Source: Cellulomonas sp. URHE0023 (GTDB taxonomy: Bacteria > Actinomycetota > Actinomycetes > Actinomycetales > Cellulomonadaceae). From it: a stretch of DNA of 64,000 nucleotides. Below, in pieces: positions 1 through 64,000 of this stretch. Numbering within the stretch: the first letter of the stretch is position 1; each line of letters opens with the position of its first letter. A program made the position numbers and the translations under genes. Under the pieces are notes generated by a model, which did no database searches, was not told the origin of the DNA, and saw nothing but the letters and a program-made list of their open reading frames with translations. The stretch is taken from the NCBI RefSeq assembly GCF_000688475.1, contig NZ_JIAN01000006.1, forward strand, positions 682,001 through 746,000, given 5' to 3'.

Positions 1-213
1 GCCCGACCGTACGCGGTTCGGCCAGGGGAACAGCAGCGAGCCTGAGCAGTCGGGGACCGGCCCGGCCGGGACGTACGTGTGGACCAGCGGCTCACCGTCG
101 ACGCTCAGGCTGTGCAGGCCCCCGCCGCGCAGGTCGACGGTGGCGCGGGTCCGGCCGCACGGCGAGGCGACGCGCAGGAGCCGCTCGGACCCGACCTCCC
201 TGGTGAGGCTCAC
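1..213 (-). CDS. Aldose 1-epimerase family protein, N-terminal part (cut by window edge)
   Basis: A GTG-started frame runs off the left edge of the window and gives 71 residues. It contains GGGLHSLSVDGEPLV followed by a GSLLFPWPNRVR segment, the typical start of galactose mutarotase-like proteins, where the Arg of the PNR stretch lies in the sugar pocket. Family members interconvert alpha and beta anomers of aldoses in the cytoplasm. Its GTG overlaps the TGA of the DUF5107 gene (GTGA at 210-213), so the two are probably translationally coupled and belong to one sugar-related operon. The substrate cannot be told from this fragment, and the rest of the gene lies outside the window. Confidence 0.8.
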   Translation of the reverse strand, partial: MSLTREVGSERLLRVASPCGRTRATVDLRGGGLHSLSVDGEPLVHTYVPAGPVPDCSGSLLFPWPNRVRSG

Positions 214-3200
214 GTCGGTATCCCGGTCTCGCGTTCGGGGAGCCGGGACAGCTCCCGCCGGAGGTCCAGGGCCCGCAACCGGTCCGGCTCGCGGGCAAGG
301 ACGTCGTCCAGTCCCGCAACCGCCCCGTCGACGTCGCCCCGCAGGGCGGCGACCTGTGCCTCGAGAAGTATCGCCGTCGCCGTCTGCGCTGCCTGCAGGT
401 CCGCGCGGAAGAGCAGCAGGGTCGGCAGGGAGGTCGCGAAGTAGTCCACGGTCGCGGGCGTCGAGCGGAGCGTCGCCGCATGCTCCGCGAGGCCGTCGAC
501 CAGGGCGTCAGCCCGGACGTCGTCGCCGAGGCGGCGCCAGCCCAGCGCCGCGTAGTAGGTCTGCTCGGAGAAGTCGACCGGGGCCATGCTCTGGAAGTCG
601 CCTGTCGAGCTCGCGGCACGCGACCAGGCGACGCGGGCGCCCGAGTCGTCACCCGTCGCTGCGCGCGCGTCACCCAGCATCAGGTTCAGCTGCGCGGTGT
701 TGGCCAAGGGGTGTCGGGCCTCACCCAGGCTCTCGGCGGGCTCGAGTGCCGCGCTGACGTGCTCACGGGCGAGGGGCCCGTCGCCGGCGGCGAGTGCGCG
801 GCGGGCAAGTGCGAGGTGCGCCTCGTCCCACGCCGAGAGCACCTGACCCTCGCCGCCCTCCCAGGGCTGGAACCGGCGCGCGAGGAGAAGCTCGAGCGCG
901 ACCTCAGGCCTGCCGGTGGCGGTGTTCAGCTGCGCGAGCTCGACGCTGAGGTCGTCACGAGCATCGACCGCCGAGCGCTGGTCATTGAGCACCGCGAGGC
1001 GCTCCTGGGGCCGCACGCCGGACCGCTTGGCCAGCTGGTCACGCTCGTAGACCAGGCGGGGGTCGCCGGGGGCGACCGCGAGCGCCCGCTCGTAGTGCAG
1101 GCGCGCGGCGTCCGGGTCGGCCTGGACGTTGAACGCCGCGACCGCGAGGTTGCGCCACACGACCGGATCGCTCGGGTCCAGCTCAGTGGACGTGCACCAC
1201 GCGGCGATCGCGTCGTGGTGACGACACTGGGAGTACAGCCAGTGACCGAGGATCGCCCATGCGCGGGCGTCGTCGGGGTGACGTGCGACGTGCGCGTGCA
1301 GCATGTCCACGTCGTCCAGGCGCGAGGCCAGGCAGTGCACGGCCGGCGCCGTCCGCGCCAGCCCGCGATGCCGTGCCGCGGCTGGGCCGTCACCGGCGGC
1401 CTCGAGGATCCGTGCGGCGTGCAGGTGCGCCAGCGGCCGGACCTCGACCTGACCCAGAGCCGGCTCGGCCGCAGCCGCGGCCTCGAGCAGCCGGACGGCA
1501 TCGCGCCACGCGCCGAGCGCGTCGTACTCCAGGGCGACATCGAGGAGCGTCGGGGCGTCGGCGGCGACCTCGATCCGGGCGAGGTCGCGGGTCCAGACGT
1601 CGAGGGGGTCACGCTCGAGCGAGCGCGCCAGCACGGCGTCGGCCTCGCTGTCCCTGCCGGCGCGCCTGAGCAGGGCGGCCAGCACCGCGTGCGCCTGCAG
1701 ATGGTCGGGATCGGCGCCGGCGGCAGCGCGGGCATGGTCCAGTGCGGTGCGGTCGTTGCCGCGCGAGGCGTCGAGCCGTGCCATCGCCAGGAGCGCCGGG
1801 ACCCGCCACGCCCGGCTCCACTGCGCCTTGCCCCACGCCTCGTAGGCGTCGTCCGCACGACCGGTGCGCGCGAGCACCTGGCCGAGGCGGAACATGGCCT
1901 CACCGTCGCCCGGGTTCGCGTTCAGGCGGGTCTGGCGTGCGAGCGCCGCGCGGAGGTGCTGCTCGGCCTGGGGGTACTGCGCTGCCCGGTAGCGCCGTGC
2001 GGCCAGGGCCAGGTTCGAGCGGTGGTCGCCCGCGTCGCGCCTGAGCGCCTCGAGCCAGTACGGCTCGGGTGACCGTGTCGCATGCCGGTACTGGTCGAGG
2101 TGCACGCCGATCAGGTACAGCTCGTCGGCCGACAGGACCTCTGCGGGTGCCTTGGGCTCCTGCGCGGGCTCGGGCACCTCCGGGGCACGGTGCGCCACCC
2201 GGGGTCGCCACGCGATGACCTCGCCACCGTCGTGCTCGGCCACGAGGGTCAGGTCCTCAGGAGCCCAGGCACCGTCAAGAGTCATGTCATGCACGACCGG
2301 ACGATCCGGACCCGAGTCCGCCTCGACCTGCCACAGCGTCGCGCCGTCAGGCCCGCTCACCCGCACGACGACTCCGGCGCGCACCCGCGTCATGGCGACC
2401 GCGACGCGGACGGCGGTGGTCGATGGGCCCGGCGACACGTCGAGTCGGACGGCCGCCTCGAGGTTGGCCTGGTGGACGGGGCCGGTCTCCTGGATCGGGT
2501 ACCAGTACTGGCTGAACGTCTTCGTCTCGCCCGGTGCCAGGAAGGTGAAGTCCGGCTGGTTGTCCGTGAAGACACCGGCCATCAGCTCGACGTAGGGACC
2601 GTCGGTGTCCGTGAGGTTCGCGTCCCACGCCTTCCCGAACGCACCGTCGCCCCAGGTCCACTGCTTCTTGCCGGGCGCCACCTGGTGGTCGGCCCAGTGC
2701 ACGAAGCCGGCCCGACGTCCGTGGTCGTAGCCGCCGAAGAAGTCGTCCTGGGTCCCGAGCGCCATGTAGGACGTCGGCACCGGGATGTTGCGGTACCAGT
2801 CGATCCGGTCGGCGTCGGGGTGCACAGCGTCCTTGTGAGCCCGGTAGTCGATCCCGTAGTACGGACGGTCGGCCGCAGGGAACGCCGTGACGGCGCGCTT
2901 GGCATGGTCGGCCACGGCGTGCACGTCCGTCGGGAAGAACGACTGGTAGTCGTCGTTCACGGCAGCCGCGACGTTCGCCCACCACAGGAACGTCTGCACC
3001 TCGTCGGTGCGGTTGAACAGCCGGACGCGCAGCTCGATCACGGACGTGTCCGGACGCAGCCGGATCCCGTGCATGCCCTTCATCCGGGCGAACGGGTCGT
3101 GGTCCGAGCACCACACCGTGACGGCTCCGTCGGGCTCGTTCTCGATCGTCGCCTCGACCGGGAGGAACGTCGCGGGGCGGTGGTGCTGTGGCCAGTTGAG

Positions 3201-3602
3201 CTCGACGCCGCCCGAGAGCCACGGTCCCGCGAGGCCGACGAGTGCCGGCTTGATGACGTTGTTGCGGTAGAAGAAGTCGTACCCGTTGGTGGTGTCCATC
3301 CCGACGTGGATGCGGCCGCCGAGCTCCGGCAGGATCATCAGCCGGATCCACGGGTTCTCCAGGTGGATGGCGTCCCAGACGTGGGGTGCCTTGGTCGGGC
3401 TGATGCGCTCGTGGAACGGTAGCGGGTACACCCGGCCCGTCGAGCCCTGGTACACGCGGCTCTCCAGGAACGCCGGGTAGCGGTCGGCCGGGTCCGGCAG
3501 ATAGGTGTCGATCGTGACCGGCTGGCGCCACGCGGCGACGGCCCGACCCATGAGGTGCGCAGGCACGGCGGGCAGGTTCAGGCGCGACTCGTCATGGAGC
3601 AT
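210..3602 (-). CDS. DUF5107 domain / tetratricopeptide repeat protein
   Basis: A 1130-residue protein. The N-terminal part (about residues 15-400) is a DUF5107 module with a galactose-mutarotase-like look (LPELGGRIHVGMD, GGVELNWPQHHRP, FLWWANVA). After a beta-rich linker the C-terminal half (about 490-1120) is a run of TPR-like helical repeats. No signal peptide is seen, so it is probably cytoplasmic. Such proteins occur beside carbohydrate-utilisation genes in actinobacteria and their biochemical role is not established. The start at 3602 (MLHDESRL) is preferred to the ATG at 3629 because the longer form would run to within 8 bp of the divergent regulator and cover its palindrome. A TAGCGT -10-like box at 3610-3615 would put transcription start almost on the ATG. 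It is followed by an epimerase gene with a GTGA overlap. Confidence 0.8.
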   Translation of the reverse strand: MLHDESRLNLPAVPAHLMGRAVAAWRQPVTIDTYLPDPADRYPAFLESRVYQGSTGRVYPLPFHERISPTKAPHVWDAIHLENPWIRLMILPELGGRIHVGMDTTNGYDFFYRNNVIKPALVGLAGPWLSGGVELNWPQHHRPATFLPVEATIENEPDGAVTVWCSDHDPFARMKGMHGIRLRPDTSVIELRVRLFNRTDEVQTFLWWANVAAAVNDDYQSFFPTDVHAVADHAKRAVTAFPAADRPYYGIDYRAHKDAVHPDADRIDWYRNIPVPTSYMALGTQDDFFGGYDHGRRAGFVHWADHQVAPGKKQWTWGDGAFGKAWDANLTDTDGPYVELMAGVFTDNQPDFTFLAPGETKTFSQYWYPIQETGPVHQANLEAAVRLDVSPGPSTTAVRVAVAMTRVRAGVVVRVSGPDGATLWQVEADSGPDRPVVHDMTLDGAWAPEDLTLVAEHDGGEVIAWRPRVAHRAPEVPEPAQEPKAPAEVLSADELYLIGVHLDQYRHATRSPEPYWLEALRRDAGDHRSNLALAARRYRAAQYPQAEQHLRAALARQTRLNANPGDGEAMFRLGQVLARTGRADDAYEAWGKAQWSRAWRVPALLAMARLDASRGNDRTALDHARAAAGADPDHLQAHAVLAALLRRAGRDSEADAVLARSLERDPLDVWTRDLARIEVAADAPTLLDVALEYDALGAWRDAVRLLEAAAAAEPALGQVEVRPLAHLHAARILEAAGDGPAAARHRGLARTAPAVHCLASRLDDVDMLHAHVARHPDDARAWAILGHWLYSQCRHHDAIAAWCTSTELDPSDPVVWRNLAVAAFNVQADPDAARLHYERALAVAPGDPRLVYERDQLAKRSGVRPQERLAVLNDQRSAVDARDDLSVELAQLNTATGRPEVALELLLARRFQPWEGGEGQVLSAWDEAHLALARRALAAGDGPLAREHVSAALEPAESLGEARHPLANTAQLNLMLGDARAATGDDSGARVAWSRAASSTGDFQSMAPVDFSEQTYYAALGWRRLGDDVRADALVDGLAEHAATLRSTPATVDYFATSLPTLLLFRADLQAAQTATAILLEAQVAALRGDVDGAVAGLDDVLAREPDRLRALDLRRELSRLPERETGIPT

Positions 3603-3632
3603 GGGTAGGACGCTATGCGCGGCCGCCATGCT

Positions 3633-3650
3633 GCAGAATGGGCATTCTGC
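3633..3650. promoter_or_regulatory. Palindromic operator candidate between DUF5107 gene and AraC regulator
   Basis: GCAGAATGGGCATTCTGC has 8-bp perfect arms around a GG spacer. It lies in the 56-bp gap between the two divergent start codons and covers the expected -35 region of the DUF5107 gene. That is a natural site for the adjacent AraC-family protein, although many AraC members prefer direct repeats. The link to the regulator is an inference from position. Confidence 0.55.
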
Positions 3651-3658
3651 CGAGACAC

Positions 3659-4564
3659 ATGGACGAATCGATGATCGAGATGCGCCAGGAGCCAGCCCGT
3701 CGGCGGGAAGGCTTCCCCGGTCAGCGCATGCGCGTGCTCCCGCGCCCGCTCGTCGCTCAGGCGCTGAGAACTCGACCGCTGTCGCAGCTGCTCGTCACCG
3801 ATGTCGGGTACTTCCCGCGTGCGTCGACCCACGGGCGCACCCGCCCGAACGGTGCCGCGCAGCACATCGTCATCGTGTGCGCGGCCGGCCGGGGCTCCTG
3901 CACGCTGCCCTCCGGTGTGCACCAGGTGCGCGCAGGCCAGGCGATCGCCATCCCCGCCGGGCTGGCCCACCAGTACGAGTCCGAGGCGAACGACCCCTGG
4001 ACGATCTGGTGGATGCACCTCGTCGGCCAGCAGGTCCCCGACCTGCTGGCGGCGATCGGCGCCACACCAGAGCAACCGGTGTTCGGCGTCGGCGACCCGG
4101 CGCGCGTCATCTCCCTGCTCGACACGATCCTGCGGCGGATGGAGCGCGACGAGACGACAGGGAGCCTCCTGGCGTCCGCGGGTGCCGCGTGGCACGCGAT
4201 GTCGCTCCTGGCCGCCGACCGGCGGACCATCCGCAACGAGCAGCCGGACGCGGTCGAGGCGACGATCGAGCACCTCCGCGCCAACGTCTCCACCCGCATG
4301 TCGCTCCCCGACCTGGCCGGCATGGCGGGGCTGAGCGTCTCGCACTACTCAGCGCTCTTCCGTCGGGCCACGGGCTACGGCGCCCTGGAGTACCAGACCC
4401 GTCTCCGCATGGGAGCGGCACGCGAGCTGCTCGACACCACCGAGCGCCCGGTCGCGTCGGTCGCGGCCGAGGTCGGGTTCAGCGACGCCCTGTACTTCTC
4501 CCGGCAGTTCCGCCGGATCCACGGCATGAGCCCTACCGAGTACCGCTCGCACGACAAGGGCTGA
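3659..4564 (+). CDS. AraC family transcriptional regulator
   Basis: A 301-residue regulator. The N-terminal half has a cupin-like sugar-binding fold (AQHIVIVCAAGRGSCTLPSG, then AIAIPAGLAHQYES, a typical AraC ligand-binding pattern). The last 100 residues carry two helix-turn-helix motifs, LPDLAGMAGLSVSHYSALFR and VASVAAEVGFSDALYFSRQF, ending in the usual MSPTEYR segment. It is divergent from the DUF5107/epimerase operon and probably controls it in response to a sugar. ATGs at 3638, 3659 and 3671 are all in frame. 3659 or 3671 is preferred because 3638 falls inside the shared palindrome. No strong ribosome binding site marks the choice. Confidence 0.87.
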   Translation: MDESMIEMRQEPARRREGFPGQRMRVLPRPLVAQALRTRPLSQLLVTDVGYFPRASTHGRTRPNGAAQHIVIVCAAGRGSCTLPSGVHQVRAGQAIAIPAGLAHQYESEANDPWTIWWMHLVGQQVPDLLAAIGATPEQPVFGVGDPARVISLLDTILRRMERDETTGSLLASAGAAWHAMSLLAADRRTIRNEQPDAVEATIEHLRANVSTRMSLPDLAGMAGLSVSHYSALFRRATGYGALEYQTRLRMGAARELLDTTERPVASVAAEVGFSDALYFSRQFRRIHGMSPTEYRSHDKG

Positions 4565-4604
4565 GCGCCGCACACTTGCTCACGGGCAGACTTGACCAGC
4601 CGCA

Positions 4605-6008
4605 CTACGGAGCGGCCGGCACCGCGCTCTCGGTCGGGCCGCTGCTCGGCGTCGGCGTCGCGGTGGGCGTCGCAGTCGGGGTCGGCGCCGGCTCGGTCGG
4701 GGCACTGCTGGGCTGATCGACGACCGGCGGCGCGGGCTGGCTCTGGGTCGGGGCGCTGGGGGCCGGGACGCCCACCGTGATCGGCACCGACGTGCCCGTG
4801 CCGGCGTCGTCCGACGTCCCGAACTCCCAGTGCCATGGCTCGTGCGGTCCGCGGCCGCCCTCGTCCATGTAGGTCGGGTGGTGCCAGCCGTAGGTCATCG
4901 CGTTCGCCTTCAGCCACGTGTACTGCGCCGACCGGTAGCCATTCGACTGGTCGAGGTCGATCGCCAGGCCCCAGCCATGGTTGGACGTACCCGGCACCGC
5001 GGCCATGGTCCCCTTGGCCGCCCGGGTGCTGATCTGCTCTTCGAGCGTGCGGTAGGAGCCCGAGATCAGCAGGTCGTGGCCGAAGTCCACGCGGTAGGCG
5101 TCGTTCAGCCGCTCCAGCGCGTCCGCCGCGTCGCAGCGCAGGTGCTGGCTCGGCGCGAAAGCGACCGTGCACAGTGCCTTCAGTGGGATGCTCCCGTTGG
5201 TGTAGCCGTCGGTCGACCGGGCTTGCTCCTGCACCTTGGCGGCCGCCGCCTTGTCCTCCTCGTCCCCCGCCACCGCGACCTGCTGGGCCGCGACCGTGAT
5301 GCCGGCAGCGGCGTCCCGCGCCTGGACCGCGGAGGTGGCGGCCGCGACGACGTCCCGGGCCTCGGCGGCGGCGTGCGTGGCCCCGACCGCCGCGTCGAGC
5401 AGCGCGACCTGCGGATCGGTGGAGACCAGGAGACGTGTGATCGCGGCGTTCTGCGCCGACTGGTCGCCCAGGTCGAGCGCGACCAGCAGCACGTCGGTCT
5501 CCACGCCTTCGACCACGCGCGCCGCCGCGTCGACATCACCCGTCGCCACCTGCTCGCGCGCGCCCACCACCCGGTCCGGGAGCTGCTCGGCGGTCAGTCC
5601 CGGCGTGACGGGCACGGTCGGGGCGTCGACCACGTCGGAACGGATCAGTGTCCGCGAGGCGGCCTTCGTCGTGTCGTCCAACGGGTGACCGACGAGCGCG
5701 ACGGTCGCTGCCTCCACCGCCGCCACGCGGTCGTCGAGCAGTTCCAGCGCCTGCGTGCGCGCCGGTCCCCTCGACTCGTCCGTGACCGGCACCTGGGCGC
5801 CGGTCGCCGCCTGTGGGACGTCGGTGGAGTGGGAGACGTCGCTCAGCGGCGCGGCCACGGCGGCCGTCACGAACACCATCGACGCGAGGACGACGACCGA
5901 CTCCCACGGCCGCCGACCCTGCCGCGGGCGCGCCGAATGGCGCCCCTCGGGCGTCAGTCGTGGCTCGATCACTGGTGTCCTCCGCGATGCGTCGTCCGAC
6001 GATCCCAC
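4605..6008 (-). CDS. Membrane-anchored VanY-type D-alanyl-D-alanine carboxypeptidase
   Basis: A 467-residue protein with a basic N-terminus, one membrane segment (about residues 36-55), a long Ala/Val/Asp-rich helical ectodomain (about 60-280), a VanY peptidase domain (about 285-400) and a Pro/Thr/Ser-rich C-terminal tail. The zinc-peptidase motifs are present: SNHGWGLAID (S-x-H-x(3)-G-x-x-x-D type, near residue 341) and HEPWHWEF (near 389). Family members trim the terminal D-Ala from peptidoglycan stem peptides outside the cell. The start is a GTG with a poor ribosome binding site, so the N-terminus is uncertain. It converges with the AraC gene, leaving a 40-bp gap. Confidence 0.85.
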   Translation of the reverse strand: MGSSDDASRRTPVIEPRLTPEGRHSARPRQGRRPWESVVVLASMVFVTAAVAAPLSDVSHSTDVPQAATGAQVPVTDESRGPARTQALELLDDRVAAVEAATVALVGHPLDDTTKAASRTLIRSDVVDAPTVPVTPGLTAEQLPDRVVGAREQVATGDVDAAARVVEGVETDVLLVALDLGDQSAQNAAITRLLVSTDPQVALLDAAVGATHAAAEARDVVAAATSAVQARDAAAGITVAAQQVAVAGDEEDKAAAAKVQEQARSTDGYTNGSIPLKALCTVAFAPSQHLRCDAADALERLNDAYRVDFGHDLLISGSYRTLEEQISTRAAKGTMAAVPGTSNHGWGLAIDLDQSNGYRSAQYTWLKANAMTYGWHHPTYMDEGGRGPHEPWHWEFGTSDDAGTGTSVPITVGVPAPSAPTQSQPAPPVVDQPSSAPTEPAPTPTATPTATPTPSSGPTESAVPAAP

Positions 6009-6107
6009 TACGACACCCCGCCCGTCGACCGCCAGACGGGGGGTTCAGACCAACGACGGCCGCCCGGCCCACTCCGCACGGGACGCGGCTTCACCCACCT
6101 CGATGCC

Positions 6108-6121
6108 ACCGGCATGCCGGT
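6108..6121. promoter_or_regulatory. Perfect 14-bp palindrome upstream of the VanY gene
   Basis: ACCGGCATGCCGGT is a perfect palindrome in the 195-bp gap between tRNA-Ala and the carboxypeptidase gene, about 100 bp upstream of the GTG start. It could be a repressor site for the VanY gene. No regulator lies nearby, and GC-rich palindromes can occur by chance. Confidence 0.3.
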
Positions 6122-6156
6122 CGAGGACGACGAGCTCAATGCCCATGCAAGCCGAA

Positions 6157-6186
6157 AGGCCGCCTCTCCGAGTGGAGAAACGGCCT
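6157..6186 (-). terminator. Probable terminator downstream of tRNA-Ala
   Basis: An inverted repeat, AGGCCG / CGGCCT with an inner TCTCC / GGAGA stem around GAGT, begins 18 bp past the tRNA 3' end. On the minus strand the stem is followed by a short TTTC run. Position and shape suit a tRNA terminator. Confidence 0.6.
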
Positions 6187-6201
6187 CTGACCTGATACTT
6201 C

Positions 6202-6276
<75 letters not shown>

Positions 6277-6348
6277 GCGGCCCGCCGAGACGGACCACCA
6301 CACCCTTGCGGGCGCTGGGAGAGTTTACGACGATCGGTCGCCCAAACG

Positions 6349-7041
6349 CTAATCGGGGTCCCGGGTCTCGGAGTCGGCGTCGTGGCTGGAGTCCGGTCCG
6401 GCGTTCCAGTCGGAGGACGCATCGGTGGGTCCGAGGTTGTATCCGACCATCCGCCACGACGGAGCGATGTCCCCCCGGGTGGCGATCAGCTCGGTCCAGT
6501 GGGCGTTGAGCATCCCGCTGAAGCCGTGCCAGTCCTCGGGCATGCCGAGCAGCGCACCGACCGCGCTGCTGATCGCCGAGCCGTGCGAGACCACGACCAG
6601 GGTGTCGTCGGGACCGAGCGCGGCCACGTGCTCCGCGATCCCCTCGCTCGTGCGCGCGGCGACCTCGGCGCGGGTCTCCGCCCCGACGCCCTGAGGCTGG
6701 CCCCCCGCCCGCCAGACGGCGAACTCCTCAGGCCAGTCACGGCGCAGGTCCTCGCCCGTGAGCCCTTCCCAGACGCCGAAACCGCGTTCCCGCACCCGGG
6801 GGTCGACCACGAGGTCGAGCCCTGCGGCGCGCCCCAGGAAGCTCGCGGTCTCATGGGCCCGTGACAGGTCGGACGTGACGACGACCGTCGGCTCGTGGCG
6901 GGCGAGCAGCAGCGCCGCCGCCGTCCTGGCCTGCCACCGTCCGACCTCGTCGAGCGGGATGTCGACCTGGCCCTGCAGGCGCGCCTGCGAGTTGTAGGCG
7001 GTGCGACCGTGCCGGACCAGGATCAGCCGGCCCGCGGTCAC
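6349..7041 (-). CDS. Histidine phosphatase family protein (phosphoglycerate mutase-like)
   Basis: A 230-residue cytoplasmic enzyme of the histidine phosphatase superfamily. The catalytic RHG is at residues 10-12 (VRHGRTAYN, with H11 the phosphorylated His), the acid/base Glu region is near RERGFGVWEGL, and the second catalytic His is H153 in VVVSHGSA. The family includes broad phosphatases and cofactor-dependent phosphoglycerate mutases. The location just after rsfS is typical in actinobacteria, but the substrate is unknown. The start codon overlaps the rsfS stop (ATGA, 7038-7041), implying coupled translation. Confidence 0.9.
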   Translation of the reverse strand: MTAGRLILVRHGRTAYNSQARLQGQVDIPLDEVGRWQARTAAALLLARHEPTVVVTSDLSRAHETASFLGRAAGLDLVVDPRVRERGFGVWEGLTGEDLRRDWPEEFAVWRAGGQPQGVGAETRAEVAARTSEGIAEHVAALGPDDTLVVVSHGSAISSAVGALLGMPEDWHGFSGMLNAHWTELIATRGDIAPSWRMVGYNLGPTDASSDWNAGPDSSHDADSETRDPD

Positions 7042-7427
7042 GCGTCGGTGCCCTCGTCGGTCCCCCGCGCGTCCGCGGGCAGCTCGATGAGAGGGCAGTC
7101 CTTCCAGAGGCGCTCGAGCGCGTAGTACACGCGGTCCTCAGCGTGCTGTACGTGCACGACGATGTCCCCGAAGTCGACGAGCACCCAGCGCCCCGCACCC
7201 TTGCCCTCACGACGGATCGGCTTGGCGCCGAGCTTGAACAGCGCTTCCTCGACCGAGTCGACGATCGCGCCGACCTGCCGCTCGTTGCTCCCTGAGGCGA
7301 TCAGGAAGACGTCGGTGAGCACGAGCTGCTCGCTCACGTCGAGGGCGATGATCTCCTCGGCCTTGATGTCGGACGCGGCGCGAGCCGCAGCGACGGCAAG
7401 CTCGATAGCACGTTCGGTCGCAGCCAC
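7038..7427 (-). CDS. rsfS: Ribosome silencing factor RsfS
   Basis: A 129-residue protein matching the RsfS/Iojap family, with VSEQLVLTDVFLIASGSNERQVGAIVDSVEE and RWVLVDFGDIVVHVQ as the hallmark stretches. RsfS binds ribosomal protein L14 on the large subunit and blocks subunit joining when nutrients run low. It lies downstream of nadD and the low-complexity membrane protein and overlaps the phosphatase gene, matching the common actinobacterial order nadD-(membrane protein)-rsfS-phosphatase. The length is normal for the family. Confidence 0.95.
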   Translation of the reverse strand: MAATERAIELAVAAARAASDIKAEEIIALDVSEQLVLTDVFLIASGSNERQVGAIVDSVEEALFKLGAKPIRREGKGAGRWVLVDFGDIVVHVQHAEDRVYYALERLWKDCPLIELPADARGTDEGTDA

Positions 7428-7448
7428 AGGTCTCCTCAGGTTCGGGTG

Positions 7449-8903
7449 TCAGGCGGGGTCGGCAACGGGGCCGAGTGACGTGTGCACGGCCGAAGCCGGT
7501 GCGGGCGCGGAGTCGGTCCCGGAGGCGGCGAGCGCCCCGGACCTGCTCCACAGGAGCACGATCAGGAACCCCAGCACGAAGGCGACGAGCGCCAAGGCCA
7601 GGAAGTGGAGCCAGGTGTACGGGTGCCGGGGACGCTCGTCGTCGTCCTCGTCATCATCGTCGTCGTGGGCGGCGGCCGGCTTGATGGCTTCTGCGGGCTG
7701 GATCGACTCGGCGAACGGCGTGGTGCCGAAGCCTGTGGCGACGCCGCTCGCGCCCGGACGCGGGGCGGGTACGGCCGCGTCCGCGGCGGGCGTCGGAGAC
7801 CAGGCAGCAGGTCCGGCACCCGCGTCCGCACCGGGGGTCGGGGCCCATGCCTGCGGAGCGGCAGCCGGTCGGCCGGGGGCCGGCGAGGCGGCGTTGGGCT
7901 GCCAGGCGGGCGCCGCTGTCGGCGCGCCGGCTGAACCGGCCGTCGGCGCGGCCGCTGAACCGGCCGCGGTCCATGCGGCGGGGGCAGCAGCTGCGGGACC
8001 GGTCGCGGCCCAGCTCGGGCCGTCACGGCGCGCGGCCGCCGTGCCACCGGCTTCCGGTCCGGCACCACGTGTGGGGGCGAATGCGGCCGGCTGTCCGGCA
8101 GGAGGCTGGAACGCGGCCGGCTGGGCCGGTGCGGCCGGACGGGCGGGATAGGACGGGGTCGGCTGCGCGCTCGCCGGCGGACGGGCACCGTAGGCGGGCT
8201 GCGTCGGCGGCGACTGCCAGGGGGCTGCGGCACCCGGCGCGGCGCCTGCACCCGGCGCCTGCACCTGGTTGCGCTGCGGGACGGCCGATGGCTGCGTGGG
8301 ACGGGCAGGGGCCACCGGGGGACGCGCCTGGCCCTGCACCGTCGGACCCTGGGCGGTCGGGCCTTGCACGGTCGGGCCCTGCGACGACGGGGCAGACGGG
8401 GCCGTGGACGCGGCTCGCCCAGCGGCCCCAGGGTTCCCGGCGGCGCCACGGTGTCCCCAGTCCTGCGCGCTCGGCTGAGCGGGAGCCGACGGCGTCGAGG
8501 GCCGCACAGGAGCGGACGCCTGCGGTGGCGCCGACGGCTGGGCCGGCAGCGGCGGCCGGGACGGGTTGGGCACGGCTCCGGCCGAGGTCGGCGACGCCGA
8601 CCACGGTGCCGGTCGGGTGGTCGGGGCCGCCTGAGCGGCTGGTCGCTCCCCCGTCGGGTCGAGTGCCGTGTCCCGGATCGAGCGGCGGGACCGGGCCGCT
8701 GCATCGGCCGGCGCGACGGCGGAGGTCTCCGCGGTTCCCTGCTCACGCATCGCACGGCGCGAGACCGGGGCCGACGAGGGTGACGCAGCGGGCGAGGTCG
8801 CTTGGTGAGCCGCGGACCCGGCGTCGGGCGCGACACCCTCGACGGAGTCCGTCTCGGGCCGGTGGAGCTCGCGGCGGCTGCGCCGCTCGCCGGTTTCACT
8901 CAT
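7449..8903 (-). CDS. Pro/Ala-rich single-pass membrane protein, function unknown
   Basis: A 484-residue protein. The N-terminal part is charged ([13 protein letters not shown]) and carries several RRSxR/RRAMRE motifs. Residues about 90-400 are a low-complexity Pro/Ala/Gln/Ser tract, followed by an acidic [10 protein letters not shown] cluster, one membrane helix ([20 protein letters not shown]) and a short external tail. The long disordered segment should be cytoplasmic. The start at 8903 is fixed by an ATGA overlap with the nadD stop; longer readings in this frame only overlap nadD. A protein of this kind is common between nadD and rsfS in related actinobacteria, but no function is known. 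Scaffold or wall-associated roles would be guesses. Confidence 0.75.
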
Positions 8904-9508
8904 GGCATACCTCGATACAACCTGTGCTTGGCGATGTACTGGACAACCCCGTCGGGGACGAGATACCACACCGGTTGCCCGGCGGTCTCGCGTGCGCGGA
9001 CGTCCGTCGACGAGATCGCAAGAGCCGGGACCTCGAGGACCTGGACTCGATCCCCGGGAAGCCCGTCGACCGACAGCGTGTGCCCGGGGCGGGTGACCGC
9101 CACGAACTGTGCCATCGCGAAGAGCTCCTCTGCATCCTTCCACGTCAGGATCTGCGTGATGGCGTCCGCACCTGTGATGAAGAAGAGTTCGGCGTCCGGG
9201 CGTGCCGCCTTGAGGTCGCGGAGGGTGTCGACGGTGTACGTCACACCCACGCGGTCCACGTCCACCCGGCTCACCGTGAAGCGCGGGTTGGACGCGGTAG
9301 CGATCACCGTCATCAGGTAGCGGTGCTCCGCGAGCGTCACGTCCTGGTCGAGCTTGAACGTCGGCTGGCCGGTAGGGACGAACACGACCTCGTCCAGGTC
9401 GTACCTCGCGGCAACCTCGCTCGCGGCAACCAGGTGACCGTGGTGGATGGGATCGAACGTGCCGCCCATCACTCCGAGGCGCAGCCTCCGGACGGGCGAC
9501 TGCGTCAT
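8900..9508 (-). CDS. nadD: Nicotinate-nucleotide adenylyltransferase
   Basis: A 202-residue enzyme that joins ATP and nicotinate mononucleotide to form deamido-NAD in the de novo and salvage NAD pathways. The nucleotidyltransferase motif [11 protein letters not shown] is at residues 15-25 and the C-terminal ISSTDVR motif near residue 165; both bind ATP. The start is ATG 9508 ([16 protein letters not shown]), which gives the family's usual length; the longer frame has an implausible Arg-rich leader. The stop overlaps the next gene by ATGA. Confidence 0.95.
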
Positions 9509-9557
9509 CGGTCGATCCCTCCGTCGATACCGAGAACGATCCCTCCGGCGGTCCGGG

Positions 9558-9698
9558 TCAGTGGCGCGTCCCGATGCTCTTGAAGGCGTAGGCGGTGAGC
9601 AGCATGGCCACGAGCCCGACGAACGCACCGACGCCGAAGACCCACGGCTCGAAGGGCAGCTCGGTCACGACCTCGGCAGCTTCAGCAGCAACACGCAC
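9558..9698 (-). CDS. Small 46-residue membrane protein
   Basis: A short GTG-started frame with a strong ribosome binding site (GGAGG at 9705-9709, 6-nt spacing). The product is [20 protein letters not shown], then one hydrophobic helix ([19 protein letters not shown]) and the tail KSIGTRH. It lies between proA and nadD on the same strand. Small one-helix proteins at this site are known in actinobacteria but have no assigned role. It is too short for usual gene callers, so support rests on the ribosome binding site, the clean helix and the fit to the gap. Confidence 0.75.
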
Positions 9699-9755
9699 GA
9701 CAATCCTCCAGGGGTGGGGCAGATGCGATCAGTGTCGCACGAACGGATGTGCTGC

Positions 9756-11075
9756 TCAGGGTCTTACGTGCCCGTCGCCGTGCACGATCCACTTGGTGGT
9801 CGTCAGCTCGCCGAGTCCCATGGGACCCCGCGCGTGGAGCTTCTGCGTGGAGATGCCGATCTCTGCACCGAGGCCCAGCTGCCCGCCGTCCGTGAACCGC
9901 GTCGAGGCGTTGACCATCACGGCAGCGGAGTCCACCTCGGCGACGAACCGGTCCGCGGACGCGAGGTCGCGCGTGACGATCGCCTCGGTGTGCCCCGAGC
10001 TCCAGGTACGGATGTGCTCGAGCGCCTCGTCGAGCGAGTCGACGACCCGGACCGCAAGGTCCAGCGACAGGTACTCGGTCGCCCAGTCCTCGTCCGTGGC
10101 CGCCACGACGTCCGCCTCGTCGGGCGCCAGGGCGAGCGTCTCCTCGCACGCGTGGATGGTGACGCCCTCGTCCGCGAGCATCGCGAGAGCGATCGGCAGG
10201 AACTCGTCGGCCACGGCCCGGTGCACGAGCAGCGTCTCGGCGGCGTTGCAGACACCGACGCGCTGGGTCTTCGCGTTCAGCAGGATCGGCAGCGCCATCG
10301 CCAGGTCCGCCGACTCGTCGACGTACACGTGCACGTTGCCGACGCCCGTCTCGACGACCGGCACGGTGGACTCCCGCACGACCGTCTGGATCAGGTCCGC
10401 TCCCCCGCGCGGCACGAGGATGTCGACCAGGCCCCGGGCGTGCATGAGCGCGACGGCACCCTCGCGCCCGTACGCGTCGATCGACTGGACGAGCGCACCG
10501 GGCAGGCGCTGCGAGACGAGGGCCCGCGACAGGACGTCGACGATCAGCTCGTTGCTCGCCGCCGCCGCGGACCCACCCCGAAGGATCACCGCGTTGCCGC
10601 TCTTGAGCGCGAGCCCGGCGGCGTCGACCGTCACGTTCGGGCGGGCTTCGTAGATCATGCCCACGACACCCATCGGGACCCGTACCTGCCGCATGCGCAG
10701 ACCGTTGGGCAACGTCGAACCGCGGACGACCTCGCCCACCGGGTCAGGCAGCGCCGCGAGCTCGCGCAGTGCGTCCGCGATCGCGTGGATCCGGTCGGGC
10801 GTCAGCGCGAGACGGTCGAGGAGTCCGGCAGACGTGCCGTTGGCGCGACCGCGCTCGAGGTCCACCGCGTTGGCCTCGACGATCTGCGGCGTGGCCTCGA
10901 CGAGCGCGTCGGCCATCGCGCGCAGGGCGGCGTCCTTGGTGGCGCGCGTGGCCGTGGCGAGCGTCCGGGACGCGACCTTCGCCCGTTCGGCAACAGCGCG
11001 CACGGCCGCAGTGACGTCCGTCCCGCCGGGCGCCTGGGGTGCCGTGGTCGGCGGCTGGTCGAGCGACGTGGTCAT
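9756..11075 (-). CDS. proA: Gamma-glutamyl phosphate reductase
   Basis: A 439-residue enzyme that reduces gamma-glutamyl phosphate to glutamate semialdehyde with NADPH, the second step of proline synthesis. Family features include [18 protein letters not shown] near residue 137, [11 protein letters not shown], and the catalytic Cys in [14 protein letters not shown]. The ATG follows the stop of the upstream LLM gene by only 4 nt. proA therefore appears to be the last gene of the accessory operon 11080-19364, unless it has an internal promoter. Its usual partner proB is 16.5 kb away. Confidence 0.96.
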
Positions 11076-11079
11076 CTGG

Positions 11080-12189
11080 TCAGGGTAGTACGGCCGCAGC
11101 CAGCCTCGACGTGGCGCCCGCGCGCACGAGCGGGATCACGTTCTCGCCGAACTCGACCGCGTCCGCGAGGAGGTCGTACCCGCGCAGCCCGAAGATCTCG
11201 AAGCCCAGGTCGACGTAGTCGAGAAGCGCATCGGCGACGGTCCGGTACGAGCCGACGATGGCCGTCGCACTCGTCGGCAGTCCTCCTGCGCCGGCGACCG
11301 TCGGGGTCCACAGCGCCCGGTCGTGCCGGTCGCCCGACGCCGCCAGCTCGGCCAGCCGCAGGTTCGCCGTGTTCTCCGGGAGCTTGCCGGGCTCGCGAGG
11401 CGCCTCGGTGAGGGTCCGTACCGTGCGTCGTGAGGCCAGCTCGTCGATGCGTGCCCGGATCGCGTGCGCCTTGGCCCACGCCTCGTCGTCCGTCGGCGCC
11501 ACGATCGGCCGGAAGGCGATCTGCAGACGAGGCGTCGGGCGGCCCGCCGCCGCGGCGAATCCACGCAGCAGCTCGACCTGCTGCGCCGTCGCCTCGAGCG
11601 GCTCACCGAAGAACGCGAACACGTCCGCGACGCGCGCACCGACCTCCAGGGCTCGACGCGACGCCCCGCCCGCGGAGAGCCCCGGACGAGGCTCGGACCG
11701 CGCCCGCAGGACGAAGTCCTGCGCCGCGTAGTACGGCCCGGCGTGCGTGAACGGCCGCGCGGAGGTCCACGACCGCAGCAGGACCTCGGCGTACTCGGCC
11801 AGCCGGTCGTAACGCGCGTCCTTGTCCAGGCCGTCGCCCTCGGCCAGCTGGTCGCTGGTCAGGCCTCCCGCGATGAGGTGCACCGTGACGCGCCCGCCGG
11901 ACGCGGTCTGCAGCGTCGCGAACGTCTTGGCGGCGAACGTGGGCGCCGAGACGTTGGGCCGGTGCGCGACGCGCAGCAGGATGCGGTCCGTGTGCGCGGA
12001 CGCCCACGCGGCAGCCTGCGCCGGGTCGGGACCGTCGGACGCGTACGGGAACAGGACGTGGTCCCAGCCGCTCGCCTCGTGCGCCCGCGCGATGTCCCGG
12101 GCGTACCCGGGGTCCCAGACGGGTCCGACGAGCGGCGTCGTCTCCGTCGACGGGTTGCCGTACCCCGCGCCCAGGAACTCCACGGACAC
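11080..12189 (-). CDS. LLM class flavin-dependent monooxygenase (SsuD-like)
   Basis: A 369-residue bacterial-luciferase-like protein with a TIM-barrel pattern: [63 protein letters not shown] (an FMN-phosphate-type loop), and a C-terminal [26 protein letters not shown]. It looks closest to the alkanesulfonate/organosulfur monooxygenases, which use reduced FMN and O2 to break C-S bonds. It needs a partner reductase; the nitroreductase at the operon head is a candidate. It starts 1 bp after the stop of the second LLM gene. The exact substrate is not evident. Confidence 0.85.
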
Positions 12190-12190
12190 G

Positions 12191-13297
12191 TCAGGCCACC
12201 ACGAGACGGTCGAGGCCTCGGGCGCGACCGGCGTCCTGCGGGCCCCACAGGGTCGTCGAGACCTCGGCCCGGACCAGCGGGACGACCTCCTCGGCGAACC
12301 GGCGCAGGACGTCCTGCTGCTGCTCGTACGGGAGCACCGGGTTCAGCGAGACGGACTGCAGGTCGTGCTGGTAGGAGCCGTGGTAGTCGAGGATCTTCTC
12401 GGCCACGCGCTCCGGGGAGCCGACGAGGGCCGGACCGCGCTCGACCGCGTCCTCGATGTGGGTGAACGACGAGACCTTCCCGGGCCGGGTCTCGCCGGCG
12501 TGCCGGGCCGCCATCCGTGCCGCGAAGCCCTCGTACACCGCGCGGTACTCCTCGGTCGCCTGCTCCGTCGTGTCCGCGAGGAACAGCCCCCCGGAGCCGG
12601 AGCCCACGTAGCCGACCGCCGGGTCGTGCCCGTGCGCCACCAGCTGCTCGCGGTACCGGTCGATGAGCACCTTGTAGTTCTCGCGCGGCTGCAGCGCGTT
12701 GGCGGACACGATCGGGTCGCCGTGCTTGGCGGCGAGGTCGACCGCGATCGTGCTGGTGGCCGAGCCGTGCCAGATGCGGAACGGTCCGTCGTACGGGCGC
12801 GGGAGCGTCGTGGCGTCGGTGAGCGGCGCGTGGAACGTGCCGTGCCAGTCGACGTGCTCCTGGCTCAGGAGGAGCGTGAGGAGCTCGTAGTTCTCCTCCA
12901 GGTAGTCGTACTGGTGCTCGAGCTCGAGCCCGAACAACGGGAAGTGCTTGTCCTCGTTGCCCTTGCCGATCACGATCTCGAGCCGGCCGCGAGACAGCAG
13001 GTCGATCGTCGCGTAGTCCTCGGCGACCCGGACCGGGTCGAGCAGACTCAGCACCGTCACACCCGTGCTGAGCAGGATCCGGTCCGTCGCCTGCGCGAGC
13101 GCGCCGAGCAGGACGGTGGGCGACGACGACAGGAAGTCGCCCGCGTGACGCTCGCCGACCGCGAACGCGTCGAGCCCGAGCTCCTCAGCCAGCACGGCCG
13201 TCTCGACGACACGCTCGAGGCGGGTCGAGGGGTCGAGCAGCTCGCCGGTCACCGGGTGAGGGCCGTGCGGGACGATGTCGAGAACCTGGAACTTCAC
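12191..13297 (-). CDS. LLM class flavin-dependent oxidoreductase (second paralogue)
   Basis: A 368-residue luciferase-like TIM-barrel protein of a different subfamily from its neighbour: ERVVETAVLAEELGLDAFAVGERH, RILLSTGVTVLSLLDPVRVAEDYATIDLLSRGRLEIVIGKGN, and a late GSPERVAEKILDYH. The GRLEIVIGKGN loop is where FMN is bound. It probably oxidises a small organic substrate with reduced FMN and O2. Its ATG overlaps the acetyltransferase stop (ATGA at 13294-13297). The neighbours suggest a role in organosulfur breakdown. This is an inference, as the fold alone does not reveal the substrate. Confidence 0.85.
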   Translation of the reverse strand: MKFQVLDIVPHGPHPVTGELLDPSTRLERVVETAVLAEELGLDAFAVGERHAGDFLSSSPTVLLGALAQATDRILLSTGVTVLSLLDPVRVAEDYATIDLLSRGRLEIVIGKGNEDKHFPLFGLELEHQYDYLEENYELLTLLLSQEHVDWHGTFHAPLTDATTLPRPYDGPFRIWHGSATSTIAVDLAAKHGDPIVSANALQPRENYKVLIDRYREQLVAHGHDPAVGYVGSGSGGLFLADTTEQATEEYRAVYEGFAARMAARHAGETRPGKVSSFTHIEDAVERGPALVGSPERVAEKILDYHGSYQHDLQSVSLNPVLPYEQQQDVLRRFAEEVVPLVRAEVSTTLWGPQDAGRARGLDRLVVA

Positions 13298-14292
13298 GGT
13301 CGTGCTCCTTGCGTGACGGGGACGGTGGAGAGGTCGAAGCCGAAGGCCAGCAACGTGCCGCCCGGGACCGTGCGTGTCTCACGCTCGGGGAGACGGACGA
13401 AGCCGAGACGCTCGTACAGCGCGTGGGCACCGAGCATCTGCGGGCCGGAGTTCATGACCACCCGGTGCAGGCCCCGCTGGCGGGCCAGCCCGATCACGTG
13501 CTTCGTGAGGAGCACCCCGATGCCGCGGCGTCGTGCGGCCGGAGCGACGGCGAGCAGCCGGAAGTCGAGCTCGCCGTCCTGGCCCAGCTCCGAGATGTGC
13601 TCGCCCGGCCGCGGGGTGGCAACCGTGCCGAGCAGCTCGCCCGTCGCCTGGTCTTGCGCGACCCACACCTCGTGCTCGCGGGCCCGGGTGGAGACGTCGG
13701 CGAGCGACGCGCGGTACTCGTCGCGGATGTCGTAGTCGTGGCTGTAGGCCTCGACCGAGAGCTGGGACACGCGCGCGTACTCGTGCGGCGCGACGAGGCG
13801 GACCAGCACGCCGGAGCGGGAGAAGTCGTAGCCGAAGACGACCAGCCCCTCGATGGTCTCGCGATCGACCAGCCGCACGAACCCGAGCCGGTGGTAGAGC
13901 CGTTGCGAGGCGGCGTTGCGGGCACCCGTGTCGAGCACGAGCCCGGAGACGCCCCACGCACGCGCGCGCTCGATCGACGCGGCCATCAGCGCGGCCCCGA
14001 CGCCGAGCCCGCGGGCCTCCGGCGCGGTGGTGAGCAACCGGACCTCGGCCTCGTCGGCGCGCGCCTGCCTCGTGTAGCCGGTCCCTGGCCGAACCAGGCT
14101 CACCGTGCCCACGAGCCGGCCCTCGTCCGCCGCGACCAGCAGGTCCCCCGCGGCCGCCCGTCCCGCAGCGTCACGCAGGAGCGCCAGCCGTTCCGGGTCC
14201 TTCGTCGGCCCGAACGGCCCCGTCGCGAAGCCGTGCTCCGTCAGCACCGCGACGGTGTCGAGCTCGTCGGGCCTTGCAGTGCGCACGATCAC
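13294..14292 (-). CDS. Tandem-domain GNAT N-acetyltransferase
   Basis: A 332-residue protein made of two GNAT folds. The acetyl-CoA pyrophosphate loops (motif A) are in APEARGLGVGAALM (about residue 92) and APAARRRGIGVLLTKH (about residue 266), and each half ends in a typical ASQRLYHRLGF or GAHALYERLGF segment. One or both domains could acetylate an amine with acetyl-CoA. GTG 14292 is chosen because it overlaps the M20 gene stop (GTGA). The pairing with an M20 amidohydrolase and LLM monooxygenases recalls the acetylate-oxidise-deacetylate route for S-modified cysteines in Bacillus subtilis. A simple stress or antibiotic acetylase remains possible. Confidence 0.85.
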   Translation of the reverse strand: MIVRTARPDELDTVAVLTEHGFATGPFGPTKDPERLALLRDAAGRAAAGDLLVAADEGRLVGTVSLVRPGTGYTRQARADEAEVRLLTTAPEARGLGVGAALMAASIERARAWGVSGLVLDTGARNAASQRLYHRLGFVRLVDRETIEGLVVFGYDFSRSGVLVRLVAPHEYARVSQLSVEAYSHDYDIRDEYRASLADVSTRAREHEVWVAQDQATGELLGTVATPRPGEHISELGQDGELDFRLLAVAPAARRRGIGVLLTKHVIGLARQRGLHRVVMNSGPQMLGAHALYERLGFVRLPERETRTVPGGTLLAFGFDLSTVPVTQGARP

Positions 14293-15635
14293 GAGAAGTA
14301 CCCCTCGACGTCCAGGACACCGCCGGCGTCCTCGAAGTCCTGGCGCACGGCCGCGCGCAGGTCCGGGTCTGACAGGTAGTCCAGCGCGGTCAGCGCGAGC
14401 CCGACGGCACCGTCGATCGCGGCCGCGTCGCCCCGCGGACCGCCGGCGACGTCCGCGAACTCGCGGGTGTGCAGCGCGACGCCCGGGTCGCTCACGGCGA
14501 TCATCGGGTGGATGCCCGGCAACCGGACGCTCACGTTCCCGAAGTCCGTGGACGCTGCCAAGGACTCCGGGACCACGCCCCCGGCGAGCACCGTCCGTCC
14601 GCGCTCCTCCTGGTGCACGGCCCAGCGCTCGGCGAGCGGACCGTTGGTGCGGACCGGGAGCGTGAACGGTGCCGCGTCCCAGACGAGCTCGGCCGTGGTG
14701 CCGGTGGCCAACGCGGCGCCCTGCGCGATGTCCGCGAGGCGCTCGGACAGGTCGCTGAGGGTGGTGGGGCTGGCCGACCGGACGTAGTACTCGACGGTGG
14801 CACGCTCGGGCACCACGCTCGGCCGCGTCCCACCTTCGAGCACCACGCCGTGCACGCGGTCGCTCGGCGGGATGTGCTGGCGCAGCATCGCGACCGCCTG
14901 GTAGTTCAGCGCAACCGCGTCGAGGGCGTTGCGCCCCATGAACGGGCTGGCCGACGCGTGCGCCGCGACCCCGTGGTAGGTGACCCGCAGCTGGCGCCGG
15001 CCCAGGAACGGGTGGTCGACCACGTCGAAGCCGAACGGGTGGACCATGATCGCGGCGTCCACCGCCACGAAGAACCCGTTCCGCGCCAAGATCTCCTTGC
15101 CGGAGCTGCCCTCCTCGGCCGGCGTGCCCAGCAGGAGCACCCGGCCTGGAAGGTCCAGCCCGTCCGCGACCGCCGCGGCCAGCGCGAGGAACGCCCCCGT
15201 CGCGGCACCGGCGATCAGGTGGTGCCCGCACGCGTGGCCGACCCCGGGTAGCGCGTCGTACTCGGCGATGATCGCGAGGGTCGGACCAGCGTCCTCACGG
15301 ACCGCACCGTCGTCAGGCCCGGCCTTGGTCAGGCCCGCGCGCAGCGACGTCGACAGCCCGTGCGAGCCCACGGTCGCGGGAACACCGTGCGCGCGGAGCA
15401 GGTCCGCGATCGCCGCGACGGAGCGGACCTCACGAAACGCTTCCTCGGCGTGCGAGTGGATCGCGTGCGCGACGTCGAGGACGTCCCCCTCGCCCGCGCT
15501 CGCCGCCCTGCGCACACGGGCCCGCGAGGACTCGTCGGCGCCCTCGAACGGGGAGGTCAGCGGCACGAACGACGCGCGGCGACGCTCGGTGCGCGCGTGC
15601 AGCTCGTCGAGGAACGCGGTGGACGGTGTGCTCAT
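14289..15635 (-). CDS. M20 family metallo-amidohydrolase
   Basis: A 448-residue zinc-type amidohydrolase or N-deacetylase. Metal and catalytic residues are visible: EYDALP (D128), the CGHH motif (C136, H138, H139), the catalytic Glu pair in GTPAEEG (E174, E175) and a C-terminal His region. The internal lid/dimerisation domain is recognisable (VTYHGVAAHASASPFMGRNALDA). Such enzymes cleave N-acyl or aminobenzoyl-amino acids. In this operon, between the rhodanese and acetyltransferase genes and with ATGA/GTGA overlaps on both sides, removal of an acetyl group from an N-acetyl sulfur amino acid is plausible. The AbgB-like aminobenzoyl-glutamate group is the main alternative. Confidence 0.88.
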   Translation of the reverse strand: MSTPSTAFLDELHARTERRRASFVPLTSPFEGADESSRARVRRAASAGEGDVLDVAHAIHSHAEEAFREVRSVAAIADLLRAHGVPATVGSHGLSTSLRAGLTKAGPDDGAVREDAGPTLAIIAEYDALPGVGHACGHHLIAGAATGAFLALAAAVADGLDLPGRVLLLGTPAEEGSSGKEILARNGFFVAVDAAIMVHPFGFDVVDHPFLGRRQLRVTYHGVAAHASASPFMGRNALDAVALNYQAVAMLRQHIPPSDRVHGVVLEGGTRPSVVPERATVEYYVRSASPTTLSDLSERLADIAQGAALATGTTAELVWDAAPFTLPVRTNGPLAERWAVHQEERGRTVLAGGVVPESLAASTDFGNVSVRLPGIHPMIAVSDPGVALHTREFADVAGGPRGDAAAIDGAVGLALTALDYLSDPDLRAAVRQDFEDAGGVLDVEGYFS

Positions 15636-16048
15636 CGGGTCGTCGGCTCCTCGGCGGGCAGGCCCGCGTCCTTCCAGGCCCCGAACCCGCCCTCGACGTG
15701 GGCCACGTTGGTGAAGCCCTTGGCCCGCAGCTCCGCGGCGACCGGGCCCGACCCTCGAACCGAGCCGCAGACGACCACGATCGGCGTGTCCAACGAGACG
15801 ACGGGCGCGTGGTGCGTGGCCGCGGTCAGGTCGAACTCGTCGTCGATGGCGTACCGGTCTCCGACCGTCGCACCGGGGATGGCGCCGGTGCGGGACCGGC
15901 CGGCCTCGCTGCGCACGTCGAGCAGGAAGGCGCCCTCCGTGACGCGCGCGGCGGCCTCCTGCGGGGTGACGGCGGGTGCGAGCGCGGACGCCTCCTCGAG
16001 GCTGAGGTGCTCGGCGGGCGCGCCGGGGCGGGATGTGGTCTCGGTCAT
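15632..16048 (-). CDS. Rhodanese-like sulfurtransferase
   Basis: A 138-residue single rhodanese domain. The active-site loop is C94-G-S-V-R-G-S100, so the catalytic Cys that carries the persulfide is kept. It follows VVSLDTPIVVV and precedes AAELRAKGFTNVAHVEGGFGAWKDAGLP, the standard C-terminus. It probably carries sulfane sulfur released in the pathway to an acceptor, or detoxifies it. The stop overlaps the M20 start (ATGA). A sulfur-transfer protein in this operon supports the organosulfur reading. Confidence 0.92.
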   Translation of the reverse strand: MTETTSRPGAPAEHLSLEEASALAPAVTPQEAAARVTEGAFLLDVRSEAGRSRTGAIPGATVGDRYAIDDEFDLTAATHHAPVVSLDTPIVVVCGSVRGSGPVAAELRAKGFTNVAHVEGGFGAWKDAGLPAEEPTTR

Positions 16049-16067
16049 GGGGCTCTCCTTGTGGGGC

Positions 16068-17588
16068 TCACGGCCTGGCGGCCGTCAGTACTGCGGACGT
16101 GGTGGGAACAGATGTGGTCGGGTGGGACGGGCGGTCGAGCCACGAGCAGACGAGGCCGCACAGGACCAGCACGACGGTGACCGCCAGACCCTCCGCGGTC
16201 GCCCGCCGGTAGGCAGGGATGTCACCGGGGACTGCCGACGCGAGCACGACGCCGCCCATGCCCGCGATGCAGAGCGTCGACGAGATCCGCTGCGACACCT
16301 GCAGGAAGCCCGCGGCGAGCCCGTGCGCACCGGCCGTCGCGTGGCCGAGCGTGAGCGACTGGTTCGGTACCGACGACAGCCCGCTCGCCGCGCCGGTGAG
16401 CGCCAGCGCGATCGCGATGCCCACGACGGCGACGGTCGGCGGTGCGAGCAGCACGAGGGCGATGGTGGCGAGGGTGCCGAGCGCGACGGCGACGAGCCCC
16501 CACGTCACCGCGGAACGCCCGCGTCCACCCGTGATGCGCCACGCGAACGCCGACGCGAGCCCACCCACCACGGCGGCGGGGGTGGATACCAGACCTGCAT
16601 GCAGGGCGGTGAGCCCGAGCGCCTCCTGGAGGAAGAGCGTCAGCACGAGAGACGAGCCCAGCGCCGCCCCGAAGGTGAACATCGCGACGGCCGTGCCCAG
16701 GGCGAAACCGCGGTTGTGCACCAGCTCCGGGAGGAGGATCGGGGTCCGCCCACGTCGGGCGTAGCGCCGCTCCCACACCACGAACGCCAGCACCGCGAGG
16801 ACGCACAGGGCTCCGTACACCACCGTCGGTATCCCGGCCGGACCGGTCGACCGGTCGCCGCCGCCACTCACGACGACCACCGGCACGAGGAGCGTGACGG
16901 TCGCCGCCGCCAGGAGACCGAGGCCCGGCAGGTCGAGGTCGGCCGTCCGAGGGACGGAGGTCCGGCGCGGGAGCCACCGCCAGCCCAGCACCGCGGCGGC
17001 GAGGCCGAACGGCACGTTGAAGACCATGACCCAGCGCCAGGCGTCGGGTGTGCCCGCAACGCCGATCACCGTGCCGCCGATGAGTGGTGCGACCACCGCC
17101 GCGAACGCGCCCACGGTGGCATACAGCCCCAGTGCGCGCGTGCGCTCGCGCCCCGGGAAGTGGTCCTGGACCAGCCCGATGACCTGCGGGTTGGCCGTTC
17201 CTGCACCGGCGCCCTGCAGCAGCCGGGCGAGCACCACCACGTCCGGGTCGTGCGCGGTCGCACCGACGATGCTGAACACCGAGAACGCCGCGACTCCTCC
17301 GATCAGCAGGCTGCGCCGACCACGGGCGTCGCCCAGCCGGCCCGCAGGCACGAGGGCGACGGCGAACGCCAACGAGTAGGCCGCGAGGATCCACTGGACC
17401 TCGCTCGTCCGGGCCGGGAGCGACCCGCGCATCGACGGGACCGCCACGGTGAGGATGGCCTGGTCCACGAGCGTGGCGAAGCCGACGACGAGGCACACCG
17501 CAAGGACACGGGTGCGGTCCACCGGTTCCGACTCGGACGCGCGGGCAACCACGGGTGCGGTACTGGTCATCGGCGTCGCGTCAGCCAT
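16068..17588 (-). CDS. MFS transporter, DHA2-like (14-helix) family
   Basis: A 506-residue integral membrane protein with about 14 hydrophobic helices. The DHA2 signatures are QWILAAYSLAFAVALVPAGRLGDARGRR (motif A region) and RLLQGAGAGTANPQVIGL (antiporter-type motif). It likely exports a compound with proton exchange: a toxic intermediate, or the non-sulfur remainder of the substrate. The start at 17588 (MADATP) overlaps the aldo-keto reductase stop by 8 bp; ATG 17570 (MTSTAP) is an alternative. The substrate is unknown. Confidence 0.88.
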   Translation of the reverse strand: MADATPMTSTAPVVARASESEPVDRTRVLAVCLVVGFATLVDQAILTVAVPSMRGSLPARTSEVQWILAAYSLAFAVALVPAGRLGDARGRRSLLIGGVAAFSVFSIVGATAHDPDVVVLARLLQGAGAGTANPQVIGLVQDHFPGRERTRALGLYATVGAFAAVVAPLIGGTVIGVAGTPDAWRWVMVFNVPFGLAAAVLGWRWLPRRTSVPRTADLDLPGLGLLAAATVTLLVPVVVVSGGGDRSTGPAGIPTVVYGALCVLAVLAFVVWERRYARRGRTPILLPELVHNRGFALGTAVAMFTFGAALGSSLVLTLFLQEALGLTALHAGLVSTPAAVVGGLASAFAWRITGGRGRSAVTWGLVAVALGTLATIALVLLAPPTVAVVGIAIALALTGAASGLSSVPNQSLTLGHATAGAHGLAAGFLQVSQRISSTLCIAGMGGVVLASAVPGDIPAYRRATAEGLAVTVVLVLCGLVCSWLDRPSHPTTSVPTTSAVLTAARP

Positions 17589-18549
17589 CCAGCAGGTGCG
17601 CCTGCGGGTGCCGGACACCCACCACCGACGAGGCCGGAACCGCATCGGTGATCACGGCCAGGTCCGCCGCGTCCAGGACGAGGTCGGCGGCGGCGACGTT
17701 GGACTCCAGGTGGGTGGCGTGTCGCGTTCCGGGGATCGGGACGATGTCGTCGCCCTGCGCAAGGGCCCAGGCGAGCGCCAGCCTGGCCGACGGCACACCG
17801 CGGGCATCGGCCAGCGCTCTCAGCCGCTCGACGAGACGGAGGTTGGAGGCGAACGCGTCACCCTGGTACCGCTCGTGGCGCGCGCGGGCGTCGCCGACCT
17901 CGATCGAGGCCGACGTCACGGCGCCGCTGAGGATCCCCCGACCGAGCGGCGAGAACGGGACGAAGCCGATGCCGAGCTCCCGCAGCGTGGGGAGCACCTC
18001 GTCCTCGACGCCACGGTGGAACAGTGAGTACTCGCTCTGCACGGCCGCGACCGGGTGCACGGCGTGCGCACGTCGGATCGTCGCGGCCGACGCCTCGGAG
18101 AGCCCGATGTACCGCGCCTTGCCGGCCCGCACGACGTCCGCGAGCGCCCCGACCGTCTCCTCGATCGGCACCTGCGGGTCCACCCGGTGCAGGTAGTAGA
18201 GGTCGACGTGGTCCCAGCCGAGCCGTTCGAGACTCGCGTCGATCGCACGGTCGACGTGCTCCGGCCGGCCGTCGACCTCACGGCCGGGGACGCCGAGGCC
18301 GACCTTGGTGGCCAGCACGACCTGATCCCGGTGCGGTGCCAGCAGCGGACCGAGGAGTCGTTCGTTCTCCCCGTCGGCGTAGGCGTCGGCCGTGTCGAAG
18401 AACGTCACGCCCAGCTCGAGCGCGCGTCGCACGGTCGCTACGGACTCGTCGCGGTCCGCGGTGCCGTACGCCCCGGTCAGCGACATCGCGCCGAGACCGA
18501 CGGACGACACCGACAGAGGGCCGATCTCCCGGCTCGTGGTGGTGCTCAT
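17581..18549 (-). CDS. Aldo-keto reductase
   Basis: A 322-residue NADPH-dependent (beta/alpha)8 oxidoreductase. The full catalytic tetrad is present: D52, Y57, K82 and H121 (FFDTADAYADG, LATKVG, YLHRVDP). NADP-binding residues lie in the late VPIPGTRHATHLESNVAA segment. It probably reduces an aldehyde or ketone generated when a monooxygenase cleaves a C-S bond, though it could be a generic detoxifier. Its ATG overlaps the nitroreductase stop (ATGA at 18546-18549). Confidence 0.92.
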   Translation of the reverse strand: MSTTTSREIGPLSVSSVGLGAMSLTGAYGTADRDESVATVRRALELGVTFFDTADAYADGENERLLGPLLAPHRDQVVLATKVGLGVPGREVDGRPEHVDRAIDASLERLGWDHVDLYYLHRVDPQVPIEETVGALADVVRAGKARYIGLSEASAATIRRAHAVHPVAAVQSEYSLFHRGVEDEVLPTLRELGIGFVPFSPLGRGILSGAVTSASIEVGDARARHERYQGDAFASNLRLVERLRALADARGVPSARLALAWALAQGDDIVPIPGTRHATHLESNVAAADLVLDAADLAVITDAVPASSVVGVRHPQAHLLDG

Positions 18550-19364
18550 CGCAGGGGGAACCCCTGGTCCTCGAGAGCCGACCTCAGCTGGTCGCGTCCG
18601 TTGAGCGCCTCGGGGCCGGAGAGCCGGGCCAGCACGCGCCCGACCCACGAGTGCGCGAGACCTTCGACCGCGTAGAACTCGCCGATGCGCTCCTCGTAGC
18701 CGGCGACGTCGTCGGCGTGCTCGCTGGCGTCGTACACCTCGTGGTGCAGCACGGCCGACTGCGGCAGGCGAGGCTTCACACGGGTGTTCTCGGACAGGTC
18801 CGGCCGCCCCACCACGAGCCCGAACGCGGCGAACACGTGGCGCGGCAGACGCAGGAGCGCGGCGACCTCGACCGGCTCGTTGCGCAGCGCGCCGATGTAT
18901 ACCGTGCCCAGGCCGAGCGACTCGGCGGCGAGCGCCGCGTTCTGAGCCGCGAGCGCGGCGTCCACGAACCCGACGACGGCCGTGTCGAGGAACTCGGCGC
19001 CCTCGGTCGGTGCGCCGTGGGCGGCGGCGATGGCGTGCGCGCGGCCCAGGTCGACGAGCCAGACGAGCAGCAGCGGGGCCTGCGTGATGTGCACCTGGTC
19101 GCCCGCGAGCGCGGACAGCGCGGCACGCCGCTCGTGGTCGCGCACCGCGACCACGCTCCAGAGCTGGAGGTTCGAGCTGGTCGCTGCGGACTGCGCGGCG
19201 GCGACGACGGCCGCGAGCTCGGCGTCCGTGACCGCGTCGGGCAGGTAGCGCCGCACGGAGCGGTGCGCGAGCTGGAGCTCGATGACGTCGCTGCTGGCGA
19301 TGTCGGCCGGCGCGATGCCGCCGTACCGGGCTTCGAGCGTGGACGGAGCGAGGACGACAGACAT
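18546..19364 (-). CDS. NADPH-dependent nitroreductase / flavin reductase (NfsA/FRP-like)
   Basis: A 272-residue FMN enzyme of the nitroreductase superfamily. AHRSVRRYLPD (FMN-binding HRSVRRY at residues 34-40), an SNLQLWSVVAV segment and AALAAESLGLGTVYIGALRN are hallmarks of the NfsA/NfrA/FRP group, which reduces free FMN or nitro compounds with NADPH. At the head of an operon containing two LLM monooxygenases, with two more on the facing strand, it is a good candidate for the reduced-FMN supplier. The start at 19364 has AGGGG five bases upstream. Much longer readings in this frame extend over the control region and are not credible. Confidence 0.88.
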   Translation of the reverse strand: MSVVLAPSTLEARYGGIAPADIASSDVIELQLAHRSVRRYLPDAVTDAELAAVVAAAQSAATSSNLQLWSVVAVRDHERRAALSALAGDQVHITQAPLLLVWLVDLGRAHAIAAAHGAPTEGAEFLDTAVVGFVDAALAAQNAALAAESLGLGTVYIGALRNEPVEVAALLRLPRHVFAAFGLVVGRPDLSENTRVKPRLPQSAVLHHEVYDASEHADDVAGYEERIGEFYAVEGLAHSWVGRVLARLSGPEALNGRDQLRSALEDQGFPLR

Positions 19365-19427
19365 GGTTCCCCTGGTGAGCGCGTTGTCGACGGGTCGGCG
19401 GGGAGCGTCTGCGGCAGCGCGACGGAA

Positions 19428-19511
19428 GTCAACGGTCGGTGGCCGACGTCTCACATCTCGGTCTGCGGGCATCGTGTCCATCTCGTGAGATGTCCCAGAA
19501 GACCGTTGACG
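19428..19511. promoter_or_regulatory. Divergent control region with mirrored -35 boxes
   Basis: GTCAACGGTC (19428-19437) and GACCGTTGAC (19501-19510) are perfect 10-bp inverted copies 63 bp apart. Each contains a TTGAC -35 element pointing toward its own operon. Between them CATCTC occurs at 19464-19469 and 19479-19484, with the mirror GAGATG at 19487-19492. The mirrored layout suggests that both operons are switched together by one regulator. The minus-side -10 (near GACGCT) is weak. Confidence 0.55.
19479..19492. promoter_or_regulatory. CATCTC-GT-GAGATG operator candidate
   Basis: A perfect 6-bp inverted repeat with a 2-bp spacer, centred 21 bp upstream of the plus-strand -35 box. A third half-site (CATCTC, 19464) lies 15 bp to the left. 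The position suits binding by a dimeric repressor or activator. No regulator gene is encoded in the block itself, so the binder must lie elsewhere. Confidence 0.4.
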
Positions 19512-19534
19512 ACAAGGAGTGCGGTCCCTACTTT
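19506..19534 (+). promoter_or_regulatory. Sigma-70 type promoter of the ABC importer / LLM operon
   Basis: The -35 TTGACG (19506-19511), a 17-bp spacer and the -10 TACTTT (19529-19534) form one of the best consensus promoters in the window. Transcription should begin near 19541, exactly at the 5' strand of the riboswitch P1 helix. Confidence 0.75.
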
Positions 19535-19538
19535 CGCG

Positions 19539-19640
19539 GCCGGTCTCGAGTTCCGACGCAAAGCCCTGGCTCGTCGGACAGCAACCCTTCGGCAGTGACG
19601 GGGTGCTCCAGGTGACTACCCGGCACGGCACCCGCCGTGC
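19539..19640 (+). ncRNA. SAM-IV type (SAM-I clan) riboswitch with downstream hairpin
   Basis: The leader reads GGTC-tcGAG, then stem CCGACG (19553-19558) / CGTCGG (19572-19577) enclosing a loop with GCCCTGGCT, then GCAACCC (19581-19587) / GGGGTGC (19600-19606), then CCAGG-TGA-CTACC. This matches the SAM-IV aptamer order as remembered: GAG, CC-stem, AAGCCCCGGCUUG loop, GGCAACCC, GGGGUGCCCCGGGUGA. The loop CCTGG (19565-19569) can form the expected pseudoknot with CCAGG (19608-19612). P1 pairs GCCGGT with ACC-c-GGC. A perfect 7-bp hairpin, GCACGGC/GCCGTGC (19623-19640), follows and may form the expression platform. There is no U-tract, so control may be translational. SAM binding should turn the importer operon off. 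Confidence 0.85.
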
Positions 19641-19670
19641 AAGCACAGACGACGAAGCGAGGACGACCCG

Positions 19671-19700
19671 ATGCGCGCCTACCCCCGGGGCACACGATGA
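19671..19700 (+). CDS. Nine-residue leader peptide coupled to the permease start
   Basis: ATG 19671 has a good ribosome binding site (GAGGA 19659-19663, 7-nt spacing) and encodes MRAYPRGTR. Its TGA overlaps the permease ATG (ATGA at 19697-19700). The permease start itself has no clear ribosome binding site, so translation may depend on coupling from this short frame. It sits just after the riboswitch hairpin. It could be a real leader or only a ribosome-loading site; sequence alone cannot decide. Confidence 0.4.
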   Translation: MRAYPRGTR

Positions 19701-20698
19701 ACCGCTACGTGCTCGCACGCCTCGGACAGGCGCTCCTCGTGCTGTGGGCGGCGTACACGGTGTCGTTCGTCGTGCTCTACGCCCTCCCGGGCGACCCGGT
19801 CTCCCTCATGTTCGGCAGCGAGTCCTCGGACGTCACACCGGCCCAGCTCGCCGCGCTGCGGGCGCAGTACGGCCTCGACCAGTCCCTGCCCGTGCAGTAC
19901 GCGACCCACCTGGGGGCCGCGCTGCGGGGAGACCTCGGCTCGTCCGTCGTGCTGCACCGACCGGTCGCGGCGCTGATCGCCGAGGCGATCCCGCCGACCG
20001 CGGCCATCGCCGCGGCGGCGTTCGTCCTCGCGCTGCTCGTCGGCGGTGCGCTCGCCATCGTCGCCACGCTGACGCGCTCTCGAGGACTGTCCAACGCGCT
20101 CCTCGGCGTCCCGCCGCTCGGCGTCGCGATCCCCTCGTTCTGGTTCGGTCTGATGCTCGTCCAGTGGTTCTCGTTCGCCCACCCGATCTTCCCGGCGGTC
20201 GGGAACAAAGGGTTCTCCTCGATCGTGCTCCCGGCGGTGACGCTTGCGGTGCCGACGGCCGCGCTCATCGCGCAGATGCTGTCCAGGAGCCTGCAGCACA
20301 GCCTGCGCCAGCCCTATGTCGACACCGCGCGCGCCAAGGGCGTGGGCCCGGTTCGGGTGCACTTCCGGCACGCGTTGCGCAACGCCTCGCTCCCCGCGCT
20401 CACCGTGACCGGACTTGTGGTCGGCGAGCTGCTTGCCGGCGCCGTGGTCACCGAGACCGTGTTCTCCCGCCCCGGGATCGGGCGGCTGACGGCAACCTCC
20501 GTCACCGCACAGGACATCCCCGTGGTGCAAGGCATCGTCCTGTTCGCCGCCGCCGTCTTCGTGCTGGTCAACCTCGCGGTCGACCTGCTCTACCCGCTGC
20601 TCGACCCCCGCATCGTGCGGCACTCGAAGGCCGCCAGGAGCCAGCCGGCCACCGCGCAGGCCGCCCCCACGCTCGAGCCCGCCACGGCCGGGGTGTGA
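19697..20698 (+). CDS. ABC transporter permease, DppB/OppB-like
   Basis: A 333-residue inner-membrane permease of the dipeptide/oligopeptide/nickel importer family. The N-terminal MNRYVLARLGQALLVLWAAY helix and GDPV segment, YGLDQSLPVQYATHLGAALRGDLGSS, and the EAA-type loop (ARAKGVGPVRVHFRHALRNA) are standard. About six membrane helices. The stop is followed 1 bp later by the second permease ATG. As the first full gene after the SAM riboswitch, it is expected to be expressed when SAM is low. Confidence 0.93.
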   Translation: MNRYVLARLGQALLVLWAAYTVSFVVLYALPGDPVSLMFGSESSDVTPAQLAALRAQYGLDQSLPVQYATHLGAALRGDLGSSVVLHRPVAALIAEAIPPTAAIAAAAFVLALLVGGALAIVATLTRSRGLSNALLGVPPLGVAIPSFWFGLMLVQWFSFAHPIFPAVGNKGFSSIVLPAVTLAVPTAALIAQMLSRSLQHSLRQPYVDTARAKGVGPVRVHFRHALRNASLPALTVTGLVVGELLAGAVVTETVFSRPGIGRLTATSVTAQDIPVVQGIVLFAAAVFVLVNLAVDLLYPLLDPRIVRHSKAARSQPATAQAAPTLEPATAGV

Positions 20699-20699
20699 C

Positions 20700-21614
20700 A
20701 TGACAGAGCTCCTCGACGACGTCACCGCCACCTCGAAGGACCGGTTCGCCGACGCCCTGCGCGAGCGGCAGGACGAGCAGACCCGCGGACGGCTCGCCTG
20801 GCTCCTCGACATCCTGCGCAAGCCCGGCCTGCTCGTCGCGTCGGTCTGGCTCGCACTCATCCTCGCGGCGGCGTTCGCACCGCAGCTGCTGGCTCCCGGT
20901 GACCCGCTCGTCGGCGTACCGGCCGACAAGCTCCAGGCGCCGTCCTCCGCACACTGGTTCGGCACCGACCAGATCGGGCGCGACCTGTACACGCGGGTGG
21001 TGCACGGGACGCACCTGACCCTCGAGGCCGCGCTCGTCGCCGTGGGCGTAGGGCTGCTCGTCGGTGCAGCGGTAGGACTGCTCGCCGGCTTCGTCGGGGG
21101 CGTCTTCGACGACGTCGTCATGCGGATCATCGACGTCCTGCTCTCCATCCCGGGGCTCCTGCTGTCGCTCGCCCTGATCACCGCGCTCGGCTTCGGCACC
21201 ATCAAGGTGGCGATCGCGGTCGGCCTGGCCTCGGTCGCGACGGTGTCGCGCATCATGCGCTCCGAGGTCCTGCGCGTCCGCTCGTCGGTGTACGTCGAGG
21301 CCGCGCACGCCGGCGGCAGCCGCTGGTGGTCCGTGCTCTTCCAGCACGTGCTGCCCAACGCGTCCGGTCCCGTCATCGTCCTGGCCGCGCTCCAGCTCGG
21401 CGCCGCGATCCTCGCCGTGTCCGCCCTCAGCTTCCTCGGGTTCGGCGCTCCCCCGCCGGCGCCCGAGTGGGGAGCGCTCGTCTCGGGCGGGCGCGACTAC
21501 CTGCGCACCTCGTGGTGGCTGACCACGCTCCCCGGCCTGACGATCGCGCTCACCGTGCTCGCGGCCGGCCGCATCTCCCGCGCCCTCGACCGCCACGAAG
21601 GGAACGACGCATGA
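20700..21614 (+). CDS. ABC transporter permease, DppC/OppC-like
   Basis: A 304-residue partner permease with the DppC-type N-terminal extension, SAHWFGTDQIGRDLYTRVVHGT, and the EAA loop VEAAHAGGSRWWSVLFQHVLPNA. About six helices, forming the heterodimeric channel with the preceding permease. The stop overlaps the ATPase start (ATGA at 21611-21614), so the three genes are tightly coupled. Confidence 0.93.
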   Translation: MTELLDDVTATSKDRFADALRERQDEQTRGRLAWLLDILRKPGLLVASVWLALILAAAFAPQLLAPGDPLVGVPADKLQAPSSAHWFGTDQIGRDLYTRVVHGTHLTLEAALVAVGVGLLVGAAVGLLAGFVGGVFDDVVMRIIDVLLSIPGLLLSLALITALGFGTIKVAIAVGLASVATVSRIMRSEVLRVRSSVYVEAAHAGGSRWWSVLFQHVLPNASGPVIVLAALQLGAAILAVSALSFLGFGAPPPAPEWGALVSGGRDYLRTSWWLTTLPGLTIALTVLAAGRISRALDRHEGNDA

Positions 21615-23242
21615 GCGAGCGCCTGCTCACCGTCACCGATCTCGCGGTCGCGTACCGGACCCGTCGCGGCACGGTCCGCGCCGTGCGCGACGTCTCGCTG
21701 CACGTCGACGCCGGTGAGACCGTCGCTGTGGTCGGCGAGTCCGGTTCCGGCAAGTCGACCACGGCCGCGGCCGTCGTCCGGTTGCTCGCGCCGGCGGCGG
21801 TGATCGACCACGGGAGCATCGACCTCCTCGGCAACGACGTGGTGAACGCCTCGCAGCGGGCGTTGCGCACCGTGCGCGGCATCCTCGTCGGGCTCGTGCC
21901 GCAGGACCCGACCGTGTCCCTCAACCCGGTGACCCGCATCGGCGAGCAGGTGGCCGAGGTGCTGCGGATCCACGGGCTCGCCGACCGCAAGAACGCGCAC
22001 GTCGAGGCGATCGAGTCGCTGCGACGTGCGGGTCTGGCTCAGCCGGAGGTCCGCGCACGCCAGTACCCCCACGAGCTGTCGGGAGGCATGCGGCAGCGGG
22101 TGCTCATCGCCATCGCGCTCGCCGCGAAGCCGCGCCTGCTCGTGGCCGACGAGCCGACGAGCGCGCTGGACGTCACGGTGCAGCGCCAGATCCTGGACCA
22201 CCTCGAACAGCTGACCACGGGGACCGGGACCGGCATCCTGCTGATCACGCACGACCTCGGTGTGGCCGCCGACCGAGCGGACCGCATCGTGGTGATGTCG
22301 CAGGGCCGGGTCGTCGAGCAGGGCACGCCCGACGAGGTGCTCGGGTCACCCAGCGACCCGTACACGCGCGAGCTGCTCGCGGCGGCACCGAGCCTGCGCG
22401 GTGCCCGCATCATCGCCGCCCCGGTGCCACGGTCCGCGGTCCCCGTCCTCGAGGCCCGGAACCTGACCAAGGAGTTCCCGCTCCCCCGGTCCGCCGGCGG
22501 CGGCACCCTGCGGGCGGTCGACGACGTGTCGTTCGTCCTGCCGAAGGGGCGGACGCTGGCACTCGTGGGCGAGTCCGGCTCGGGCAAGTCCACGACCGCA
22601 CGCCTCGCGCTGCGGCTCGCCGAGCCGACGTCCGGGTCGGTGCTGTTCGACGGCGCGGACGTCACCCACACCCACGGACCAGCGCTGCGGCTCCTGCGCC
22701 GACGGATGCAGGTGGTCTACCAGAACCCGTACGCGTCGCTCGACCCGCGGTTCTCCGTCCAGCGGATCATCACCGAGCCGCTGCGCGCCTTCGCGGTGGG
22801 GTCCCGTACCGAGCGCGCGGCCCGGGCCGTTGAGCTGCTGGACGTCGTCGCGCTGCCCCGCACCGTCCTGCAGCGCCGGCCCGCCGAGCTGTCGGGCGGG
22901 CAGCGGCAGCGCGTCGCGATCGCCCGCGCCCTGTCGCTGAACCCCGAGCTCGTCGTGCTGGACGAGCCGGTGTCCGCGCTGGACGTCTCGGTGCAGGCGC
23001 AGATCCTCGACCTGCTGGCCAACCTCCAGGCCGAGCTCGGGCTGTCGTACCTGTTCATCTCGCACGACCTCGCCGTGGTGCGGCAGGTGGCCCACGAGGT
23101 CGCCGTCCTCCAGCACGGGCGCGTCGTCGAGCAGGGGCACGTCGAGGACGTGTTCGCCCGACCCACCGACGCGTACACCGCGGAGCTGCTCTCAGCGATC
23201 CCTGGCGGTCGCGTGCGCGTCGGCCAGGGGGGTGCGTCGTGA
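21611..23242 (+). CDS. ABC transporter fused dual ATPase (DppD-DppF type)
   Basis: A 543-residue protein with two complete nucleotide-binding domains. Each has a Walker A (GESGSGKST, about residues 41 and 320), a signature (LSGGMRQRV and LSGGQRQRV) and a Walker B (LLVADEPTSALD and LVVLDEPVSALD). It joins in one chain the DppD- and DppF-like ATPases that drive peptide-type import. The fusion is common in actinobacteria. The true start is ATG 21611, overlapping the permease stop. Longer readings of this frame are out of frame with real protein. Confidence 0.94.
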   Translation: MSERLLTVTDLAVAYRTRRGTVRAVRDVSLHVDAGETVAVVGESGSGKSTTAAAVVRLLAPAAVIDHGSIDLLGNDVVNASQRALRTVRGILVGLVPQDPTVSLNPVTRIGEQVAEVLRIHGLADRKNAHVEAIESLRRAGLAQPEVRARQYPHELSGGMRQRVLIAIALAAKPRLLVADEPTSALDVTVQRQILDHLEQLTTGTGTGILLITHDLGVAADRADRIVVMSQGRVVEQGTPDEVLGSPSDPYTRELLAAAPSLRGARIIAAPVPRSAVPVLEARNLTKEFPLPRSAGGGTLRAVDDVSFVLPKGRTLALVGESGSGKSTTARLALRLAEPTSGSVLFDGADVTHTHGPALRLLRRRMQVVYQNPYASLDPRFSVQRIITEPLRAFAVGSRTERAARAVELLDVVALPRTVLQRRPAELSGGQRQRVAIARALSLNPELVVLDEPVSALDVSVQAQILDLLANLQAELGLSYLFISHDLAVVRQVAHEVAVLQHGRVVEQGHVEDVFARPTDAYTAELLSAIPGGRVRVGQGGAS

Positions 23243-23306
23243 CCTCGTGTCGACGCGGATGAGCCCCCGCACGCCTTCCCACACCCTCATCAAGGAGCAC
23301 CAGACC

Positions 23307-24950
23307 ATGTCTTTGCGACGACCTTCGCGCCGTCACGCCGGCCTCCTGGCCGGCATCGCCACCACTGCCTTCCTGCTCGCGGCGTGCTCGTCGGGCACGA
23401 CGGAGGCGGGATCCGACGAGAGCGCCTCGACCGCCGCAGACGCCCCCGTCGACGGCGGCGATCTCACGTTCGCGATCGGCAACGACCCCATCTCGCTGAA
23501 CCCGTCCGGCGTCGGATCCGGCAACGACACCTTCTACGTGACCCGCCAGCTCGTCGACTCCCTGCTCTGGCAGGACCCTGCCGACGGCTCGCTCAAGCCG
23601 TGGCTGGCCACGAAGTGGGAGGCGAACGCCGACGCGACGCAGTTCACGTTCACGCTGCGCGACGACGTGACCTTCTCCGACGGCACGCCCTTCACCGCTG
23701 AGTCGGTGAAGAAGAACTTCGACGACGCCATCGCGGCTGGTGCGAAGAGCTCCGCCGCAGCCAGCTTCATCGGCTACGCCGGCACGACCGTCGTCGACCC
23801 GACGACCGTCACCGTCGCCTTCACGACGCCCAACGCAGCGTTCCCGCAGGCTTCGTCCTCGGTCGCCCTCGGGCTGGTCGCCGACTCGACGCTCGCGATC
23901 CCCTTCGACGACCGCGCGAGCGGTACGGGCGTGGTCGGCACCGGGCCGTTCACCCTCGACCACTACACCAAGGACACGGAGACGGTCCTGAAGGCCCGGC
24001 CCGAGTACGCCTGGGGTCCGGCCGGCCGCGAGAACACCGGCAAGGCGCACCTCGACTCCGTCACGTTCCAGGTGATCCCCGAGGCGGGCGTGCGGACCGG
24101 AGCGCTCACCTCCGACCAGGTCAACGTGATCGGAGGCGTGCAGCCGACCGACATCGCGACGCTCGAGGACTCGGGCTTCGACGTGGTGCACCGGGCCAAC
24201 CCCGGGATCACGTTCGGGCTCACGTTCAACGAGGCCGGTGCCCTCGGCTCCGACCCGGCCGTACGCGAGGCCATCGCGCTCACCGTGAACCCGACCGAGG
24301 TCCGCGACACCGCCCTCAACGACGGCTTCGCCGTGGCACAAGGACCGCTCGCGAGCACGACGCCGGGGGTCGCCGACGTCAGCACGAGCATCGTGACCGA
24401 CCCGAAGAAGGCCGCGAGCGTCCTCGAGAAGGCCGGCTGGGCCAAGGGTGCGGACGGCATCTACGCCAAGGACGGCAAGCCGCTGGCACCGGTCCTGGTC
24501 TGGATCACCAACTTCTCGCCGAACCAGACGTCGGTGGAGCTCATCCAGCAGGAGCTCAAGGCCAACGGGATCGACGCACAGCTCTGGAGCGGTGCGGTGC
24601 CCGACTTCCAGGCCAAGCTCAAGGAGGGCAGTTTCGACCTGGTCTGGGGCAACCTGAGCAGGGCCGACGGTGACGTGCTGCGCACGCAGTACTCCACGGC
24701 GGCGACCAACTTCTACAAGCTGGCCGACCCCGACCTGGAGGCGCTGCTGCAGAAGCAGCTGACGATCGGTGACCCGACCGAGCGCGACGCCGTCCTCGCC
24801 GACGCGCAGGAGCGGCTGGTCACGCAGCACCACGTGGTCCCGGTGCACGAGCTGACCACGTTCCTCGGGCTCGACACGGACGTGCACGACGTGCAGCTCG
24901 GGGCGGACTCGCGCCTCGACCAGCTGACGCAGGCATGGATCGCGGGCTGA
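23307..24950 (+). CDS. ABC transporter substrate-binding lipoprotein (family 5)
   Basis: A 547-residue extracellular solute-binding protein of the DppA/OppA family. Its lipoprotein signal peptide has lipobox LAAC with the lipidated Cys at residue 27, followed by a Ser/Thr/Asp linker. Family features are GGDLTFAIGNDPISLNPSG, VTRQLVDSLLWQDP, VTFSDGTPFTAESVKKNFDD and GTGPFTLDHY. It captures the substrate and delivers it to the two permeases. The start is set by AAGGAG nine bases upstream. Family 5 proteins bind peptides, nickel complexes, opines or other solutes, so the ligand is inferred only from context. Confidence 0.93.
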   Translation: MSLRRPSRRHAGLLAGIATTAFLLAACSSGTTEAGSDESASTAADAPVDGGDLTFAIGNDPISLNPSGVGSGNDTFYVTRQLVDSLLWQDPADGSLKPWLATKWEANADATQFTFTLRDDVTFSDGTPFTAESVKKNFDDAIAAGAKSSAAASFIGYAGTTVVDPTTVTVAFTTPNAAFPQASSSVALGLVADSTLAIPFDDRASGTGVVGTGPFTLDHYTKDTETVLKARPEYAWGPAGRENTGKAHLDSVTFQVIPEAGVRTGALTSDQVNVIGGVQPTDIATLEDSGFDVVHRANPGITFGLTFNEAGALGSDPAVREAIALTVNPTEVRDTALNDGFAVAQGPLASTTPGVADVSTSIVTDPKKAASVLEKAGWAKGADGIYAKDGKPLAPVLVWITNFSPNQTSVELIQQELKANGIDAQLWSGAVPDFQAKLKEGSFDLVWGNLSRADGDVLRTQYSTAATNFYKLADPDLEALLQKQLTIGDPTERDAVLADAQERLVTQHHVVPVHELTTFLGLDTDVHDVQLGADSRLDQLTQAWIAG

Positions 24951-24964
24951 CCGCATCACGACGA

Positions 24965-24990
24965 GGGGCGGGCCGCGTGCGGTCCGCCCC
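24965..24990 (+). terminator. Strong hairpin between importer and monooxygenase genes
   Basis: A 12-bp stem (GGGGCGG-G-CCGC / GCGG-T-CCGCCCC, one G-U) around GT, 14 bp after the binding-protein stop. There is no U-tract. It may be a partial terminator or an mRNA stabiliser that raises binding-protein transcript over the downstream LLM genes. Confidence 0.55.
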
Positions 24991-25033
24991 CGTCACGCCC
25001 GGACCGGACCACCCCTCTTGGAAGGCAGGACCC

Positions 25034-25069
25034 ATGACCGCGCCTCTGCTCAGGACGCCACTGACATGA
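25034..25069 (+). CDS. Eleven-residue leader peptide coupled to LLM start
   Basis: ATG 25034 has a GGCAGGA ribosome binding site close upstream and encodes MTAPLLRTPLT. Its TGA overlaps the ATG of the LLM gene (ATGA at 25066-25069). It repeats the arrangement seen at 19671-19700. A real peptide is uncertain; a coupling device is the simplest reading. Confidence 0.35.
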   Translation: MTAPLLRTPLT

Positions 25070-26148
25070 CGCTGCACATCGCTCTCGAGGTCGACGGCGC
25101 CGGTGCGCATCCCGCAGCCGCCTACGCCACCTCGCTGTCCCCGGACCGGCTGCTGTCCGCCGACCACCTGCGTCGCACGGTCGCCGCCGCCGAGAACGCG
25201 GGCGTCTCGTTCGTCACCTTCGACGACTCGTTGACGCGACCGTCCGGGGTCGACGCGGTCACCCGCGCAGCGTTCGTCGCGCCGCTCACCTCCCGCATCG
25301 GCCTGGTGCCGTTGGCGCACCCGGCGGTGACCGAGCCGTTCCACCTCGCGGCGCAGGTGGCCGCGCTCGACCACGCCTCGACGGGCCGCTCGGGCTGGCT
25401 CGTCGGCTCCGGTCCGGTTCCCGGTGCACGTGCGGCCCTCGACCGGCCCGTCGCCGACGGGCAGGACCTTCTCGACGAGACGCGGGACGTGGTCCGCGTG
25501 GTCCGTGACCTGTGGGACTCGTGGGAGGACGACGCGGTCGTCCGCGACACCGCGACCGGCCGGTACATCGACCGCGACCGGCTGCACTACGTCGACTTCA
25601 CGAGCGGCGGGTCGGGACCGTTCGCGGGACCGGGCCTGCGTGACGCACCCGACGGCTCACGGGCGCCGTTCACGGTCAAGGGACCGCTGATCGTCCCCCG
25701 CGGCCCGCAGGGACAGCCGGTGGTCGTCGCGCGCGCCGGGACGGTGCCGACCGAGCTCCTCGATGTCGCGCTGGTCCAGACGCCCGAGTCGTCCGGCGCC
25801 CCGCTCACATTCCTCGACGTGGCGGTCACGCTCGACACCCAGCGCGCCACGGCTGCCGACCGGCTTGCCGCACTGGACGAGGTCACGCCGTCCGGCGACG
25901 TCGTCCGGTGGACGGGCTCCGCCGACGGGCTCGTGGAGCTCCTGCTCTCCCTGCGGGGCGTCGTCGACGGCGTGCGACTGCTGCCGTCGGTGCTCGAGGA
26001 GGAGCTGCCCGAGATCGTCCGTCGGGTTCTTCCGGCGCTGCGGGTCGCCCGTGCCGTTCCCACCCCACGCCCCGGGGCCACCCTGCGGGACACCCTGCGC
26101 CTCCCCCGTCCGACCAACCGCTTCGCGACGCTCGAGGAGATCTCGTGA
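25066..26148 (+). CDS. LLM class flavin-dependent monooxygenase, divergent (YtmO-like position)
   Basis: A 360-residue protein with a weakened luciferase-like pattern: LSADHLRRTVAAAENAGVSFVTFDDS, SRIGLVPLAHPAVTEPFHLAAQVAALDHASTGRSGWLVG, and DETRDVVRVVRDLWDSWEDDAVV, the usual region before the FMN-site loop. The C-terminal third is shorter and less typical than in SsuD or the NtaA family. Its stop overlaps the next gene (GTGA), so it works with, or alongside, the NtaA/SnaA-type enzyme. That pairing mirrors YtmO and YtnJ in B. subtilis. The start at 25066 follows the short coupled frame; an in-frame TTG at 25018 is an alternative. Confidence 0.75.
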   Translation: MTLHIALEVDGAGAHPAAAYATSLSPDRLLSADHLRRTVAAAENAGVSFVTFDDSLTRPSGVDAVTRAAFVAPLTSRIGLVPLAHPAVTEPFHLAAQVAALDHASTGRSGWLVGSGPVPGARAALDRPVADGQDLLDETRDVVRVVRDLWDSWEDDAVVRDTATGRYIDRDRLHYVDFTSGGSGPFAGPGLRDAPDGSRAPFTVKGPLIVPRGPQGQPVVVARAGTVPTELLDVALVQTPESSGAPLTFLDVAVTLDTQRATAADRLAALDEVTPSGDVVRWTGSADGLVELLLSLRGVVDGVRLLPSVLEEELPEIVRRVLPALRVARAVPTPRPGATLRDTLRLPRPTNRFATLEEIS

Positions 26149-27479
26149 CCGACCTTCTGCGCCCGCACGCCCATGTGCACTTCGGCGTCTTCTTCCAGGG
26201 CGTCAACCACTCGACCATCTGGTCCGACCCGGCGAGCGGCTCACAGACCGACTTCGAGTCGTTCCGTCAGATCATCCAGACGGCCGAGCGCGGGCTGTTC
26301 GACGCCTTCTTCCTGGGAGAGGGCCTGCGGCTGCGCGAGCAGAACGGGGTGCTGCACGACCTCGACGTCGTCGGACGCCCCGACGCCATCACGCAGCTGG
26401 CGGCCCTTGCTGCGGTCACCACGCACATCGGCCTGGTCGCCACGCAGAACGTGACCTACAACGACCCGGCCGACCTCGCGCGCCGACTGGCCAGCCTGGA
26501 CCTGCTCTCCGGGGGACGTGGTGCGTGGAACATCGTCACCACGGACAACGCGTGGACCGGGGAGAACTTCCGGCGCGGCGGCTGGCTCGACCACAGCCTG
26601 CGGTACGTCCGCGCGGGCGAGTTCGTACGCGCGGCCCAGGCGATCTGGGACGGCTCCCCCGACGGCCAGGTGCGGTTCTCCGGCGAGACGCTCGACATCA
26701 CGGTGACCCCCACCGTGCCGCGCAGCCCGCAGGGTCACCCGGTCCTGTTCCAGGCCGGCGACTCTGCCGACGGCCGCGACTTCGCCGCCTCTCACGCGGA
26801 GGTGATCTTCTCCGCGCACGGCACCGACTACGACGACGCGTACGCGTTCGCCGAGGACGTCCGCCGCCGTACGGTCGCGGCAGGCCGGCCGCAGGACGAC
26901 GTCAAGATCCTGCCCGGGACCCAGTTCGTCCTCGCCGACACCGACGACGACGCCTGGGAGAAGGCGCGCTGGGTCAAGGAGCAGCAGGTCACGCCCGCGA
27001 CCGCCCTGTCCCTGCTGGGACAGGTCTGGGGCGAGGACCTCTCCGGGTACGACCCCGACGGACCCGTGCCCAGCCACGACCCGGTCATCGAGATCATCGG
27101 CGAGACGCGCGGCACCCGCCGGCACGGCAAGGACCCCCGCGAGATCGCCCAGGAGTGGCGAGCCCGGTCGGAGGCCGAGAACCTGTCGATCCGTCAGCTC
27201 GTGATCGCCCAGGAGCGCCAGCGCGGGTTCGTCGGCTCCGGGGCCACGGTCGCCGAGGAGCTCATCCGCTGGGTGCGTACGGGTGCGACGGACGGGTTCA
27301 ACATCACGCCGTGGATCATCCCGAGCGGTCTGGACGACGTGGTCGACCTGCTCGTCCCGGAGCTGCAGGAGCGGGGCGCCTACCGCACCGAGTACACGGG
27401 CAGCACGCTCCGTGAGCACCTCGGTCTGCGCGACCCTCTGACGCGTCGGACGCCGAGCCCCGTTCCGGTCACCGCCTGA
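26145..27479 (+). CDS. NtaA/SnaA/DszA family FMN-dependent monooxygenase (YtnJ-like)
   Basis: A 444-residue class C flavin monooxygenase. HFGVFFQGVNHSTIWSDP at the N-terminus, SFRQIIQTAERGLFDAFFLGEG, LASLDLLSGGRGAWNIVTTDN, and PQGHPVLFQAGDSADGRDFAA are diagnostic of the family containing nitrilotriacetate, pristinamycin and dibenzothiophene-sulfone monooxygenases and B. subtilis YtnJ. Such enzymes use reduced FMN and O2, often cleaving C-S or C-N bonds. GTG 26145 overlaps the previous stop. It is the last gene of the SAM-riboswitch operon. Confidence 0.9.
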   Translation: MTDLLRPHAHVHFGVFFQGVNHSTIWSDPASGSQTDFESFRQIIQTAERGLFDAFFLGEGLRLREQNGVLHDLDVVGRPDAITQLAALAAVTTHIGLVATQNVTYNDPADLARRLASLDLLSGGRGAWNIVTTDNAWTGENFRRGGWLDHSLRYVRAGEFVRAAQAIWDGSPDGQVRFSGETLDITVTPTVPRSPQGHPVLFQAGDSADGRDFAASHAEVIFSAHGTDYDDAYAFAEDVRRRTVAAGRPQDDVKILPGTQFVLADTDDDAWEKARWVKEQQVTPATALSLLGQVWGEDLSGYDPDGPVPSHDPVIEIIGETRGTRRHGKDPREIAQEWRARSEAENLSIRQLVIAQERQRGFVGSGATVAEELIRWVRTGATDGFNITPWIIPSGLDDVVDLLVPELQERGAYRTEYTGSTLREHLGLRDPLTRRTPSPVPVTA

Positions 27480-27483
27480 CCTC

Positions 27484-27521
27484 GGCGGCGTCCGCACGCC
27501 TCAGTATGTGCGGACGTCGCC
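27484..27521. terminator. Bidirectional terminator between the island and proB
   Basis: A 14-bp stem with one G-U pair (GGCGG-CGTCCGCAC / GTGCGGACG-TCGCC) around GCCTCAGTAT, placed 4 bp after the plus-strand stop and 11 bp after the proB stop on the other strand. It should separate the two converging transcripts. It lacks a U-tract, as is common in actinobacteria. Confidence 0.7.
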
Positions 27522-27532
27522 CGTCCACCGGC

Positions 27533-28678
27533 TCAGCGGCGCTTGCGGACCAGCACGAGGTCGTCGCGGTGCACGAGCTCGCGGTCATAGCCGGGGCCGA
27601 GCTCCGCCCGCAGGTCCTGGGTCGACCGGCCGAGCAGCCCGGGCACCTCCGAGGCGTCGTAGGCCACGAGCCCGCGGCCCACCAACGCGCCGTCGGGCCC
27701 GACGAGCTCGACGGGGTCGCCCTCCTCGAATGCACCCTCCGCTCCGGTGACCCCCGCGGGCAGCAGCGAGGTGCCCCGCTCGACGACGGCACGCACGGCT
27801 CCGGCGTCGAGCAGGAGCCGGCCGCGGGTGCTCGCCGCATGCGCCAGCCAGAGCCGCCGGATCGACGTACGACGACCCGTCGCGGTGAACCACGTGCCCA
27901 CGTCCTCGCCCGCCAGCGCCTGAGCGGCCTGGGCGGCGGACGTCAGGACGACCGGAACACCCGACTGCGTCGCGATGGCGACCGACTCGAGCTTCGTGAC
28001 CATGCCTCCGGTGCCCACCGCGCTGCCCCGCGACGCGACGTCGATGCCCTCGAGGTCCTCCGCGACCACGACCGACGCGATGCGCCGGGACCCGTCACGC
28101 GACGGCGGCCCGGTGTAGAGCGAGTCGACGTCGCTGAGCAGCATGAGCGCGTCGGCGTGCACGAGGTGCGAGACGAGCGCCGCCAGTCGGTCGTTGTCAC
28201 CGAACCGGATCTCGTCGGTCGCGACGGCGTCGTTCTCGTTGATCACCGGCACGATGCCCAGGTCGAGCAGCCTGGTCAGAGCCCGGTGCGCGTTGCGGTA
28301 GTGCACGCGTCGGACGGTGTCGTCGGCGGTCAGCAGCACCTGACCGACCTGCAGGCCGTGCCGCGCGAACGCCGCGGTGTAGTGCGCCACGAGCAGCCCC
28401 TGGCCGACGGAGGCCGCGGCCTGCTGAGTCGCGAGGTCCTTCGGCCGGGCCGCCAGCCCGAGGGGGCCGATGCCCGCCGCGATCGCGCCGGAGGACACCA
28501 GCACGACCTGGCCACCGGCAGCACGGCGCGCCGCGAGCACCTCGACGAGCGCGTTGAGCCGCTCCGGCGCGAGCCGCCCGTCGGGCGTGGTCAGCGACGA
28601 CGACCCGATCTTCACGACGAGGCGCGCCGCGGTGACCAGCTGCTGGCGGTCCAGGGGGTCGACGGTCACGACGCGCAT
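27533..28678 (-). CDS. proB: Glutamate 5-kinase
   Basis: A 381-residue enzyme phosphorylating glutamate on the gamma-carboxyl, the first step of proline synthesis. The amino-acid kinase domain carries KIGSSSLT, VSSGAIAAG and VINENDAVATDEIRFGDND. A C-terminal PUA domain spans about residues 275-381 (GRLLLDAGAVRAVVERGTSLLP). The start is ATG 28678; the upstream reading is Arg/Ser-rich noise. It follows obgE as usual, but proA is not next: the accessory block 11080-27479 lies between. Confidence 0.95.
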   Translation of the reverse strand: MRVVTVDPLDRQQLVTAARLVVKIGSSSLTTPDGRLAPERLNALVEVLAARRAAGGQVVLVSSGAIAAGIGPLGLAARPKDLATQQAAASVGQGLLVAHYTAAFARHGLQVGQVLLTADDTVRRVHYRNAHRALTRLLDLGIVPVINENDAVATDEIRFGDNDRLAALVSHLVHADALMLLSDVDSLYTGPPSRDGSRRIASVVVAEDLEGIDVASRGSAVGTGGMVTKLESVAIATQSGVPVVLTSAAQAAQALAGEDVGTWFTATGRRTSIRRLWLAHAASTRGRLLLDAGAVRAVVERGTSLLPAGVTGAEGAFEEGDPVELVGPDGALVGRGLVAYDASEVPGLLGRSTQDLRAELGPGYDRELVHRDDLVLVRKRR

Positions 28679-28727
28679 TCTGCCGCGCGACGCACCTGAC
28701 CTGCGGTTCCTATCCGCGGGCCGGACG

Positions 28728-30251
28728 TCACTCGGAGGCCGCGTCGGTCCAGACACCGGCCTCGCGCTCGGTCCAGAGCTCCTCGCGGGCCTCCGTCTTG
28801 GCGTCCATGCGCTCCTTGTACTCCTGGCGCTTCTCGCCACGCGTGGGGCGCGTGCGCTCCTCGATGCGCAGGTCGACGCCACGCGGGCCGCCCAGGAACT
28901 CGGCGCCCGTCATGAGCGTCGGCTCCCAGTCGAAGATGACCGCGTTGTGCTCGGGGCCGATGCGCACCTCGTCACCGGGCGTGGCACCCGCCTTGAACAG
29001 CTGCTCCTCGACGCCGAGGCGGGCGAGCCGGTCGGCGAGGTAGCCGACGGCCTCGTCGTTGGAGAAGTCGGTCTGGCGGACCCAGCGCTCCGGCTTGTCG
29101 CCACGCACCCAGAAGTACACGCCCTGGCCCTCGACCTCGCGCCGCGTCACCGTGAACCCGGCGTCGTCGACGGCCTTCGGGCGCAGGACGACGCGCGTGT
29201 TCTCGGGCACTGGGGCGTCACGACGGGCCTTGTCGACGATCTCGCCGAGCGCGAACGTGAGCGGGCGCAGACCCTCGTGGCTGGCCGTCGACACCTCGAA
29301 CACGCGCAGACCGCGTGCCTCGAGGTCGGGCCTGACCAGCTCGGCCAGGTCGCGCGCCTCGGGGACGTCGATCTTGTTGAGCACGACGATCTGCGGGCGC
29401 TCGGTGATCGGCACCCGACCACCCTCGATGCTCAGGTCGCCGGCGTAGGTGGCCAGCTCGGCCTCGATGACCTCGAGGTCGGTGATCGGGTCCCGGTCGG
29501 GCTCGAGCGTCGCGCAGTCGAGCACGTGCACGATGACGGCGCAGCGCTCGATGTGGCGCAGGAACTCCAGACCGAGGCCACGGCCCTCGGAGGCACCGGG
29601 GATCAGCCCGGGGACGTCCGCGACCGTGTAACGGGCCGTCCCGGCCTGGACGACGCCGAGGTTGGGCACCAGAGTCGTGAACGGGTAGTCGGCGATCTTG
29701 GGCCGCGCAGCGGAGATCGCCGCGACGAGGCTCGACTTACCGGCGCTCGGATAGCCCACGAGGGCCACGTCCGCGATCGTCTTGAGCTCGAGCACGACGT
29801 CGTGCGCCTCGCCCGGCTCGCCGAGCAGCGCGAAGCCGGGGGCCTTGCGGCGAGCGGAGGCGAGAGCCGCGTTGCCCAGTCCCCCACGGCCGCCGGGGGC
29901 TGCGACGTACTGCGCGCCGACGCCGACGAGGTCCGCGAGCACGTTGCCCTCGACGTCCTTGACGACCGTGCCGTCCGGGACGCCGAGCACCAGGTCGCCG
30001 CCCGTCGAGCCCGAGCGGTGGTCACCCATGCCCTGCGTGCCCGAGGGGGCGTGCCGGTGCGGCAGGTGGTGGTAGTCCAGCAGCGTCGTCACCTGAGGGT
30101 CGACCTCGATGATCACCGAGCCGCCGTTGCCGCCGTTGCCTCCGTCGGGGCCGGCGAGGGGCTTGAACTTCTCCCGGTGGATGGACGCACAGCCGTGCCC
30201 ACCGTCACCGCCGGTCGCATGCAGCACGACCCGGTCGACGAATGTCACCAC
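28728..30251 (-). CDS. obgE: GTPase ObgE/CgtA
   Basis: A 507-residue ribosome-associated GTPase. It has a glycine-rich Obg fold (residues 1-158, [21 protein letters not shown]), a G domain with [11 protein letters not shown] (G1), DVPGLIPGA (G3) and LNKIDV (G4), and the C-terminal OCT domain found in many Gram-positives. It acts in late 50S assembly and stress signalling. The start is a GTG followed by a second GTG, with AGGAGG seven bases upstream. It sits downstream of rplU-rpmA beyond a clear terminator. Confidence 0.97.
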
Positions 30252-30291
30252 GGCTGAACCTCCTTCTTGCTCATTCGATACTCACACGCGA

Positions 30292-30320
30292 AAGGGGCGC
30301 ACCGCACTGGTGCGCCCCTT
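30292..30320 (-). terminator. Terminator after rpmA
   Basis: A perfect 12-bp stem (AAGGGGCGCACC / GGTGCGCCCCTT) with a GCACT loop, followed on the minus strand by a TTT run. It lies between rpmA and obgE and should reduce ribosomal-protein read-through into obgE. Confidence 0.85.
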
Positions 30321-30372
30321 CACGAAGAACTGACAAGCGACGAGCACGGCCCGATGCCGCGCACTGTGACAC

Positions 30373-30633
30373 TCAGACCTCAGCGGCCACCACGACGTCG
30401 ATGACCTTGCGACCACGGCGACGACCGAACGTCACGGCACCCGGGGCGAGGGCGAACAGCGTGTCGTCGCCGCCACGGCCGACGTTGACGCCGGGGTGGA
30501 AGTGCGTGCCGCGCTGGCGGACGATGATCTCGCCGGCCTTGACGACCTGGCCACCGAAGCGCTTGACGCCCAGGCGCTGGGCGTTGGAGTCGCGACCGTT
30601 GCGCGAGGAGCTCGCGCCCTTCTTGTGTGCCAT
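30373..30633 (-). CDS. rpmA: 50S ribosomal protein L27
   Basis: An 86-residue protein with the standard L27 start [20 protein letters not shown] and [22 protein letters not shown]. Its flexible N-terminus reaches the peptidyl-transferase centre. There is no N-terminal extension like the one cleaved in some Firmicutes. It is encoded 62 bp after rplU in the same transcript. Confidence 0.98.
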
Positions 30634-30695
30634 GACGAACCTGCTTTCGTGCTCAGAAGTGTGGGGGTCCGCAGCCGAGGGGCCGCGGCGCGAGA

Positions 30696-31016
30696 TCAGG
30701 AGATGCCGGTGACCTTCAGGCGGGTCAGCTTCTGGCGGTGACCCTTGCGGACGCGGTAGCCGGTCTTGTTCTTGTACTTGAGGATGTCGATCTTGGGACC
30801 CTTCTCGTCCCGCACGACCTCCGCCGTCACCTTCACCTTGGCCAGCGCCGAGGCGTCGGTCGTGACCGTCGCACCGTCGACGAGCAGCAGGGCGGTCAGC
30901 TCGATGGTCGAGCCGGCCTGCGCGGAGAGACGGTCGACGACGACGACGTCGCCGACAGCGACCTTCTCCTGGCGGCCGCCAGCCTTCACGATCGCGTACA
31001 CCACGTTGCTGCTCAT
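30696..31016 (-). CDS. rplU: 50S ribosomal protein L21
   Basis: A 106-residue protein ([20 protein letters not shown] ... [14 protein letters not shown]), normal for L21, which binds 23S rRNA near L20. An in-frame ATG at 31043 would add nine residues; 31016 is preferred by family length. The gene is preceded by a promoter at 31203-31231 and a leader of about 180 nt. Confidence 0.97.
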
Positions 31017-31196
31017 CTCTGCTCGTCGAACTGCGAATGTCATAGAAACTTCTCGTACCTGCGGTGCAGTGCCTGCCCTGGCGCCCGCGCACATCCCGCA
31101 CCACCGGTCTGCACCGGTTTCCGTCGGGGTTCGCGTCGGCACCGATCCCGTGGGATCACGCGGCACGCAATGATCGGCGCGCACACGACGCGCCGA
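31017..31196 (-). promoter_or_regulatory. Long structured 5' leader of rplU-rpmA
   Basis: About 180 nt lie between the predicted transcription start (near 31196) and the rplU ATG. The leader contains several self-complementary segments, among them GATCCC/GGGATC and two ACCGGT copies (ACCGGTGCAGACCGGT). Such a length is unusual for a housekeeping gene and fits an autoregulatory ribosomal-protein leader. No known leader family was recognised. Confidence 0.45.
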
Positions 31197-31202
31197 CATT
31201 CA

Positions 31203-31231
31203 AGAGTACGGACAGCACGCCGCAGGGTCAA
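31203..31231 (-). promoter_or_regulatory. Promoter of rplU-rpmA
   Basis: On the minus strand, -35 TTGACC (31226-31231), a 17-bp spacer and -10 TACTCT (31203-31208) form a near-consensus promoter. It lies just past the rne terminator. Confidence 0.75.
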
Positions 31232-31239
31232 ACCTGGAC

Positions 31240-31287
31240 GGCTCCCCCGCGGACGACGTGACACAACGCACGTCGACGCGGGGAGCC
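31240..31287 (-). terminator. Terminator after the RNase E/G gene
   Basis: A long hairpin: outer stem GGCTCCCC-CGCG / CGCGGGGAGCC (one bulge) and inner stem CGACGTG / CACGTCG around ACACAACG. It begins 12 bp after the rne stop, and on the minus strand is followed by GTTTG. Very stable and well placed. Confidence 0.85.
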
Positions 31288-31298
31288 TCAGGCCGCGC

Positions 31299-34200
31299 TC
31301 ACACCTGTTCGGGCTCGCGGACGGGCTCGCTGGACTCGCCCTCCGGATCGACCTGGGAGACGCCGTCCCGCTCGAGCTCGTGCTCGATCTCGCTGGCCGG
31401 CTCGAGCTCGGTCTCGCTGGCCGGCTCGAGCTCGGTCTCGTCGGCCGCCTCGAGCTCGGTCTCGTCGCCCGCCTCGAGCTCCGTGTCGTCGCCCGCCTCG
31501 AACACGTCGGCCGGGACGGGAGTGAGCTCGAGCTGCGCGCCCTCGCCGTCCTCCCGGTGCTCGGCCGCGGTCGCCCCCGGGTGCGACGCGGCCAGCGCCG
31601 CGAAGACGTCCAGCGCCGGCTGTGCGGGCGCGACCTGCTCGGTCTCCAGCTCCGCGACCTCGTCGACAGGCGCCTCCTGGTCCGGTGCACCGACGACGGC
31701 AGCGTGCTCGTGCTCGTGCTCGTGCGCGTGCGCGGCCGCGGCCGCGATCGTCGCGAGAGTCGCCTTGACCGCTTCACGCGCCTCGGGAAGGACCGGTACG
31801 CCTGCGTGCGGCGCGTGGCTGACCGGCTCCTTGGCCGCTCCGCCGCGCTTGCGTCGCGAGCGCGCGTTGGCCGCATCACCGTTCGAGGGCGCCTGCTGCT
31901 CACCCGCGTCGGGACGCTGGTTGCTCTTCTCGATCGGCTCCTCGTGCACGATGAACCCGCGCCCGTGGCAGTGCTCGCAGTTCTCGCTGAACGCCTCGAC
32001 CAGGCCCTGACCCACGCGCTTGCGGGTCATCTGAACCAGACCGAGCGAGGTGACCTCGGCGACCTGGTGCTTGGTGCGGTCGCGCCCCAGGCACTCGACC
32101 AACCGGCGCAGGACGAGGTCACGGTTCGACTCGAGCACCATGTCGATGAAGTCGATGACGATGATCCCGCCGATGTCCCGCAGCCGGAGCTGACGGACGA
32201 TCTCCTCGGCGGCCTCGAGGTTGTTGCGCGTCACGGTCTCCTCGAGCGTGCCGCCCGAGCCCGTGAACTTGCCCGTGTTGACGTCGACGACCGTCATGGC
32301 CTCGGTGCGGTCGATCACGAGCGAGCCGCCCGACGGCAGCCAGACCTTGCGGTCCATGCCCTTGGCCAGCTGCTCGTCGATGCGGTGCACGGAGAAGACG
32401 TCGGTCTGCGACGTCCAGCGCTCGACCTTCTGCGCGAGGTCCGGGGCCAGCTCGTCGATGTACGACGAGATCGTGGTCCACGCCTCTGCACCCTCGACGA
32501 CCAGCTTGGAGAAGTCGTCGTTGAAGATGTCGCGCACCACGCGGATGGCCATGTCGGGCTCACCCTGCAGCAGGGCGGGTGCGGACGCCGTCTTCGACTT
32601 CTTCTCGATCGCCTCCCACTGACCCTGCAGGCGCGCGATGTCGGCGCGCAGCTCATCCTCGGAGGCACCCTCTGCGGCGGTGCGCACGATCACGCCCGCC
32701 GACTCGGGGACGATCTCGCGCAGGATCCGCTTGAGGCGGTTGCGCTCGGTGTCCGGGAGCTTGCGGCTGATGCCTGTCATGCCGCCACCGGGGACGTAGA
32801 CGAGGTACCGACCGGCGAGCGTGACCTGGGAGGTCAGCCGCGCACCCTTGTGCCCGATCGGGTCCTTGGTGACCTGGACGAGCACCGGGTCCCCGGACTT
32901 GAGCGCCTGCTCGATGCGACGCGCCGACCCGCCCTCGAGCCCGGTCGCGTCCCAGTTGACCTCGCCGGCGTAGAGCACGGCGTTGCGGCCCTTGCCCACG
33001 TCGACGAACGCCGCCTCCATGCTCGGCAGGACGTTCTGCACCCGGCCGAGGTACACGTTCCCGACCATCGACGTCTGCGCCTGGTTGGACACGTAGTGCT
33101 CGACCAGGACACCGTCCTCGAGCACGGCGATCTGCGTGCGCGCGTTCTTCTCGCGCACGATCATCGTGCGCTCGACCGACTCACGGCGGGCCAGGAACTC
33201 CGACTCGGTGATGATCTGGCGACGACGCCCCGCATCGCGTCCGTCGCGCCGACGCTGGCGCTTGGCCTCCAGCCGCGTCGACCCGCGCAGTGCGGTGACC
33301 TCGTCGCTGGGTGCCCGGGTGCGGGTCGCGCGCGGTTCAGCCGCGTCGGCCGAGCCACCCGAGGAGCCACGGCGACGGCGACGACGGCGACGGCTCGACC
33401 CGCCGTCATCGGACCCGGACTCGTCGGAGTCGGTGTCGTCGGCGTCCTCGCTCGGGGCGCTCTCGTCGTCGGTCGCCTCGTCCTCGGACGCCCCGGCCGG
33501 GGAGTCCGGGCGGCTGCGCCGTCCACGACCGCCACGACGGCGTCGACGACGCGCCGCTCCGGCACCTCCGCCGATGTCGTCCGGACCGTCCTCGTCCTCG
33601 TCCGAGTCGTCGGCCTCGTCCGCCGCGACCGTGTCGGGCTCGTCCTCGTCCGCGCGGTCCTGGGACTGCGCGAGGTCCTGCGCGAGGTCGCGCGCGAAGG
33701 CCGCCTCGAGGTCGTCCTCGGCGGAGTCGTCCTGCGGCTCGTCCGTCCCCGCACCGGTCCCCGCACCGCCGCCGCTGCGACCGCGACGGCCGCGACGGCG
33801 TGAGCCGCGTGCCGACGACGACGTCGTCGTGCTGGACGCCTCGGCGCCGTGAGCGTCGGCCTGCTCGGACTCGGCGACCGCAGCCGCGGTGGGCTCGTCG
33901 GCCTCGATGCGGTGCGCAGCCTCGGAGATCTCCTCGGGCGAGCCGGTGCTCGCCTGTGCGCGACGGCGCCGCGGGCGCGTGGCGGTCGGGTCCGGTGCCT
34001 GGAACAGCAACGCCGTCGTGGCGAACCGGGGGCCGGTCGTCGTCGTGCTCGTGGTGGTGGCTGCAGCCGGCTCGGCGGGTTCGAGCGGAACCTGAACCGG
34101 GGCGCTCGAGGCGAACTGCGCCAGCACGTCGAACGTGGGCGCGGGCGCGGCGGTCTCGTCGTCGACCTCGGCCTCGGCCTCGGGCTCGGCCTCGACGACC

Positions 34201-34637
34201 GGCTCGGGCGTCGTCACGGGACGCGTGCTCGCACGACGACGCCGCGGCGCCTTGGCAGGCGGGGCGTCCTCGGAGCTGGCGTCGGGCACGGGCGCCGCTG
34301 CGGGGGCGGCCGGGGCGTCTGCCACGACCGGCTCGGCGGACACAGCAGCCGGTTCGGCGGCGGCCGGCGGCCCGTCGGCGCTGACCGGCACGACGGTGCG
34401 GGTCACCCGGCGGGACTTCTTGACGGGCGTCGCCGGTGCGACGGGCGCCTCGACGGGCTGGGCTACGGCGACGGCCGGCGCCGGCTCGGGCGTCGGCAGC
34501 GTCGTGATCGCCTCGGTCGCGACGTCGTTGCTGGGCGCAGCGGTCACACGGGTGGCACGGCGGCGGCGCGGGGGCGCCTTCGTCGCCTCACCCTCGACGC
34601 TCGTCGTTGCGGTGGTGGGGGTGGCTTCGTCGGTCAC
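31299..34637 (-). CDS. rne: Ribonuclease E/G family endoribonuclease
   Basis: A 1112-residue RNase. The N-terminal 480 residues are a low-complexity extension rich in Ala/Glu/Asp with RRRRRR-type basic patches. The catalytic core runs from about 486 to 900 with the S1-like RNA-binding part (VSNQAQTSMVGNVYLGRVQN), metal-binding Asp residues in VVDVNTGKF (about 784) and VIDFIDM (about 826), and the Zn-link CEHCHG (about 886). The C-terminal tail is acidic and repetitive. It matures rRNA and decays mRNA. GTG 34637 has AGGAG eight bases upstream and is preferred to the ATG at 34673. The arrangement, with the catalytic core flanked by disordered arms, is typical of actinobacterial RNase E. Confidence 0.93.
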   Translation of the reverse strand: MTDEATPTTATTSVEGEATKAPPRRRRATRVTAAPSNDVATEAITTLPTPEPAPAVAVAQPVEAPVAPATPVKKSRRVTRTVVPVSADGPPAAAEPAAVSAEPVVADAPAAPAAAPVPDASSEDAPPAKAPRRRRASTRPVTTPEPVVEAEPEAEAEVDDETAAPAPTFDVLAQFASSAPVQVPLEPAEPAAATTTSTTTTGPRFATTALLFQAPDPTATRPRRRRAQASTGSPEEISEAAHRIEADEPTAAAVAESEQADAHGAEASSTTTSSSARGSRRRGRRGRSGGGAGTGAGTDEPQDDSAEDDLEAAFARDLAQDLAQSQDRADEDEPDTVAADEADDSDEDEDGPDDIGGGAGAARRRRRRGGRGRRSRPDSPAGASEDEATDDESAPSEDADDTDSDESGSDDGGSSRRRRRRRRGSSGGSADAAEPRATRTRAPSDEVTALRGSTRLEAKRQRRRDGRDAGRRRQIITESEFLARRESVERTMIVREKNARTQIAVLEDGVLVEHYVSNQAQTSMVGNVYLGRVQNVLPSMEAAFVDVGKGRNAVLYAGEVNWDATGLEGGSARRIEQALKSGDPVLVQVTKDPIGHKGARLTSQVTLAGRYLVYVPGGGMTGISRKLPDTERNRLKRILREIVPESAGVIVRTAAEGASEDELRADIARLQGQWEAIEKKSKTASAPALLQGEPDMAIRVVRDIFNDDFSKLVVEGAEAWTTISSYIDELAPDLAQKVERWTSQTDVFSVHRIDEQLAKGMDRKVWLPSGGSLVIDRTEAMTVVDVNTGKFTGSGGTLEETVTRNNLEAAEEIVRQLRLRDIGGIIVIDFIDMVLESNRDLVLRRLVECLGRDRTKHQVAEVTSLGLVQMTRKRVGQGLVEAFSENCEHCHGRGFIVHEEPIEKSNQRPDAGEQQAPSNGDAANARSRRKRGGAAKEPVSHAPHAGVPVLPEAREAVKATLATIAAAAAHAHEHEHEHAAVVGAPDQEAPVDEVAELETEQVAPAQPALDVFAALAASHPGATAAEHREDGEGAQLELTPVPADVFEAGDDTELEAGDETELEAADETELEPASETELEPASEIEHELERDGVSQVDPEGESSEPVREPEQV
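31372..31500 (-). repeat. 24-bp tandem repeat in the RNase E C-terminal tail
   Basis: About five imperfect copies of a 24-bp unit (consensus CTCGAGCTCGGTCTCGCTGG plus four bases on the plus strand) encode the eight-residue unit ETELEPAS / DETELEAA. The frame is kept in every copy. Such repeats can change copy number by slippage without breaking the gene. Confidence 0.8.
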
Positions 34638-35068
34638 GCGAGGTGCTCCTGGGTACCGAGCAACGCCACCCACACATCAGGCGGTACTCGGCAGGTCGGT
34701 CGTCGCACGCGTTCTGCGCGGCGACGGAAAGTCGGCGGTCGTGGCTGCTGCACCGTGTCGGCGCCATCGCCTGCGAGGCCTGGCCGGCGTCCCGATCTGG
34801 GACGTCCCGGCTGGCAGGGCGGCGGCTGGCGCGCACGACATGCTGATGCTGCGAGCTCAAGGGTCCCGTGACGGTGTGGTCGCCCAGGGAGCCGCGGCCA
34901 GTATCGCACAGCGACCCCCTCCTCGGGTGTTTCGCCGCAAAGAGTCGGCGCCGGACGTACCTGATCTGACACGGCGTCCGCACGTGCCGAAGGTCCTGTA
35001 CTCAGAGGGCTCCCCGAAGGAGCAGGATGGGGTACGACCGTTGCAGACACCCGACGGAGGCACACCCC
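34638..35068. other. Intergenic region between rne and cydA
   Basis: A 431-bp gap separates the divergent rne and cydABDC operons and must hold both promoters. A small hairpin, GCTCC/GGAGC, is seen near 35015-35030. No consensus promoter pair, no Rex-type TTGTGA-N6-TCACAA box, and no convincing small gene were found. Confidence 0.6.
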
Positions 35069-36562
35069 GTGGACCCGCTCGACCTGGCCCGCCTGCAGTT
35101 TGGCGCCGTGACCGTCTACCACTTCATCTTCGTGCCGCTCACGATCGGGCTTGCCCCCCTGGTCGCGGTGATGCAGACCATCTGGGTGAGCACCGGGAAC
35201 GAGCGCTGGCTGCGTCTGACCAAGTTCTTCGGCAAGCTCCTGCTGATCAACTTCGCGATCGGCGTCGCCACCGGGATCGTGCAGGAGTTCCAGTTCGGGA
35301 TGAACTGGTCGGAGTACTCGCGGTTCGTCGGCGACGTGTTCGGGGCTCCGCTGGCCATGGAGGCGCTCGCCGCCTTCTTCGTCGAGTCGACCTTCCTGGG
35401 TCTGTGGATCTTCGGCTGGGACAAGCTGCCCAAGAAGGTGCACCTGGCGACCATCTGGGCGGTTGCCCTGTCCACCAACCTGTCGGCGTTCTTCATCCTC
35501 GCCGCGAACTCGTGGATGCAGCACCCCGTCGGCGCGATCTGGAACGAGGCGACCGGCCGCGCCGAGATGAACGACATCGGTGCGGTGCTGACCAACTCGA
35601 CCCTGTGGGCCGCGTTCCCGCACACCATCTCGGCAGCGTTCCTGACCGCGGGAACGTTCGTCGCGGGGATCGCGGCGTGGTGGATGGTGCGTCTCGTCCG
35701 TGCAGGGCAGGCGGACAAGGCTCGGGACATCTACCGGCCCGCCATCGTCCTGGGCGTCATCGTGATGTTCATCTCCGGCGTGGGCGTGGCGCTCAGCGGC
35801 GACCAGCAGGCCAAGCTCATGTTCCAGCAGCAGCCGATGAAGATGTCGTCGGCAGAGGCTCTCTGCGAGACGGTCGACGGCGCGTCGTTCTCCCTGCTCG
35901 CCATCGGCGACCTGAGCAACTCGTGCGAGGGCGTCAAGCACGTCATCGAGATCCCTGGGCTCACCTCGTTCCTGGCCAGCGGCGACTTCAACGCTCCGCT
36001 GCCCGGGGTCGAGGACCTGCAGCGCCAGTACGAGGAGAAGTACGGCTTCACCGACGCGGCCGGCGACCCGATCTCCTACCAGCCCAACCTCGCGATCACC
36101 TACTGGTCGTTCCGGCTCATGATCGGCTTCGGGCTCGGCTCGGCGGCGCTCGCCGTGTTCGCGCTCTGGGTGACCCGCCGTGGGCGGGTGAGCGGGAACC
36201 CGTGGATCAGCCGGCTGGCGCTGGCGGCGCTCGCGACGCCCTTCCTGGCCTCCGCGTTCGGCTGGATCTTCACCGAGATGGGCAGGCAGCCCTGGGTCGT
36301 AGCCCCGAACCCCAGCGGGGTCGACGGGGTGTGGATGCTGACCCAGCGGGGCGTGTCGACGATCGTCGGCACCGGGACCGTCGTCACGTCGCTCGTCTCG
36401 TTCACCCTGCTCTACAGCGTCCTCGCCGTGTTCTGGTACCGCCTCATGCACCGCTACACGATCGAGGGTGTGGCGGACTCCGAACGCGACTACAGCCCCG
36501 ACAACCCCGACAACCACATCGACCCGGACGCCGCGGCGCGACCGCTGTCGTTCGCCTACTGA
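35069..36562 (+). CDS. cydA: Cytochrome bd ubiquinol/menaquinol oxidase subunit I
   Basis: A 497-residue membrane protein. It carries the haem-ligand regions (YHFIFVPLTIGLAP near residue 18 and PHTISAAF near 190), NSWMQHPVG, and the GWIFTEMGRQPW hallmark near residue 400. The quinol-binding Q-loop is of the shorter form. With CydB it reduces O2 to water using menaquinol, with high oxygen affinity. GTG 35069 has GGAGG eight bases upstream. It is the first gene of cydABDC. Confidence 0.97.
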   Translation: MDPLDLARLQFGAVTVYHFIFVPLTIGLAPLVAVMQTIWVSTGNERWLRLTKFFGKLLLINFAIGVATGIVQEFQFGMNWSEYSRFVGDVFGAPLAMEALAAFFVESTFLGLWIFGWDKLPKKVHLATIWAVALSTNLSAFFILAANSWMQHPVGAIWNEATGRAEMNDIGAVLTNSTLWAAFPHTISAAFLTAGTFVAGIAAWWMVRLVRAGQADKARDIYRPAIVLGVIVMFISGVGVALSGDQQAKLMFQQQPMKMSSAEALCETVDGASFSLLAIGDLSNSCEGVKHVIEIPGLTSFLASGDFNAPLPGVEDLQRQYEEKYGFTDAAGDPISYQPNLAITYWSFRLMIGFGLGSAALAVFALWVTRRGRVSGNPWISRLALAALATPFLASAFGWIFTEMGRQPWVVAPNPSGVDGVWMLTQRGVSTIVGTGTVVTSLVSFTLLYSVLAVFWYRLMHRYTIEGVADSERDYSPDNPDNHIDPDAAARPLSFAY

Positions 36563-36575
36563 GAGGGGCCCAGCC

Positions 36576-37643
36576 ATGGATCTGACCGTCGTCTGGTTCC
36601 TGCTCATCGCGGTCCTGTGGACCGGCTACCTCGTTCTCGAGGGGTTCGACTTCGGCGTCGGGATGCTCCTGGGGCTCCTGGCCCGGGGTGACCGGGACGC
36701 CCGTGACCGCGACCGACGGGTCATGATCAACACGATCGGACCCACCTGGGACGGCAACGAGGTGTGGCTCCTGACCGCAGGGGGCGCCACGTTCGCGGCG
36801 TTCCCCGAGTGGTACGCCACGATGTTCAGCGGCTTCTACCTGCCGCTGCTGCTGATCCTGCTCGCCCTCATCGTGCGTGTCGTCGCGTTCGAGTGGCGCG
36901 GCAAGATCAACGACGACCGCTGGCGATCCCTTGCCGACGGTGCGCTGATGGTCGGCTCCTGGGTGCCGGCGCTCCTGTGGGGCGTCGCCTTCGCCAACCT
37001 GGTCCGCGGCGTCGAGCTCGACGCGGACCACCAGTACGTCGGGGGGTTCTGGGCGCTGCTCAACCCGTTCGCGCTGCTCGGAGGCGCCACCACGCTGCTG
37101 ATCTTCCTGACGCACGGCGCGGTGTTCCTGGCGCTGAAGTCCGACGGGGACATCCGGGAGCGGGCGGGCGCCTTCGCGGCCGGGTCCTCGATCCTGACCC
37201 TGGTCGTGGCCGGGTCCTGGGCGGTCTGGGCGCAGATCGCCTACTCGGTCGCGTGGACCTGGATCGCCGTCGCGGCCGCCGCCATCTCCCTCGCGGTCGT
37301 GGTCGTCGCAGCCCGGGGTCGCCGTGAAGGGCTCGCGTTCACGGCCTCGGCCGTCGCCATCGTCGCCGCAGTCGTGCTGATCTTCGGGTCGATGTACCCC
37401 GACGTCATGCCCGCGTTCGACCCGGCCAACTCGCTGACCATCGACAACGCGTCCTCGACCCACTACACGCTCACGGTGATGACGTGGGTCGCCGTGGTCC
37501 TGACCCCGATCGTCCTGCTCTACCAGGGCTGGACCTACTGGGTGTTCCGCAAGCGGATCTCCGCCACGAGCATCCCCGATCACACGGGCCTGACGTTCGA
37601 CAAGGTCCCGCCACCCGAGCCTCAGCCGGTCGCCAAGGGGTGA
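36576..37643 (+). CDS. cydB: Cytochrome bd oxidase subunit II
   Basis: A 355-residue partner of CydA with about eight helices. LEGFDFGVGMLLGLL and NTIGPTWDGNEVWLL are family signatures, followed by FYLPLLLILLALIVRVVAFEWR. The start has GAGAGGGG upstream and is 13 bp from the cydA stop. Its TGA overlaps the GTG of cydD. Confidence 0.97.
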   Translation: MDLTVVWFLLIAVLWTGYLVLEGFDFGVGMLLGLLARGDRDARDRDRRVMINTIGPTWDGNEVWLLTAGGATFAAFPEWYATMFSGFYLPLLLILLALIVRVVAFEWRGKINDDRWRSLADGALMVGSWVPALLWGVAFANLVRGVELDADHQYVGGFWALLNPFALLGGATTLLIFLTHGAVFLALKSDGDIRERAGAFAAGSSILTLVVAGSWAVWAQIAYSVAWTWIAVAAAAISLAVVVVAARGRREGLAFTASAVAIVAAVVLIFGSMYPDVMPAFDPANSLTIDNASSTHYTLTVMTWVAVVLTPIVLLYQGWTYWVFRKRISATSIPDHTGLTFDKVPPPEPQPVAKG

Positions 37644-39283
37644 GGCCGCTCGACCCGCGGCTGCTGCGGTACGCCCGTTCTGCCCGCGGCTACGTCGCAC
37701 TCACCGCCGGGTTCGGCGTGCTCACCGCCACGCTGGTCGTGTGCCAGGCGCTGCTGCTGGCGCACGCGCTGGGTGGCGCTGTGCAGGACGGCGCCTCGCT
37801 CGCCTCACTGCGGCCGACGATCGCGTGGCTGGCGGTCGTCGTCGGCGCGCGAGCTCTCGTGACGTCCGGGCAGGAACGGTTCGCACACCGGGCCGCGACT
37901 GCGACGATCACGGAGCTGCGCGAGCAGGTGGTCGAGCACGCCGTCGCGCTCGGTCCCCGCTGGCTCGCGTCGGGGCACGGGCCGGCCGTCGTCACGCTGG
38001 CGACCCGTGGGCTGGACAACCTGCAGCCGTACTTCGTGCGGTACCTGCCCCAGCTCCTGCTCGCTGCGACCGTGACCCCGGGGGTCCTGCTCGTCGTGCT
38101 CGGGCTCGACTGGGTCTCGGCCGTGATCATGGTCTGCGTCCTGCCGCTGGTCCCGGTCTTCATGGTCCTCGTCGGCCGGCTCACGCAGGGACGGTCCGAA
38201 CGCGGCCTGGTCACCATGCAGCACCTGGGCGCCCAGGTCCTGGACCTGCTGGCCGGTCTTGCGACCCTGCGCGCCCACGGTCGCGAGCGCGGGCAGGGGG
38301 CGCGGGTGCACGCCCTCGGTGACGCCCACCGGCGGGCCACGATGGGCACGCTCCGGATCGCCTTCCTGTCCGGGATGGTGCTCGAGCTGCTGACCACGCT
38401 GTCGGTCGCCCTGGTCGCGGTGGCGATCGGGCTCCGGCTGGTCGACGGCGAACTCGCCCTCACCACCGGGATCGCCGTGCTCGTCCTCGCACCGGAGGTC
38501 TTCCTGCCGTTGCGGCAGGTGGGTGCCCAGTTCCACGCAGCCGCCGACGGGGTCGCGGCCGCCGCGCAGGCGTTCGCGGTCCTTGAGATACCCGTCCCCG
38601 TGACCGGCACCGAACCGGCCCCCGACCTGCGCCGCGTCGTCCTCACGCTGGACGGGGTCAGCGTGAGGACGACGCACGGGCGCTCCCCCGCGGCGCTCGA
38701 CCTCGACGTGCAGCCCGGGACCGTGGTTGCCCTGACCGGTCCGAGCGGCGCGGGCAAGACCACGGCCGTCGAGGTCCTGCTCGGCCTTGTTCGTCCCGAC
38801 GAGGGTGCGGTGAAGGTCGGAACGCTCGACCTGGCCGACATCGACCCGACGTCGCTGTGGTCGCAGGTGTCGTGGCTCCCCCAACGCCCCGTCCTCGAGC
38901 CGGGGACCGTCGCGGCAGCCGTCGGCGGGGTGCACGACGCCGCGGCCGCGCTCACCGGTCTGGACGCCGTGCTCGAGACGTTGCCCGACGGCTGGCAGAC
39001 CGAGCTCGGACGCGGGGGCGAAGGACTGAGCCTCGGACAGCGACAACGGGTCGCCCTCACCCGGGCACTCGTGTCCGACGCACCCCTGGTCATCCTCGAC
39101 GAGCCGACCGCGCACCTGGATGCAGCCGGTGAGGCCGTCGTCCTCGACACGGTGCGGGTGCTGCGCGCGGCGGGCCGGACGGTGCTGCTGGTGGCGCACC
39201 GCCCGTCGCTGGTCGCCTGCGCCGACACCGTCGTCGAGGTCCGCAGCGACGCCGACGCCATGGACCCGGCGGTGCCCGCATGA
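37640..39283 (+). CDS. cydD: Thiol reductant ABC exporter subunit CydD
   Basis: A 547-residue half-transporter with an N-terminal membrane domain (about 1-320) and a C-terminal ATPase with Walker A GPSGAGKTT, signature LSLGQRQRV and Walker B LVILDEPTAHLD. With CydC it exports cysteine/glutathione-type thiols or otherwise supports haem insertion, and is required for cytochrome bd assembly. GTG 37640 overlaps the cydB stop. Confidence 0.94.
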   Translation: MRPLDPRLLRYARSARGYVALTAGFGVLTATLVVCQALLLAHALGGAVQDGASLASLRPTIAWLAVVVGARALVTSGQERFAHRAATATITELREQVVEHAVALGPRWLASGHGPAVVTLATRGLDNLQPYFVRYLPQLLLAATVTPGVLLVVLGLDWVSAVIMVCVLPLVPVFMVLVGRLTQGRSERGLVTMQHLGAQVLDLLAGLATLRAHGRERGQGARVHALGDAHRRATMGTLRIAFLSGMVLELLTTLSVALVAVAIGLRLVDGELALTTGIAVLVLAPEVFLPLRQVGAQFHAAADGVAAAAQAFAVLEIPVPVTGTEPAPDLRRVVLTLDGVSVRTTHGRSPAALDLDVQPGTVVALTGPSGAGKTTAVEVLLGLVRPDEGAVKVGTLDLADIDPTSLWSQVSWLPQRPVLEPGTVAAAVGGVHDAAAALTGLDAVLETLPDGWQTELGRGGEGLSLGQRQRVALTRALVSDAPLVILDEPTAHLDAAGEAVVLDTVRVLRAAGRTVLLVAHRPSLVACADTVVEVRSDADAMDPAVPA

Positions 39284-41022
39284 GACCGCCCACGGGGACC
39301 CTGCGCCGCGCCGTCACGCTGCTCGACGTCGACCGTCGCCGCGTCGTGCTCGCCCTGCTGCTCGGCACGCTCGCGCTCGGCTGCGCGGTCGCGCTGGCCG
39401 GGACCGCTGCCTGGCTGATCGCGCGCGCCTCGCAGATGCCGCCCGTGCTCGCGCTCAGCGTCGCGACCGTCGCGGTCCGCGCGTTCGGCATCGGCCGCGG
39501 GGTCCTGCGCTACCTCGAGCGCCTCGTCTCGCACGACGTCGCCCTGCGGGGCATGACCCAGCTGCGCACCACGCTCTACGACAGGCTCGCGACGGGCCGC
39601 GCAGAGGCCGTCCTGCGGCTGCGCCGCGGCGACCTGCTGGCCCGGGTCGGAGCCGACGTGGACGCGGTCGGTGACGTCGTCGTACGCGGTCTGCTGCCGA
39701 TCGGGGTCGCCGCCCTCCTCGGGCTGGTGACCTCGATCGTGATGTGCCTGTTCTGGCCTCCGGCAGGGCTCGCACTGGCCGCCTGCCTCGTGCTCGCGGG
39801 AGTCGCCGCACCGGCTCTGGCGTCGCGTGGCGCGAGGATCAGCGAGCAGCGCGCGGTGCAGGCGCACGCGGACATGACGGCGTCGGCACTCGGGCTCCTC
39901 GACGACGCCGGCCCGCTCCTGGTGTCCGGGCGCCTGCAGCGTGAGATGGATGCGCTCCGGGCAGCCGACACGCGGATCGCCGTCGCCACGGACGGCGGTG
40001 CACCGTCCGCCGCGCTCGCCGCGGGGCTCGGGCAGCTGGCCGTCGGTCTCGCGGTCCTCGCAGCCCTCCTGACGGGTATCCCGGCCGTCGGCTCGGGCCG
40101 GCTCGCCGCGGTCGACCTCGCAGTCGTCGTGCTCACGCCTCTGGCCGCGTTCGAGGCGACCGCACTGCTGCCGGCGGCGATGATCCAGGTGCACCGGTCC
40201 CGTGCTGCGGCCGCGCGGGTGCTCGCGCTGCTGGACGGCGGCGCCGGGCCGTCTCCGGTGCTCGACGACCCGCGACGACCGCTGCCGGACCTGGTGGCCG
40301 GCGACCTGACGTGCGCGTGGCCCGACGGACCGTCGGTCGTCGAGGGTCTCGACCTCACGCTGCGTCCCGGCCGGTCGGTCGCGATCGTCGGACCGTCGGG
40401 CACCGGCAAGACCACGACCCTACTGACCCTGGCCGGCCTGTTGCCCGCACGCTCGGGCACCCTTCGGCTCGACCGCGTCGACGTGTCCGACTACGGACGA
40501 GAGGCCGTCACGGCGACAGTCCTGGTGGGGACCGAGGACGCGCACGTGTTCGGCACCACGGTCCTGGAGAACCTCCGGGTCGCACGCGGCGACGTGACGC
40601 GCGACGAGGCCTCCGCGGTCCTCGAGCGCGTCGCCCTCGGAGGGTGGCTGACCGGCCTGCCGGACGGTCTCGACACCGTCCTCGGACCCGACGCGCGCAC
40701 CGTCTCCGGGGGCGAACGCCGACGCCTTCTCGTGGCGCGAGCCCTGCTCTCGCCCGCACCCCTGCTGCTGCTCGACGAACCGGCCGAGCACCTCGATCCG
40801 GCCACCGCCGATGCGTTGGTGACCGACCTGCTGCGCGACCCCCGGGGCGTCGTCGTGGTGACGCACCGGTTGAGCCCGCTCGACGCCGCAGACGAGGTCC
40901 TGTGGCTCGACGGCGGTCACGTCCGCGCGCGCGGGACCCACGCGGACCTGCGACGCACCGTTCCCGGGTACCGGGCCGCGCTCGAGCTCGAGGGTGCGGG
41001 CGGAGCCGTCGCTCGCCCCTGA
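39280..41022 (+). CDS. cydC: Thiol reductant ABC exporter subunit CydC
   Basis: A 580-residue half-transporter. The membrane domain begins VLALLLGTLALGCAVALAGT, and the ATPase has Walker A GPSGTGKTT, signature VSGGERRRLLV and Walker B LLLLDEPAEHLD. It forms the heterodimer with CydD, whose stop overlaps its ATG (ATGA). The four cyd genes are therefore a tightly coupled operon. Confidence 0.94.
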   Translation: MRPPTGTLRRAVTLLDVDRRRVVLALLLGTLALGCAVALAGTAAWLIARASQMPPVLALSVATVAVRAFGIGRGVLRYLERLVSHDVALRGMTQLRTTLYDRLATGRAEAVLRLRRGDLLARVGADVDAVGDVVVRGLLPIGVAALLGLVTSIVMCLFWPPAGLALAACLVLAGVAAPALASRGARISEQRAVQAHADMTASALGLLDDAGPLLVSGRLQREMDALRAADTRIAVATDGGAPSAALAAGLGQLAVGLAVLAALLTGIPAVGSGRLAAVDLAVVVLTPLAAFEATALLPAAMIQVHRSRAAAARVLALLDGGAGPSPVLDDPRRPLPDLVAGDLTCAWPDGPSVVEGLDLTLRPGRSVAIVGPSGTGKTTTLLTLAGLLPARSGTLRLDRVDVSDYGREAVTATVLVGTEDAHVFGTTVLENLRVARGDVTRDEASAVLERVALGGWLTGLPDGLDTVLGPDARTVSGGERRRLLVARALLSPAPLLLLDEPAEHLDPATADALVTDLLRDPRGVVVVTHRLSPLDAADEVLWLDGGHVRARGTHADLRRTVPGYRAALELEGAGGAVARP

Positions 41023-41041
41023 CCGGTGGCATCGTTGCGGG

Positions 41042-41989
41042 GTGACCACGCTGCTGCTGCCCTCGTCGATGTCCGACTCGCCCACCGTCCCGGCCGACGT
41101 CCGCGTCGTCCGGTACGACATCTCCGAGCCGCTTCCTGACGACGTCCTCGACGCAGAGGCGCTCGTCGTGTGGGGCAACGGACACCGGCAGATGGCCGAC
41201 GCGGCGCGTCGGCTGACGCGCCTGCGGTGGGTGCAGACGCTCGCTGCCGGCCCCGACTCGGCGCTCGCGGCCGGCTTCGCGCCCGAGGTGGTCATCACGT
41301 CCGGTCGAGGCCTGCACGACGGACCGGTCGCCGAGCACACGCTCGCGCTGCTGCTCGCGGCTGCGCGGCGGCTCCCCGAGTGCGTCCGCGCTCAGGACCA
41401 GCACCGGTGGGCGCACGAGCTCGGCGGTGTCCAGGAGTTCCGGCCCGGCCTGGAGTTCCGCAGCCTTGCGGGTTCGCGGGTGCTGGTCTGGGGTTTCGGG
41501 TCGATCGCCGCACGGCTCGCCCCGATGCTGACCGCGCTGGGCGCCGACGTCCAGGGCGTCGCCCGCAGCGCGGGCGACCGGCACGGCTACCCCGTCATCT
41601 CCACCTTCGACCTCCCCGACGCGCTCCCCCGCGCCGACGTCCTGGTGTCGCTGCTGCCTGCGACGCCTCAGAACGAGCGCGTGATCGACGGTGCGGTCTT
41701 CGACCTCCTCCCCGACCACGCCTTCGTCGTGAACGTGGGCCGCGGGTCGGTGCTCGACGAGACAGCGCTCCTCACCGCCATCCGTGACGGCCGGATCGCG
41801 GGTGCCGCTCTGGACGTCTTCGACACGGAGCCGTTGCCCGCCGACTCCCCGCTCTGGGCCGAACCCCGCATCCTGGTCACGCCGCATGCGGCGGGCGGAC
41901 GGCCCCTCGGTGCAGGCGCGTTGGTGAGCGAGAACCTCGTCGCGCTGTTGTCCGGTGGTGACCTGAGGAACGTCGTTCCGCGCAGCTAG
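41042..41989 (+). CDS. D-isomer specific 2-hydroxyacid dehydrogenase
   Basis: A 315-residue NAD(P)-dependent dehydrogenase. The Rossmann motif is [10 protein letters not shown] near residue 145, and the catalytic Arg, Glu and His lie in [19 protein letters not shown] and VTPHAAGG. Family members include glyoxylate/hydroxypyruvate and phosphoglycerate dehydrogenases. The substrate is unclear. It starts 19 bp after cydC and ends overlapping mutM tail-to-tail by 4 bp. Its position after cydC may be incidental. Confidence 0.9.
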
Positions 41990-42876
41990 AAACGGCCGTT
42001 CCGCGGCCGTGGCTGGCAGTGCGGGCACGAGTACGACGAGCGGTTCATGAACTCGTCCCGCCGGACCGCCGTGCCGCAGCGGGGGCACGGTCGCCCCTCC
42101 TGGCCGTAGACCTTCAGCGACCGGTCGAAGTACCCCGAGTTCCCGTTGACGTTCACGTAGAGGGCGTCGAAGCTCGTGCCGCCCTGCTCGAGCGCCTCGG
42201 TCATGACCTCGCGGGCACCGGCCAGCGCGCGCTCCACCTCGGCGACCCGCAGCGTCTCGGTAGGTCTCGCGTAGTGCAGCTGCGCCCGCCAGAGGCCCTC
42301 GTCGGCGTAGATGTTGCCGATCCCCGAGACGAGGGTCTGGTCGAGCAGCGCGCGCTTGATGCCGGTCTTCCGGCGGCGTACCGCCCTGACCAACGCGCCG
42401 TGGTCGAGCGACGGGTCGAGCAGGTCGCGGGCGATGTGCTCGACGGGCTCAGGAACCACCGGGCGCTCGGAGCCGTACCCACCGGGCTCGCCGTCGGCCG
42501 TCGGCGCCAGGTCCGGGACGCTCAGGTGCCCGAACGTGCGCTGGTCGATGAAGTCCAGGTAGCCGTCGTCGAGCGTGAGCCGCACCCGCAGGTGCGGATG
42601 GTCGACGGGCTCGGCACGCACGAGCAGCTGACCGCTCATGCCGAGGTGGGCCATCAGGGCGTCGTCGTGGTCGTCCAGGAGCAGCCAGAGGAACTTGCCG
42701 CGGCGCACGGCCGCCTCGAGGCGTCTTCCGGTGAGCCGACCAGCGAAGTCGAGGGGGCCGCCGACGTGCCGACGGACGCTGTAGTCGCGGTGGACCTCGA
42801 CCTTCGACACCGTGCGACCCAGCACGTGCCGTGCCAGTCCGTCGCGGACGGTCTCGACCTCGGGCAGCTCGGGCAC
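41986..42876 (-). CDS. mutM: Formamidopyrimidine-DNA glycosylase
   Basis: A 296-residue base-excision repair enzyme for 8-oxoguanine. The catalytic Pro is at position 2 with PELPEVET, a conserved Lys lies in the GKFLW segment, and a C-terminal zinc finger (CPRC ... CPHC, spacing about 16) binds DNA. It starts with GTG 16 bp after the rnc stop, so rnc-mutM is the actinobacterial order. Confidence 0.97.
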
Positions 42877-42891
42877 GTCAGGCTTGCGGGG

Positions 42892-43590
42892 TCAGTCCTG
42901 CGCCGAGCGCAGGTCCTCGAGCGCACGGTACGCGTCGGCCGCAGCGTCCTGCTCGGCCACCTTCTTGGCCCGGCCGACACCGACGCCGCGAGCGACGCCG
43001 TCGACGACGGCACGCGCTGTGAACGTGCGGGCGTGGTCTGGGCCTTCACCGTCCACGTCGTAGACGGGTGCCCCCAGTCCCATGGCCGCCGACAGCTCCT
43101 GCAGCGACGTCTTCCAGTCCAACCCAGCACCCAGGTCCGCGGCTGCCACGAGCGACGGGCCGACGAGCCGCTCGACCAGCGCGCGAGCGGTCTCGAGGCC
43201 GTGCGACAGGTACACGGCGCCGAACACCGCCTCGAGGGTGTCCGAGAGGATCGAGTCCTTCTCCGCTCCGCCTGTGGACAGCTCGCCCTTGCCGAGGAGA
43301 ACGAAGCTGCCCAGGTCGAGCGCGCGGGCAACCACCGCCAGCGCGCGCTGGGACACCGTGGCCGCCCGCATCTTCGCGAGGGACCCCTCGGAGAGCCCGG
43401 GGTGCGTCCGGTAGAGCGACTCGGTGACGACCAGGCCGAGCACGCTGTCTCCGAGGAACTCGAGCCGCTCGTTGGTGGGCAGCCCGCCCGCCTCGTGCGC
43501 GAACGAACGGTGCGTCAGGGCAAGCACGAGAAGCTCGGGGTCCAGGTGGACCCCGAGCTTCTCGAGAAGCTGGTCAGCCGTGGCACTCAT
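42892..43590 (-). CDS. rnc: Ribonuclease III
   Basis: A 232-residue double-strand-specific endoribonuclease. The signature [14 protein letters not shown] carries metal ligands, the second acidic site is in [12 protein letters not shown], and the dsRNA-binding domain occupies about 160-232 ([23 protein letters not shown]). ATG 43590 is the family-length start. It processes rRNA precursors and structured transcripts. Confidence 0.97.
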
Positions 43591-43639
43591 ACCGGTCCTC
43601 CGGTCATCGGGTGCACTACAGCCTCTGCCAGCGACGTGC

Positions 43640-43837
43640 TCAGCGAACCTCGAACTCGGTCCGGACTGCCTCGGCGTACGAGCGGTCCTTGTACGTGCCG
43701 CACGACGGGCAGGCCGTGTGAGGCATCTTGTTCGCCTTGCACTTCGGGCACGTGTGGAGCGTCGTGGCAGTGGTCTTCCACTGCGACCGACGCGCACGGG
43801 TGTTGCTGCGCGACATCTTGCGCTTCGGAACAGCCAC
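43640..43837 (-). CDS. rpmF: 50S ribosomal protein L32
   Basis: A 65-residue L32 with [20 protein letters not shown] at its start and a CPKC ... CPSC zinc ribbon, so it is the zinc-binding (C+) form. It lies between DUF177 and rnc, as in many bacteria, and is 2 bp from the DUF177 stop. Confidence 0.98.
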
Positions 43838-43839
43838 GG

Positions 43840-44454
43840 CTAGCTCTCTTTCGTCTCGTCGTTCGAGCCCACGAGGCCGCCCAGAGCGGCCCAGCGAGGA
43901 TCAAGCGTCTCATGCGAATGGTCAGGGTCGTCCGCCAGACGTGCACCACACTCGGAGCACAGACCTGGGCAGTCGGGCGTGCACAACGGCTGGAACGGCA
44001 GAGCCGGCACGACCGCGTCTCGCAGCGCAGGCTCCAGGTCGATCAGATCGCCCTCGAGCTCACGCACGTCCTCCTCGTCATCTCCGTCCTCCGCCGCGAC
44101 GGCCGCGCGCTCGGGATACACGTAGAGCTCCGTGAGCTGGACATCGACATCCTCGATGACCTCGCCCAGGCAGCGCACGCACTCCCCGATCGCCCGACCA
44201 CGGACGGATCCGGTGACCAGGACCCCCTCCATGACCGCCTCGAGCCGAAGATTCAGCTCGACGTCGTTCCCGGTGGGGACGCCGATCACGTCAGTACCGA
44301 GATCCTCCGGGGCAGCCACGGTGCGCTGCACGGTCCGCGTCGATCCTGGACGTCGGCCGAGCTCGTGCGTATCGAGCACGAACGGCGAACGAGGATCGAG
44401 GTGAACAGGGCGCTGCACGGCCAGGGTCCCCTCGTTGATCTCGGTCCGTGCCAT
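43840..44454 (-). CDS. DUF177 / YceD family protein
   Basis: A 204-residue cytoplasmic protein with RGRAIGECVRCLGEV and a C-terminal Cys cluster (CTPDCPGLCSECG), typical of the YceD/DUF177 family that is almost always paired with rpmF. Family members have been linked to 23S rRNA or large-subunit maturation. The zinc-binding Cys pattern is complete. ATG 44454 is preferred to a TTG at 44469. Confidence 0.9.
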   Translation of the reverse strand: MARTEINEGTLAVQRPVHLDPRSPFVLDTHELGRRPGSTRTVQRTVAAPEDLGTDVIGVPTGNDVELNLRLEAVMEGVLVTGSVRGRAIGECVRCLGEVIEDVDVQLTELYVYPERAAVAAEDGDDEEDVRELEGDLIDLEPALRDAVVPALPFQPLCTPDCPGLCSECGARLADDPDHSHETLDPRWAALGGLVGSNDETKES

Positions 44455-44528
44455 GAGCGGCAGAACCAACGGACAACTCTACGGCACAGGTCACGGGCCA
44501 CCCAAATCGTGCCGGAGTGGCGGACGTC

Positions 44529-45014
44529 TCACTCCGCACCCAGCCGCCCTGCAAGCTTCGCGCGTCCCGCCTGCACCTGACCGAGCACCTTGCCCAGGTC
44601 GATCTCGAAGTCGGCCAGACGTCGGTCGCAGTAGTCGTCAGCGTCCCGCTGGAGGCGCTCGACGGTCTCCTCTGCCTCGGCCAGCAGCTGCGCGGCCCGC
44701 TCCTGCGCGGCGAGCACGACGGCCTCCTGGTCCACGAGGGCGGCGGCCTCGCGGCGCGCCCTCGCGAGGATCTCGTCCGCCCCTGCCTGGGCCTCGGCAC
44801 GCGCGGCCGCGGCATCGGCCAGGACCTGGTCCGCGCGCGTGAGCTGGGTGGGCAGCACGTCGCGCGCCTGCTCGACCAGATCGAGCAGCTCGGCGCGGTT
44901 GACCAGCACGGAGGACGACATGGGCATGGCTCGCGCCGTCGAGACCGCCGTGGCGATCGCCTCCAGGACGCCGGTCAACCCCTCGGGGCGCGTCGTCGGA
45001 TCCTCTTCGGTCAT
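44529..45014 (-). CDS. sepIVA: SepIVA-like DivIVA-domain cell division protein
   Basis: A 161-residue protein with a short N-terminal DivIVA-like segment (SSVLVNRAELLDLVEQARDVLP) and a long coiled coil rich in Ala/Glu (about 60-145). In mycobacteria the equivalent gene lies just upstream of the DUF177-rnc-mutM cluster and encodes SepIVA, which acts in septation and polar growth. The position and size match here. The start overlaps the coaD stop (ATGA at 45011-45014). Confidence 0.8.
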   Translation of the reverse strand: MTEEDPTTRPEGLTGVLEAIATAVSTARAMPMSSSVLVNRAELLDLVEQARDVLPTQLTRADQVLADAAAARAEAQAGADEILARARREAAALVDQEAVVLAAQERAAQLLAEAEETVERLQRDADDYCDRRLADFEIDLGKVLGQVQAGRAKLAGRLGAE

Positions 45015-45499
45015 GTTCCGTCCCTTCGTCCCAGTGCATCGCGCACCGCGTCCCCCACGCCTGCAGGGACCAGGTCCTCGATGTCCCCTCCGTACCGCGC
45101 AACGTCCTTGACCAGCGACGACGCTATGTGAGCGAGCGCCGGGTCACCCACCACGAACACGGTCTCCACCCCAGAAAGGTGCCGGTTCATGAGCGCCATG
45201 GGCAGCTCCGCGTCGAAGTCGGCGCCCCCGCGCAGGCCCTTGACGACGGCGTTGGCGCGCACCTCCCGAAGGAAGTCGGCCAGCAACGCGGTCACGGGTT
45301 CGACCCGCACGCCGTCGATCCCGTCGACGGCCGCACGAGCGAGCGCGACGCGCACGTCCACCCCCAGCAGCGCGGACTTCGAGGAGTTCGACGCGATGCC
45401 GACGACGACCTCGTCGAACATGGACCGTGCACGGCGGACCACGTCGACGTGTCCGAGGGTGATCGGGTCGTACGACCCGGGGCACACGGCGATGGTCAC
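45011..45499 (-). CDS. coaD: Phosphopantetheine adenylyltransferase
   Basis: A 162-residue hexameric enzyme that makes dephospho-CoA from phosphopantetheine and ATP. The nucleotidyltransferase motif GSYDPITLGH is near residue 9, and the C-terminal ASSLVKDVARYGGD (ISSxxxR-like) closes the ATP site. GTG 45499 gives the normal length. Confidence 0.97.
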   Translation of the reverse strand: MTIAVCPGSYDPITLGHVDVVRRARSMFDEVVVGIASNSSKSALLGVDVRVALARAAVDGIDGVRVEPVTALLADFLREVRANAVVKGLRGGADFDAELPMALMNRHLSGVETVFVVGDPALAHIASSLVKDVARYGGDIEDLVPAGVGDAVRDALGRRDGT

Positions 45500-45618
45500 C
45501 TCGTCAGGGTAGGGCAGCGTGTGCGCCAGGTCGCGACCACACGCGGCGCCCCTGCCGTCGGGCCATGGACGCGTCGCTCGGTGCGGCTCGGACCGTGCAG
45601 CGCCGACGACAGGCGGCC

Positions 45619-46194
45619 CTAGGCGGACACTGCCCCACCGTCCTGCACGGGTCCGGCTGACGCCTCCGCGAACCACATCACCGTGTCGCCGTACGCACGA
45701 CGGTCGAAGCGGACCAGGGCGGCAGGCCAGGCCGGCTCGGGCGAGCGCCGTGCGCGTTCGACCACCAGCACCCCGTGCGGGGAGAGCGCCAGGGGTGCCA
45801 GGACCGCAGCGAGATCTGCTTCGGTCACGTCGTACGGGGGGTCGACGAGGACGAGGTCCCACGTCGCCGGCCGCTGCACGAACCGGTCCGCCTTGTCGGC
45901 GGCCACTACGACCCGGTCCTGGAGACCGACGGCGGCGACGTTGCGACGGCACACCTCGGCCGCGTCGCGTGCCGAGTCGACGAGGGTCACGTGCGCAGCC
46001 CCGCGGCTGGCCGCCTCGATGCCCAGGGCGCCCGACCCTGCGTAGAGATCGAGGACGCGCGCACCGTCGACGACGTCGAGGTGCTCGAGCCGGGAGAACA
46101 GCGCCTCGCGAACACGTTCGCTCGTCGGCCGCGTGCCTGTACGGGGTACCTGCAGGATCCGGCCACCGACCGAGCCGGCCACGACCCGTGTCAC
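45619..46194 (-). CDS. rsmD: 16S rRNA (guanine-966-N2)-methyltransferase
   Basis: A 191-residue SAM-dependent methyltransferase. It has RVVAGSVGGRILQVPRTGTRPTSERVREALF at its N-terminus, the SAM-binding DLYAGSGALGIEAASRG, and the catalytic DPPY. GTG 46194 overlaps the stop of the DUF6297 gene (GTGA). coaD follows 119 bp downstream, the common order. Confidence 0.96.
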   Translation of the reverse strand: MTRVVAGSVGGRILQVPRTGTRPTSERVREALFSRLEHLDVVDGARVLDLYAGSGALGIEAASRGAAHVTLVDSARDAAEVCRRNVAAVGLQDRVVVAADKADRFVQRPATWDLVLVDPPYDVTEADLAAVLAPLALSPHGVLVVERARRSPEPAWPAALVRFDRRAYGDTVMWFAEASAGPVQDGGAVSA

Positions 46195-47807
46195 CGTGCA
46201 GCACCCGCCTTGGCGTTGTCCTGGGCATCCATCATCCGCTCCATGAGGGAGCCCTTGGCGATCGACGAGGCGACGGCGAACGCGATGCTGGACAGGGCGA
46301 CCTGGGCGACGATCAGCGGTGTGTTGATCGTGCGCAGGAGCACCGCGATCCACACCGGCAGCAGGCACAGCACCACGAGGTCCGGACCACGCGCCAGCAC
46401 CGAGGCGACCCCGGTGGGCAGGGCACCCATGGGCGTCGAGACGAGTGCTCCACCCCAGTCCGGGGCCGGCCGGTACGACGACCGGACAGCCGCAGCCGCC
46501 CACACCGGCGTCGAGAGGACTCCCAGGGCGATCCAGTTCGGCACGTCCGAGGCCCAGCGCCCCACGGCCGCGAACGCGACGACCGACCAGAGCAGCATCG
46601 CCGCGGCGGGCACGATCATCCGCAGCCGCCGGACGGTCTGCGCATCGATGGGCAGGAGCCTGTCGAGTATGGGGGCCATTTCCGCGCGGCGTGCTCCCTC
46701 GCCCGTGGCGCTCATGGCGACGTATCCCGCGACCAGGATGGACAGCAGGACGCCGAACGGGCTCGCGAGCTCTGGGACGGTGCTGACCAGGACCGGGACC
46801 AGCGCGGCGACGACCAGCTGGACGACGTGCCGGGCCGAACGTCGTAGGACCACAAGGTCGGCGGTGACCAGCGCGGTGGCCGGACCCCGGGCGGTGCGCA
46901 GCCTCGACGTCCAGCGGCGTACCGGCGCCGCTGCGCCGTCGGTGAGCGCCCGACCGAGCTCGCGTGAGTCCATGGAGACGACGGCACCGGCGGCCTGCGT
47001 GGCCACCGAGCCGCTCTCCCGCAGCGTGTTCGCCGGGATCCGGCCCAGCCGGGAGTCCAGCAGGAACGCGAGACCGACCACGACGAGCAGCAGCAGGACG
47101 ACCAGCCACCACGGCGGGCCGGGCACGGCGTCCGCGGACCAGCCCCACGAGGCAAGGACGACGGCCGCGACCGGCGCGAGGAACAGCAGCCCGTCACCGA
47201 CGAGCGCGATCGCCCGTCGCGAGACGCTCGCCGACTGGCCGACACCTGCGACCAGAACGATCCCCGCCGCGACGAGTGCTGCCGCCGAGGCGACCCGTGC
47301 GACGCGCGATCCCTCGTCAGCGAGCAGCCCGGCGTCCAGGAGGGCGACGATCACCGCGCCGACGAAGCCGGCCAGAAGCGGCAGCCGCCTCGCGGCCGGG
47401 CGCAGGAGACCGCGGCGGTCGACCGGCAGACCGAGCCACCAGGCGGCCTCCGCACCGCCGGCACCGACCGGACCGAGCCGCCCCGCGAGCGAGAGCACGA
47501 CACCCGCCAGCGCGATGAGGATGACGATCACGAGGCTGGCGAGGCTCAGGCTCATCGGGCTGCTGATGTCCGGCTCCGGCGGGAGCGCCACGCGCATCGC
47601 CTGGGACGCCCCGAGGGCCACGCCGATGCTGATGGCGAGGCTGATGACGGCGTAGTAGACATCCCCGAGCAGCGACCCGATCGTCGCGTCGCTCCGCACG
47701 CTCGCCGCCTGGGCGGTGTACTTGCGGATGCTCTTGGCCCGCGGGATCGGGCTGAGCTCGAACGGCTGGACGGCCGGCTCGTCCTCGACCTGGTCGTCCA
47801 CGGTCAC
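46191..47807 (-). CDS. DUF6297-type multi-spanning membrane protein
   Basis: A 538-residue protein with about 12 hydrophobic helices and no recognisable catalytic motif. It is encoded immediately after an ABC ATPase, with a GTGA overlap, and looks like the membrane partner of that ATPase: a large permease built of two related halves. The substrate is unknown. The pair lies between recG and rsmD, where many actinobacteria have no transporter. Confidence 0.75.
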   Translation of the reverse strand: MTVDDQVEDEPAVQPFELSPIPRAKSIRKYTAQAASVRSDATIGSLLGDVYYAVISLAISIGVALGASQAMRVALPPEPDISSPMSLSLASLVIVILIALAGVVLSLAGRLGPVGAGGAEAAWWLGLPVDRRGLLRPAARRLPLLAGFVGAVIVALLDAGLLADEGSRVARVASAAALVAAGIVLVAGVGQSASVSRRAIALVGDGLLFLAPVAAVVLASWGWSADAVPGPPWWLVVLLLLVVVGLAFLLDSRLGRIPANTLRESGSVATQAAGAVVSMDSRELGRALTDGAAAPVRRWTSRLRTARGPATALVTADLVVLRRSARHVVQLVVAALVPVLVSTVPELASPFGVLLSILVAGYVAMSATGEGARRAEMAPILDRLLPIDAQTVRRLRMIVPAAAMLLWSVVAFAAVGRWASDVPNWIALGVLSTPVWAAAAVRSSYRPAPDWGGALVSTPMGALPTGVASVLARGPDLVVLCLLPVWIAVLLRTINTPLIVAQVALSSIAFAVASSIAKGSLMERMMDAQDNAKAGAAR

Positions 47808-48493
47808 GGGTTCTCCCGCGAGATCAGGTCCGCGGCCTGGTCGGCCGGGAGCAGCTTCGAGACCTCGTCCGAGACGTGCACCGCACGGTCGGCGACCGCT
47901 CGCAGCAGGTCGGGATCGTGGGTCGCGACGAGCACCGCGCCACCGGCCTTCTTCTCGGCGACGATCCGGGCCGCGAGGCGGTCGCGCATGCCACGGTCGA
48001 GCCGCTGCTCGGGCTCGTCGAGGACCAGCAACGAGCGGGGCCTGACGAAGCCTGCCGCGAGCAGCAGGCGGCGGCGCTGGCCGGACGAGAGAGCCACCGG
48101 GAGCGACCTCGCGTGGTCGGCCAGCCCGAACTCGGCGAGCAGCTCCGCGACCACGGCGTCCGCCCCTCGCACGCCGTGACCGCGAGCGGTCAGGTAGAGG
48201 TGCTCGGACACGGTGAGCGCCGGGAAGTACGCGTCGTCGTCGAGAACGCTCGCCACCTTGGTGCGGAAGCCGACGTCGCGCTCGTCGACCTTGGCGCCGA
48301 AGACCTGCAGCGCACCCCCGGACGGTTCGAGCAGACCGATGACGGCACGCAGCACGGTCGACTTGCCCGAACCGTTGGCGCCGACGAGCGCGATGACCTT
48401 TCCGGGCGCGAGCGTGAACGTGACCGGGGCACAGACGGGTGCGCCGCCATAGCCGACGAGCAGGTCCTTGGCGCTGATGACGGGCTTCGACAC
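47804..48493 (-). CDS. ABC transporter ATP-binding protein
   Basis: A 229-residue single ATPase with Walker A GANGSGKST, signature LSSGQRRRLLLA (last part RRR rather than the usual QRV) and Walker B LLVLDEPEQRLD, with H in VATHDPD. It has a short C-terminal tail. With the overlapping DUF6297 gene it probably forms an exporter. GTG start. Confidence 0.9.
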   Translation of the reverse strand: MSKPVISAKDLLVGYGGAPVCAPVTFTLAPGKVIALVGANGSGKSTVLRAVIGLLEPSGGALQVFGAKVDERDVGFRTKVASVLDDDAYFPALTVSEHLYLTARGHGVRGADAVVAELLAEFGLADHARSLPVALSSGQRRRLLLAAGFVRPRSLLVLDEPEQRLDRGMRDRLAARIVAEKKAGGAVLVATHDPDLLRAVADRAVHVSDEVSKLLPADQAADLISRENP

Positions 48494-48544
48494 GCTCGCC
48501 AGCGTATCTGCGCCAGATGTGCCGACGCGCCGCGGTCCGGCACG

Positions 48545-50866
48545 TCAGGTCCTACCCAGGAACTCCTCGCGACCGTCTGCCAGCTGGTCCTCGATCGCTC
48601 CGCGCAGTGCCGGCCACGGCGTGAGCTCGGGGTCGGCGTCGACGAGCCCCCTGGCGTCGTCTCGCGCACGGTCGATCACGGCGCCGTCGCTGACCACGCG
48701 CAGGAACCGCAGGGCACCCCGGCGACCCGACTGGGCCGCGCCCAGGACGTCACCCTCGCGGCGCAGCAGGAGGTCGACGCGGGCGAGCTCGAAGCCGTCC
48801 GTGGTCGCCGCGAGCGCCTCGAGCCGCTGTGTGGCCGTGCTGCCGTCCGGGGCGCCGGAGACGAGCAGGCAGATCCCGGGCTCCCGTCCGCGCCCGATCC
48901 GGCCGCGCAGCTGGTGCAGCTGCGACAGTCCGAAGACGTGCGCGTCCAGGACGACCATCACGGTCGCCGCCGGCACGTCGACGCCGACCTCGATGACCGT
49001 CGTCGAGACCAGCACCGGGGTGGCGCCGGACGCGAAGTCTGCGATCGCCCGGTCCTTCTCCTCGCCGGACATCCGGCCGTGCAGCACACCGACCGCCGCT
49101 CCCCCGAGCCGGTCGTCCTGGCGCAGCGTCTCGACGACCTCCAGGACCGCGCGCAGCGGACGTTTCGGCGGTCTCGCGCCCGCCGTGGTCGCCTGGGCGA
49201 CGGTCGTGGCCTCGTCGTCGTCCAGGTAGAGGTCGTCGCCGTCGTCCTCGTTGGTGAGCGCGTCGTCGTCGGGGTCGATCCGCGCGCACACGACGAACGC
49301 CCGCCCACCGCGTGCGACCTCCTCGCCGACCCTGCGCCACGTCCGGTCCATCCAGGCCGGGCTGTCCACGGGCACCACGTGGGTCGTGATCCCGCTGCGG
49401 CCCGACGGGACCTCGCGAAGCTCCGAGATCTCAAGCTCTCCGAAGACCGTCATCGCGACGGTCCGTGGGATCGGGGTGGCCGTCGTGACCAGCAGGTGCG
49501 GGGCGTTCTTCGCCTTCGCGAGGAGCGCACCTCGCTGCTCGACGCCGAACTTGTGCTGCTCGTCGATCACGACGAGCCCGAGGTCCGCGAACTGCACGGG
49601 GCTCGACAGGAGCGCGTGCGTGCCCACGACGATCCCGGCCTGCCCGCTCGCAGCGTCGAGCAGGTTGGTCTTGCGTTCTGCGGCTCCCTGCGCGCCCGTC
49701 AGCAGCGCCACGCGGGTGCCGATCTCGGAGCCGCCGAGCATCCCGCCCTCGGCGAGCTCGCCGAGCAGCGTGCGCAGCGTGCGGACGTGCTGGGCGGCGA
49801 GCACGGAGGTCGGCGCGAGCATGACGGCCTGCCCGCCCGCGTCGATGACCTGGAGCATCGCCCGCAGAGCGACGACGGTCTTGCCTGAGCCCACCTCCCC
49901 CTGCAGCAGCCGCTGCATCGGGCGGTCGAGTGCCAGGTCGTCGCCGATCTGCGCTCCGGCCAGCACCTGACCGGGCGTCAGGTCGAACGGCAGCCGGGCG
50001 TCGAACGCCTCCAGCAGCCCACCTGCCCGCGGCGGGCGCGCCGTCGAGGCCTCCCGCTGGGCCCTGGCACGCCTGCGGGCGAGCTCGGCCTGCAGCACGA
50101 ACGCCTCCTCGTACCGCAGCCGAGCCTGTCCACGGTGGACGTCGGTCTCCTCGCGCGGGACGTGCACGTCGCGGAGCGCTTTGAGGCGCGACCCGAGGCC
50201 GCGCGCCTCGCGGATCTCGGGTGGCACGGGGTCCGGGACGTCCGCCTCGGTCAGCGGGTCGAGGACCTTGCGCAGCGTCGCGCGGATCGACTCCGAGTCG
50301 AGGCCCTTGGTGGCGGGGTAGATGGGGATCGGCCACTCCGCCTCCTCCATCGCCCGCGCCTCGTCCTCGACGCTGCCCAGGATCTGGTAGACGGGGTTCG
50401 CAAGCTGCAGGCGGCCGTTGAACACGTTGATCTCCCCGGAGAAGAGCCCGAGCTCGCCCACGGCCAGCCGCCCGAGGTGCCAGGTGGCGATGCCCTCGTT
50501 CGCGGTGAAGATCACCAGGCTCAGTGAGCGGTTCCCGTCCGTGATCGTCGCCTCGACCCGGGGTCGTCCGGTTCTCGCGGCGTGCTTCATCTGCGCGCCG
50601 CGCACCCGGGCGATCAGCGCGACGTTGAGCCCGATCGCGAGGCTCGCGATGTCCGTGACCTCGCGCGAGTCCGCGTACCGCCAGGGGTAGTGCACCAGGA
50701 GGTCGGCCTTGGTGACGATGCCGAGGGTCGCGAACTTCTTCAGGTCTGCCGCGTTCTTGGCCGGGACCGGTTCCCTCATCGGGTCGACGTCCGTGTGCAC
50801 GCTGTCGTCGTAGACCAGGCCGCTGCGGGTCCTGGGCGCGCGCCGTGCTCCCGGCGACTCGGCCAC
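48545..50866 (-). CDS. recG: ATP-dependent DNA helicase RecG
   Basis: A 773-residue branch-migration helicase. It has an N-terminal wedge/OB domain (about 1-230), Walker A QGEVGSGKT, the DExH-box VIDEQHKFG, and helicase motifs ATPIPRT and QLRGRIGRG. It remodels stalled replication forks and Holliday junctions. GTG 50866 lies 2 bp after the DAK2 stop. An ATG 29 codons further in (MREPVPA) would give a length more usual for the family. Confidence 0.96.
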   Translation of the reverse strand: MAESPGARRAPRTRSGLVYDDSVHTDVDPMREPVPAKNAADLKKFATLGIVTKADLLVHYPWRYADSREVTDIASLAIGLNVALIARVRGAQMKHAARTGRPRVEATITDGNRSLSLVIFTANEGIATWHLGRLAVGELGLFSGEINVFNGRLQLANPVYQILGSVEDEARAMEEAEWPIPIYPATKGLDSESIRATLRKVLDPLTEADVPDPVPPEIREARGLGSRLKALRDVHVPREETDVHRGQARLRYEEAFVLQAELARRRARAQREASTARPPRAGGLLEAFDARLPFDLTPGQVLAGAQIGDDLALDRPMQRLLQGEVGSGKTVVALRAMLQVIDAGGQAVMLAPTSVLAAQHVRTLRTLLGELAEGGMLGGSEIGTRVALLTGAQGAAERKTNLLDAASGQAGIVVGTHALLSSPVQFADLGLVVIDEQHKFGVEQRGALLAKAKNAPHLLVTTATPIPRTVAMTVFGELEISELREVPSGRSGITTHVVPVDSPAWMDRTWRRVGEEVARGGRAFVVCARIDPDDDALTNEDDGDDLYLDDDEATTVAQATTAGARPPKRPLRAVLEVVETLRQDDRLGGAAVGVLHGRMSGEEKDRAIADFASGATPVLVSTTVIEVGVDVPAATVMVVLDAHVFGLSQLHQLRGRIGRGREPGICLLVSGAPDGSTATQRLEALAATTDGFELARVDLLLRREGDVLGAAQSGRRGALRFLRVVSDGAVIDRARDDARGLVDADPELTPWPALRGAIEDQLADGREEFLGRT

Positions 50867-50868
50867 GA

Positions 50869-52389
50869 TCAGTCCAGCCCGATCTGGACCGCCGGTCCGC
50901 GACCCGTCGGGCCGACGACCGTGGGCTCCACACCCGGGTGGTGCTCAGCGAGGTAGTCGGTCAACCCGTCGAGCGCCTGACCGGGATCCCGGACGAGGAC
51001 GGTGAGGCTCTCGACGGGACCGCTCGCGGACACCAGCAGGAGGTCGACCGCGTCACGCACGGCCAGGGCCGTCGCAGGGGCGTCGAGCTGGACGGAACGC
51101 AACCGCCCGAGCGCCTGCTGTGCGGCGGCCGGCCCGGCGTCCGCGGCCGTGGCCAGAGCGAGCGCCGCGACAGCCACCCGCAGCTCGTCGCGTGCATCGA
51201 GGGGCTCGACGTGGGGATGAGTCGCGACGAGCCCGGCCAGCTCGTCGTCACCGACCGCGTCACCGGGGAGGACCGCGACCCGCGACGCCCCCGTGTCCGT
51301 CACGGCCCGCTGGAGGTGCCGCACGGAGATGGGCACCTCCGGGCAGCGCACCACCGTGACCGCGCCCGCCGACGCGTACCAGGCGGCCAGCTCGGGCGAC
51401 CTGGTGCAGACCACGACACCGCACCGGTCGGCGTCGGCCTGCACCGAGGACGCGTGGGCCGCGGCGACCAGGCGCACGAGCACCTGCTCGCGGCGGCCCA
51501 CGCCTGCTGCGGCGATCGCAGCGGCGGGGTCGTCCGTGTGGACGTGCACATGCCACGTCCCCTCACCGCCGACGACAGCGACCGAGTCGCCGAGCGCGGC
51601 CATCGCGGTGTGCAGGGGGACGTCGAGGTCGACGCCCACGCTGGAGACCAGGAGCATGACCTCGAACGCACCACCCGCCGGTTCCTCGGGCCACGGGTGC
51701 GTGGGGGGCGACGGCAACCACGCGAGGGAGTCGCCCTCCGCCGGCTCCTCGCCGGCGACGACCCGTGCCAGGGCGTCAAGGACCACCAGGAGCGCGCACG
51801 CACCCGCGTCGAGGACGCGTGCGGCACGCAGGACGGGGTGCTCGGCGCTGATCTCGACGAGGGCCATGCGCGCGTCGGCGACGACCGAGCCCAGCATCGT
51901 CTCCAGGTCCGCCCCTGCGTCTGCGGCCGTCGCCGCGCTGCGGGCGACGGTGTCCGCGAGCGTGAGGACGGTGCCCTCCTGCGGCTCCTGCATCGCTCCG
52001 CGGGCCGCTCGAGCCGCAGCTCGCAGGCTCCGGGCGACGTCGGCGCCGTCGGGGTGCGCGGGCAGCGCGTGGGCGAACCCGGTCAGGTACTGGCTCACGA
52101 TGACACCGGAATTGCCGCGCGCGGACCGCATGGCACCTCGGGCGAACACGCGAGCGACGTCCTGGACGCCCTCTCCCGCGACGGCCGGCTCGGCATCGAG
52201 CGCCTCGACGCCGCCTGCCACGGTGAGCAGCACGTTCGTCCCGGTGTCCGCGTCGGGCACCGGGAACACGTTGACCGCGTCGATCCGCTCTCGTGTTCCC
52301 GCCAGCGCGGCGTGCGACGCGTGCGCCCATGCGCGCACCACCCCTGCCTCGAGCCGCTCCACCGCACCTCCGTCGACCTCGTCCACCAT
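50869..52389 (-). CDS. DAK2 domain protein (FakA-like fatty-acid kinase subunit)
   Basis: A 506-residue protein. The N-terminal DAK2 kinase domain (about 10-205) has the ATP/Mg motif NVFPVPDADTGTNVLLT and GARGNSGVIVSQ. The C-terminal half has the FakA middle and DegV-like organisation. In Firmicutes FakA phosphorylates fatty acids bound to a FakB partner; no FakB gene is in this window. It is followed directly by recG, the usual actinobacterial pair. Confidence 0.88.
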   Translation of the reverse strand: MVDEVDGGAVERLEAGVVRAWAHASHAALAGTRERIDAVNVFPVPDADTGTNVLLTVAGGVEALDAEPAVAGEGVQDVARVFARGAMRSARGNSGVIVSQYLTGFAHALPAHPDGADVARSLRAAARAARGAMQEPQEGTVLTLADTVARSAATAADAGADLETMLGSVVADARMALVEISAEHPVLRAARVLDAGACALLVVLDALARVVAGEEPAEGDSLAWLPSPPTHPWPEEPAGGAFEVMLLVSSVGVDLDVPLHTAMAALGDSVAVVGGEGTWHVHVHTDDPAAAIAAAGVGRREQVLVRLVAAAHASSVQADADRCGVVVCTRSPELAAWYASAGAVTVVRCPEVPISVRHLQRAVTDTGASRVAVLPGDAVGDDELAGLVATHPHVEPLDARDELRVAVAALALATAADAGPAAAQQALGRLRSVQLDAPATALAVRDAVDLLLVSASGPVESLTVLVRDPGQALDGLTDYLAEHHPGVEPTVVGPTGRGPAVQIGLD

Positions 52390-52463
52390 CTGGCGGTCTG
52401 CCGAAGGACCGCTCGGCGCGAGCAGTCCTTGCGGGCACCACCTTGCAGCATCGGACCCACATT

Positions 52464-52492
52464 TTGGGTCGGCGTGCCAGATGGGCTAGTCT
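52464..52492 (+). promoter_or_regulatory. Promoter of rpmB
   Basis: -35 TTGGGT (52464-52469), a 17-bp spacer, and -10 TAGTCT (52487-52492). Transcription would start near 52499, leaving a leader of about 150 nt that opens with a GCCCGACC-A-GGTCGGGC hairpin at 52502-52518. Confidence 0.65.
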
Positions 52493-52650
52493 TGACCGGT
52501 TGCCCGACCAGGTCGGGCACTGGTGGTGCCCCGCAGCGGCCCCCGAATCCACTTTCGGAGTCGGCGTCGCTCGTGCGCTCTCGCCCACGAACGACCCAAG
52601 ACTTCGCCGCACATGCGGCTGATGACCGTACAGAGCAACAGGAGAAGACC

Positions 52651-52842
52651 GTGGCTGCCAACTGCGACGTCTGCGCCAAGGGCCCGAACTTCGGGCACAG
52701 CATCTCGCACTCGCACGTGCGCACGAAGCGGCGCTGGAACCCGAACATCCAGCGCGTGCGTGCCGTCGTCGCGGGGACGCCCAAGCGTCTCAACGTGTGC
52801 ACGTCGTGCCTCAAGGCCGGCAAGGTGCAGCGCGCCGTCTGA
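52651..52842 (+). CDS. rpmB: 50S ribosomal protein L28
   Basis: A 63-residue L28 (MAANCDVCAKGPNFGHSISH ... RLNVCTSCLKAGKVQRAV) with both CxxC pairs, i.e. the zinc-binding form. The GTG start has AGGAG six bases upstream. It is divergent from the DAK2-recG operon and monocistronic, ending at a strong terminator. Confidence 0.97.
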   Translation: MAANCDVCAKGPNFGHSISHSHVRTKRRWNPNIQRVRAVVAGTPKRLNVCTSCLKAGKVQRAV

Positions 52843-52858
52843 CGTCTACCAGACCAAC

Positions 52859-52898
52859 GGCGAAGGCCCGCGAGGTTGTCACCTCGTGGGCCTTCGCC
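52859..52898 (+). terminator. Terminator after rpmB
   Basis: An 18-bp stem (GGCGAAGGCCC-G-CGAGGT / ACCTCG-T-GGGCCTTCGCC, one G-T) with a TGTC loop, 17 bp past the L28 stop. No U-tract follows, but stem strength and location make termination very likely. Confidence 0.85.
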
Positions 52899-52928
52899 AT
52901 GTCCGATCCGTGTGGCAGGGTGACGTCC

Positions 52929-53453
52929 ATGGTCGAGCAGCTGGACGACGTGACGATCCGCCCCGCCGCCGAGGGTGACGCCGCAGGGATCGCCAGGGTG
53001 CACGTGAGGTCGTGGCAGGAGGCGTACGCGGGCATCGTGCCCGAGGCGTACCTCGCCTCCCTGGACGTGGACCAGCGCGCGCACGAATGGGCGTCGTACC
53101 TCAGTGAGGGCCCGTCGGACCAGGTGCTCACCTGGGTCGCGGTCGCCCGGGACCACGTGGTCGGGTTCGTGACCGTGGGACCGAGCCGCGACGAGGACGC
53201 AGCCCGCGGCGACCGGGAGATCTACTCCATCTACCTGGACCCCGGCACCTGGGGGCACGGCGTCGCCCGAGACCTCATGCGCACCGTCATCGCCGCCGTC
53301 GGCCCCACCACGCCGATCAGCTTGTGGGTCCTGGCCGACAACGAGCGCGCGCGGCATTTCTACCGGCGTCACGGCTTCCAGGCGGACGGGGTCGACCGCT
53401 ACGACGACGTGGGCGGCGCGAGCCTCCTCGAGGTCCGCTACCGACGCGGCTGA
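52929..53453 (+). CDS. GNAT family N-acetyltransferase
   Basis: A 174-residue acetyltransferase. The acetyl-CoA loop is in LDPGTWGHGVARDLM, preceded by REIYSIYL, and the C-terminal ERARHFYRRHGFQ is typical. The start at 52929 has AGGGTGA upstream. It is similar to the large group of uncharacterised GNATs; the substrate cannot be guessed. It converges on thiL with a 48-bp gap. Confidence 0.88.
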   Translation: MVEQLDDVTIRPAAEGDAAGIARVHVRSWQEAYAGIVPEAYLASLDVDQRAHEWASYLSEGPSDQVLTWVAVARDHVVGFVTVGPSRDEDAARGDREIYSIYLDPGTWGHGVARDLMRTVIAAVGPTTPISLWVLADNERARHFYRRHGFQADGVDRYDDVGGASLLEVRYRRG

Positions 53454-53501
53454 CCGGTCCCAGCACCGACGGGGATTCCCCTGGACGTCTCGGCTGACCT
53501 G

Positions 53502-54479
53502 TCAGCGTCCCCCGAAGTGGTCCCACCCGGAGGTCGGAGACGCCGGCGCACCGTCGACCAGCACCGAGGGGGCCCCCTCCCGGACCGACCCGATCGTCCG
53601 GAACCCCGGCGGCAGGGCCACGTCCGGAGGGAACGTCGCGAGCAGGCCATGGTCCTCGCCACCGTCGAGCACCCAGCGGTGCGCTGACGCACCCAGAGCC
53701 GTGGCGGCGTGAGAGAGCCGCTCGACGTCGTCGGGGAACGCGGTCGCGGGCCCGTCGAGGGCCAGGACCACACGGCTTGCTCGTGCCAACCGACCCGCGT
53801 CGCGCAGGAGCCCGTCCGACACGTCCATCATCGCCGTGGCGCCGGCCAGCGCCGCAGCGGGACCGGCGGCCAGCGGAGATGCGGGATGCAGGTAGGCACC
53901 GACGAGCCCGTGGTCCAGCTCGAGACGGTCCGCGTCCAGCAGCGCAAGACCGGCCGCCGACCAGCCCGCCACACCCGCGTGGGCGACGACATCACCCGGT
54001 CGGGCGCCCGAGCGGACCACGGGGGCCCGTCCGTCGAGGTCGCCGTGCGCGGTCACGGCGACGACGACCGCGGGTCCCCCGGACAGGTCACCACCGACGA
54101 CCCCCACACCCTGAGGTCCGCACTCGTGCGCCAACCCCCGTGCGAGGCCCTCGACCCACGAGACAGGCAGCTCGGCGGGGATGACCAGCGCGACCACGAG
54201 GCTCGTGGTCCGCGCTCCCATCGCGGCCACGTCGGCGAGGTTCTGCACTGCTGCGCGTCGGCCCACGTCCTGCCCCGAGGACCAGGCGCGCCGGAAGTGC
54301 CGGTCCTCGACGAGCACGTCGGTGGTCACGACGAACCGGCCGTCCGGTGCCGCGACGACCGCTGCGTCGTCGCCCGGCGGCAGGAGCGTGTCCAGGCCCC
54401 GCGGCAGCAGGGGGAAGATCCGCGCGAGGAGCTCCTCCTCGGACAGCTCCGAGACGAGTGGGCGGTCGCTCGTGGTCAC
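53502..54479 (-). CDS. thiL: Thiamine-monophosphate kinase
   Basis: A 325-residue enzyme making thiamine diphosphate from thiamine monophosphate and ATP. It has LLPPGDDAAVV near residue 38, TTDVLVEDRHF, GARTTSLVVAL, VGGDLSGG and MMDVSDGLLRD, the Mg/ATP-binding stretches of the PurM-like fold. The GTG start lies 7 nt after a TACCGT -10 box, so the mRNA is probably leaderless. Confidence 0.95.
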   Translation of the reverse strand: MTTSDRPLVSELSEEELLARIFPLLPRGLDTLLPPGDDAAVVAAPDGRFVVTTDVLVEDRHFRRAWSSGQDVGRRAAVQNLADVAAMGARTTSLVVALVIPAELPVSWVEGLARGLAHECGPQGVGVVGGDLSGGPAVVVAVTAHGDLDGRAPVVRSGARPGDVVAHAGVAGWSAAGLALLDADRLELDHGLVGAYLHPASPLAAGPAAALAGATAMMDVSDGLLRDAGRLARASRVVLALDGPATAFPDDVERLSHAATALGASAHRWVLDGGEDHGLLATFPPDVALPPGFRTIGSVREGAPSVLVDGAPASPTSGWDHFGGR

Positions 54480-54485
54480 CCGGAC

Positions 54486-54491
54486 ACGGTA
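54486..54491 (-). promoter_or_regulatory. -10 box of leaderless thiL
   Basis: TACCGT on the minus strand, with six bases to the GTG start codon at 54479, matches the TANNNT -10 spacing seen in actinobacterial leaderless transcripts. Confidence 0.6.
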
Positions 54492-54514
54492 GAGGGTCGC
54501 CGGCCCTGCCGGGT

Positions 54515-54520
54515 TACCGT
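54515..54520 (+). promoter_or_regulatory. -10 box of leaderless DUF3515 gene
   Basis: TACCGT five bases before the GTG at 54526, the same hexamer as for divergent thiL. No ribosome binding site is seen, which supports a leaderless transcript. Confidence 0.55.
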
Positions 54521-54525
54521 GACCC

Positions 54526-55002
54526 GTGCGCAACCGACGACTGGCGACTCCCGCGGCCGTCGTCGCGACGCTCCTCCTGCTTGCCGGGTGCACCAGCGCC
54601 GTCGCCGCCGAGGCGGCCCCGCACGCGACCGACCCGGTCTGCGCGAGCGTCGTTCTCGCGATGCCGGACTCGCTGGGCGACGACCTCCCGAGACGCGACA
54701 CCACGGCCCAGGCCACGGCCGCGTGGGGCGACCCTGAGGCACCGATCCTCCTGCGGTGCGGCGTCGAACCCCTCGGCCCCACGACGGAGCACTGCCAGAC
54801 CGTCGAGACACCGGGCGGGCCGAGCATCGACTGGGTGACGGTCGAGAACGACGACGGCAGCTGGACCTTGACCACCTACGGCCGCTCTCCGGCCGTCGAG
54901 GTGGACGTGCCCGCCACGGTCGCCGCGTCGACGGGCACCTCGTACGTCGACCAGCTGGGGGCCGCCGTCGCGATGACCGCGCAGCAGCGCACCTGCCTCT
55001 AG
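54526..55002 (+). CDS. DUF3515 family lipoprotein
   Basis: A 158-residue predicted lipoprotein with lipobox LLAGC (Cys22), followed by a compact domain with conserved Cys residues and LLRCGVEPLGPTTEHC. DUF3515 proteins are conserved beside thiL and ddl in actinobacteria. Their function is unknown. It converges with the desaturase gene, 4 bp apart. Confidence 0.88.
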   Translation: MRNRRLATPAAVVATLLLLAGCTSAVAAEAAPHATDPVCASVVLAMPDSLGDDLPRRDTTAQATAAWGDPEAPILLRCGVEPLGPTTEHCQTVETPGGPSIDWVTVENDDGSWTLTTYGRSPAVEVDVPATVAASTGTSYVDQLGAAVAMTAQQRTCL

Positions 55003-55006
55003 GAGG

Positions 55007-56080
55007 TCACCGGCCGTACTGGGCGGCGACCGGGCAGTCGAACGCACCCCGGTCGGCGAGGCCGACGTTGTTCAGGTACTTGACGATGATCCGGTACGAC
55101 TCGAAGAAGCCCACCTCGGTGTACTTCACGCCCAGCCGCTCGCAGTACTCACGGACGACGGGCTGGACGTGCTTGAGGTTCGGGCGGGGCATGCTCGGGA
55201 ACAGGTGGTGCTCGACCTGGTAGTTCAGGCCGCCCATCGCGAAGTCGACGGCCACACCGCCGCGGATGTTGCGTGACGTCAGCACCTGGCGCCGAAGGAA
55301 GTCGACCTTCATCCCGGCCGGGATGATCGGCATGCCCTTGTGGTTCGGGGCGAACGACCCGCCCAGGAAGACACCGAAGAGCGCCATCTGCACGAAGAAG
55401 AACGCGACCGCCTTGCCCGGGGGCAGGAGCACCAGCAGGATCGCGATGTAGAGGACGATCCTGCTGATCACGATCGTGGCGTCGACCTTGCGGTTCGGCA
55501 CAGGCCCCTTGGCGAGCAGGGCCCGGACGCTCGAGATGTGCAGGCTCATCCCCTCGAGGGTGAGCAGCGGGAAGAAGAACCAGCCCTGGTTGCGTCCGAA
55601 CCAGCCGCGGAAGCCGCTGCGGCTCTCGACGACGTCGGAGGTCCACGCGACGACGCCGGGCGCGATGTCGGGGTCCGCACCCTCCTGGTTGGGGACCGAG
55701 TGGTGCTTGTTGTGCTTGTTCCGCCACCACGAGGCCGAGAGGCCCGCGAACCCGCCGGCGAAGATCCGGGCGGTCCAGTCGTTCCAGGCGTTCGACTCGA
55801 AGATCTGGCGGTGCGCGCTGTCGTGACCGAGGAACGCCACCTGCGTGAGCACGACGGCGAGCGCCGCGGCGACGGCCAGCTGCCACCACGAGTCGCCGAC
55901 GACGACGACGAGCACCCACACGCCGGCGAACGCGAGGACGACGGCGATCATCCGCGTCCAGTAGTAGCCGTAGCGGCGGCGCAGGAGACCCGAGTCGCGC
56001 ACGTGGGCGGCGAGCGCGGAGTAGTCCTGGGCGTTCCGCTGTGCGCCCGCGAGGACTGCGCCCGAGGAGTCCGGGCTCAT
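55007..56080 (-). CDS. Membrane fatty acid desaturase
   Basis: A 357-residue integral membrane di-iron desaturase. The three His boxes are GHDSAH, NKHNKHH and QVEHH, with four hydrophobic helices arranged as in acyl-lipid/linoleoyl-CoA desaturases. No cytochrome b5 domain is present, so an external ferredoxin or reductase is needed. It probably adjusts membrane fluidity. ATG 56080 is family-length; longer reading lacks support. Confidence 0.9.
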   Translation of the reverse strand: MSPDSSGAVLAGAQRNAQDYSALAAHVRDSGLLRRRYGYYWTRMIAVVLAFAGVWVLVVVVGDSWWQLAVAAALAVVLTQVAFLGHDSAHRQIFESNAWNDWTARIFAGGFAGLSASWWRNKHNKHHSVPNQEGADPDIAPGVVAWTSDVVESRSGFRGWFGRNQGWFFFPLLTLEGMSLHISSVRALLAKGPVPNRKVDATIVISRIVLYIAILLVLLPPGKAVAFFFVQMALFGVFLGGSFAPNHKGMPIIPAGMKVDFLRRQVLTSRNIRGGVAVDFAMGGLNYQVEHHLFPSMPRPNLKHVQPVVREYCERLGVKYTEVGFFESYRIIVKYLNNVGLADRGAFDCPVAAQYGR

Positions 56081-56414
56081 GCGAGCGCCCCGGAGGTCGA
56101 GCGGTGGGCGGGCGGTGCGAGCAGCGCGAGGCTCAAGTAGGTCACAACCGATCTTCGTGGAGCCGCCAGCGACTGGGCGGTCGTGCGACGCACCAGCCGT
56201 TCGACAGGTGCGAAAGACGCTGGTGGGCGTCCCGACGGTGGTGGAGACGCCTGCCGACCCGCCACTTCTCTGTCGCGGGCGGTCCACCACGAATGCCCAG
56301 ACAGTACGGCACCCGCCTGAACATTTCTGGACTTGTTGCCCCGGGAACGCAAACTCGTGGGAGAACCCGAGGTAGGGCCCGGGGGCACACCTGGTTGCCG
56401 TCCACGGCGACGCC
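56081..56414. other. Intergenic region between the desaturase and ddl
   Basis: 334 bp without a convincing gene. It lies upstream of the desaturase and downstream of ddl. CCCCGGG and CCCGGGG form a wide inverted repeat near 56339-56386 that might act at the ddl 3' end. A TACTGT box near 56302-56307 could be a weak desaturase -10. Nothing else was recognised. Confidence 0.45.
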
Positions 56415-57548
56415 TCAGCGCAGTCCGGTCGGGCGGTCGAGCGCGAGCCGGATCAGCTCGTCGACGAGCTCCGGGTACGTGACGCCCGACGCCTGCCACA
56501 TGCGCGGGTACATCGAGAACGGTGTGAAGCCGGGCATCGTGTTGATCTCGTTGACCACGACCTCGCCGGTCGACGTCACGAAGACGTCGACGCGCGCCAG
56601 ACCCTCGCACCCGACCGCCTCGAACGTGCGGACGGCGACGTCCCGGACGGCCGCGGTCTCGGCGTCGGTCAGGTCGGCCGGACAGGCCAGGGTGACGCCC
56701 GCCTCGTCGAGGTACTTGGCCTCGAAGTCGTAGAAGGTGTGCCGCGGGTCGGTCACGAGGATCTCGCCCGGCAGCGAGGCCCGCGCGCGGGTCCCTGCGT
56801 GACCGCCGAGCACGCCGCACTCGATCTCACGCCCGACGATCGCCGCCTCGACGATGACCTTGGGGTCGTGCTGCTGGGCGGCCAGGATCGCCGCCGGCAG
56901 GTCCGCGAGGTCCGTCACGCGCGTGATACCCAGGCTCGAGCCTGCCCTGGCGGGCTTCACGAACAGCGGGAGCCCGAGGTCGGCGACGCGCTCGGACAGG
57001 CCCACCGGGTCGCGCTCGAGCTCCCCGGGCAGGACGACCACGAACGGCCCGACCGGGAGACCGTGGCCGGCCAGGACGAGCTTCATCATGTGCTTGTCCA
57101 TGCCGACCGCCGAGGCGAGGACGCCCGCTCCCACGTACCGGACGTCGGCCAGCTCGAGCATCCCCTGCAGCGTGCCGTCCTCGCCGAACGGGCCGTGCAG
57201 CAGCGGGAACACCACGTCGACCTCGCCGAGCACACGCGGCAGGCGCCCGGACTCGAGCACCTGGACGTCGCGGTCGTCGACCGCCTGCGGCAGCAGCACG
57301 TGGGCCGCAGTGTCCTCGACCTGCGGGAGCCGCCCGTCGGTGATCGCCCACCGATCCGGGTCGTCGTCGGCGAGCACCCAACGACCCGCAGGCGTGATCC
57401 CGACCGCGAGGACGTCGTACCGGTCGCGGTCGAGCGCGCGCAGCACTCCACCCGCCGTCGCACAGCTGATCGCGTGCTCGCCCGAGCGGCCGCCGAACAG
57501 CACCATGACCCGCGGTCGACGGTCTGGGAGGTCTGTGGTGGTGTCCAT
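56415..57548 (-). CDS. ddl: D-alanine--D-alanine ligase
   Basis: A 377-residue ATP-grasp ligase producing D-Ala-D-Ala for peptidoglycan. It has VMVLFGGRSGEHAIS at its N-terminus, PLLHGPFGEDGTLQG, LFVKPARAGSSLGITR and VNEINTMPGFTPFSMYPRM, which hold the nucleotide and metal ligands. It is divergent from the trans-sulfuration gene across 49 bp. Confidence 0.97.
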   Translation of the reverse strand: MDTTTDLPDRRPRVMVLFGGRSGEHAISCATAGGVLRALDRDRYDVLAVGITPAGRWVLADDDPDRWAITDGRLPQVEDTAAHVLLPQAVDDRDVQVLESGRLPRVLGEVDVVFPLLHGPFGEDGTLQGMLELADVRYVGAGVLASAVGMDKHMMKLVLAGHGLPVGPFVVVLPGELERDPVGLSERVADLGLPLFVKPARAGSSLGITRVTDLADLPAAILAAQQHDPKVIVEAAIVGREIECGVLGGHAGTRARASLPGEILVTDPRHTFYDFEAKYLDEAGVTLACPADLTDAETAAVRDVAVRTFEAVGCEGLARVDVFVTSTGEVVVNEINTMPGFTPFSMYPRMWQASGVTYPELVDELIRLALDRPTGLR

Positions 57549-57585
57549 CGCGCCGAACCCTACCTGGCGCGGGGCGCCGCCCCGG

Positions 57586-57591
57586 TAACCT
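57586..57591 (+). promoter_or_regulatory. -10 box of leaderless trans-sulfuration gene
   Basis: TAACCT six bases before the GTG start at 57598, again a TANNNT box at leaderless spacing. No ribosome binding site is present between them. Confidence 0.5.
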
Positions 57592-57597
57592 GCGGCA

Positions 57598-58740
57598 GTG
57601 ACTCCCGCTCAACCTGCAGACCTGTCTCCGGCGACGCTCGTCGTGAGCGCCGGTCGACCAGCCAGGGCCCAGGGCGCCCCGGTGAACCCACCGCTCGTCC
57701 TGTCCTCGACGTACGTCTCGCAAGGCGTACCCGCGCCGGGCGAGATGCTCTACGCGCGGATGTCCACCGAGACCTGGCACCCGTTCGAGGAGGCCCTCGG
57801 CCGCCTCGAGGGTTCGACCCACCCCGCGCTCGTGTTCGGGTCCGGCATGGCGTCCATCGCCGCCGCGTTCTCCCTCATCCCGGACGGCGGCCGGCTCGTC
57901 CTGGCGCGGCACGCGTACCAGGTGACCATCGGCTACGCGCGCGACCTCGCCCAGCGGCACGGGATCGACGTGGTCCTCGTCGACATCGACGACACGGAGT
58001 CGGTCGTCGCCGCTCTGCCTGGCGCGTCGCTGCTGTGGGTCGAGTCACCGACCAACCCCATGCTCGAGGTGGCCGACCTACCGGCACTCGTCGAGGCCGC
58101 GCACGCAGCGGGTGCGCTCGTGGGCGTCGACAACACCTTCGCCACTCCCCTGGTGCAGCGTCCTTTCGAGCACGGCGCCGACATCGTCATCCACTCGGTC
58201 ACCAAGTACCTCGCAGGCCACAGCGACGTCGTCCTGGGCGCCGCGCTCGCCGACGACGACGGCCTGCACGCACGGCTGCTCGCCTACCGCACGCTGCACG
58301 GGTCGATCGCCGGACCGTTCGAGGTCTGGCTCGCCCTGCGGGGACTGCGCACCTTGGCCCTCCGCGTGGAACGCGCCCAGTCGAACGCCGCCGAGCTCGC
58401 GAGGCGCCTCGCGGAGCATCCGGCCGTCGAGCAGGTGCGCCACCCCAGCCTGCCCTCCGACCCGGGGCACGAGCGCGCACGCCGCCTGATGGACGGCTAC
58501 GGGGCGATCATCGGGCTGCGCCCGCGCGGCGGGGCCGCCGCCGCAGACGCACTCGTCGCGGCTCTCGAGCTCTGGGTTCCTGCGACGAGCCTGGGCGGCG
58601 TGGAGTCGAGCCTGGAACGGCGCCGCCGGTTCCCTACCGAGTCGGTCACCGTCCCGGAGGACCTGCTGCGGCTGTCGGTCGGCATCGAGGACGTCGAGGA
58701 CCTCTGGACGGACCTCGACCGAGCCCTGCGGGCGTCGTAG
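57598..58740 (+). CDS. Trans-sulfuration PLP enzyme (cystathionine gamma-synthase/lyase family)
   Basis: A 380-residue PLP enzyme of the Cys/Met metabolism family. The PLP-binding Lys is in [12 protein letters not shown], with [14 protein letters not shown] and [18 protein letters not shown] also diagnostic. It may be cystathionine gamma-lyase or -synthase, or a methionine gamma-lyase; the sequence alone does not settle it. It sits between ddl and gpsA, which are adjacent or nearly so in mycobacteria, and could contribute to the sulfur economy of the strain. Confidence 0.9.
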
Positions 58741-58744
58741 GCCC

Positions 58745-59752
58745 TCAGACGCCCTCGGCCTTGTGCGGCCGCGCGAGCAGCAGGGCCGCGAGCTGGTCGA
58801 TCGGGAGGCCCTCGTGCAGAACGCGCACCACGGCGGACGTGATCGGCATCTCGACACCGAGCGACGTGGCCAGCTCGAGCACCGAGCGCGAGGACTTCAC
58901 GCCTTCTGCCGTGCCGCCGGTCGCCGCGATGGCCTCTTCGAGCGTCTTGCCCCGGCCGATGTGCCCGCCGAGCGTGTGGTTGCGCGAGTCCGGTGAGGCG
59001 CAGGTCGCCATGAGGTCCCCCAGTCCGGCCAGACCGGGGAACGTGTCGGCATCGGCGCCCAGTGCGAGGCCCAGACGAGTCATCTCGACGAGACCGCGGG
59101 TGATGACGGTGGCCATGGTGTTGTAGCCGAGACCACGACCCTGCGAGATGCCGACGGCCAGCGCGATGACGTTCTTGACCGCACCGCAGAGCTCGACACC
59201 CACCACGTCGTCATTTGTGTACGGGCGGAAGTATGCCGACGCGCAGGCGTTGGCGACCAGCTGAGCCGTCGCCGGGCTGCTGGACGCCACCACGGTCGCG
59301 GTCGGCTGCCGGTGGGCGATCTCGAGGGCCAGGTTCGGTCCGGAGACGACGGCGACGCGCGACGCCGGGATGTCGAGGGCCTCGCAGACGACCTCGCTCA
59401 TCCGTCGGTCCGTCGAGAGCTCGACGCCCTTCATCAGCGACACGACGACCGCGTCCGGCGCGAGGAACGGCCGCAGCGGTGTCAGCAGAGCACGTGCCGA
59501 CTGCGACGGGATCGCGACAGCGACGAGATCGGCCCCGTCGAGGACGACGGACGGGTCCGACGACGCAGACACACCGGCCGGGAGGACGACCCCCGGAAGG
59601 TAGGCCTCGTTGCGGTGGTCGTCCGTGATCTGCCGGCAGACCGTGTCGTCGCGTCCCCAGACCGTGACCGAGCATCCGGCGTCCGCCAGTACCGCAGCGA
59701 ACGTGGTGCCCCACGCACCGGCTCCGAGCACGGCAGCGCGCAGCACCGTCAC
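58745..59752 (-). CDS. gpsA: Glycerol-3-phosphate dehydrogenase [NAD(P)+]
   Basis: A 335-residue enzyme making sn-glycerol-3-phosphate for phospholipids. It has the Rossmann motif GAGAWGTTFA, SGPNLALEIA, the catalytic Lys in CGAVKNVIALAVG, and TCASPDSRNHTLG. GTG 59752 overlaps the acyltransferase stop (GTGA). Its product is the substrate of the next enzyme, so the pairing is functional. Confidence 0.97.
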   Translation of the reverse strand: MTVLRAAVLGAGAWGTTFAAVLADAGCSVTVWGRDDTVCRQITDDHRNEAYLPGVVLPAGVSASSDPSVVLDGADLVAVAIPSQSARALLTPLRPFLAPDAVVVSLMKGVELSTDRRMSEVVCEALDIPASRVAVVSGPNLALEIAHRQPTATVVASSSPATAQLVANACASAYFRPYTNDDVVGVELCGAVKNVIALAVGISQGRGLGYNTMATVITRGLVEMTRLGLALGADADTFPGLAGLGDLMATCASPDSRNHTLGGHIGRGKTLEEAIAATGGTAEGVKSSRSVLELATSLGVEMPITSAVVRVLHEGLPIDQLAALLLARPHKAEGV

Positions 59753-60513
59753 GGCAGCTCCGGCTTCGTCGCGCGGTCCCCGCCGATGCGCTTCTCGCCC
59801 GGTTCGAGCGGCGTGCGCATGTCGTACCGGGTCGCGGGAGGCTGCTCCTCGCGGATGTCGGCCAGAAGCGCCGTGATCGCAGCCATCACACGCTCCGTGG
59901 CCTCGCGCAGCGTCGCCGTGTCCTGCGGGTTGTCGTACAGGTCGCTCAGGTCGACCGCGGGGCCGGCGACGATCGTGATCGTCTTGCGAGGGAACGGCCG
60001 CAGGAGCTTCTCGTACCGGCGGAGCAGGAGCTGCGGGCCCCACTGCGCGACCGGGACGACAGGAGCGCGTGTGGTCAGCGCGAGCCGAGCGACACCTGTC
60101 TTGGCGGCCATCGGCCACAGGTCGGGGTCCCTGGTCAGCGTGCCCTCGGGGAACACGGCGACGCAGTCGCCGTCGGCGATCGCGTCGACCGCGGCGTTGA
60201 GCGAGTCAGCGGCCGAGACCGTGTTGCGATGGACGGGGATCTGTCCGGTCGCGTGCAGCACGTTCCGCATGACCGGCACCTTGAACAGCGACGCCTTGGC
60301 CAGGATCTTCGGGGCGAAGCCGTTCTCCCACAGGAAGTACGCGAACGTCAGCGGGTCGATGTTCGTCATGTGGTTCGACGCCGCCAGAAAACCGCCCTCG
60401 GTCGGCAGGTTCTCGGCGCCGCGCCAGTCCTTGCGGGTCATCAGCCGCAGCACCGGGCGGACGAGATGCGCGACGGTGCGGTAGGCACGGTTGGACCTGG
60501 CGGGGGGATGCAC
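59749..60513 (-). CDS. plsC: 1-acyl-sn-glycerol-3-phosphate acyltransferase
   Basis: A 254-residue PlsC-like acyltransferase. The catalytic motif NHMTNID (H-x4-D) is near residue 53, and VAVFPEGTLTRDPDLWP carries the FPEGT substrate motif. A short basic N-terminus may attach it to the membrane. Its GTG start has no clear ribosome binding site, and translation may depend on read-through from murA, 20 bp upstream. Confidence 0.9.
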   Translation of the reverse strand: MHPPARSNRAYRTVAHLVRPVLRLMTRKDWRGAENLPTEGGFLAASNHMTNIDPLTFAYFLWENGFAPKILAKASLFKVPVMRNVLHATGQIPVHRNTVSAADSLNAAVDAIADGDCVAVFPEGTLTRDPDLWPMAAKTGVARLALTTRAPVVPVAQWGPQLLLRRYEKLLRPFPRKTITIVAGPAVDLSDLYDNPQDTATLREATERVMAAITALLADIREEQPPATRYDMRTPLEPGEKRIGGDRATKPELP

Positions 60514-60533
60514 GGGAGCCGATGCTACCGGGC

Positions 60534-61862
60534 TCAAGCGCGGGTGAGCTCGCGGCTGAACTGAGCCCCGAGCGCCTCGAGCTTGTCCGTGAACCGCTCG
60601 TACCCGCGGTCGATCAGGCTGATGCCCCGCACCGAGGAGGTGCCCTTCGCGGTGAGGGCCGCGATGAGGTGGCTGAACCCGCCGCGCAGGTCCGGCACCT
60701 CGATGTCGGCAGCGCTCAGGGACGTCGGACCAGAGATCACGGCCGAGTGGTAGAAGTTGCGCTGCCCGAACCGGCACGGACGGCCACCCAGGCACTCCTT
60801 GTAGACCTGGATCGTGGCGCCCATCCCGACCAGCGCGTCGACGAACCCGAACCGGTTCTCGTAGACCGTCTCGTGCACGATCGACAGGCCCTTGGCCTGG
60901 GTCAGGGCGACGACGAGCGGCTGCTGCCAGTCCGTCATGAACCCCGGGTGGACGTCGGTCTCGAGCTGGATGGAACGCAGGTCACCACCGGGATGGAAGA
61001 ACCGGATCCCCGCGTCGTCGACCTGGAACTCGCCACCGACCTTGCGGAACGTGTTGAGGAACGTCGTCATCTCGGGCTGCGTGGCCCCGCGCACGTACAC
61101 GTCGCCGCCGGTGGCGAGGGCGGCAGCGGCCCAGGACGCGGCCTCGATCCGGTCCGACAGCGCGGTGTGCTGGAACCCGACGAGCCGGTCGACGCCCTCG
61201 ATGCGGATCACCCGGTCGGTGTCGACCGAGATGATCGCGCCCATCTTCTGCAGGACGTTGATGAGATCCATGATCTCGGGCTCGATGGCCGCGTTGGCCA
61301 GCTCCGTGATGCCTTCGGCGCGCACGGCGGTCAGCAGCAGCTGCTCGGTCGCTCCGACGCTCGGGTACGGCAGCGCGATCTTGGTGCCCTGCAGACGACG
61401 GGGAGCGCGGATGTGGATGCCGTTGTCGGTCTTCTCCACGACCGCGCCGAACTGGCGCAGGATGTCGAGGTGGTAGTTGATCGGCCGGTCGCCGATCCGG
61501 CAGCCGCCCAGGTCGGGGATGAACGCCTCACCCAGCCGGTGCAGCAGCGGGCCGCAGAACAGGATCGGGATCCGGCTCGATCCTGCGTGCGTGTCGATGT
61601 CCGCGACGTGTGCCGACTCGACATCCGTCGGATCCAGGTGGAGCGTCCCGCCGTCGGCGTCGGCATCCACCGTGACGCCGTGGAGCTCCAGCAGGCCCGT
61701 GACCACGGCGACGTCGCGGATCTGCGGCACGTTGCGCAGCTCGCTCGGCGTCTCACCGAGCAGCGCGGCGACCATCGCCTTCGAGACGAAGTTCTTGGCC
61801 CCACGGACCGTGATGTCTCCCGACAGCGGGTTGCCCCCGTCGACGTACAGCAGATCGCTCAT
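60534..61862 (-). CDS. murA: UDP-N-acetylglucosamine 1-carboxyvinyltransferase
   Basis: A 442-residue enol-pyruvyl transferase that commits UDP-GlcNAc to peptidoglycan. K and N of RGAKNFVSKA (residues about 20-30) bind the substrate. The catalytic Cys is kept in GGCRIGDRPINYH near residue 118 (mycobacterial MurA has Asp). Two-domain inside-out barrel pattern throughout. ATG 61862 (MSDLLY) is preferred to 61880. Located between HU and plsC-gpsA as in other Micrococcales. Confidence 0.94.
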   Translation of the reverse strand: MSDLLYVDGGNPLSGDITVRGAKNFVSKAMVAALLGETPSELRNVPQIRDVAVVTGLLELHGVTVDADADGGTLHLDPTDVESAHVADIDTHAGSSRIPILFCGPLLHRLGEAFIPDLGGCRIGDRPINYHLDILRQFGAVVEKTDNGIHIRAPRRLQGTKIALPYPSVGATEQLLLTAVRAEGITELANAAIEPEIMDLINVLQKMGAIISVDTDRVIRIEGVDRLVGFQHTALSDRIEAASWAAAALATGGDVYVRGATQPEMTTFLNTFRKVGGEFQVDDAGIRFFHPGGDLRSIQLETDVHPGFMTDWQQPLVVALTQAKGLSIVHETVYENRFGFVDALVGMGATIQVYKECLGGRPCRFGQRNFYHSAVISGPTSLSAADIEVPDLRGGFSHLIAALTAKGTSSVRGISLIDRGYERFTDKLEALGAQFSRELTRA

Positions 61863-61906
61863 CGGACAATCGTCTCCCACGGACCCGCGTGCATCCGACC
61901 ACGAGC

Positions 61907-61928
61907 GCCCGGCACGCCGTCGCCGGGC
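61907..61928 (-). terminator. Hairpin between HU and murA
   Basis: GCCCGGC / GCCGGGC (7 bp) around ACGCCGTC, 22 bp downstream of the HU stop and ahead of murA. No U-tract. Probably a weak terminator of the HU transcript. Confidence 0.5.
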
Positions 61929-61950
61929 AGGACTTCACGTGGTCAGGGGC

Positions 61951-62619
61951 TTATTTCTTCTTCTTGGTGTTCTTGGACTTGCTGGCCTTGTTCTTGCCGG
62001 AGACGACCGCGGACTTCGCCGCCTTCGTCGTCGCGGCGCCCTTGGTGTCCTTCTTCTTCGTCGACACGGCCTTCGTCGGCGCAGCCTTCGCAGCCTTCGT
62101 CGAGGCAGCCTTCGTCGAGGCAGGCTTCTTCGAGCTCGGCTTCTTCCCTGCCGCGGACTTCTTCCCCTCGTCGGCGACCTTGGCGCTCTTCGCGCTCTTG
62201 GCCTTCGTCGCCGCGGGCGCGTCGGCCTCCGCCTTCTGGGCAGCGGGCGCCTTCGGCTTCGCGGGTGTCTTCGGCTCCGCGACGGCGATCGGTGCCAACG
62301 ACCCGGAGGGAGCACCCGACAGCGACGCGAGCGGTACCGCTGCACCCGACGCCACACGAGACCTCAGCGTCGCACCGGGGTGGAACCGCGCCACGGTGGT
62401 GGCCGGGACGTCGATCGACGAGCCCGTCTGCGGGTTCCGCGCGGTCCGTGCGGCGCGCGCCGCGGACTCGAACGTGCCGAACCCCGTCAGCGTGACGCGC
62501 TCGCCGGCGGCCAGGGCCGCGGTGATCTCGTCGAGCACGGCGTCCACCGCACCTGATGCTGCCGCCCTGCTCCAGCCGCGCGCGGCGATGCGATCAGCGA
62601 GGTCAGACTTGCCGGGCAT
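61951..62619 (-). CDS. hup: HU family DNA-binding protein with Lys/Ala-rich tail
   Basis: A 222-residue nucleoid protein. Residues about 1-95 are an HU domain (KSDLADRIAARGWSRAAA, LTGFGTFESAARAARTARNP), and the rest is a low-complexity Lys/Ala/Ser/Thr tail of the histone-like type found in actinobacterial HupB, which widens DNA contact. The start at 62619 has GGAGGG six bases upstream. An alternative at 62676 falls inside the leuD terminator and is rejected. It is next to leuCD as in mycobacteria. Confidence 0.92.
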   Translation of the reverse strand: MPGKSDLADRIAARGWSRAAASGAVDAVLDEITAALAAGERVTLTGFGTFESAARAARTARNPQTGSSIDVPATTVARFHPGATLRSRVASGAAVPLASLSGAPSGSLAPIAVAEPKTPAKPKAPAAQKAEADAPAATKAKSAKSAKVADEGKKSAAGKKPSSKKPASTKAASTKAAKAAPTKAVSTKKKDTKGAATTKAAKSAVVSGKNKASKSKNTKKKK

Positions 62620-62675
62620 GGTTGTCCCTCCGTCGGCCGACGCACGCACGTCGGGCTCGCTGATCACCGTAGTCA

Positions 62676-62710
62676 TCTGCGGCGGATCCGCAGGTCGGAC
62701 CCGCCGCAGA
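62676..62710 (-). terminator. Terminator after leuCD
   Basis: A 14-bp stem (TCTGCGGCGG-ATCC / GGAC-CCGCCGCAGA, one G-U on the RNA) around GCAGGTC, starting 6 bp after the leuD stop. It separates leuCD from the HU gene. Confidence 0.8.
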
Positions 62711-62716
62711 CCGACG

Positions 62717-63382
62717 TCAGGGCTTGCGGCCGATCTCCACGGGCACGCCCACGGGGCGCGCAGCGACGATCTCGACGGGCGGCAGGTGCTTGGCCGGCAG
62801 GGTGGCGGGGCGCCACGACTCGCGACGCGCCTCGAACTCGGAGATCTCGTCGGCGTGCTCGAGCGTCAGACCGATGTCGTCGAGGCCCTCCATGAGGCGC
62901 CACCGCGTGTAGTCGTCCACCTGGAAGGGCACCACGACGTCGTCGCACGTGATCGTCTTGGACTCGAGGTCGACCGTCACCTCGGTGCCCGGGCGGGTCT
63001 CGAGGATCTTCCAGATGAGCTCGATGTCCTCCTGCGACGCCTGGGCTGCGAGCAGCCCTTGCTTGCCGGAGTTGCCGCGGAAGATGTCCGCGAAACGGTT
63101 CGAGATGACGACCTTGAACCCGTAGTCCTTGAGCGCCCAGACGGCGTGCTCGCGCGACGAGCCGGTGCCGAAGTCGGGGCCGGCGACGAGGACCGAGCCG
63201 GCCTTGTACGCGTCTTGGTTGAGGACGAACGACGGGTCACCGCGCCAGGCGGCGAACAGTGCGTCCTCGAACCCGGTGCGCGTCACCCGCTTGAGGTAGA
63301 CGGCCGGGATGATCTGGTCGGTGTCCACGTTGCTGCGCCGCAGCGGGACGCCGACGCCGGTGTGCTGGCTGAACTTCTCCAT
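62717..63382 (-). CDS. leuD: 3-isopropylmalate dehydratase small subunit
   Basis: A 221-residue subunit of isopropylmalate isomerase in leucine synthesis. [37 protein letters not shown] and NSGKQGLLA are hallmarks. It partners the iron-sulfur large subunit LeuC, encoded 20 bp upstream. Confidence 0.97.
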
Positions 63383-63402
63383 GAGTCTTCTCGCTTCCTG
63401 GG

Positions 63403-64000
63403 TCAGACCGTCTGGAGGTCAGTGAGAGGGCTGCCGTCGGGGGTGGGTGCACCCGTACCGAGGTCGGCATACGACGAGAGCGTGCCGCGGATGGCGGTCG
63501 CGGCGGCGACGAGCGGGGAGACCAGGTGCGTGCGCCCACCCTTGCCCTGACGACCCTCGAAGTTGCGGTTCGACGTGGACGCCGAGCGCTCCCCCGGGGC
63601 GAGCTGGTCGGGGTTCATGCCCAGGCACATCGAGCAGCCGGCGTTGCGCCACTCCGCGCCGAAGTCCAGGAAGATCTTGTCGAGCCCCTCGGCCTCGGCC
63701 TGCAGGCGGACGCGTGCGGACGCCGGGACCACGAGAACGCGGACGTCGTCGGCCTTGTGCTTGCCCTGCACCACCTTGGCGACCGAGCGCAGGTCCTCGA
63801 TGCGGCCGTTGGTGCACGAGCCGATGAAGACGGTGTCGACCTTGATCTCGCGCAAGGGCTGCCCGGGGGTCAGGCCCATGTACTCGATGGCCCGCTCGGC
63901 GGCGCCACGCTCGTCGGCGTCGGCGATCTCCTCGGGGACCGGCACGGAGCCGGACAGCGGCAGGCCCTGGCCCGGGTTGGTCCCCCACGTGACGAACGGC
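63403..64000 (-). CDS. leuC: 3-isopropylmalate dehydratase large subunit, C-terminal part (cut by window edge)
   Basis: The last 199 residues of LeuC; the 5' part lies beyond the right edge. VTWGTNPGQ, the Fe-S ligand region GSCTNGR, and the two-Cys motif NAGCSMCLG are seen, so the three 4Fe-4S cluster cysteines are present. It isomerises 2- to 3-isopropylmalate with LeuD and is probably the first gene of leuCD. Confidence 0.96.

Follow-up and report, generated by a model that had tools for sequence, protein, structure and literature searches.

Gene clusters of the scm/yxe type carry an ABC importer of the amino-acid type. In the scm (yxe), ytn and yha loci of Bacillus subtilis, the published logic brings a GNAT acetyltransferase, a luciferase-like monooxygenase (LLM), an M20 enzyme and an ABC importer together in one locus, according to the accessible parts of the two sources (PMC12757645; PMC9706529), and the accessible part of the second defines a cluster of this type by at least three of YxeK, YxeL, YxeMNO, YxeP and YxeQ being clustered (PMC9706529). 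The TIGR04028/TIGR04027 (KPN_01854/KPN_01858) cassette, a family of unknown function, shares with the locus described here the order of substrate-binding protein (SBP), two permeases, fused ATPase and LLM, as taken from the annotation of A. vitis and Rhizobium NXC24; in the accessible parts of the literature on both families, KPN_01858 alone appeared, in proteomics work. LLM families act on C–N and other bonds too, and heterodimeric LLMs are a theme known from bioluminescence. To our knowledge, the LLMs of soil actinobacteria are mostly uncharacterised. NtfO1-NtfO2 and StmO1-StmO2 are each encoded by a short LLM gene neighbouring a long one, with the lid stretch missing from the short partner; these pairs hydroxylate a macrolactone precursor, as stated in the part of the report that was accessible (PMC8027225).

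The window analysed here, a stretch of 64,000 nucleotides of the soil bacterium Cellulomonas sp. URHE0023 (NZ_JIAN01000006.1), contains 14 genes in two divergent rows between the proline genes proB and proA. Gene classes were assigned with Pfam/NCBIfam profiles, synteny was based on tblastn, and all the gene classes listed in a first-pass annotation of the same DNA were recovered. The locus (11080–27479) is exactly the interval between proA (9756–11075, minus strand; NF001221, 598 bits), which starts 4 bp past the end of LLM1, and proB (27533–28678, minus strand; TIGR01027, 406.6 bits), with obg next to it. In 17 of 18 cluster-free genomes proB and proA are adjacent; therefore, the gene set is an inserted, mosaic island. 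Chance clustering of the genes was ruled out by their recurrence in multiple genomes. The best explanation of the locus, with a probability of roughly 0.8, is an inserted, SAM-responsive island for organosulfur scavenging, of a generally known kind of which the Cellulomonas version is new.

The leader of the plus-strand operon contains a SAM-IV riboswitch aptamer (19542–19651, plus strand), which scored 81.7 bits with Rfam RF00634 against a gathering score of 38 (E 5e-13). The SAM riboswitch proposed in the first-pass annotation was hence found and assigned to its class, upstream of the genes for two permeases, a fused ATPase, the SBP, LLM3 and LLM4. No SAM riboswitch was detected on the minus strand, and the idea of one ahead of the window's divergent minus-strand genes was dropped. 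In two relatives (G058 and G011), SAM-IV lies ahead of the equivalent of that operon, and in G058 the genes for the nitroreductase-type protein, MFS transporter, rhodanese, M20, GNAT and LLM2 form an operon with a SAM-IV of its own (locus L183).

A loosely conserved, promoter-like block was found upstream of the aptamer (19477–19534, plus strand) by aligning 12 regions, including that of the window; it has a ATCTCGTGAGATG box followed by TTGACG-N17-TACTTT, and its function is putative. A sigma-70 consensus scan of positions 10000–29000 returned zero promoter-like sites at the scan threshold. The terminator scan gave a single terminator-like match, on the minus strand within the SBP gene, the mean for shuffled sequences being higher (2.3). 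Folding of the leader was no better than that of shuffles (z 1.0), and sequestration of the ribosome-binding site was not clearly seen. The TGAGAC-N10-20-TTGAC box had five exact matches in the genome, one of them in the divergent region, and 0 for the backwards control; with only five matches, it was rejected as a genome-wide regulon marker.

The genome has four SAM-IV sites. One lies before the importer, and the others before a pair of LLMs similar to LLM3/LLM4, a cysteine-desulfurase-like gene and an operon of the ytm-like type. In a survey of 60 sites from 25 Cellulomonas genomes, 24 preceded a cysteine-desulfurase-like gene, 18 had an LLM on the same strand within 6.5 kb (two on the opposite strand), five further sites preceded the importer described here and 13 were without an assigned gene. 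Of 80 further Cellulomonas genomes searched, 12 contained an SBP with at least 73% identity; all 12 had the importer, together with a varying share of the remaining genes. Twelve loci, the window included, had an available leader; SAM-IV lay ahead of the importer in 10 of them and was undetected in two (G006 and G060). It also preceded a paralogous LLM3-LLM4-SBP-ABC operon in nine of nine loci (L057–L065). These SAM-IV and synteny comparisons support the earlier proposal of sulfur scavenging under SAM control with LLM-based chemistry.

The gene set was also found in other genera of the same order, where LLMs were present in 8 of 10 loci picked by GNAT alone, and M20 in 4 of 10 loci picked by LLM3; 12 of 20 loci from other genera were without SAM-IV within the sequence stretch examined, as was the case for L069–L073, L075 and L076. 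A reduced set of importer and LLM occurs on plasmids of Streptomyces and Alphaproteobacteria. In the seven annotated plasmid contexts examined, which include a near-identical pair from A. tumefaciens, LLM genes always adjoin the importer, and two contexts have a sulfurtransferase bearing two rhodanese stretches.

The presence of four LLMs was confirmed. LLM1 (11080–12189, minus strand) is SsuD/MsuD/SfnG-like by TIGR03565 and PDB matches (SsuD, 120 bits; the alkanesulfonate monooxygenase 7jv3, 102 bits), and a flavin reductase is encoded nearby, as in desulfonation systems of that kind; in contrast to them, the importer is not SsuABC-like and LLM1, with 145.4 bits, scores far under the TIGR03565 (SsuD) cut-off of 518.2. 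LLM2 (12191–13297, minus strand; PF00296, 246 bits) resembles CE1758 and Atu2307 (2I7G), with 228 bits for TIGR04036 (cut-off 479.1) and 160 bits for 2i7g. On the plus strand, LLM3 (25066–26148, in an ORF that opens at 25018) is a short NtaA/YtnJ-like protein whose stop is overlapped by the start of LLM4 (26145–27479). The latter belongs to the NtaA/DmoA FMN monooxygenases (TIGR03860, 350.8 bits; cut-off 279.7) and matches chain B of 7e36 (241 bits), YtnJ (201 bits) and the NTA and EDTA monooxygenases. The whole genome, of 4.2 Mb, gave 32 LLM matches.

LLM3 matches chain A of the same structure, 7e36, and the two genes were adjacent in 37 of 38 cases. Most flavin contacts are lost in LLM3: the contact Thr and Tyr were conserved in 35 of 35 LLM4 sequences, and in 6 of 33 and 0 of 33 LLM3 sequences, respectively. 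A second flavin-side Thr, retained in 16 of 33 LLM3 sequences, counts against flavin loss. When LLM3 was compared with 3sdo, the middle of the latter, corresponding to the lid stretch, had no match. Paired genes and a short partner without lid and flavin contacts are the traits of NtfO1-NtfO2-type heterodimers, and LLM3 is probably the flavin-less partner of LLM4, a new point that refines the earlier count of four LLMs; the assembly of both into a heterodimer is predicted by analogy. Unlike the NtfO and StmO pairs, LLM3-LLM4 is encoded in a putatively SAM-controlled importer operon.

The divergent, minus-strand operon encodes several further proteins. The product of 18546–19364 (predicted start; PF00881), previously described as a flavin reductase candidate, could be refined to a nitroreductase-fold NAD(P)H:flavin/nitro reductase of the NfrA/NfsA type, its PDB matches being NfrA2, NfrA1, YcnD and a flavin reductase; it is a likely FMNH2 supplier, judging from its sequence. 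An accessory aldo-keto reductase (ORF 17581–18648, likely start near 18543; PF00248) and a DHA2-type MFS transporter (ORF 16068–17645, likely start 17585; PF07690; TIGR00711, 152 bits, below the cut-off) have no clear role in sulfur metabolism. They are followed by a single-domain rhodanese with a CGSVRG loop (15632–16048; PF00581 and sequence), an M20 amidohydrolase/dipeptidase-like protein (14289–15635; TIGR01891, 224.7 bits; cut-off 153.75) and a tandem GNAT acetyltransferase (13294–14292), which has two PF00583 stretches and distant PDB matches only.

It is possible, if on the whole doubtful, that these enzymes constitute a true yxe/ytm pathway, in which GNAT would acetylate an S-modified cysteine, an LLM would cleave it and M20 would deacetylate the resulting N-acetylcysteine. 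The co-occurrence of GNAT, LLM, M20 and ABC importer follows the logic of the B. subtilis clusters, and LLM4 is in the YtnJ/CmoJ family. Moreover, the ytm-like operon of three relatives (G005, G012 and G030) continues into rhodanese and LLM1, which strengthens the tie to such operons. LLM, GNAT and M20 of the scm/yxe definition are present at the family level only. Against this reading, the nearest solved relatives of M20 are Xaa-Arg dipeptidase (203 bits) and HmrA (179 bits), and its 36 bits with YxeP place it, by sequence score, apart from YxeP-like N-acetylcysteine deacetylases. The GNAT gave 26 bits with the GNAT of the genome's own ytm-like operon, a separate and better-fitting one composed of an NtaA-type LLM, GNAT, permease, ATPase, family-3 SBP, FAD oxidase and MsnO8-type LLM; a second M20 of the genome also scores higher on TIGR01891 (311 bits). 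In addition, GNAT and M20 were absent from many of the importer plus LLM loci examined, and the aldo-keto reductase was found beyond the window only in the nearest relative (L001/L039), among the loci searched. The Bacillus-based reading of the first-pass annotation is only partly right: SAM-controlled scavenging and LLM chemistry are supported, and the stepwise scheme is unsupported or weak, given the importer type, the M20 relationships and the lack of conservation of the aldo-keto reductase. Further distinctions from the B. subtilis clusters are the four LLMs (one of them probably a flavin-less partner), the tandem GNAT, the rhodanese and the predicted SAM-IV control.

The importer itself also differs from that of Bacillus, as had been proposed, in being a family-5 system with a fused ATPase. 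It consists of an Opp/Nik-type permease (19697–20698, plus strand; PF00528, PF19300; NCBIfam Opp2B/NikB-like below cut-offs), a second permease (20700–21614, plus strand; PF00528), a double ABC ATPase of YejF/GsiA architecture (21611–23242, plus strand; two PF00005 stretches; YejF 531 bits and GsiA 498 bits, neither reaching the cut-off) and the SBP, a lipoprotein (23307–24950, plus strand; PF00496, 238 bits). The nearest named family of the SBP is TIGR04028 (KPN_01854), with 318.1 bits against a cut-off of 468.5, and LLM2 gave 80 bits against the 412.9 of TIGR04027; the locus, which has other LLMs and additional enzymes, therefore stays under both curated cut-offs of that cassette. The closest solved relatives of the SBP by sequence are nickel-binding proteins, including NikA. 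Its predicted structure (pLDDT 87.3) retrieved as top fold matches a mixture of nickel, glutathione and peptide binders, among them CntA, YliB (the GsiB protein), GbpA and CtaP (a cysteine-associated protein), and naming the ligand from this mixture was rejected.

Gsi/Dpp-like uptake followed by an M20 dipeptidase and C–S cleaving LLMs would also suit a pathway that degrades dipeptide S-conjugates or mercapturate-like compounds derived from glutathione or mycothiol detoxification. The fused ATPase, the matches to YliB and glutathione-binding GbpA and the dipeptidase nearest to M20 point in this direction. However, the fold matches fail to separate ligands, NikA-type proteins scoring at least equally, and no gamma-glutamyl-cleaving enzyme or mycothiol amidase was found among the locus genes with Pfam/NCBIfam, making such a specific substrate rather unlikely.

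An EDTA gene cluster with a family-5 importer is known. The catabolism of aminopolycarboxylates (EDTA/NTA-like), opines or metallophores would make use of a NikA/CntA-like SBP, NtaA/EmoA-family monooxygenases, to which the LLM4 matches correspond, and a flavin reductase. This is improbable in view of the SAM-IV control, of the rhodanese or sulfurtransferase found beside importer and LLM in three separate lineages (Cellulomonas, Streptomyces and Ketogulonicigenium), of LLM1 being nearest to SsuD, and of the ytm-like genes that share an operon with rhodanese and LLM1 in relatives. A specialised-metabolite tailoring or detoxification cluster of LLMs, MFS, aldo-keto reductase and GNAT, SAM-regulated by happenstance, is very improbable: the DHA2-type exporter, the macrolide precedent for heterodimeric LLMs (in the accessible part of PMC8027225) and a Streptomyces plasmid homologue adjoining polyketide-type genes speak for it, and the absence of biosynthetic core enzymes among the locus genes (Pfam/NCBIfam), the complete importer and the SAM-IV association repeated over 25 genomes against it.

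In the scheme that we infer for the scavenging island, including riboswitch polarity, substrate class and order of reactions, scarce SAM would lead the SAM-IV riboswitch to permit expression of the importer/LLM3-LLM4 operon, and the divergent operon (reductase, aldo-keto reductase, MFS, rhodanese, M20, GNAT, LLM2 and LLM1) would probably be co-regulated through the shared promoter region. The importer would bring in organic sulfur in a form more likely to resemble an amino acid or small peptide than to be a simple alkanesulfonate. With FMNH2 from the reductase, LLM4 (with the putatively flavin-less LLM3), LLM1 and LLM2 may oxidise at or beside the sulfur and so break C–S bonds, each serving different substrates or successive intermediates. 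GNAT may add, and M20 remove or trim, an N-acyl or peptidyl part, and the rhodanese could transfer the released sulfane sulfur.

In the literature covered, largely without subscription papers, a SAM-IV riboswitch and a luciferase-like monooxygenase appeared nowhere together, nor did SAM-IV together with monooxygenase, sulfur and riboswitch, and no text joined Cellulomonas with SAM-IV. Tentatively, the island may stand for a new class of SAM-riboswitch sulfur-scavenging systems in Actinomycetota, with a heterodimeric LLM in which the short subunit no longer binds flavin, a NikA/Gsi-like importer of a peptide- or mercapturate-like S-conjugate, and mosaic spread into the proB-proA junction. Linking individual LLM families, an LLM pair and this importer to SAM-IV control provides a testable sulfur regulon and a path to substrate assignment. 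Should LLM3 and LLM4 act in sulfur assimilation only as a heterodimer, such pairing, a theme of bioluminescence and macrolide tailoring, would extend to primary metabolism. In the response of Gordonia NB4-1Y to sulfur limitation, with organosulfonates as sulfur source, an NTA-monooxygenase gene (RS14155) is raised and an LLM gene (RS14160) is expressed, and the accessible part of that report makes no mention of riboswitch or importer linkage (PMC7661421); the neighbouring tags, likened to LLM3-LLM4 by description and not by sequence, suggest an LLM pair there as well.

The genes and coordinates listed by the first-pass annotation for 11080-27479 were correct, as judged by gene calls and family profiles. 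Family profile matches placed proA on one side of this segment and proB-obg on the other, with two divergent gene rows between them. The plus-strand row comprises a SAM-IV riboswitch aptamer (19542-19651, plus strand, 81.7 bits), two permeases, a fused ATPase, the family-5 substrate-binding lipoprotein of the ABC importer (SBP, 23307-24950, plus strand) and the luciferase-like monooxygenases (LLMs) LLM3 and LLM4; neighbouring genes in it either overlap or are separated by no more than about 120 bp, and a terminator scan of the row detected no terminator-like site on that strand. The minus-strand row encodes an NfrA/NfsA-type reductase, an aldo-keto reductase, a DHA2-type transporter (MFS), a rhodanese, an amidohydrolase/dipeptidase-like M20 protein, a tandem GNAT acetyltransferase, LLM2 and LLM1. 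As proA starts only 4 bp beyond LLM1 (gap 11076-11079), transcription of the sulfur operon may extend into this proline-biosynthesis gene.

The segment was compared with 80 further Cellulomonas genomes (81 in total), and an SBP sharing 73% identity or more was found in 13 of the 81, window included, the closest named relative found being that of Cellulomonas sp. URHD0024 (90% identical). At all 13 loci proB, with obg adjoining, was no more than about 3 kb away from the SBP gene, and proA was seen at seven within the stretches fetched. The same or a related cluster occupied the proB-proA place in seven of 25 genomes (G000, the genome of the window, G006, G015, G035, G037, G039 and G058). In 17 of the 18 cluster-free genomes proB and proA were adjacent, 46-218 bp apart by alignment (L187-L204), and in the other one proA was not found within the stretch fetched; the spacing in the window is 16.5 kb. 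Judged from gene order, 11080-27479 is an inserted island splitting proB from proA.

The cargo was variable among the SBP loci, ranging in the stretches fetched from the importer plus two or three enzymes to nearly the whole set, and among the loci searched the aldo-keto reductase was not seen outside the window and its nearest relative. Related arrangements were found elsewhere: LLM3-LLM4-SBP-permease-permease-ATPase in L057-L065, rhodanese-LLM1-LLM2-SBP-permease-permease-ATPase in L066, L069 and L071-L073, and the latter order without rhodanese, within the stretch fetched, in L070. In two genomes, the first SBP is neighboured by a second one (37-38% identical), which points the other way and adjoins proB (L044 6574-8148, L049 15688-17325).

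A SAM-IV element preceded the importer in 10 of the 12 loci with the leader covered, window included (G035 was cut off), and preceded LLM3 in all nine loci L057-L065. Neither our own model nor that of Rfam detected SAM-IV before the importer in G006 and G060, where control may possibly have switched from RNA to protein; a promoter-like block with a GAGACG box is kept there (L041 10380-11040, L043 18600-18870). When the 12 upstream regions, window included, were aligned and read by eye, they loosely shared a TGAGAC-like box and TTGAC-like and TACTTT-like hexamers upstream of the aptamer, a block present also in the two regions without SAM-IV. Together with a mirror-image box on the reductase side in about eight of the 12, this block suggests a putative regulator site common to both divergent operons. 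A consensus promoter scan scored no promoter in the divergent region.

A genome scan revealed four SAM-IV sites in the window's own genome, preceding, respectively, the importer operon, an LLM3/LLM4-like pair, a ytm-like operon (NtaA-type LLM, GNAT, permease, ATPase, family-3 SBP, FAD oxidase and MsnO8-type LLM) and a cysteine-desulfurase-like gene. The survey was extended to 60 sites in 25 Cellulomonas genomes, with up to 9 kb downstream of each, less at contig ends, searched for LLMs by tblastn using nine LLM queries; at least one site was present in 24 of the 25. The counts are not independent, since some genomes are relatives and some of the downstream stretches share sequence (almost all of it in L160 and L162): 24 sites preceded a cysteine-desulfurase-like gene, 18 had a same-strand LLM within 6.5 kb (an opposite-strand LLM occurred at two), five more preceded this importer with no LLM within 6.5 kb (L153, L154, L155, L173, L180) and the remaining 13 were left unassigned. 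In G058 and G011, SAM-IV also stood directly before the counterpart of the minus-strand operon. In G005, G012 and G030 the ytm-like operon continues into rhodanese and LLM1, and is a direct bridge between the ytm-like and island gene sets. The placement of SAM-IV across importer and LLM loci supports the proposed sulfur scavenging behind a SAM riboswitch. A cysteine-desulfurase-like class V aminotransferase (L128 and orthologues) follows a strong SAM-IV (>100 bits) in 24 of the 25 genomes, and in G058 an aminotransferase/MocR-like PLP protein (L044 16750-18126) lies between SAM-IV and LLM3.

An LLM4 homologue directly followed 37 of 38 distinct LLM3 homologues, the exception being in the ytm-like operon of the window's genome. 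LLM3 matched chain A and LLM4 chain B of 7e36, described in PMC8027225 as the heterodimer NtfO1-NtfO2; there the lid is missing from NtfO1, and docking placed FMN in NtfO2. When LLM3 was aligned with the NTA monooxygenase 3sdo, its two ends matched and the middle was absent. At the equivalents of the NtfO2 flavin contacts, a correspondence that we read from the alignment, the LLM4 set retained one Thr (35/35), Tyr (35/35), Phe (32/35) and His (21/35), and the same positions in the LLM3 set held Thr in 6/33, Tyr and Phe in 0/33 each and His in 1/33. The LLM3 model (pLDDT 85.8) had an LLM fold nearest to NTA monooxygenase, YtnJ and BdsA, with 7e36_A ranking sixth. From this adjacency, these matches, the 3sdo gap, the contact loss and the fold, LLM3 is probably a non-flavin partner, and we infer that it forms a heterodimer with LLM4. 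A second contact Thr (35/35 in the LLM4 set), absent from the window LLM3 but kept in 16/33 LLM3 sequences, counts against a flavin-less reading.

The proposed resemblance to Bacillus yxe/ytm logic held in part. By profile LLM4 belongs to the NtaA/DmoA family, to which YtnJ is similar in sequence, and the scm logic, taken as comparison system from PMC12757645 and PMC9706529, offers a fair analogy, not an identity. By profile and sequence comparison the importer, M20, GNAT and LLM1 could be placed in neither the yxe/ytm families of Bacillus nor the Ssu families. The island is genuine and SAM-linked, and very probably serves to scavenge organosulfur compounds as a variant of known scavenging systems; its LLM pair is probably heterodimeric and its substrate class probably amino-acid- or peptide-like. 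Just beyond the window end lies another LLM cluster (G000:C6:748896-760411; L077 2896-14411), whose three LLMs are accompanied by an FAD aromatic hydroxylase-like protein, by two ABC ATPases and two permeases, and by an SBP weakly similar to that of the window.

The gene set recurred in Cellulomonas and in other genera of the order, and, reduced to importer plus LLM, on plasmids, with a gene complement that varies. At set score limits, an order-level search of 347 genomes gave GNAT matches in 19 (eight spanning both domains, the rest one) and LLM3 matches in 29, four being Cellulomonas in each case. Outside Cellulomonas, 10 of 15 GNAT-chosen and 10 of 25 LLM3-chosen loci, mostly the best-scoring, were fetched. 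LLMs were found in eight of the former (L096 and L097 were without), and the latter had LLM4 beside LLM3 in all 10, a related importer in seven (SBP identity only 32-33% in L112 and L113) and M20 in four; SAM-IV was found in eight of the 20. SBP relatives occurred in 56 plasmid records, from which eight contexts were opened, plus one found with LLM3. Those from S. chartreusis and Nonomuraea are unannotated; all seven annotated contexts (Streptomyces, Roseomonas, two near-identical from A. tumefaciens, A. vitis, Rhizobium and Ketogulonicigenium) had annotated LLM genes beside the importer, and those of Streptomyces and Ketogulonicigenium also a sulfurtransferase with two rhodanese stretches. 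Six of the seven LLM-annotated proteins checked matched Bac_luciferase of Pfam; the short LLM partner of an A. tumefaciens plasmid had no Pfam match. On a Streptomyces plasmid, the protein encoded next to the importer cluster at L118 17121-18665 is a fusion of an LLM with a hemerythrin domain.
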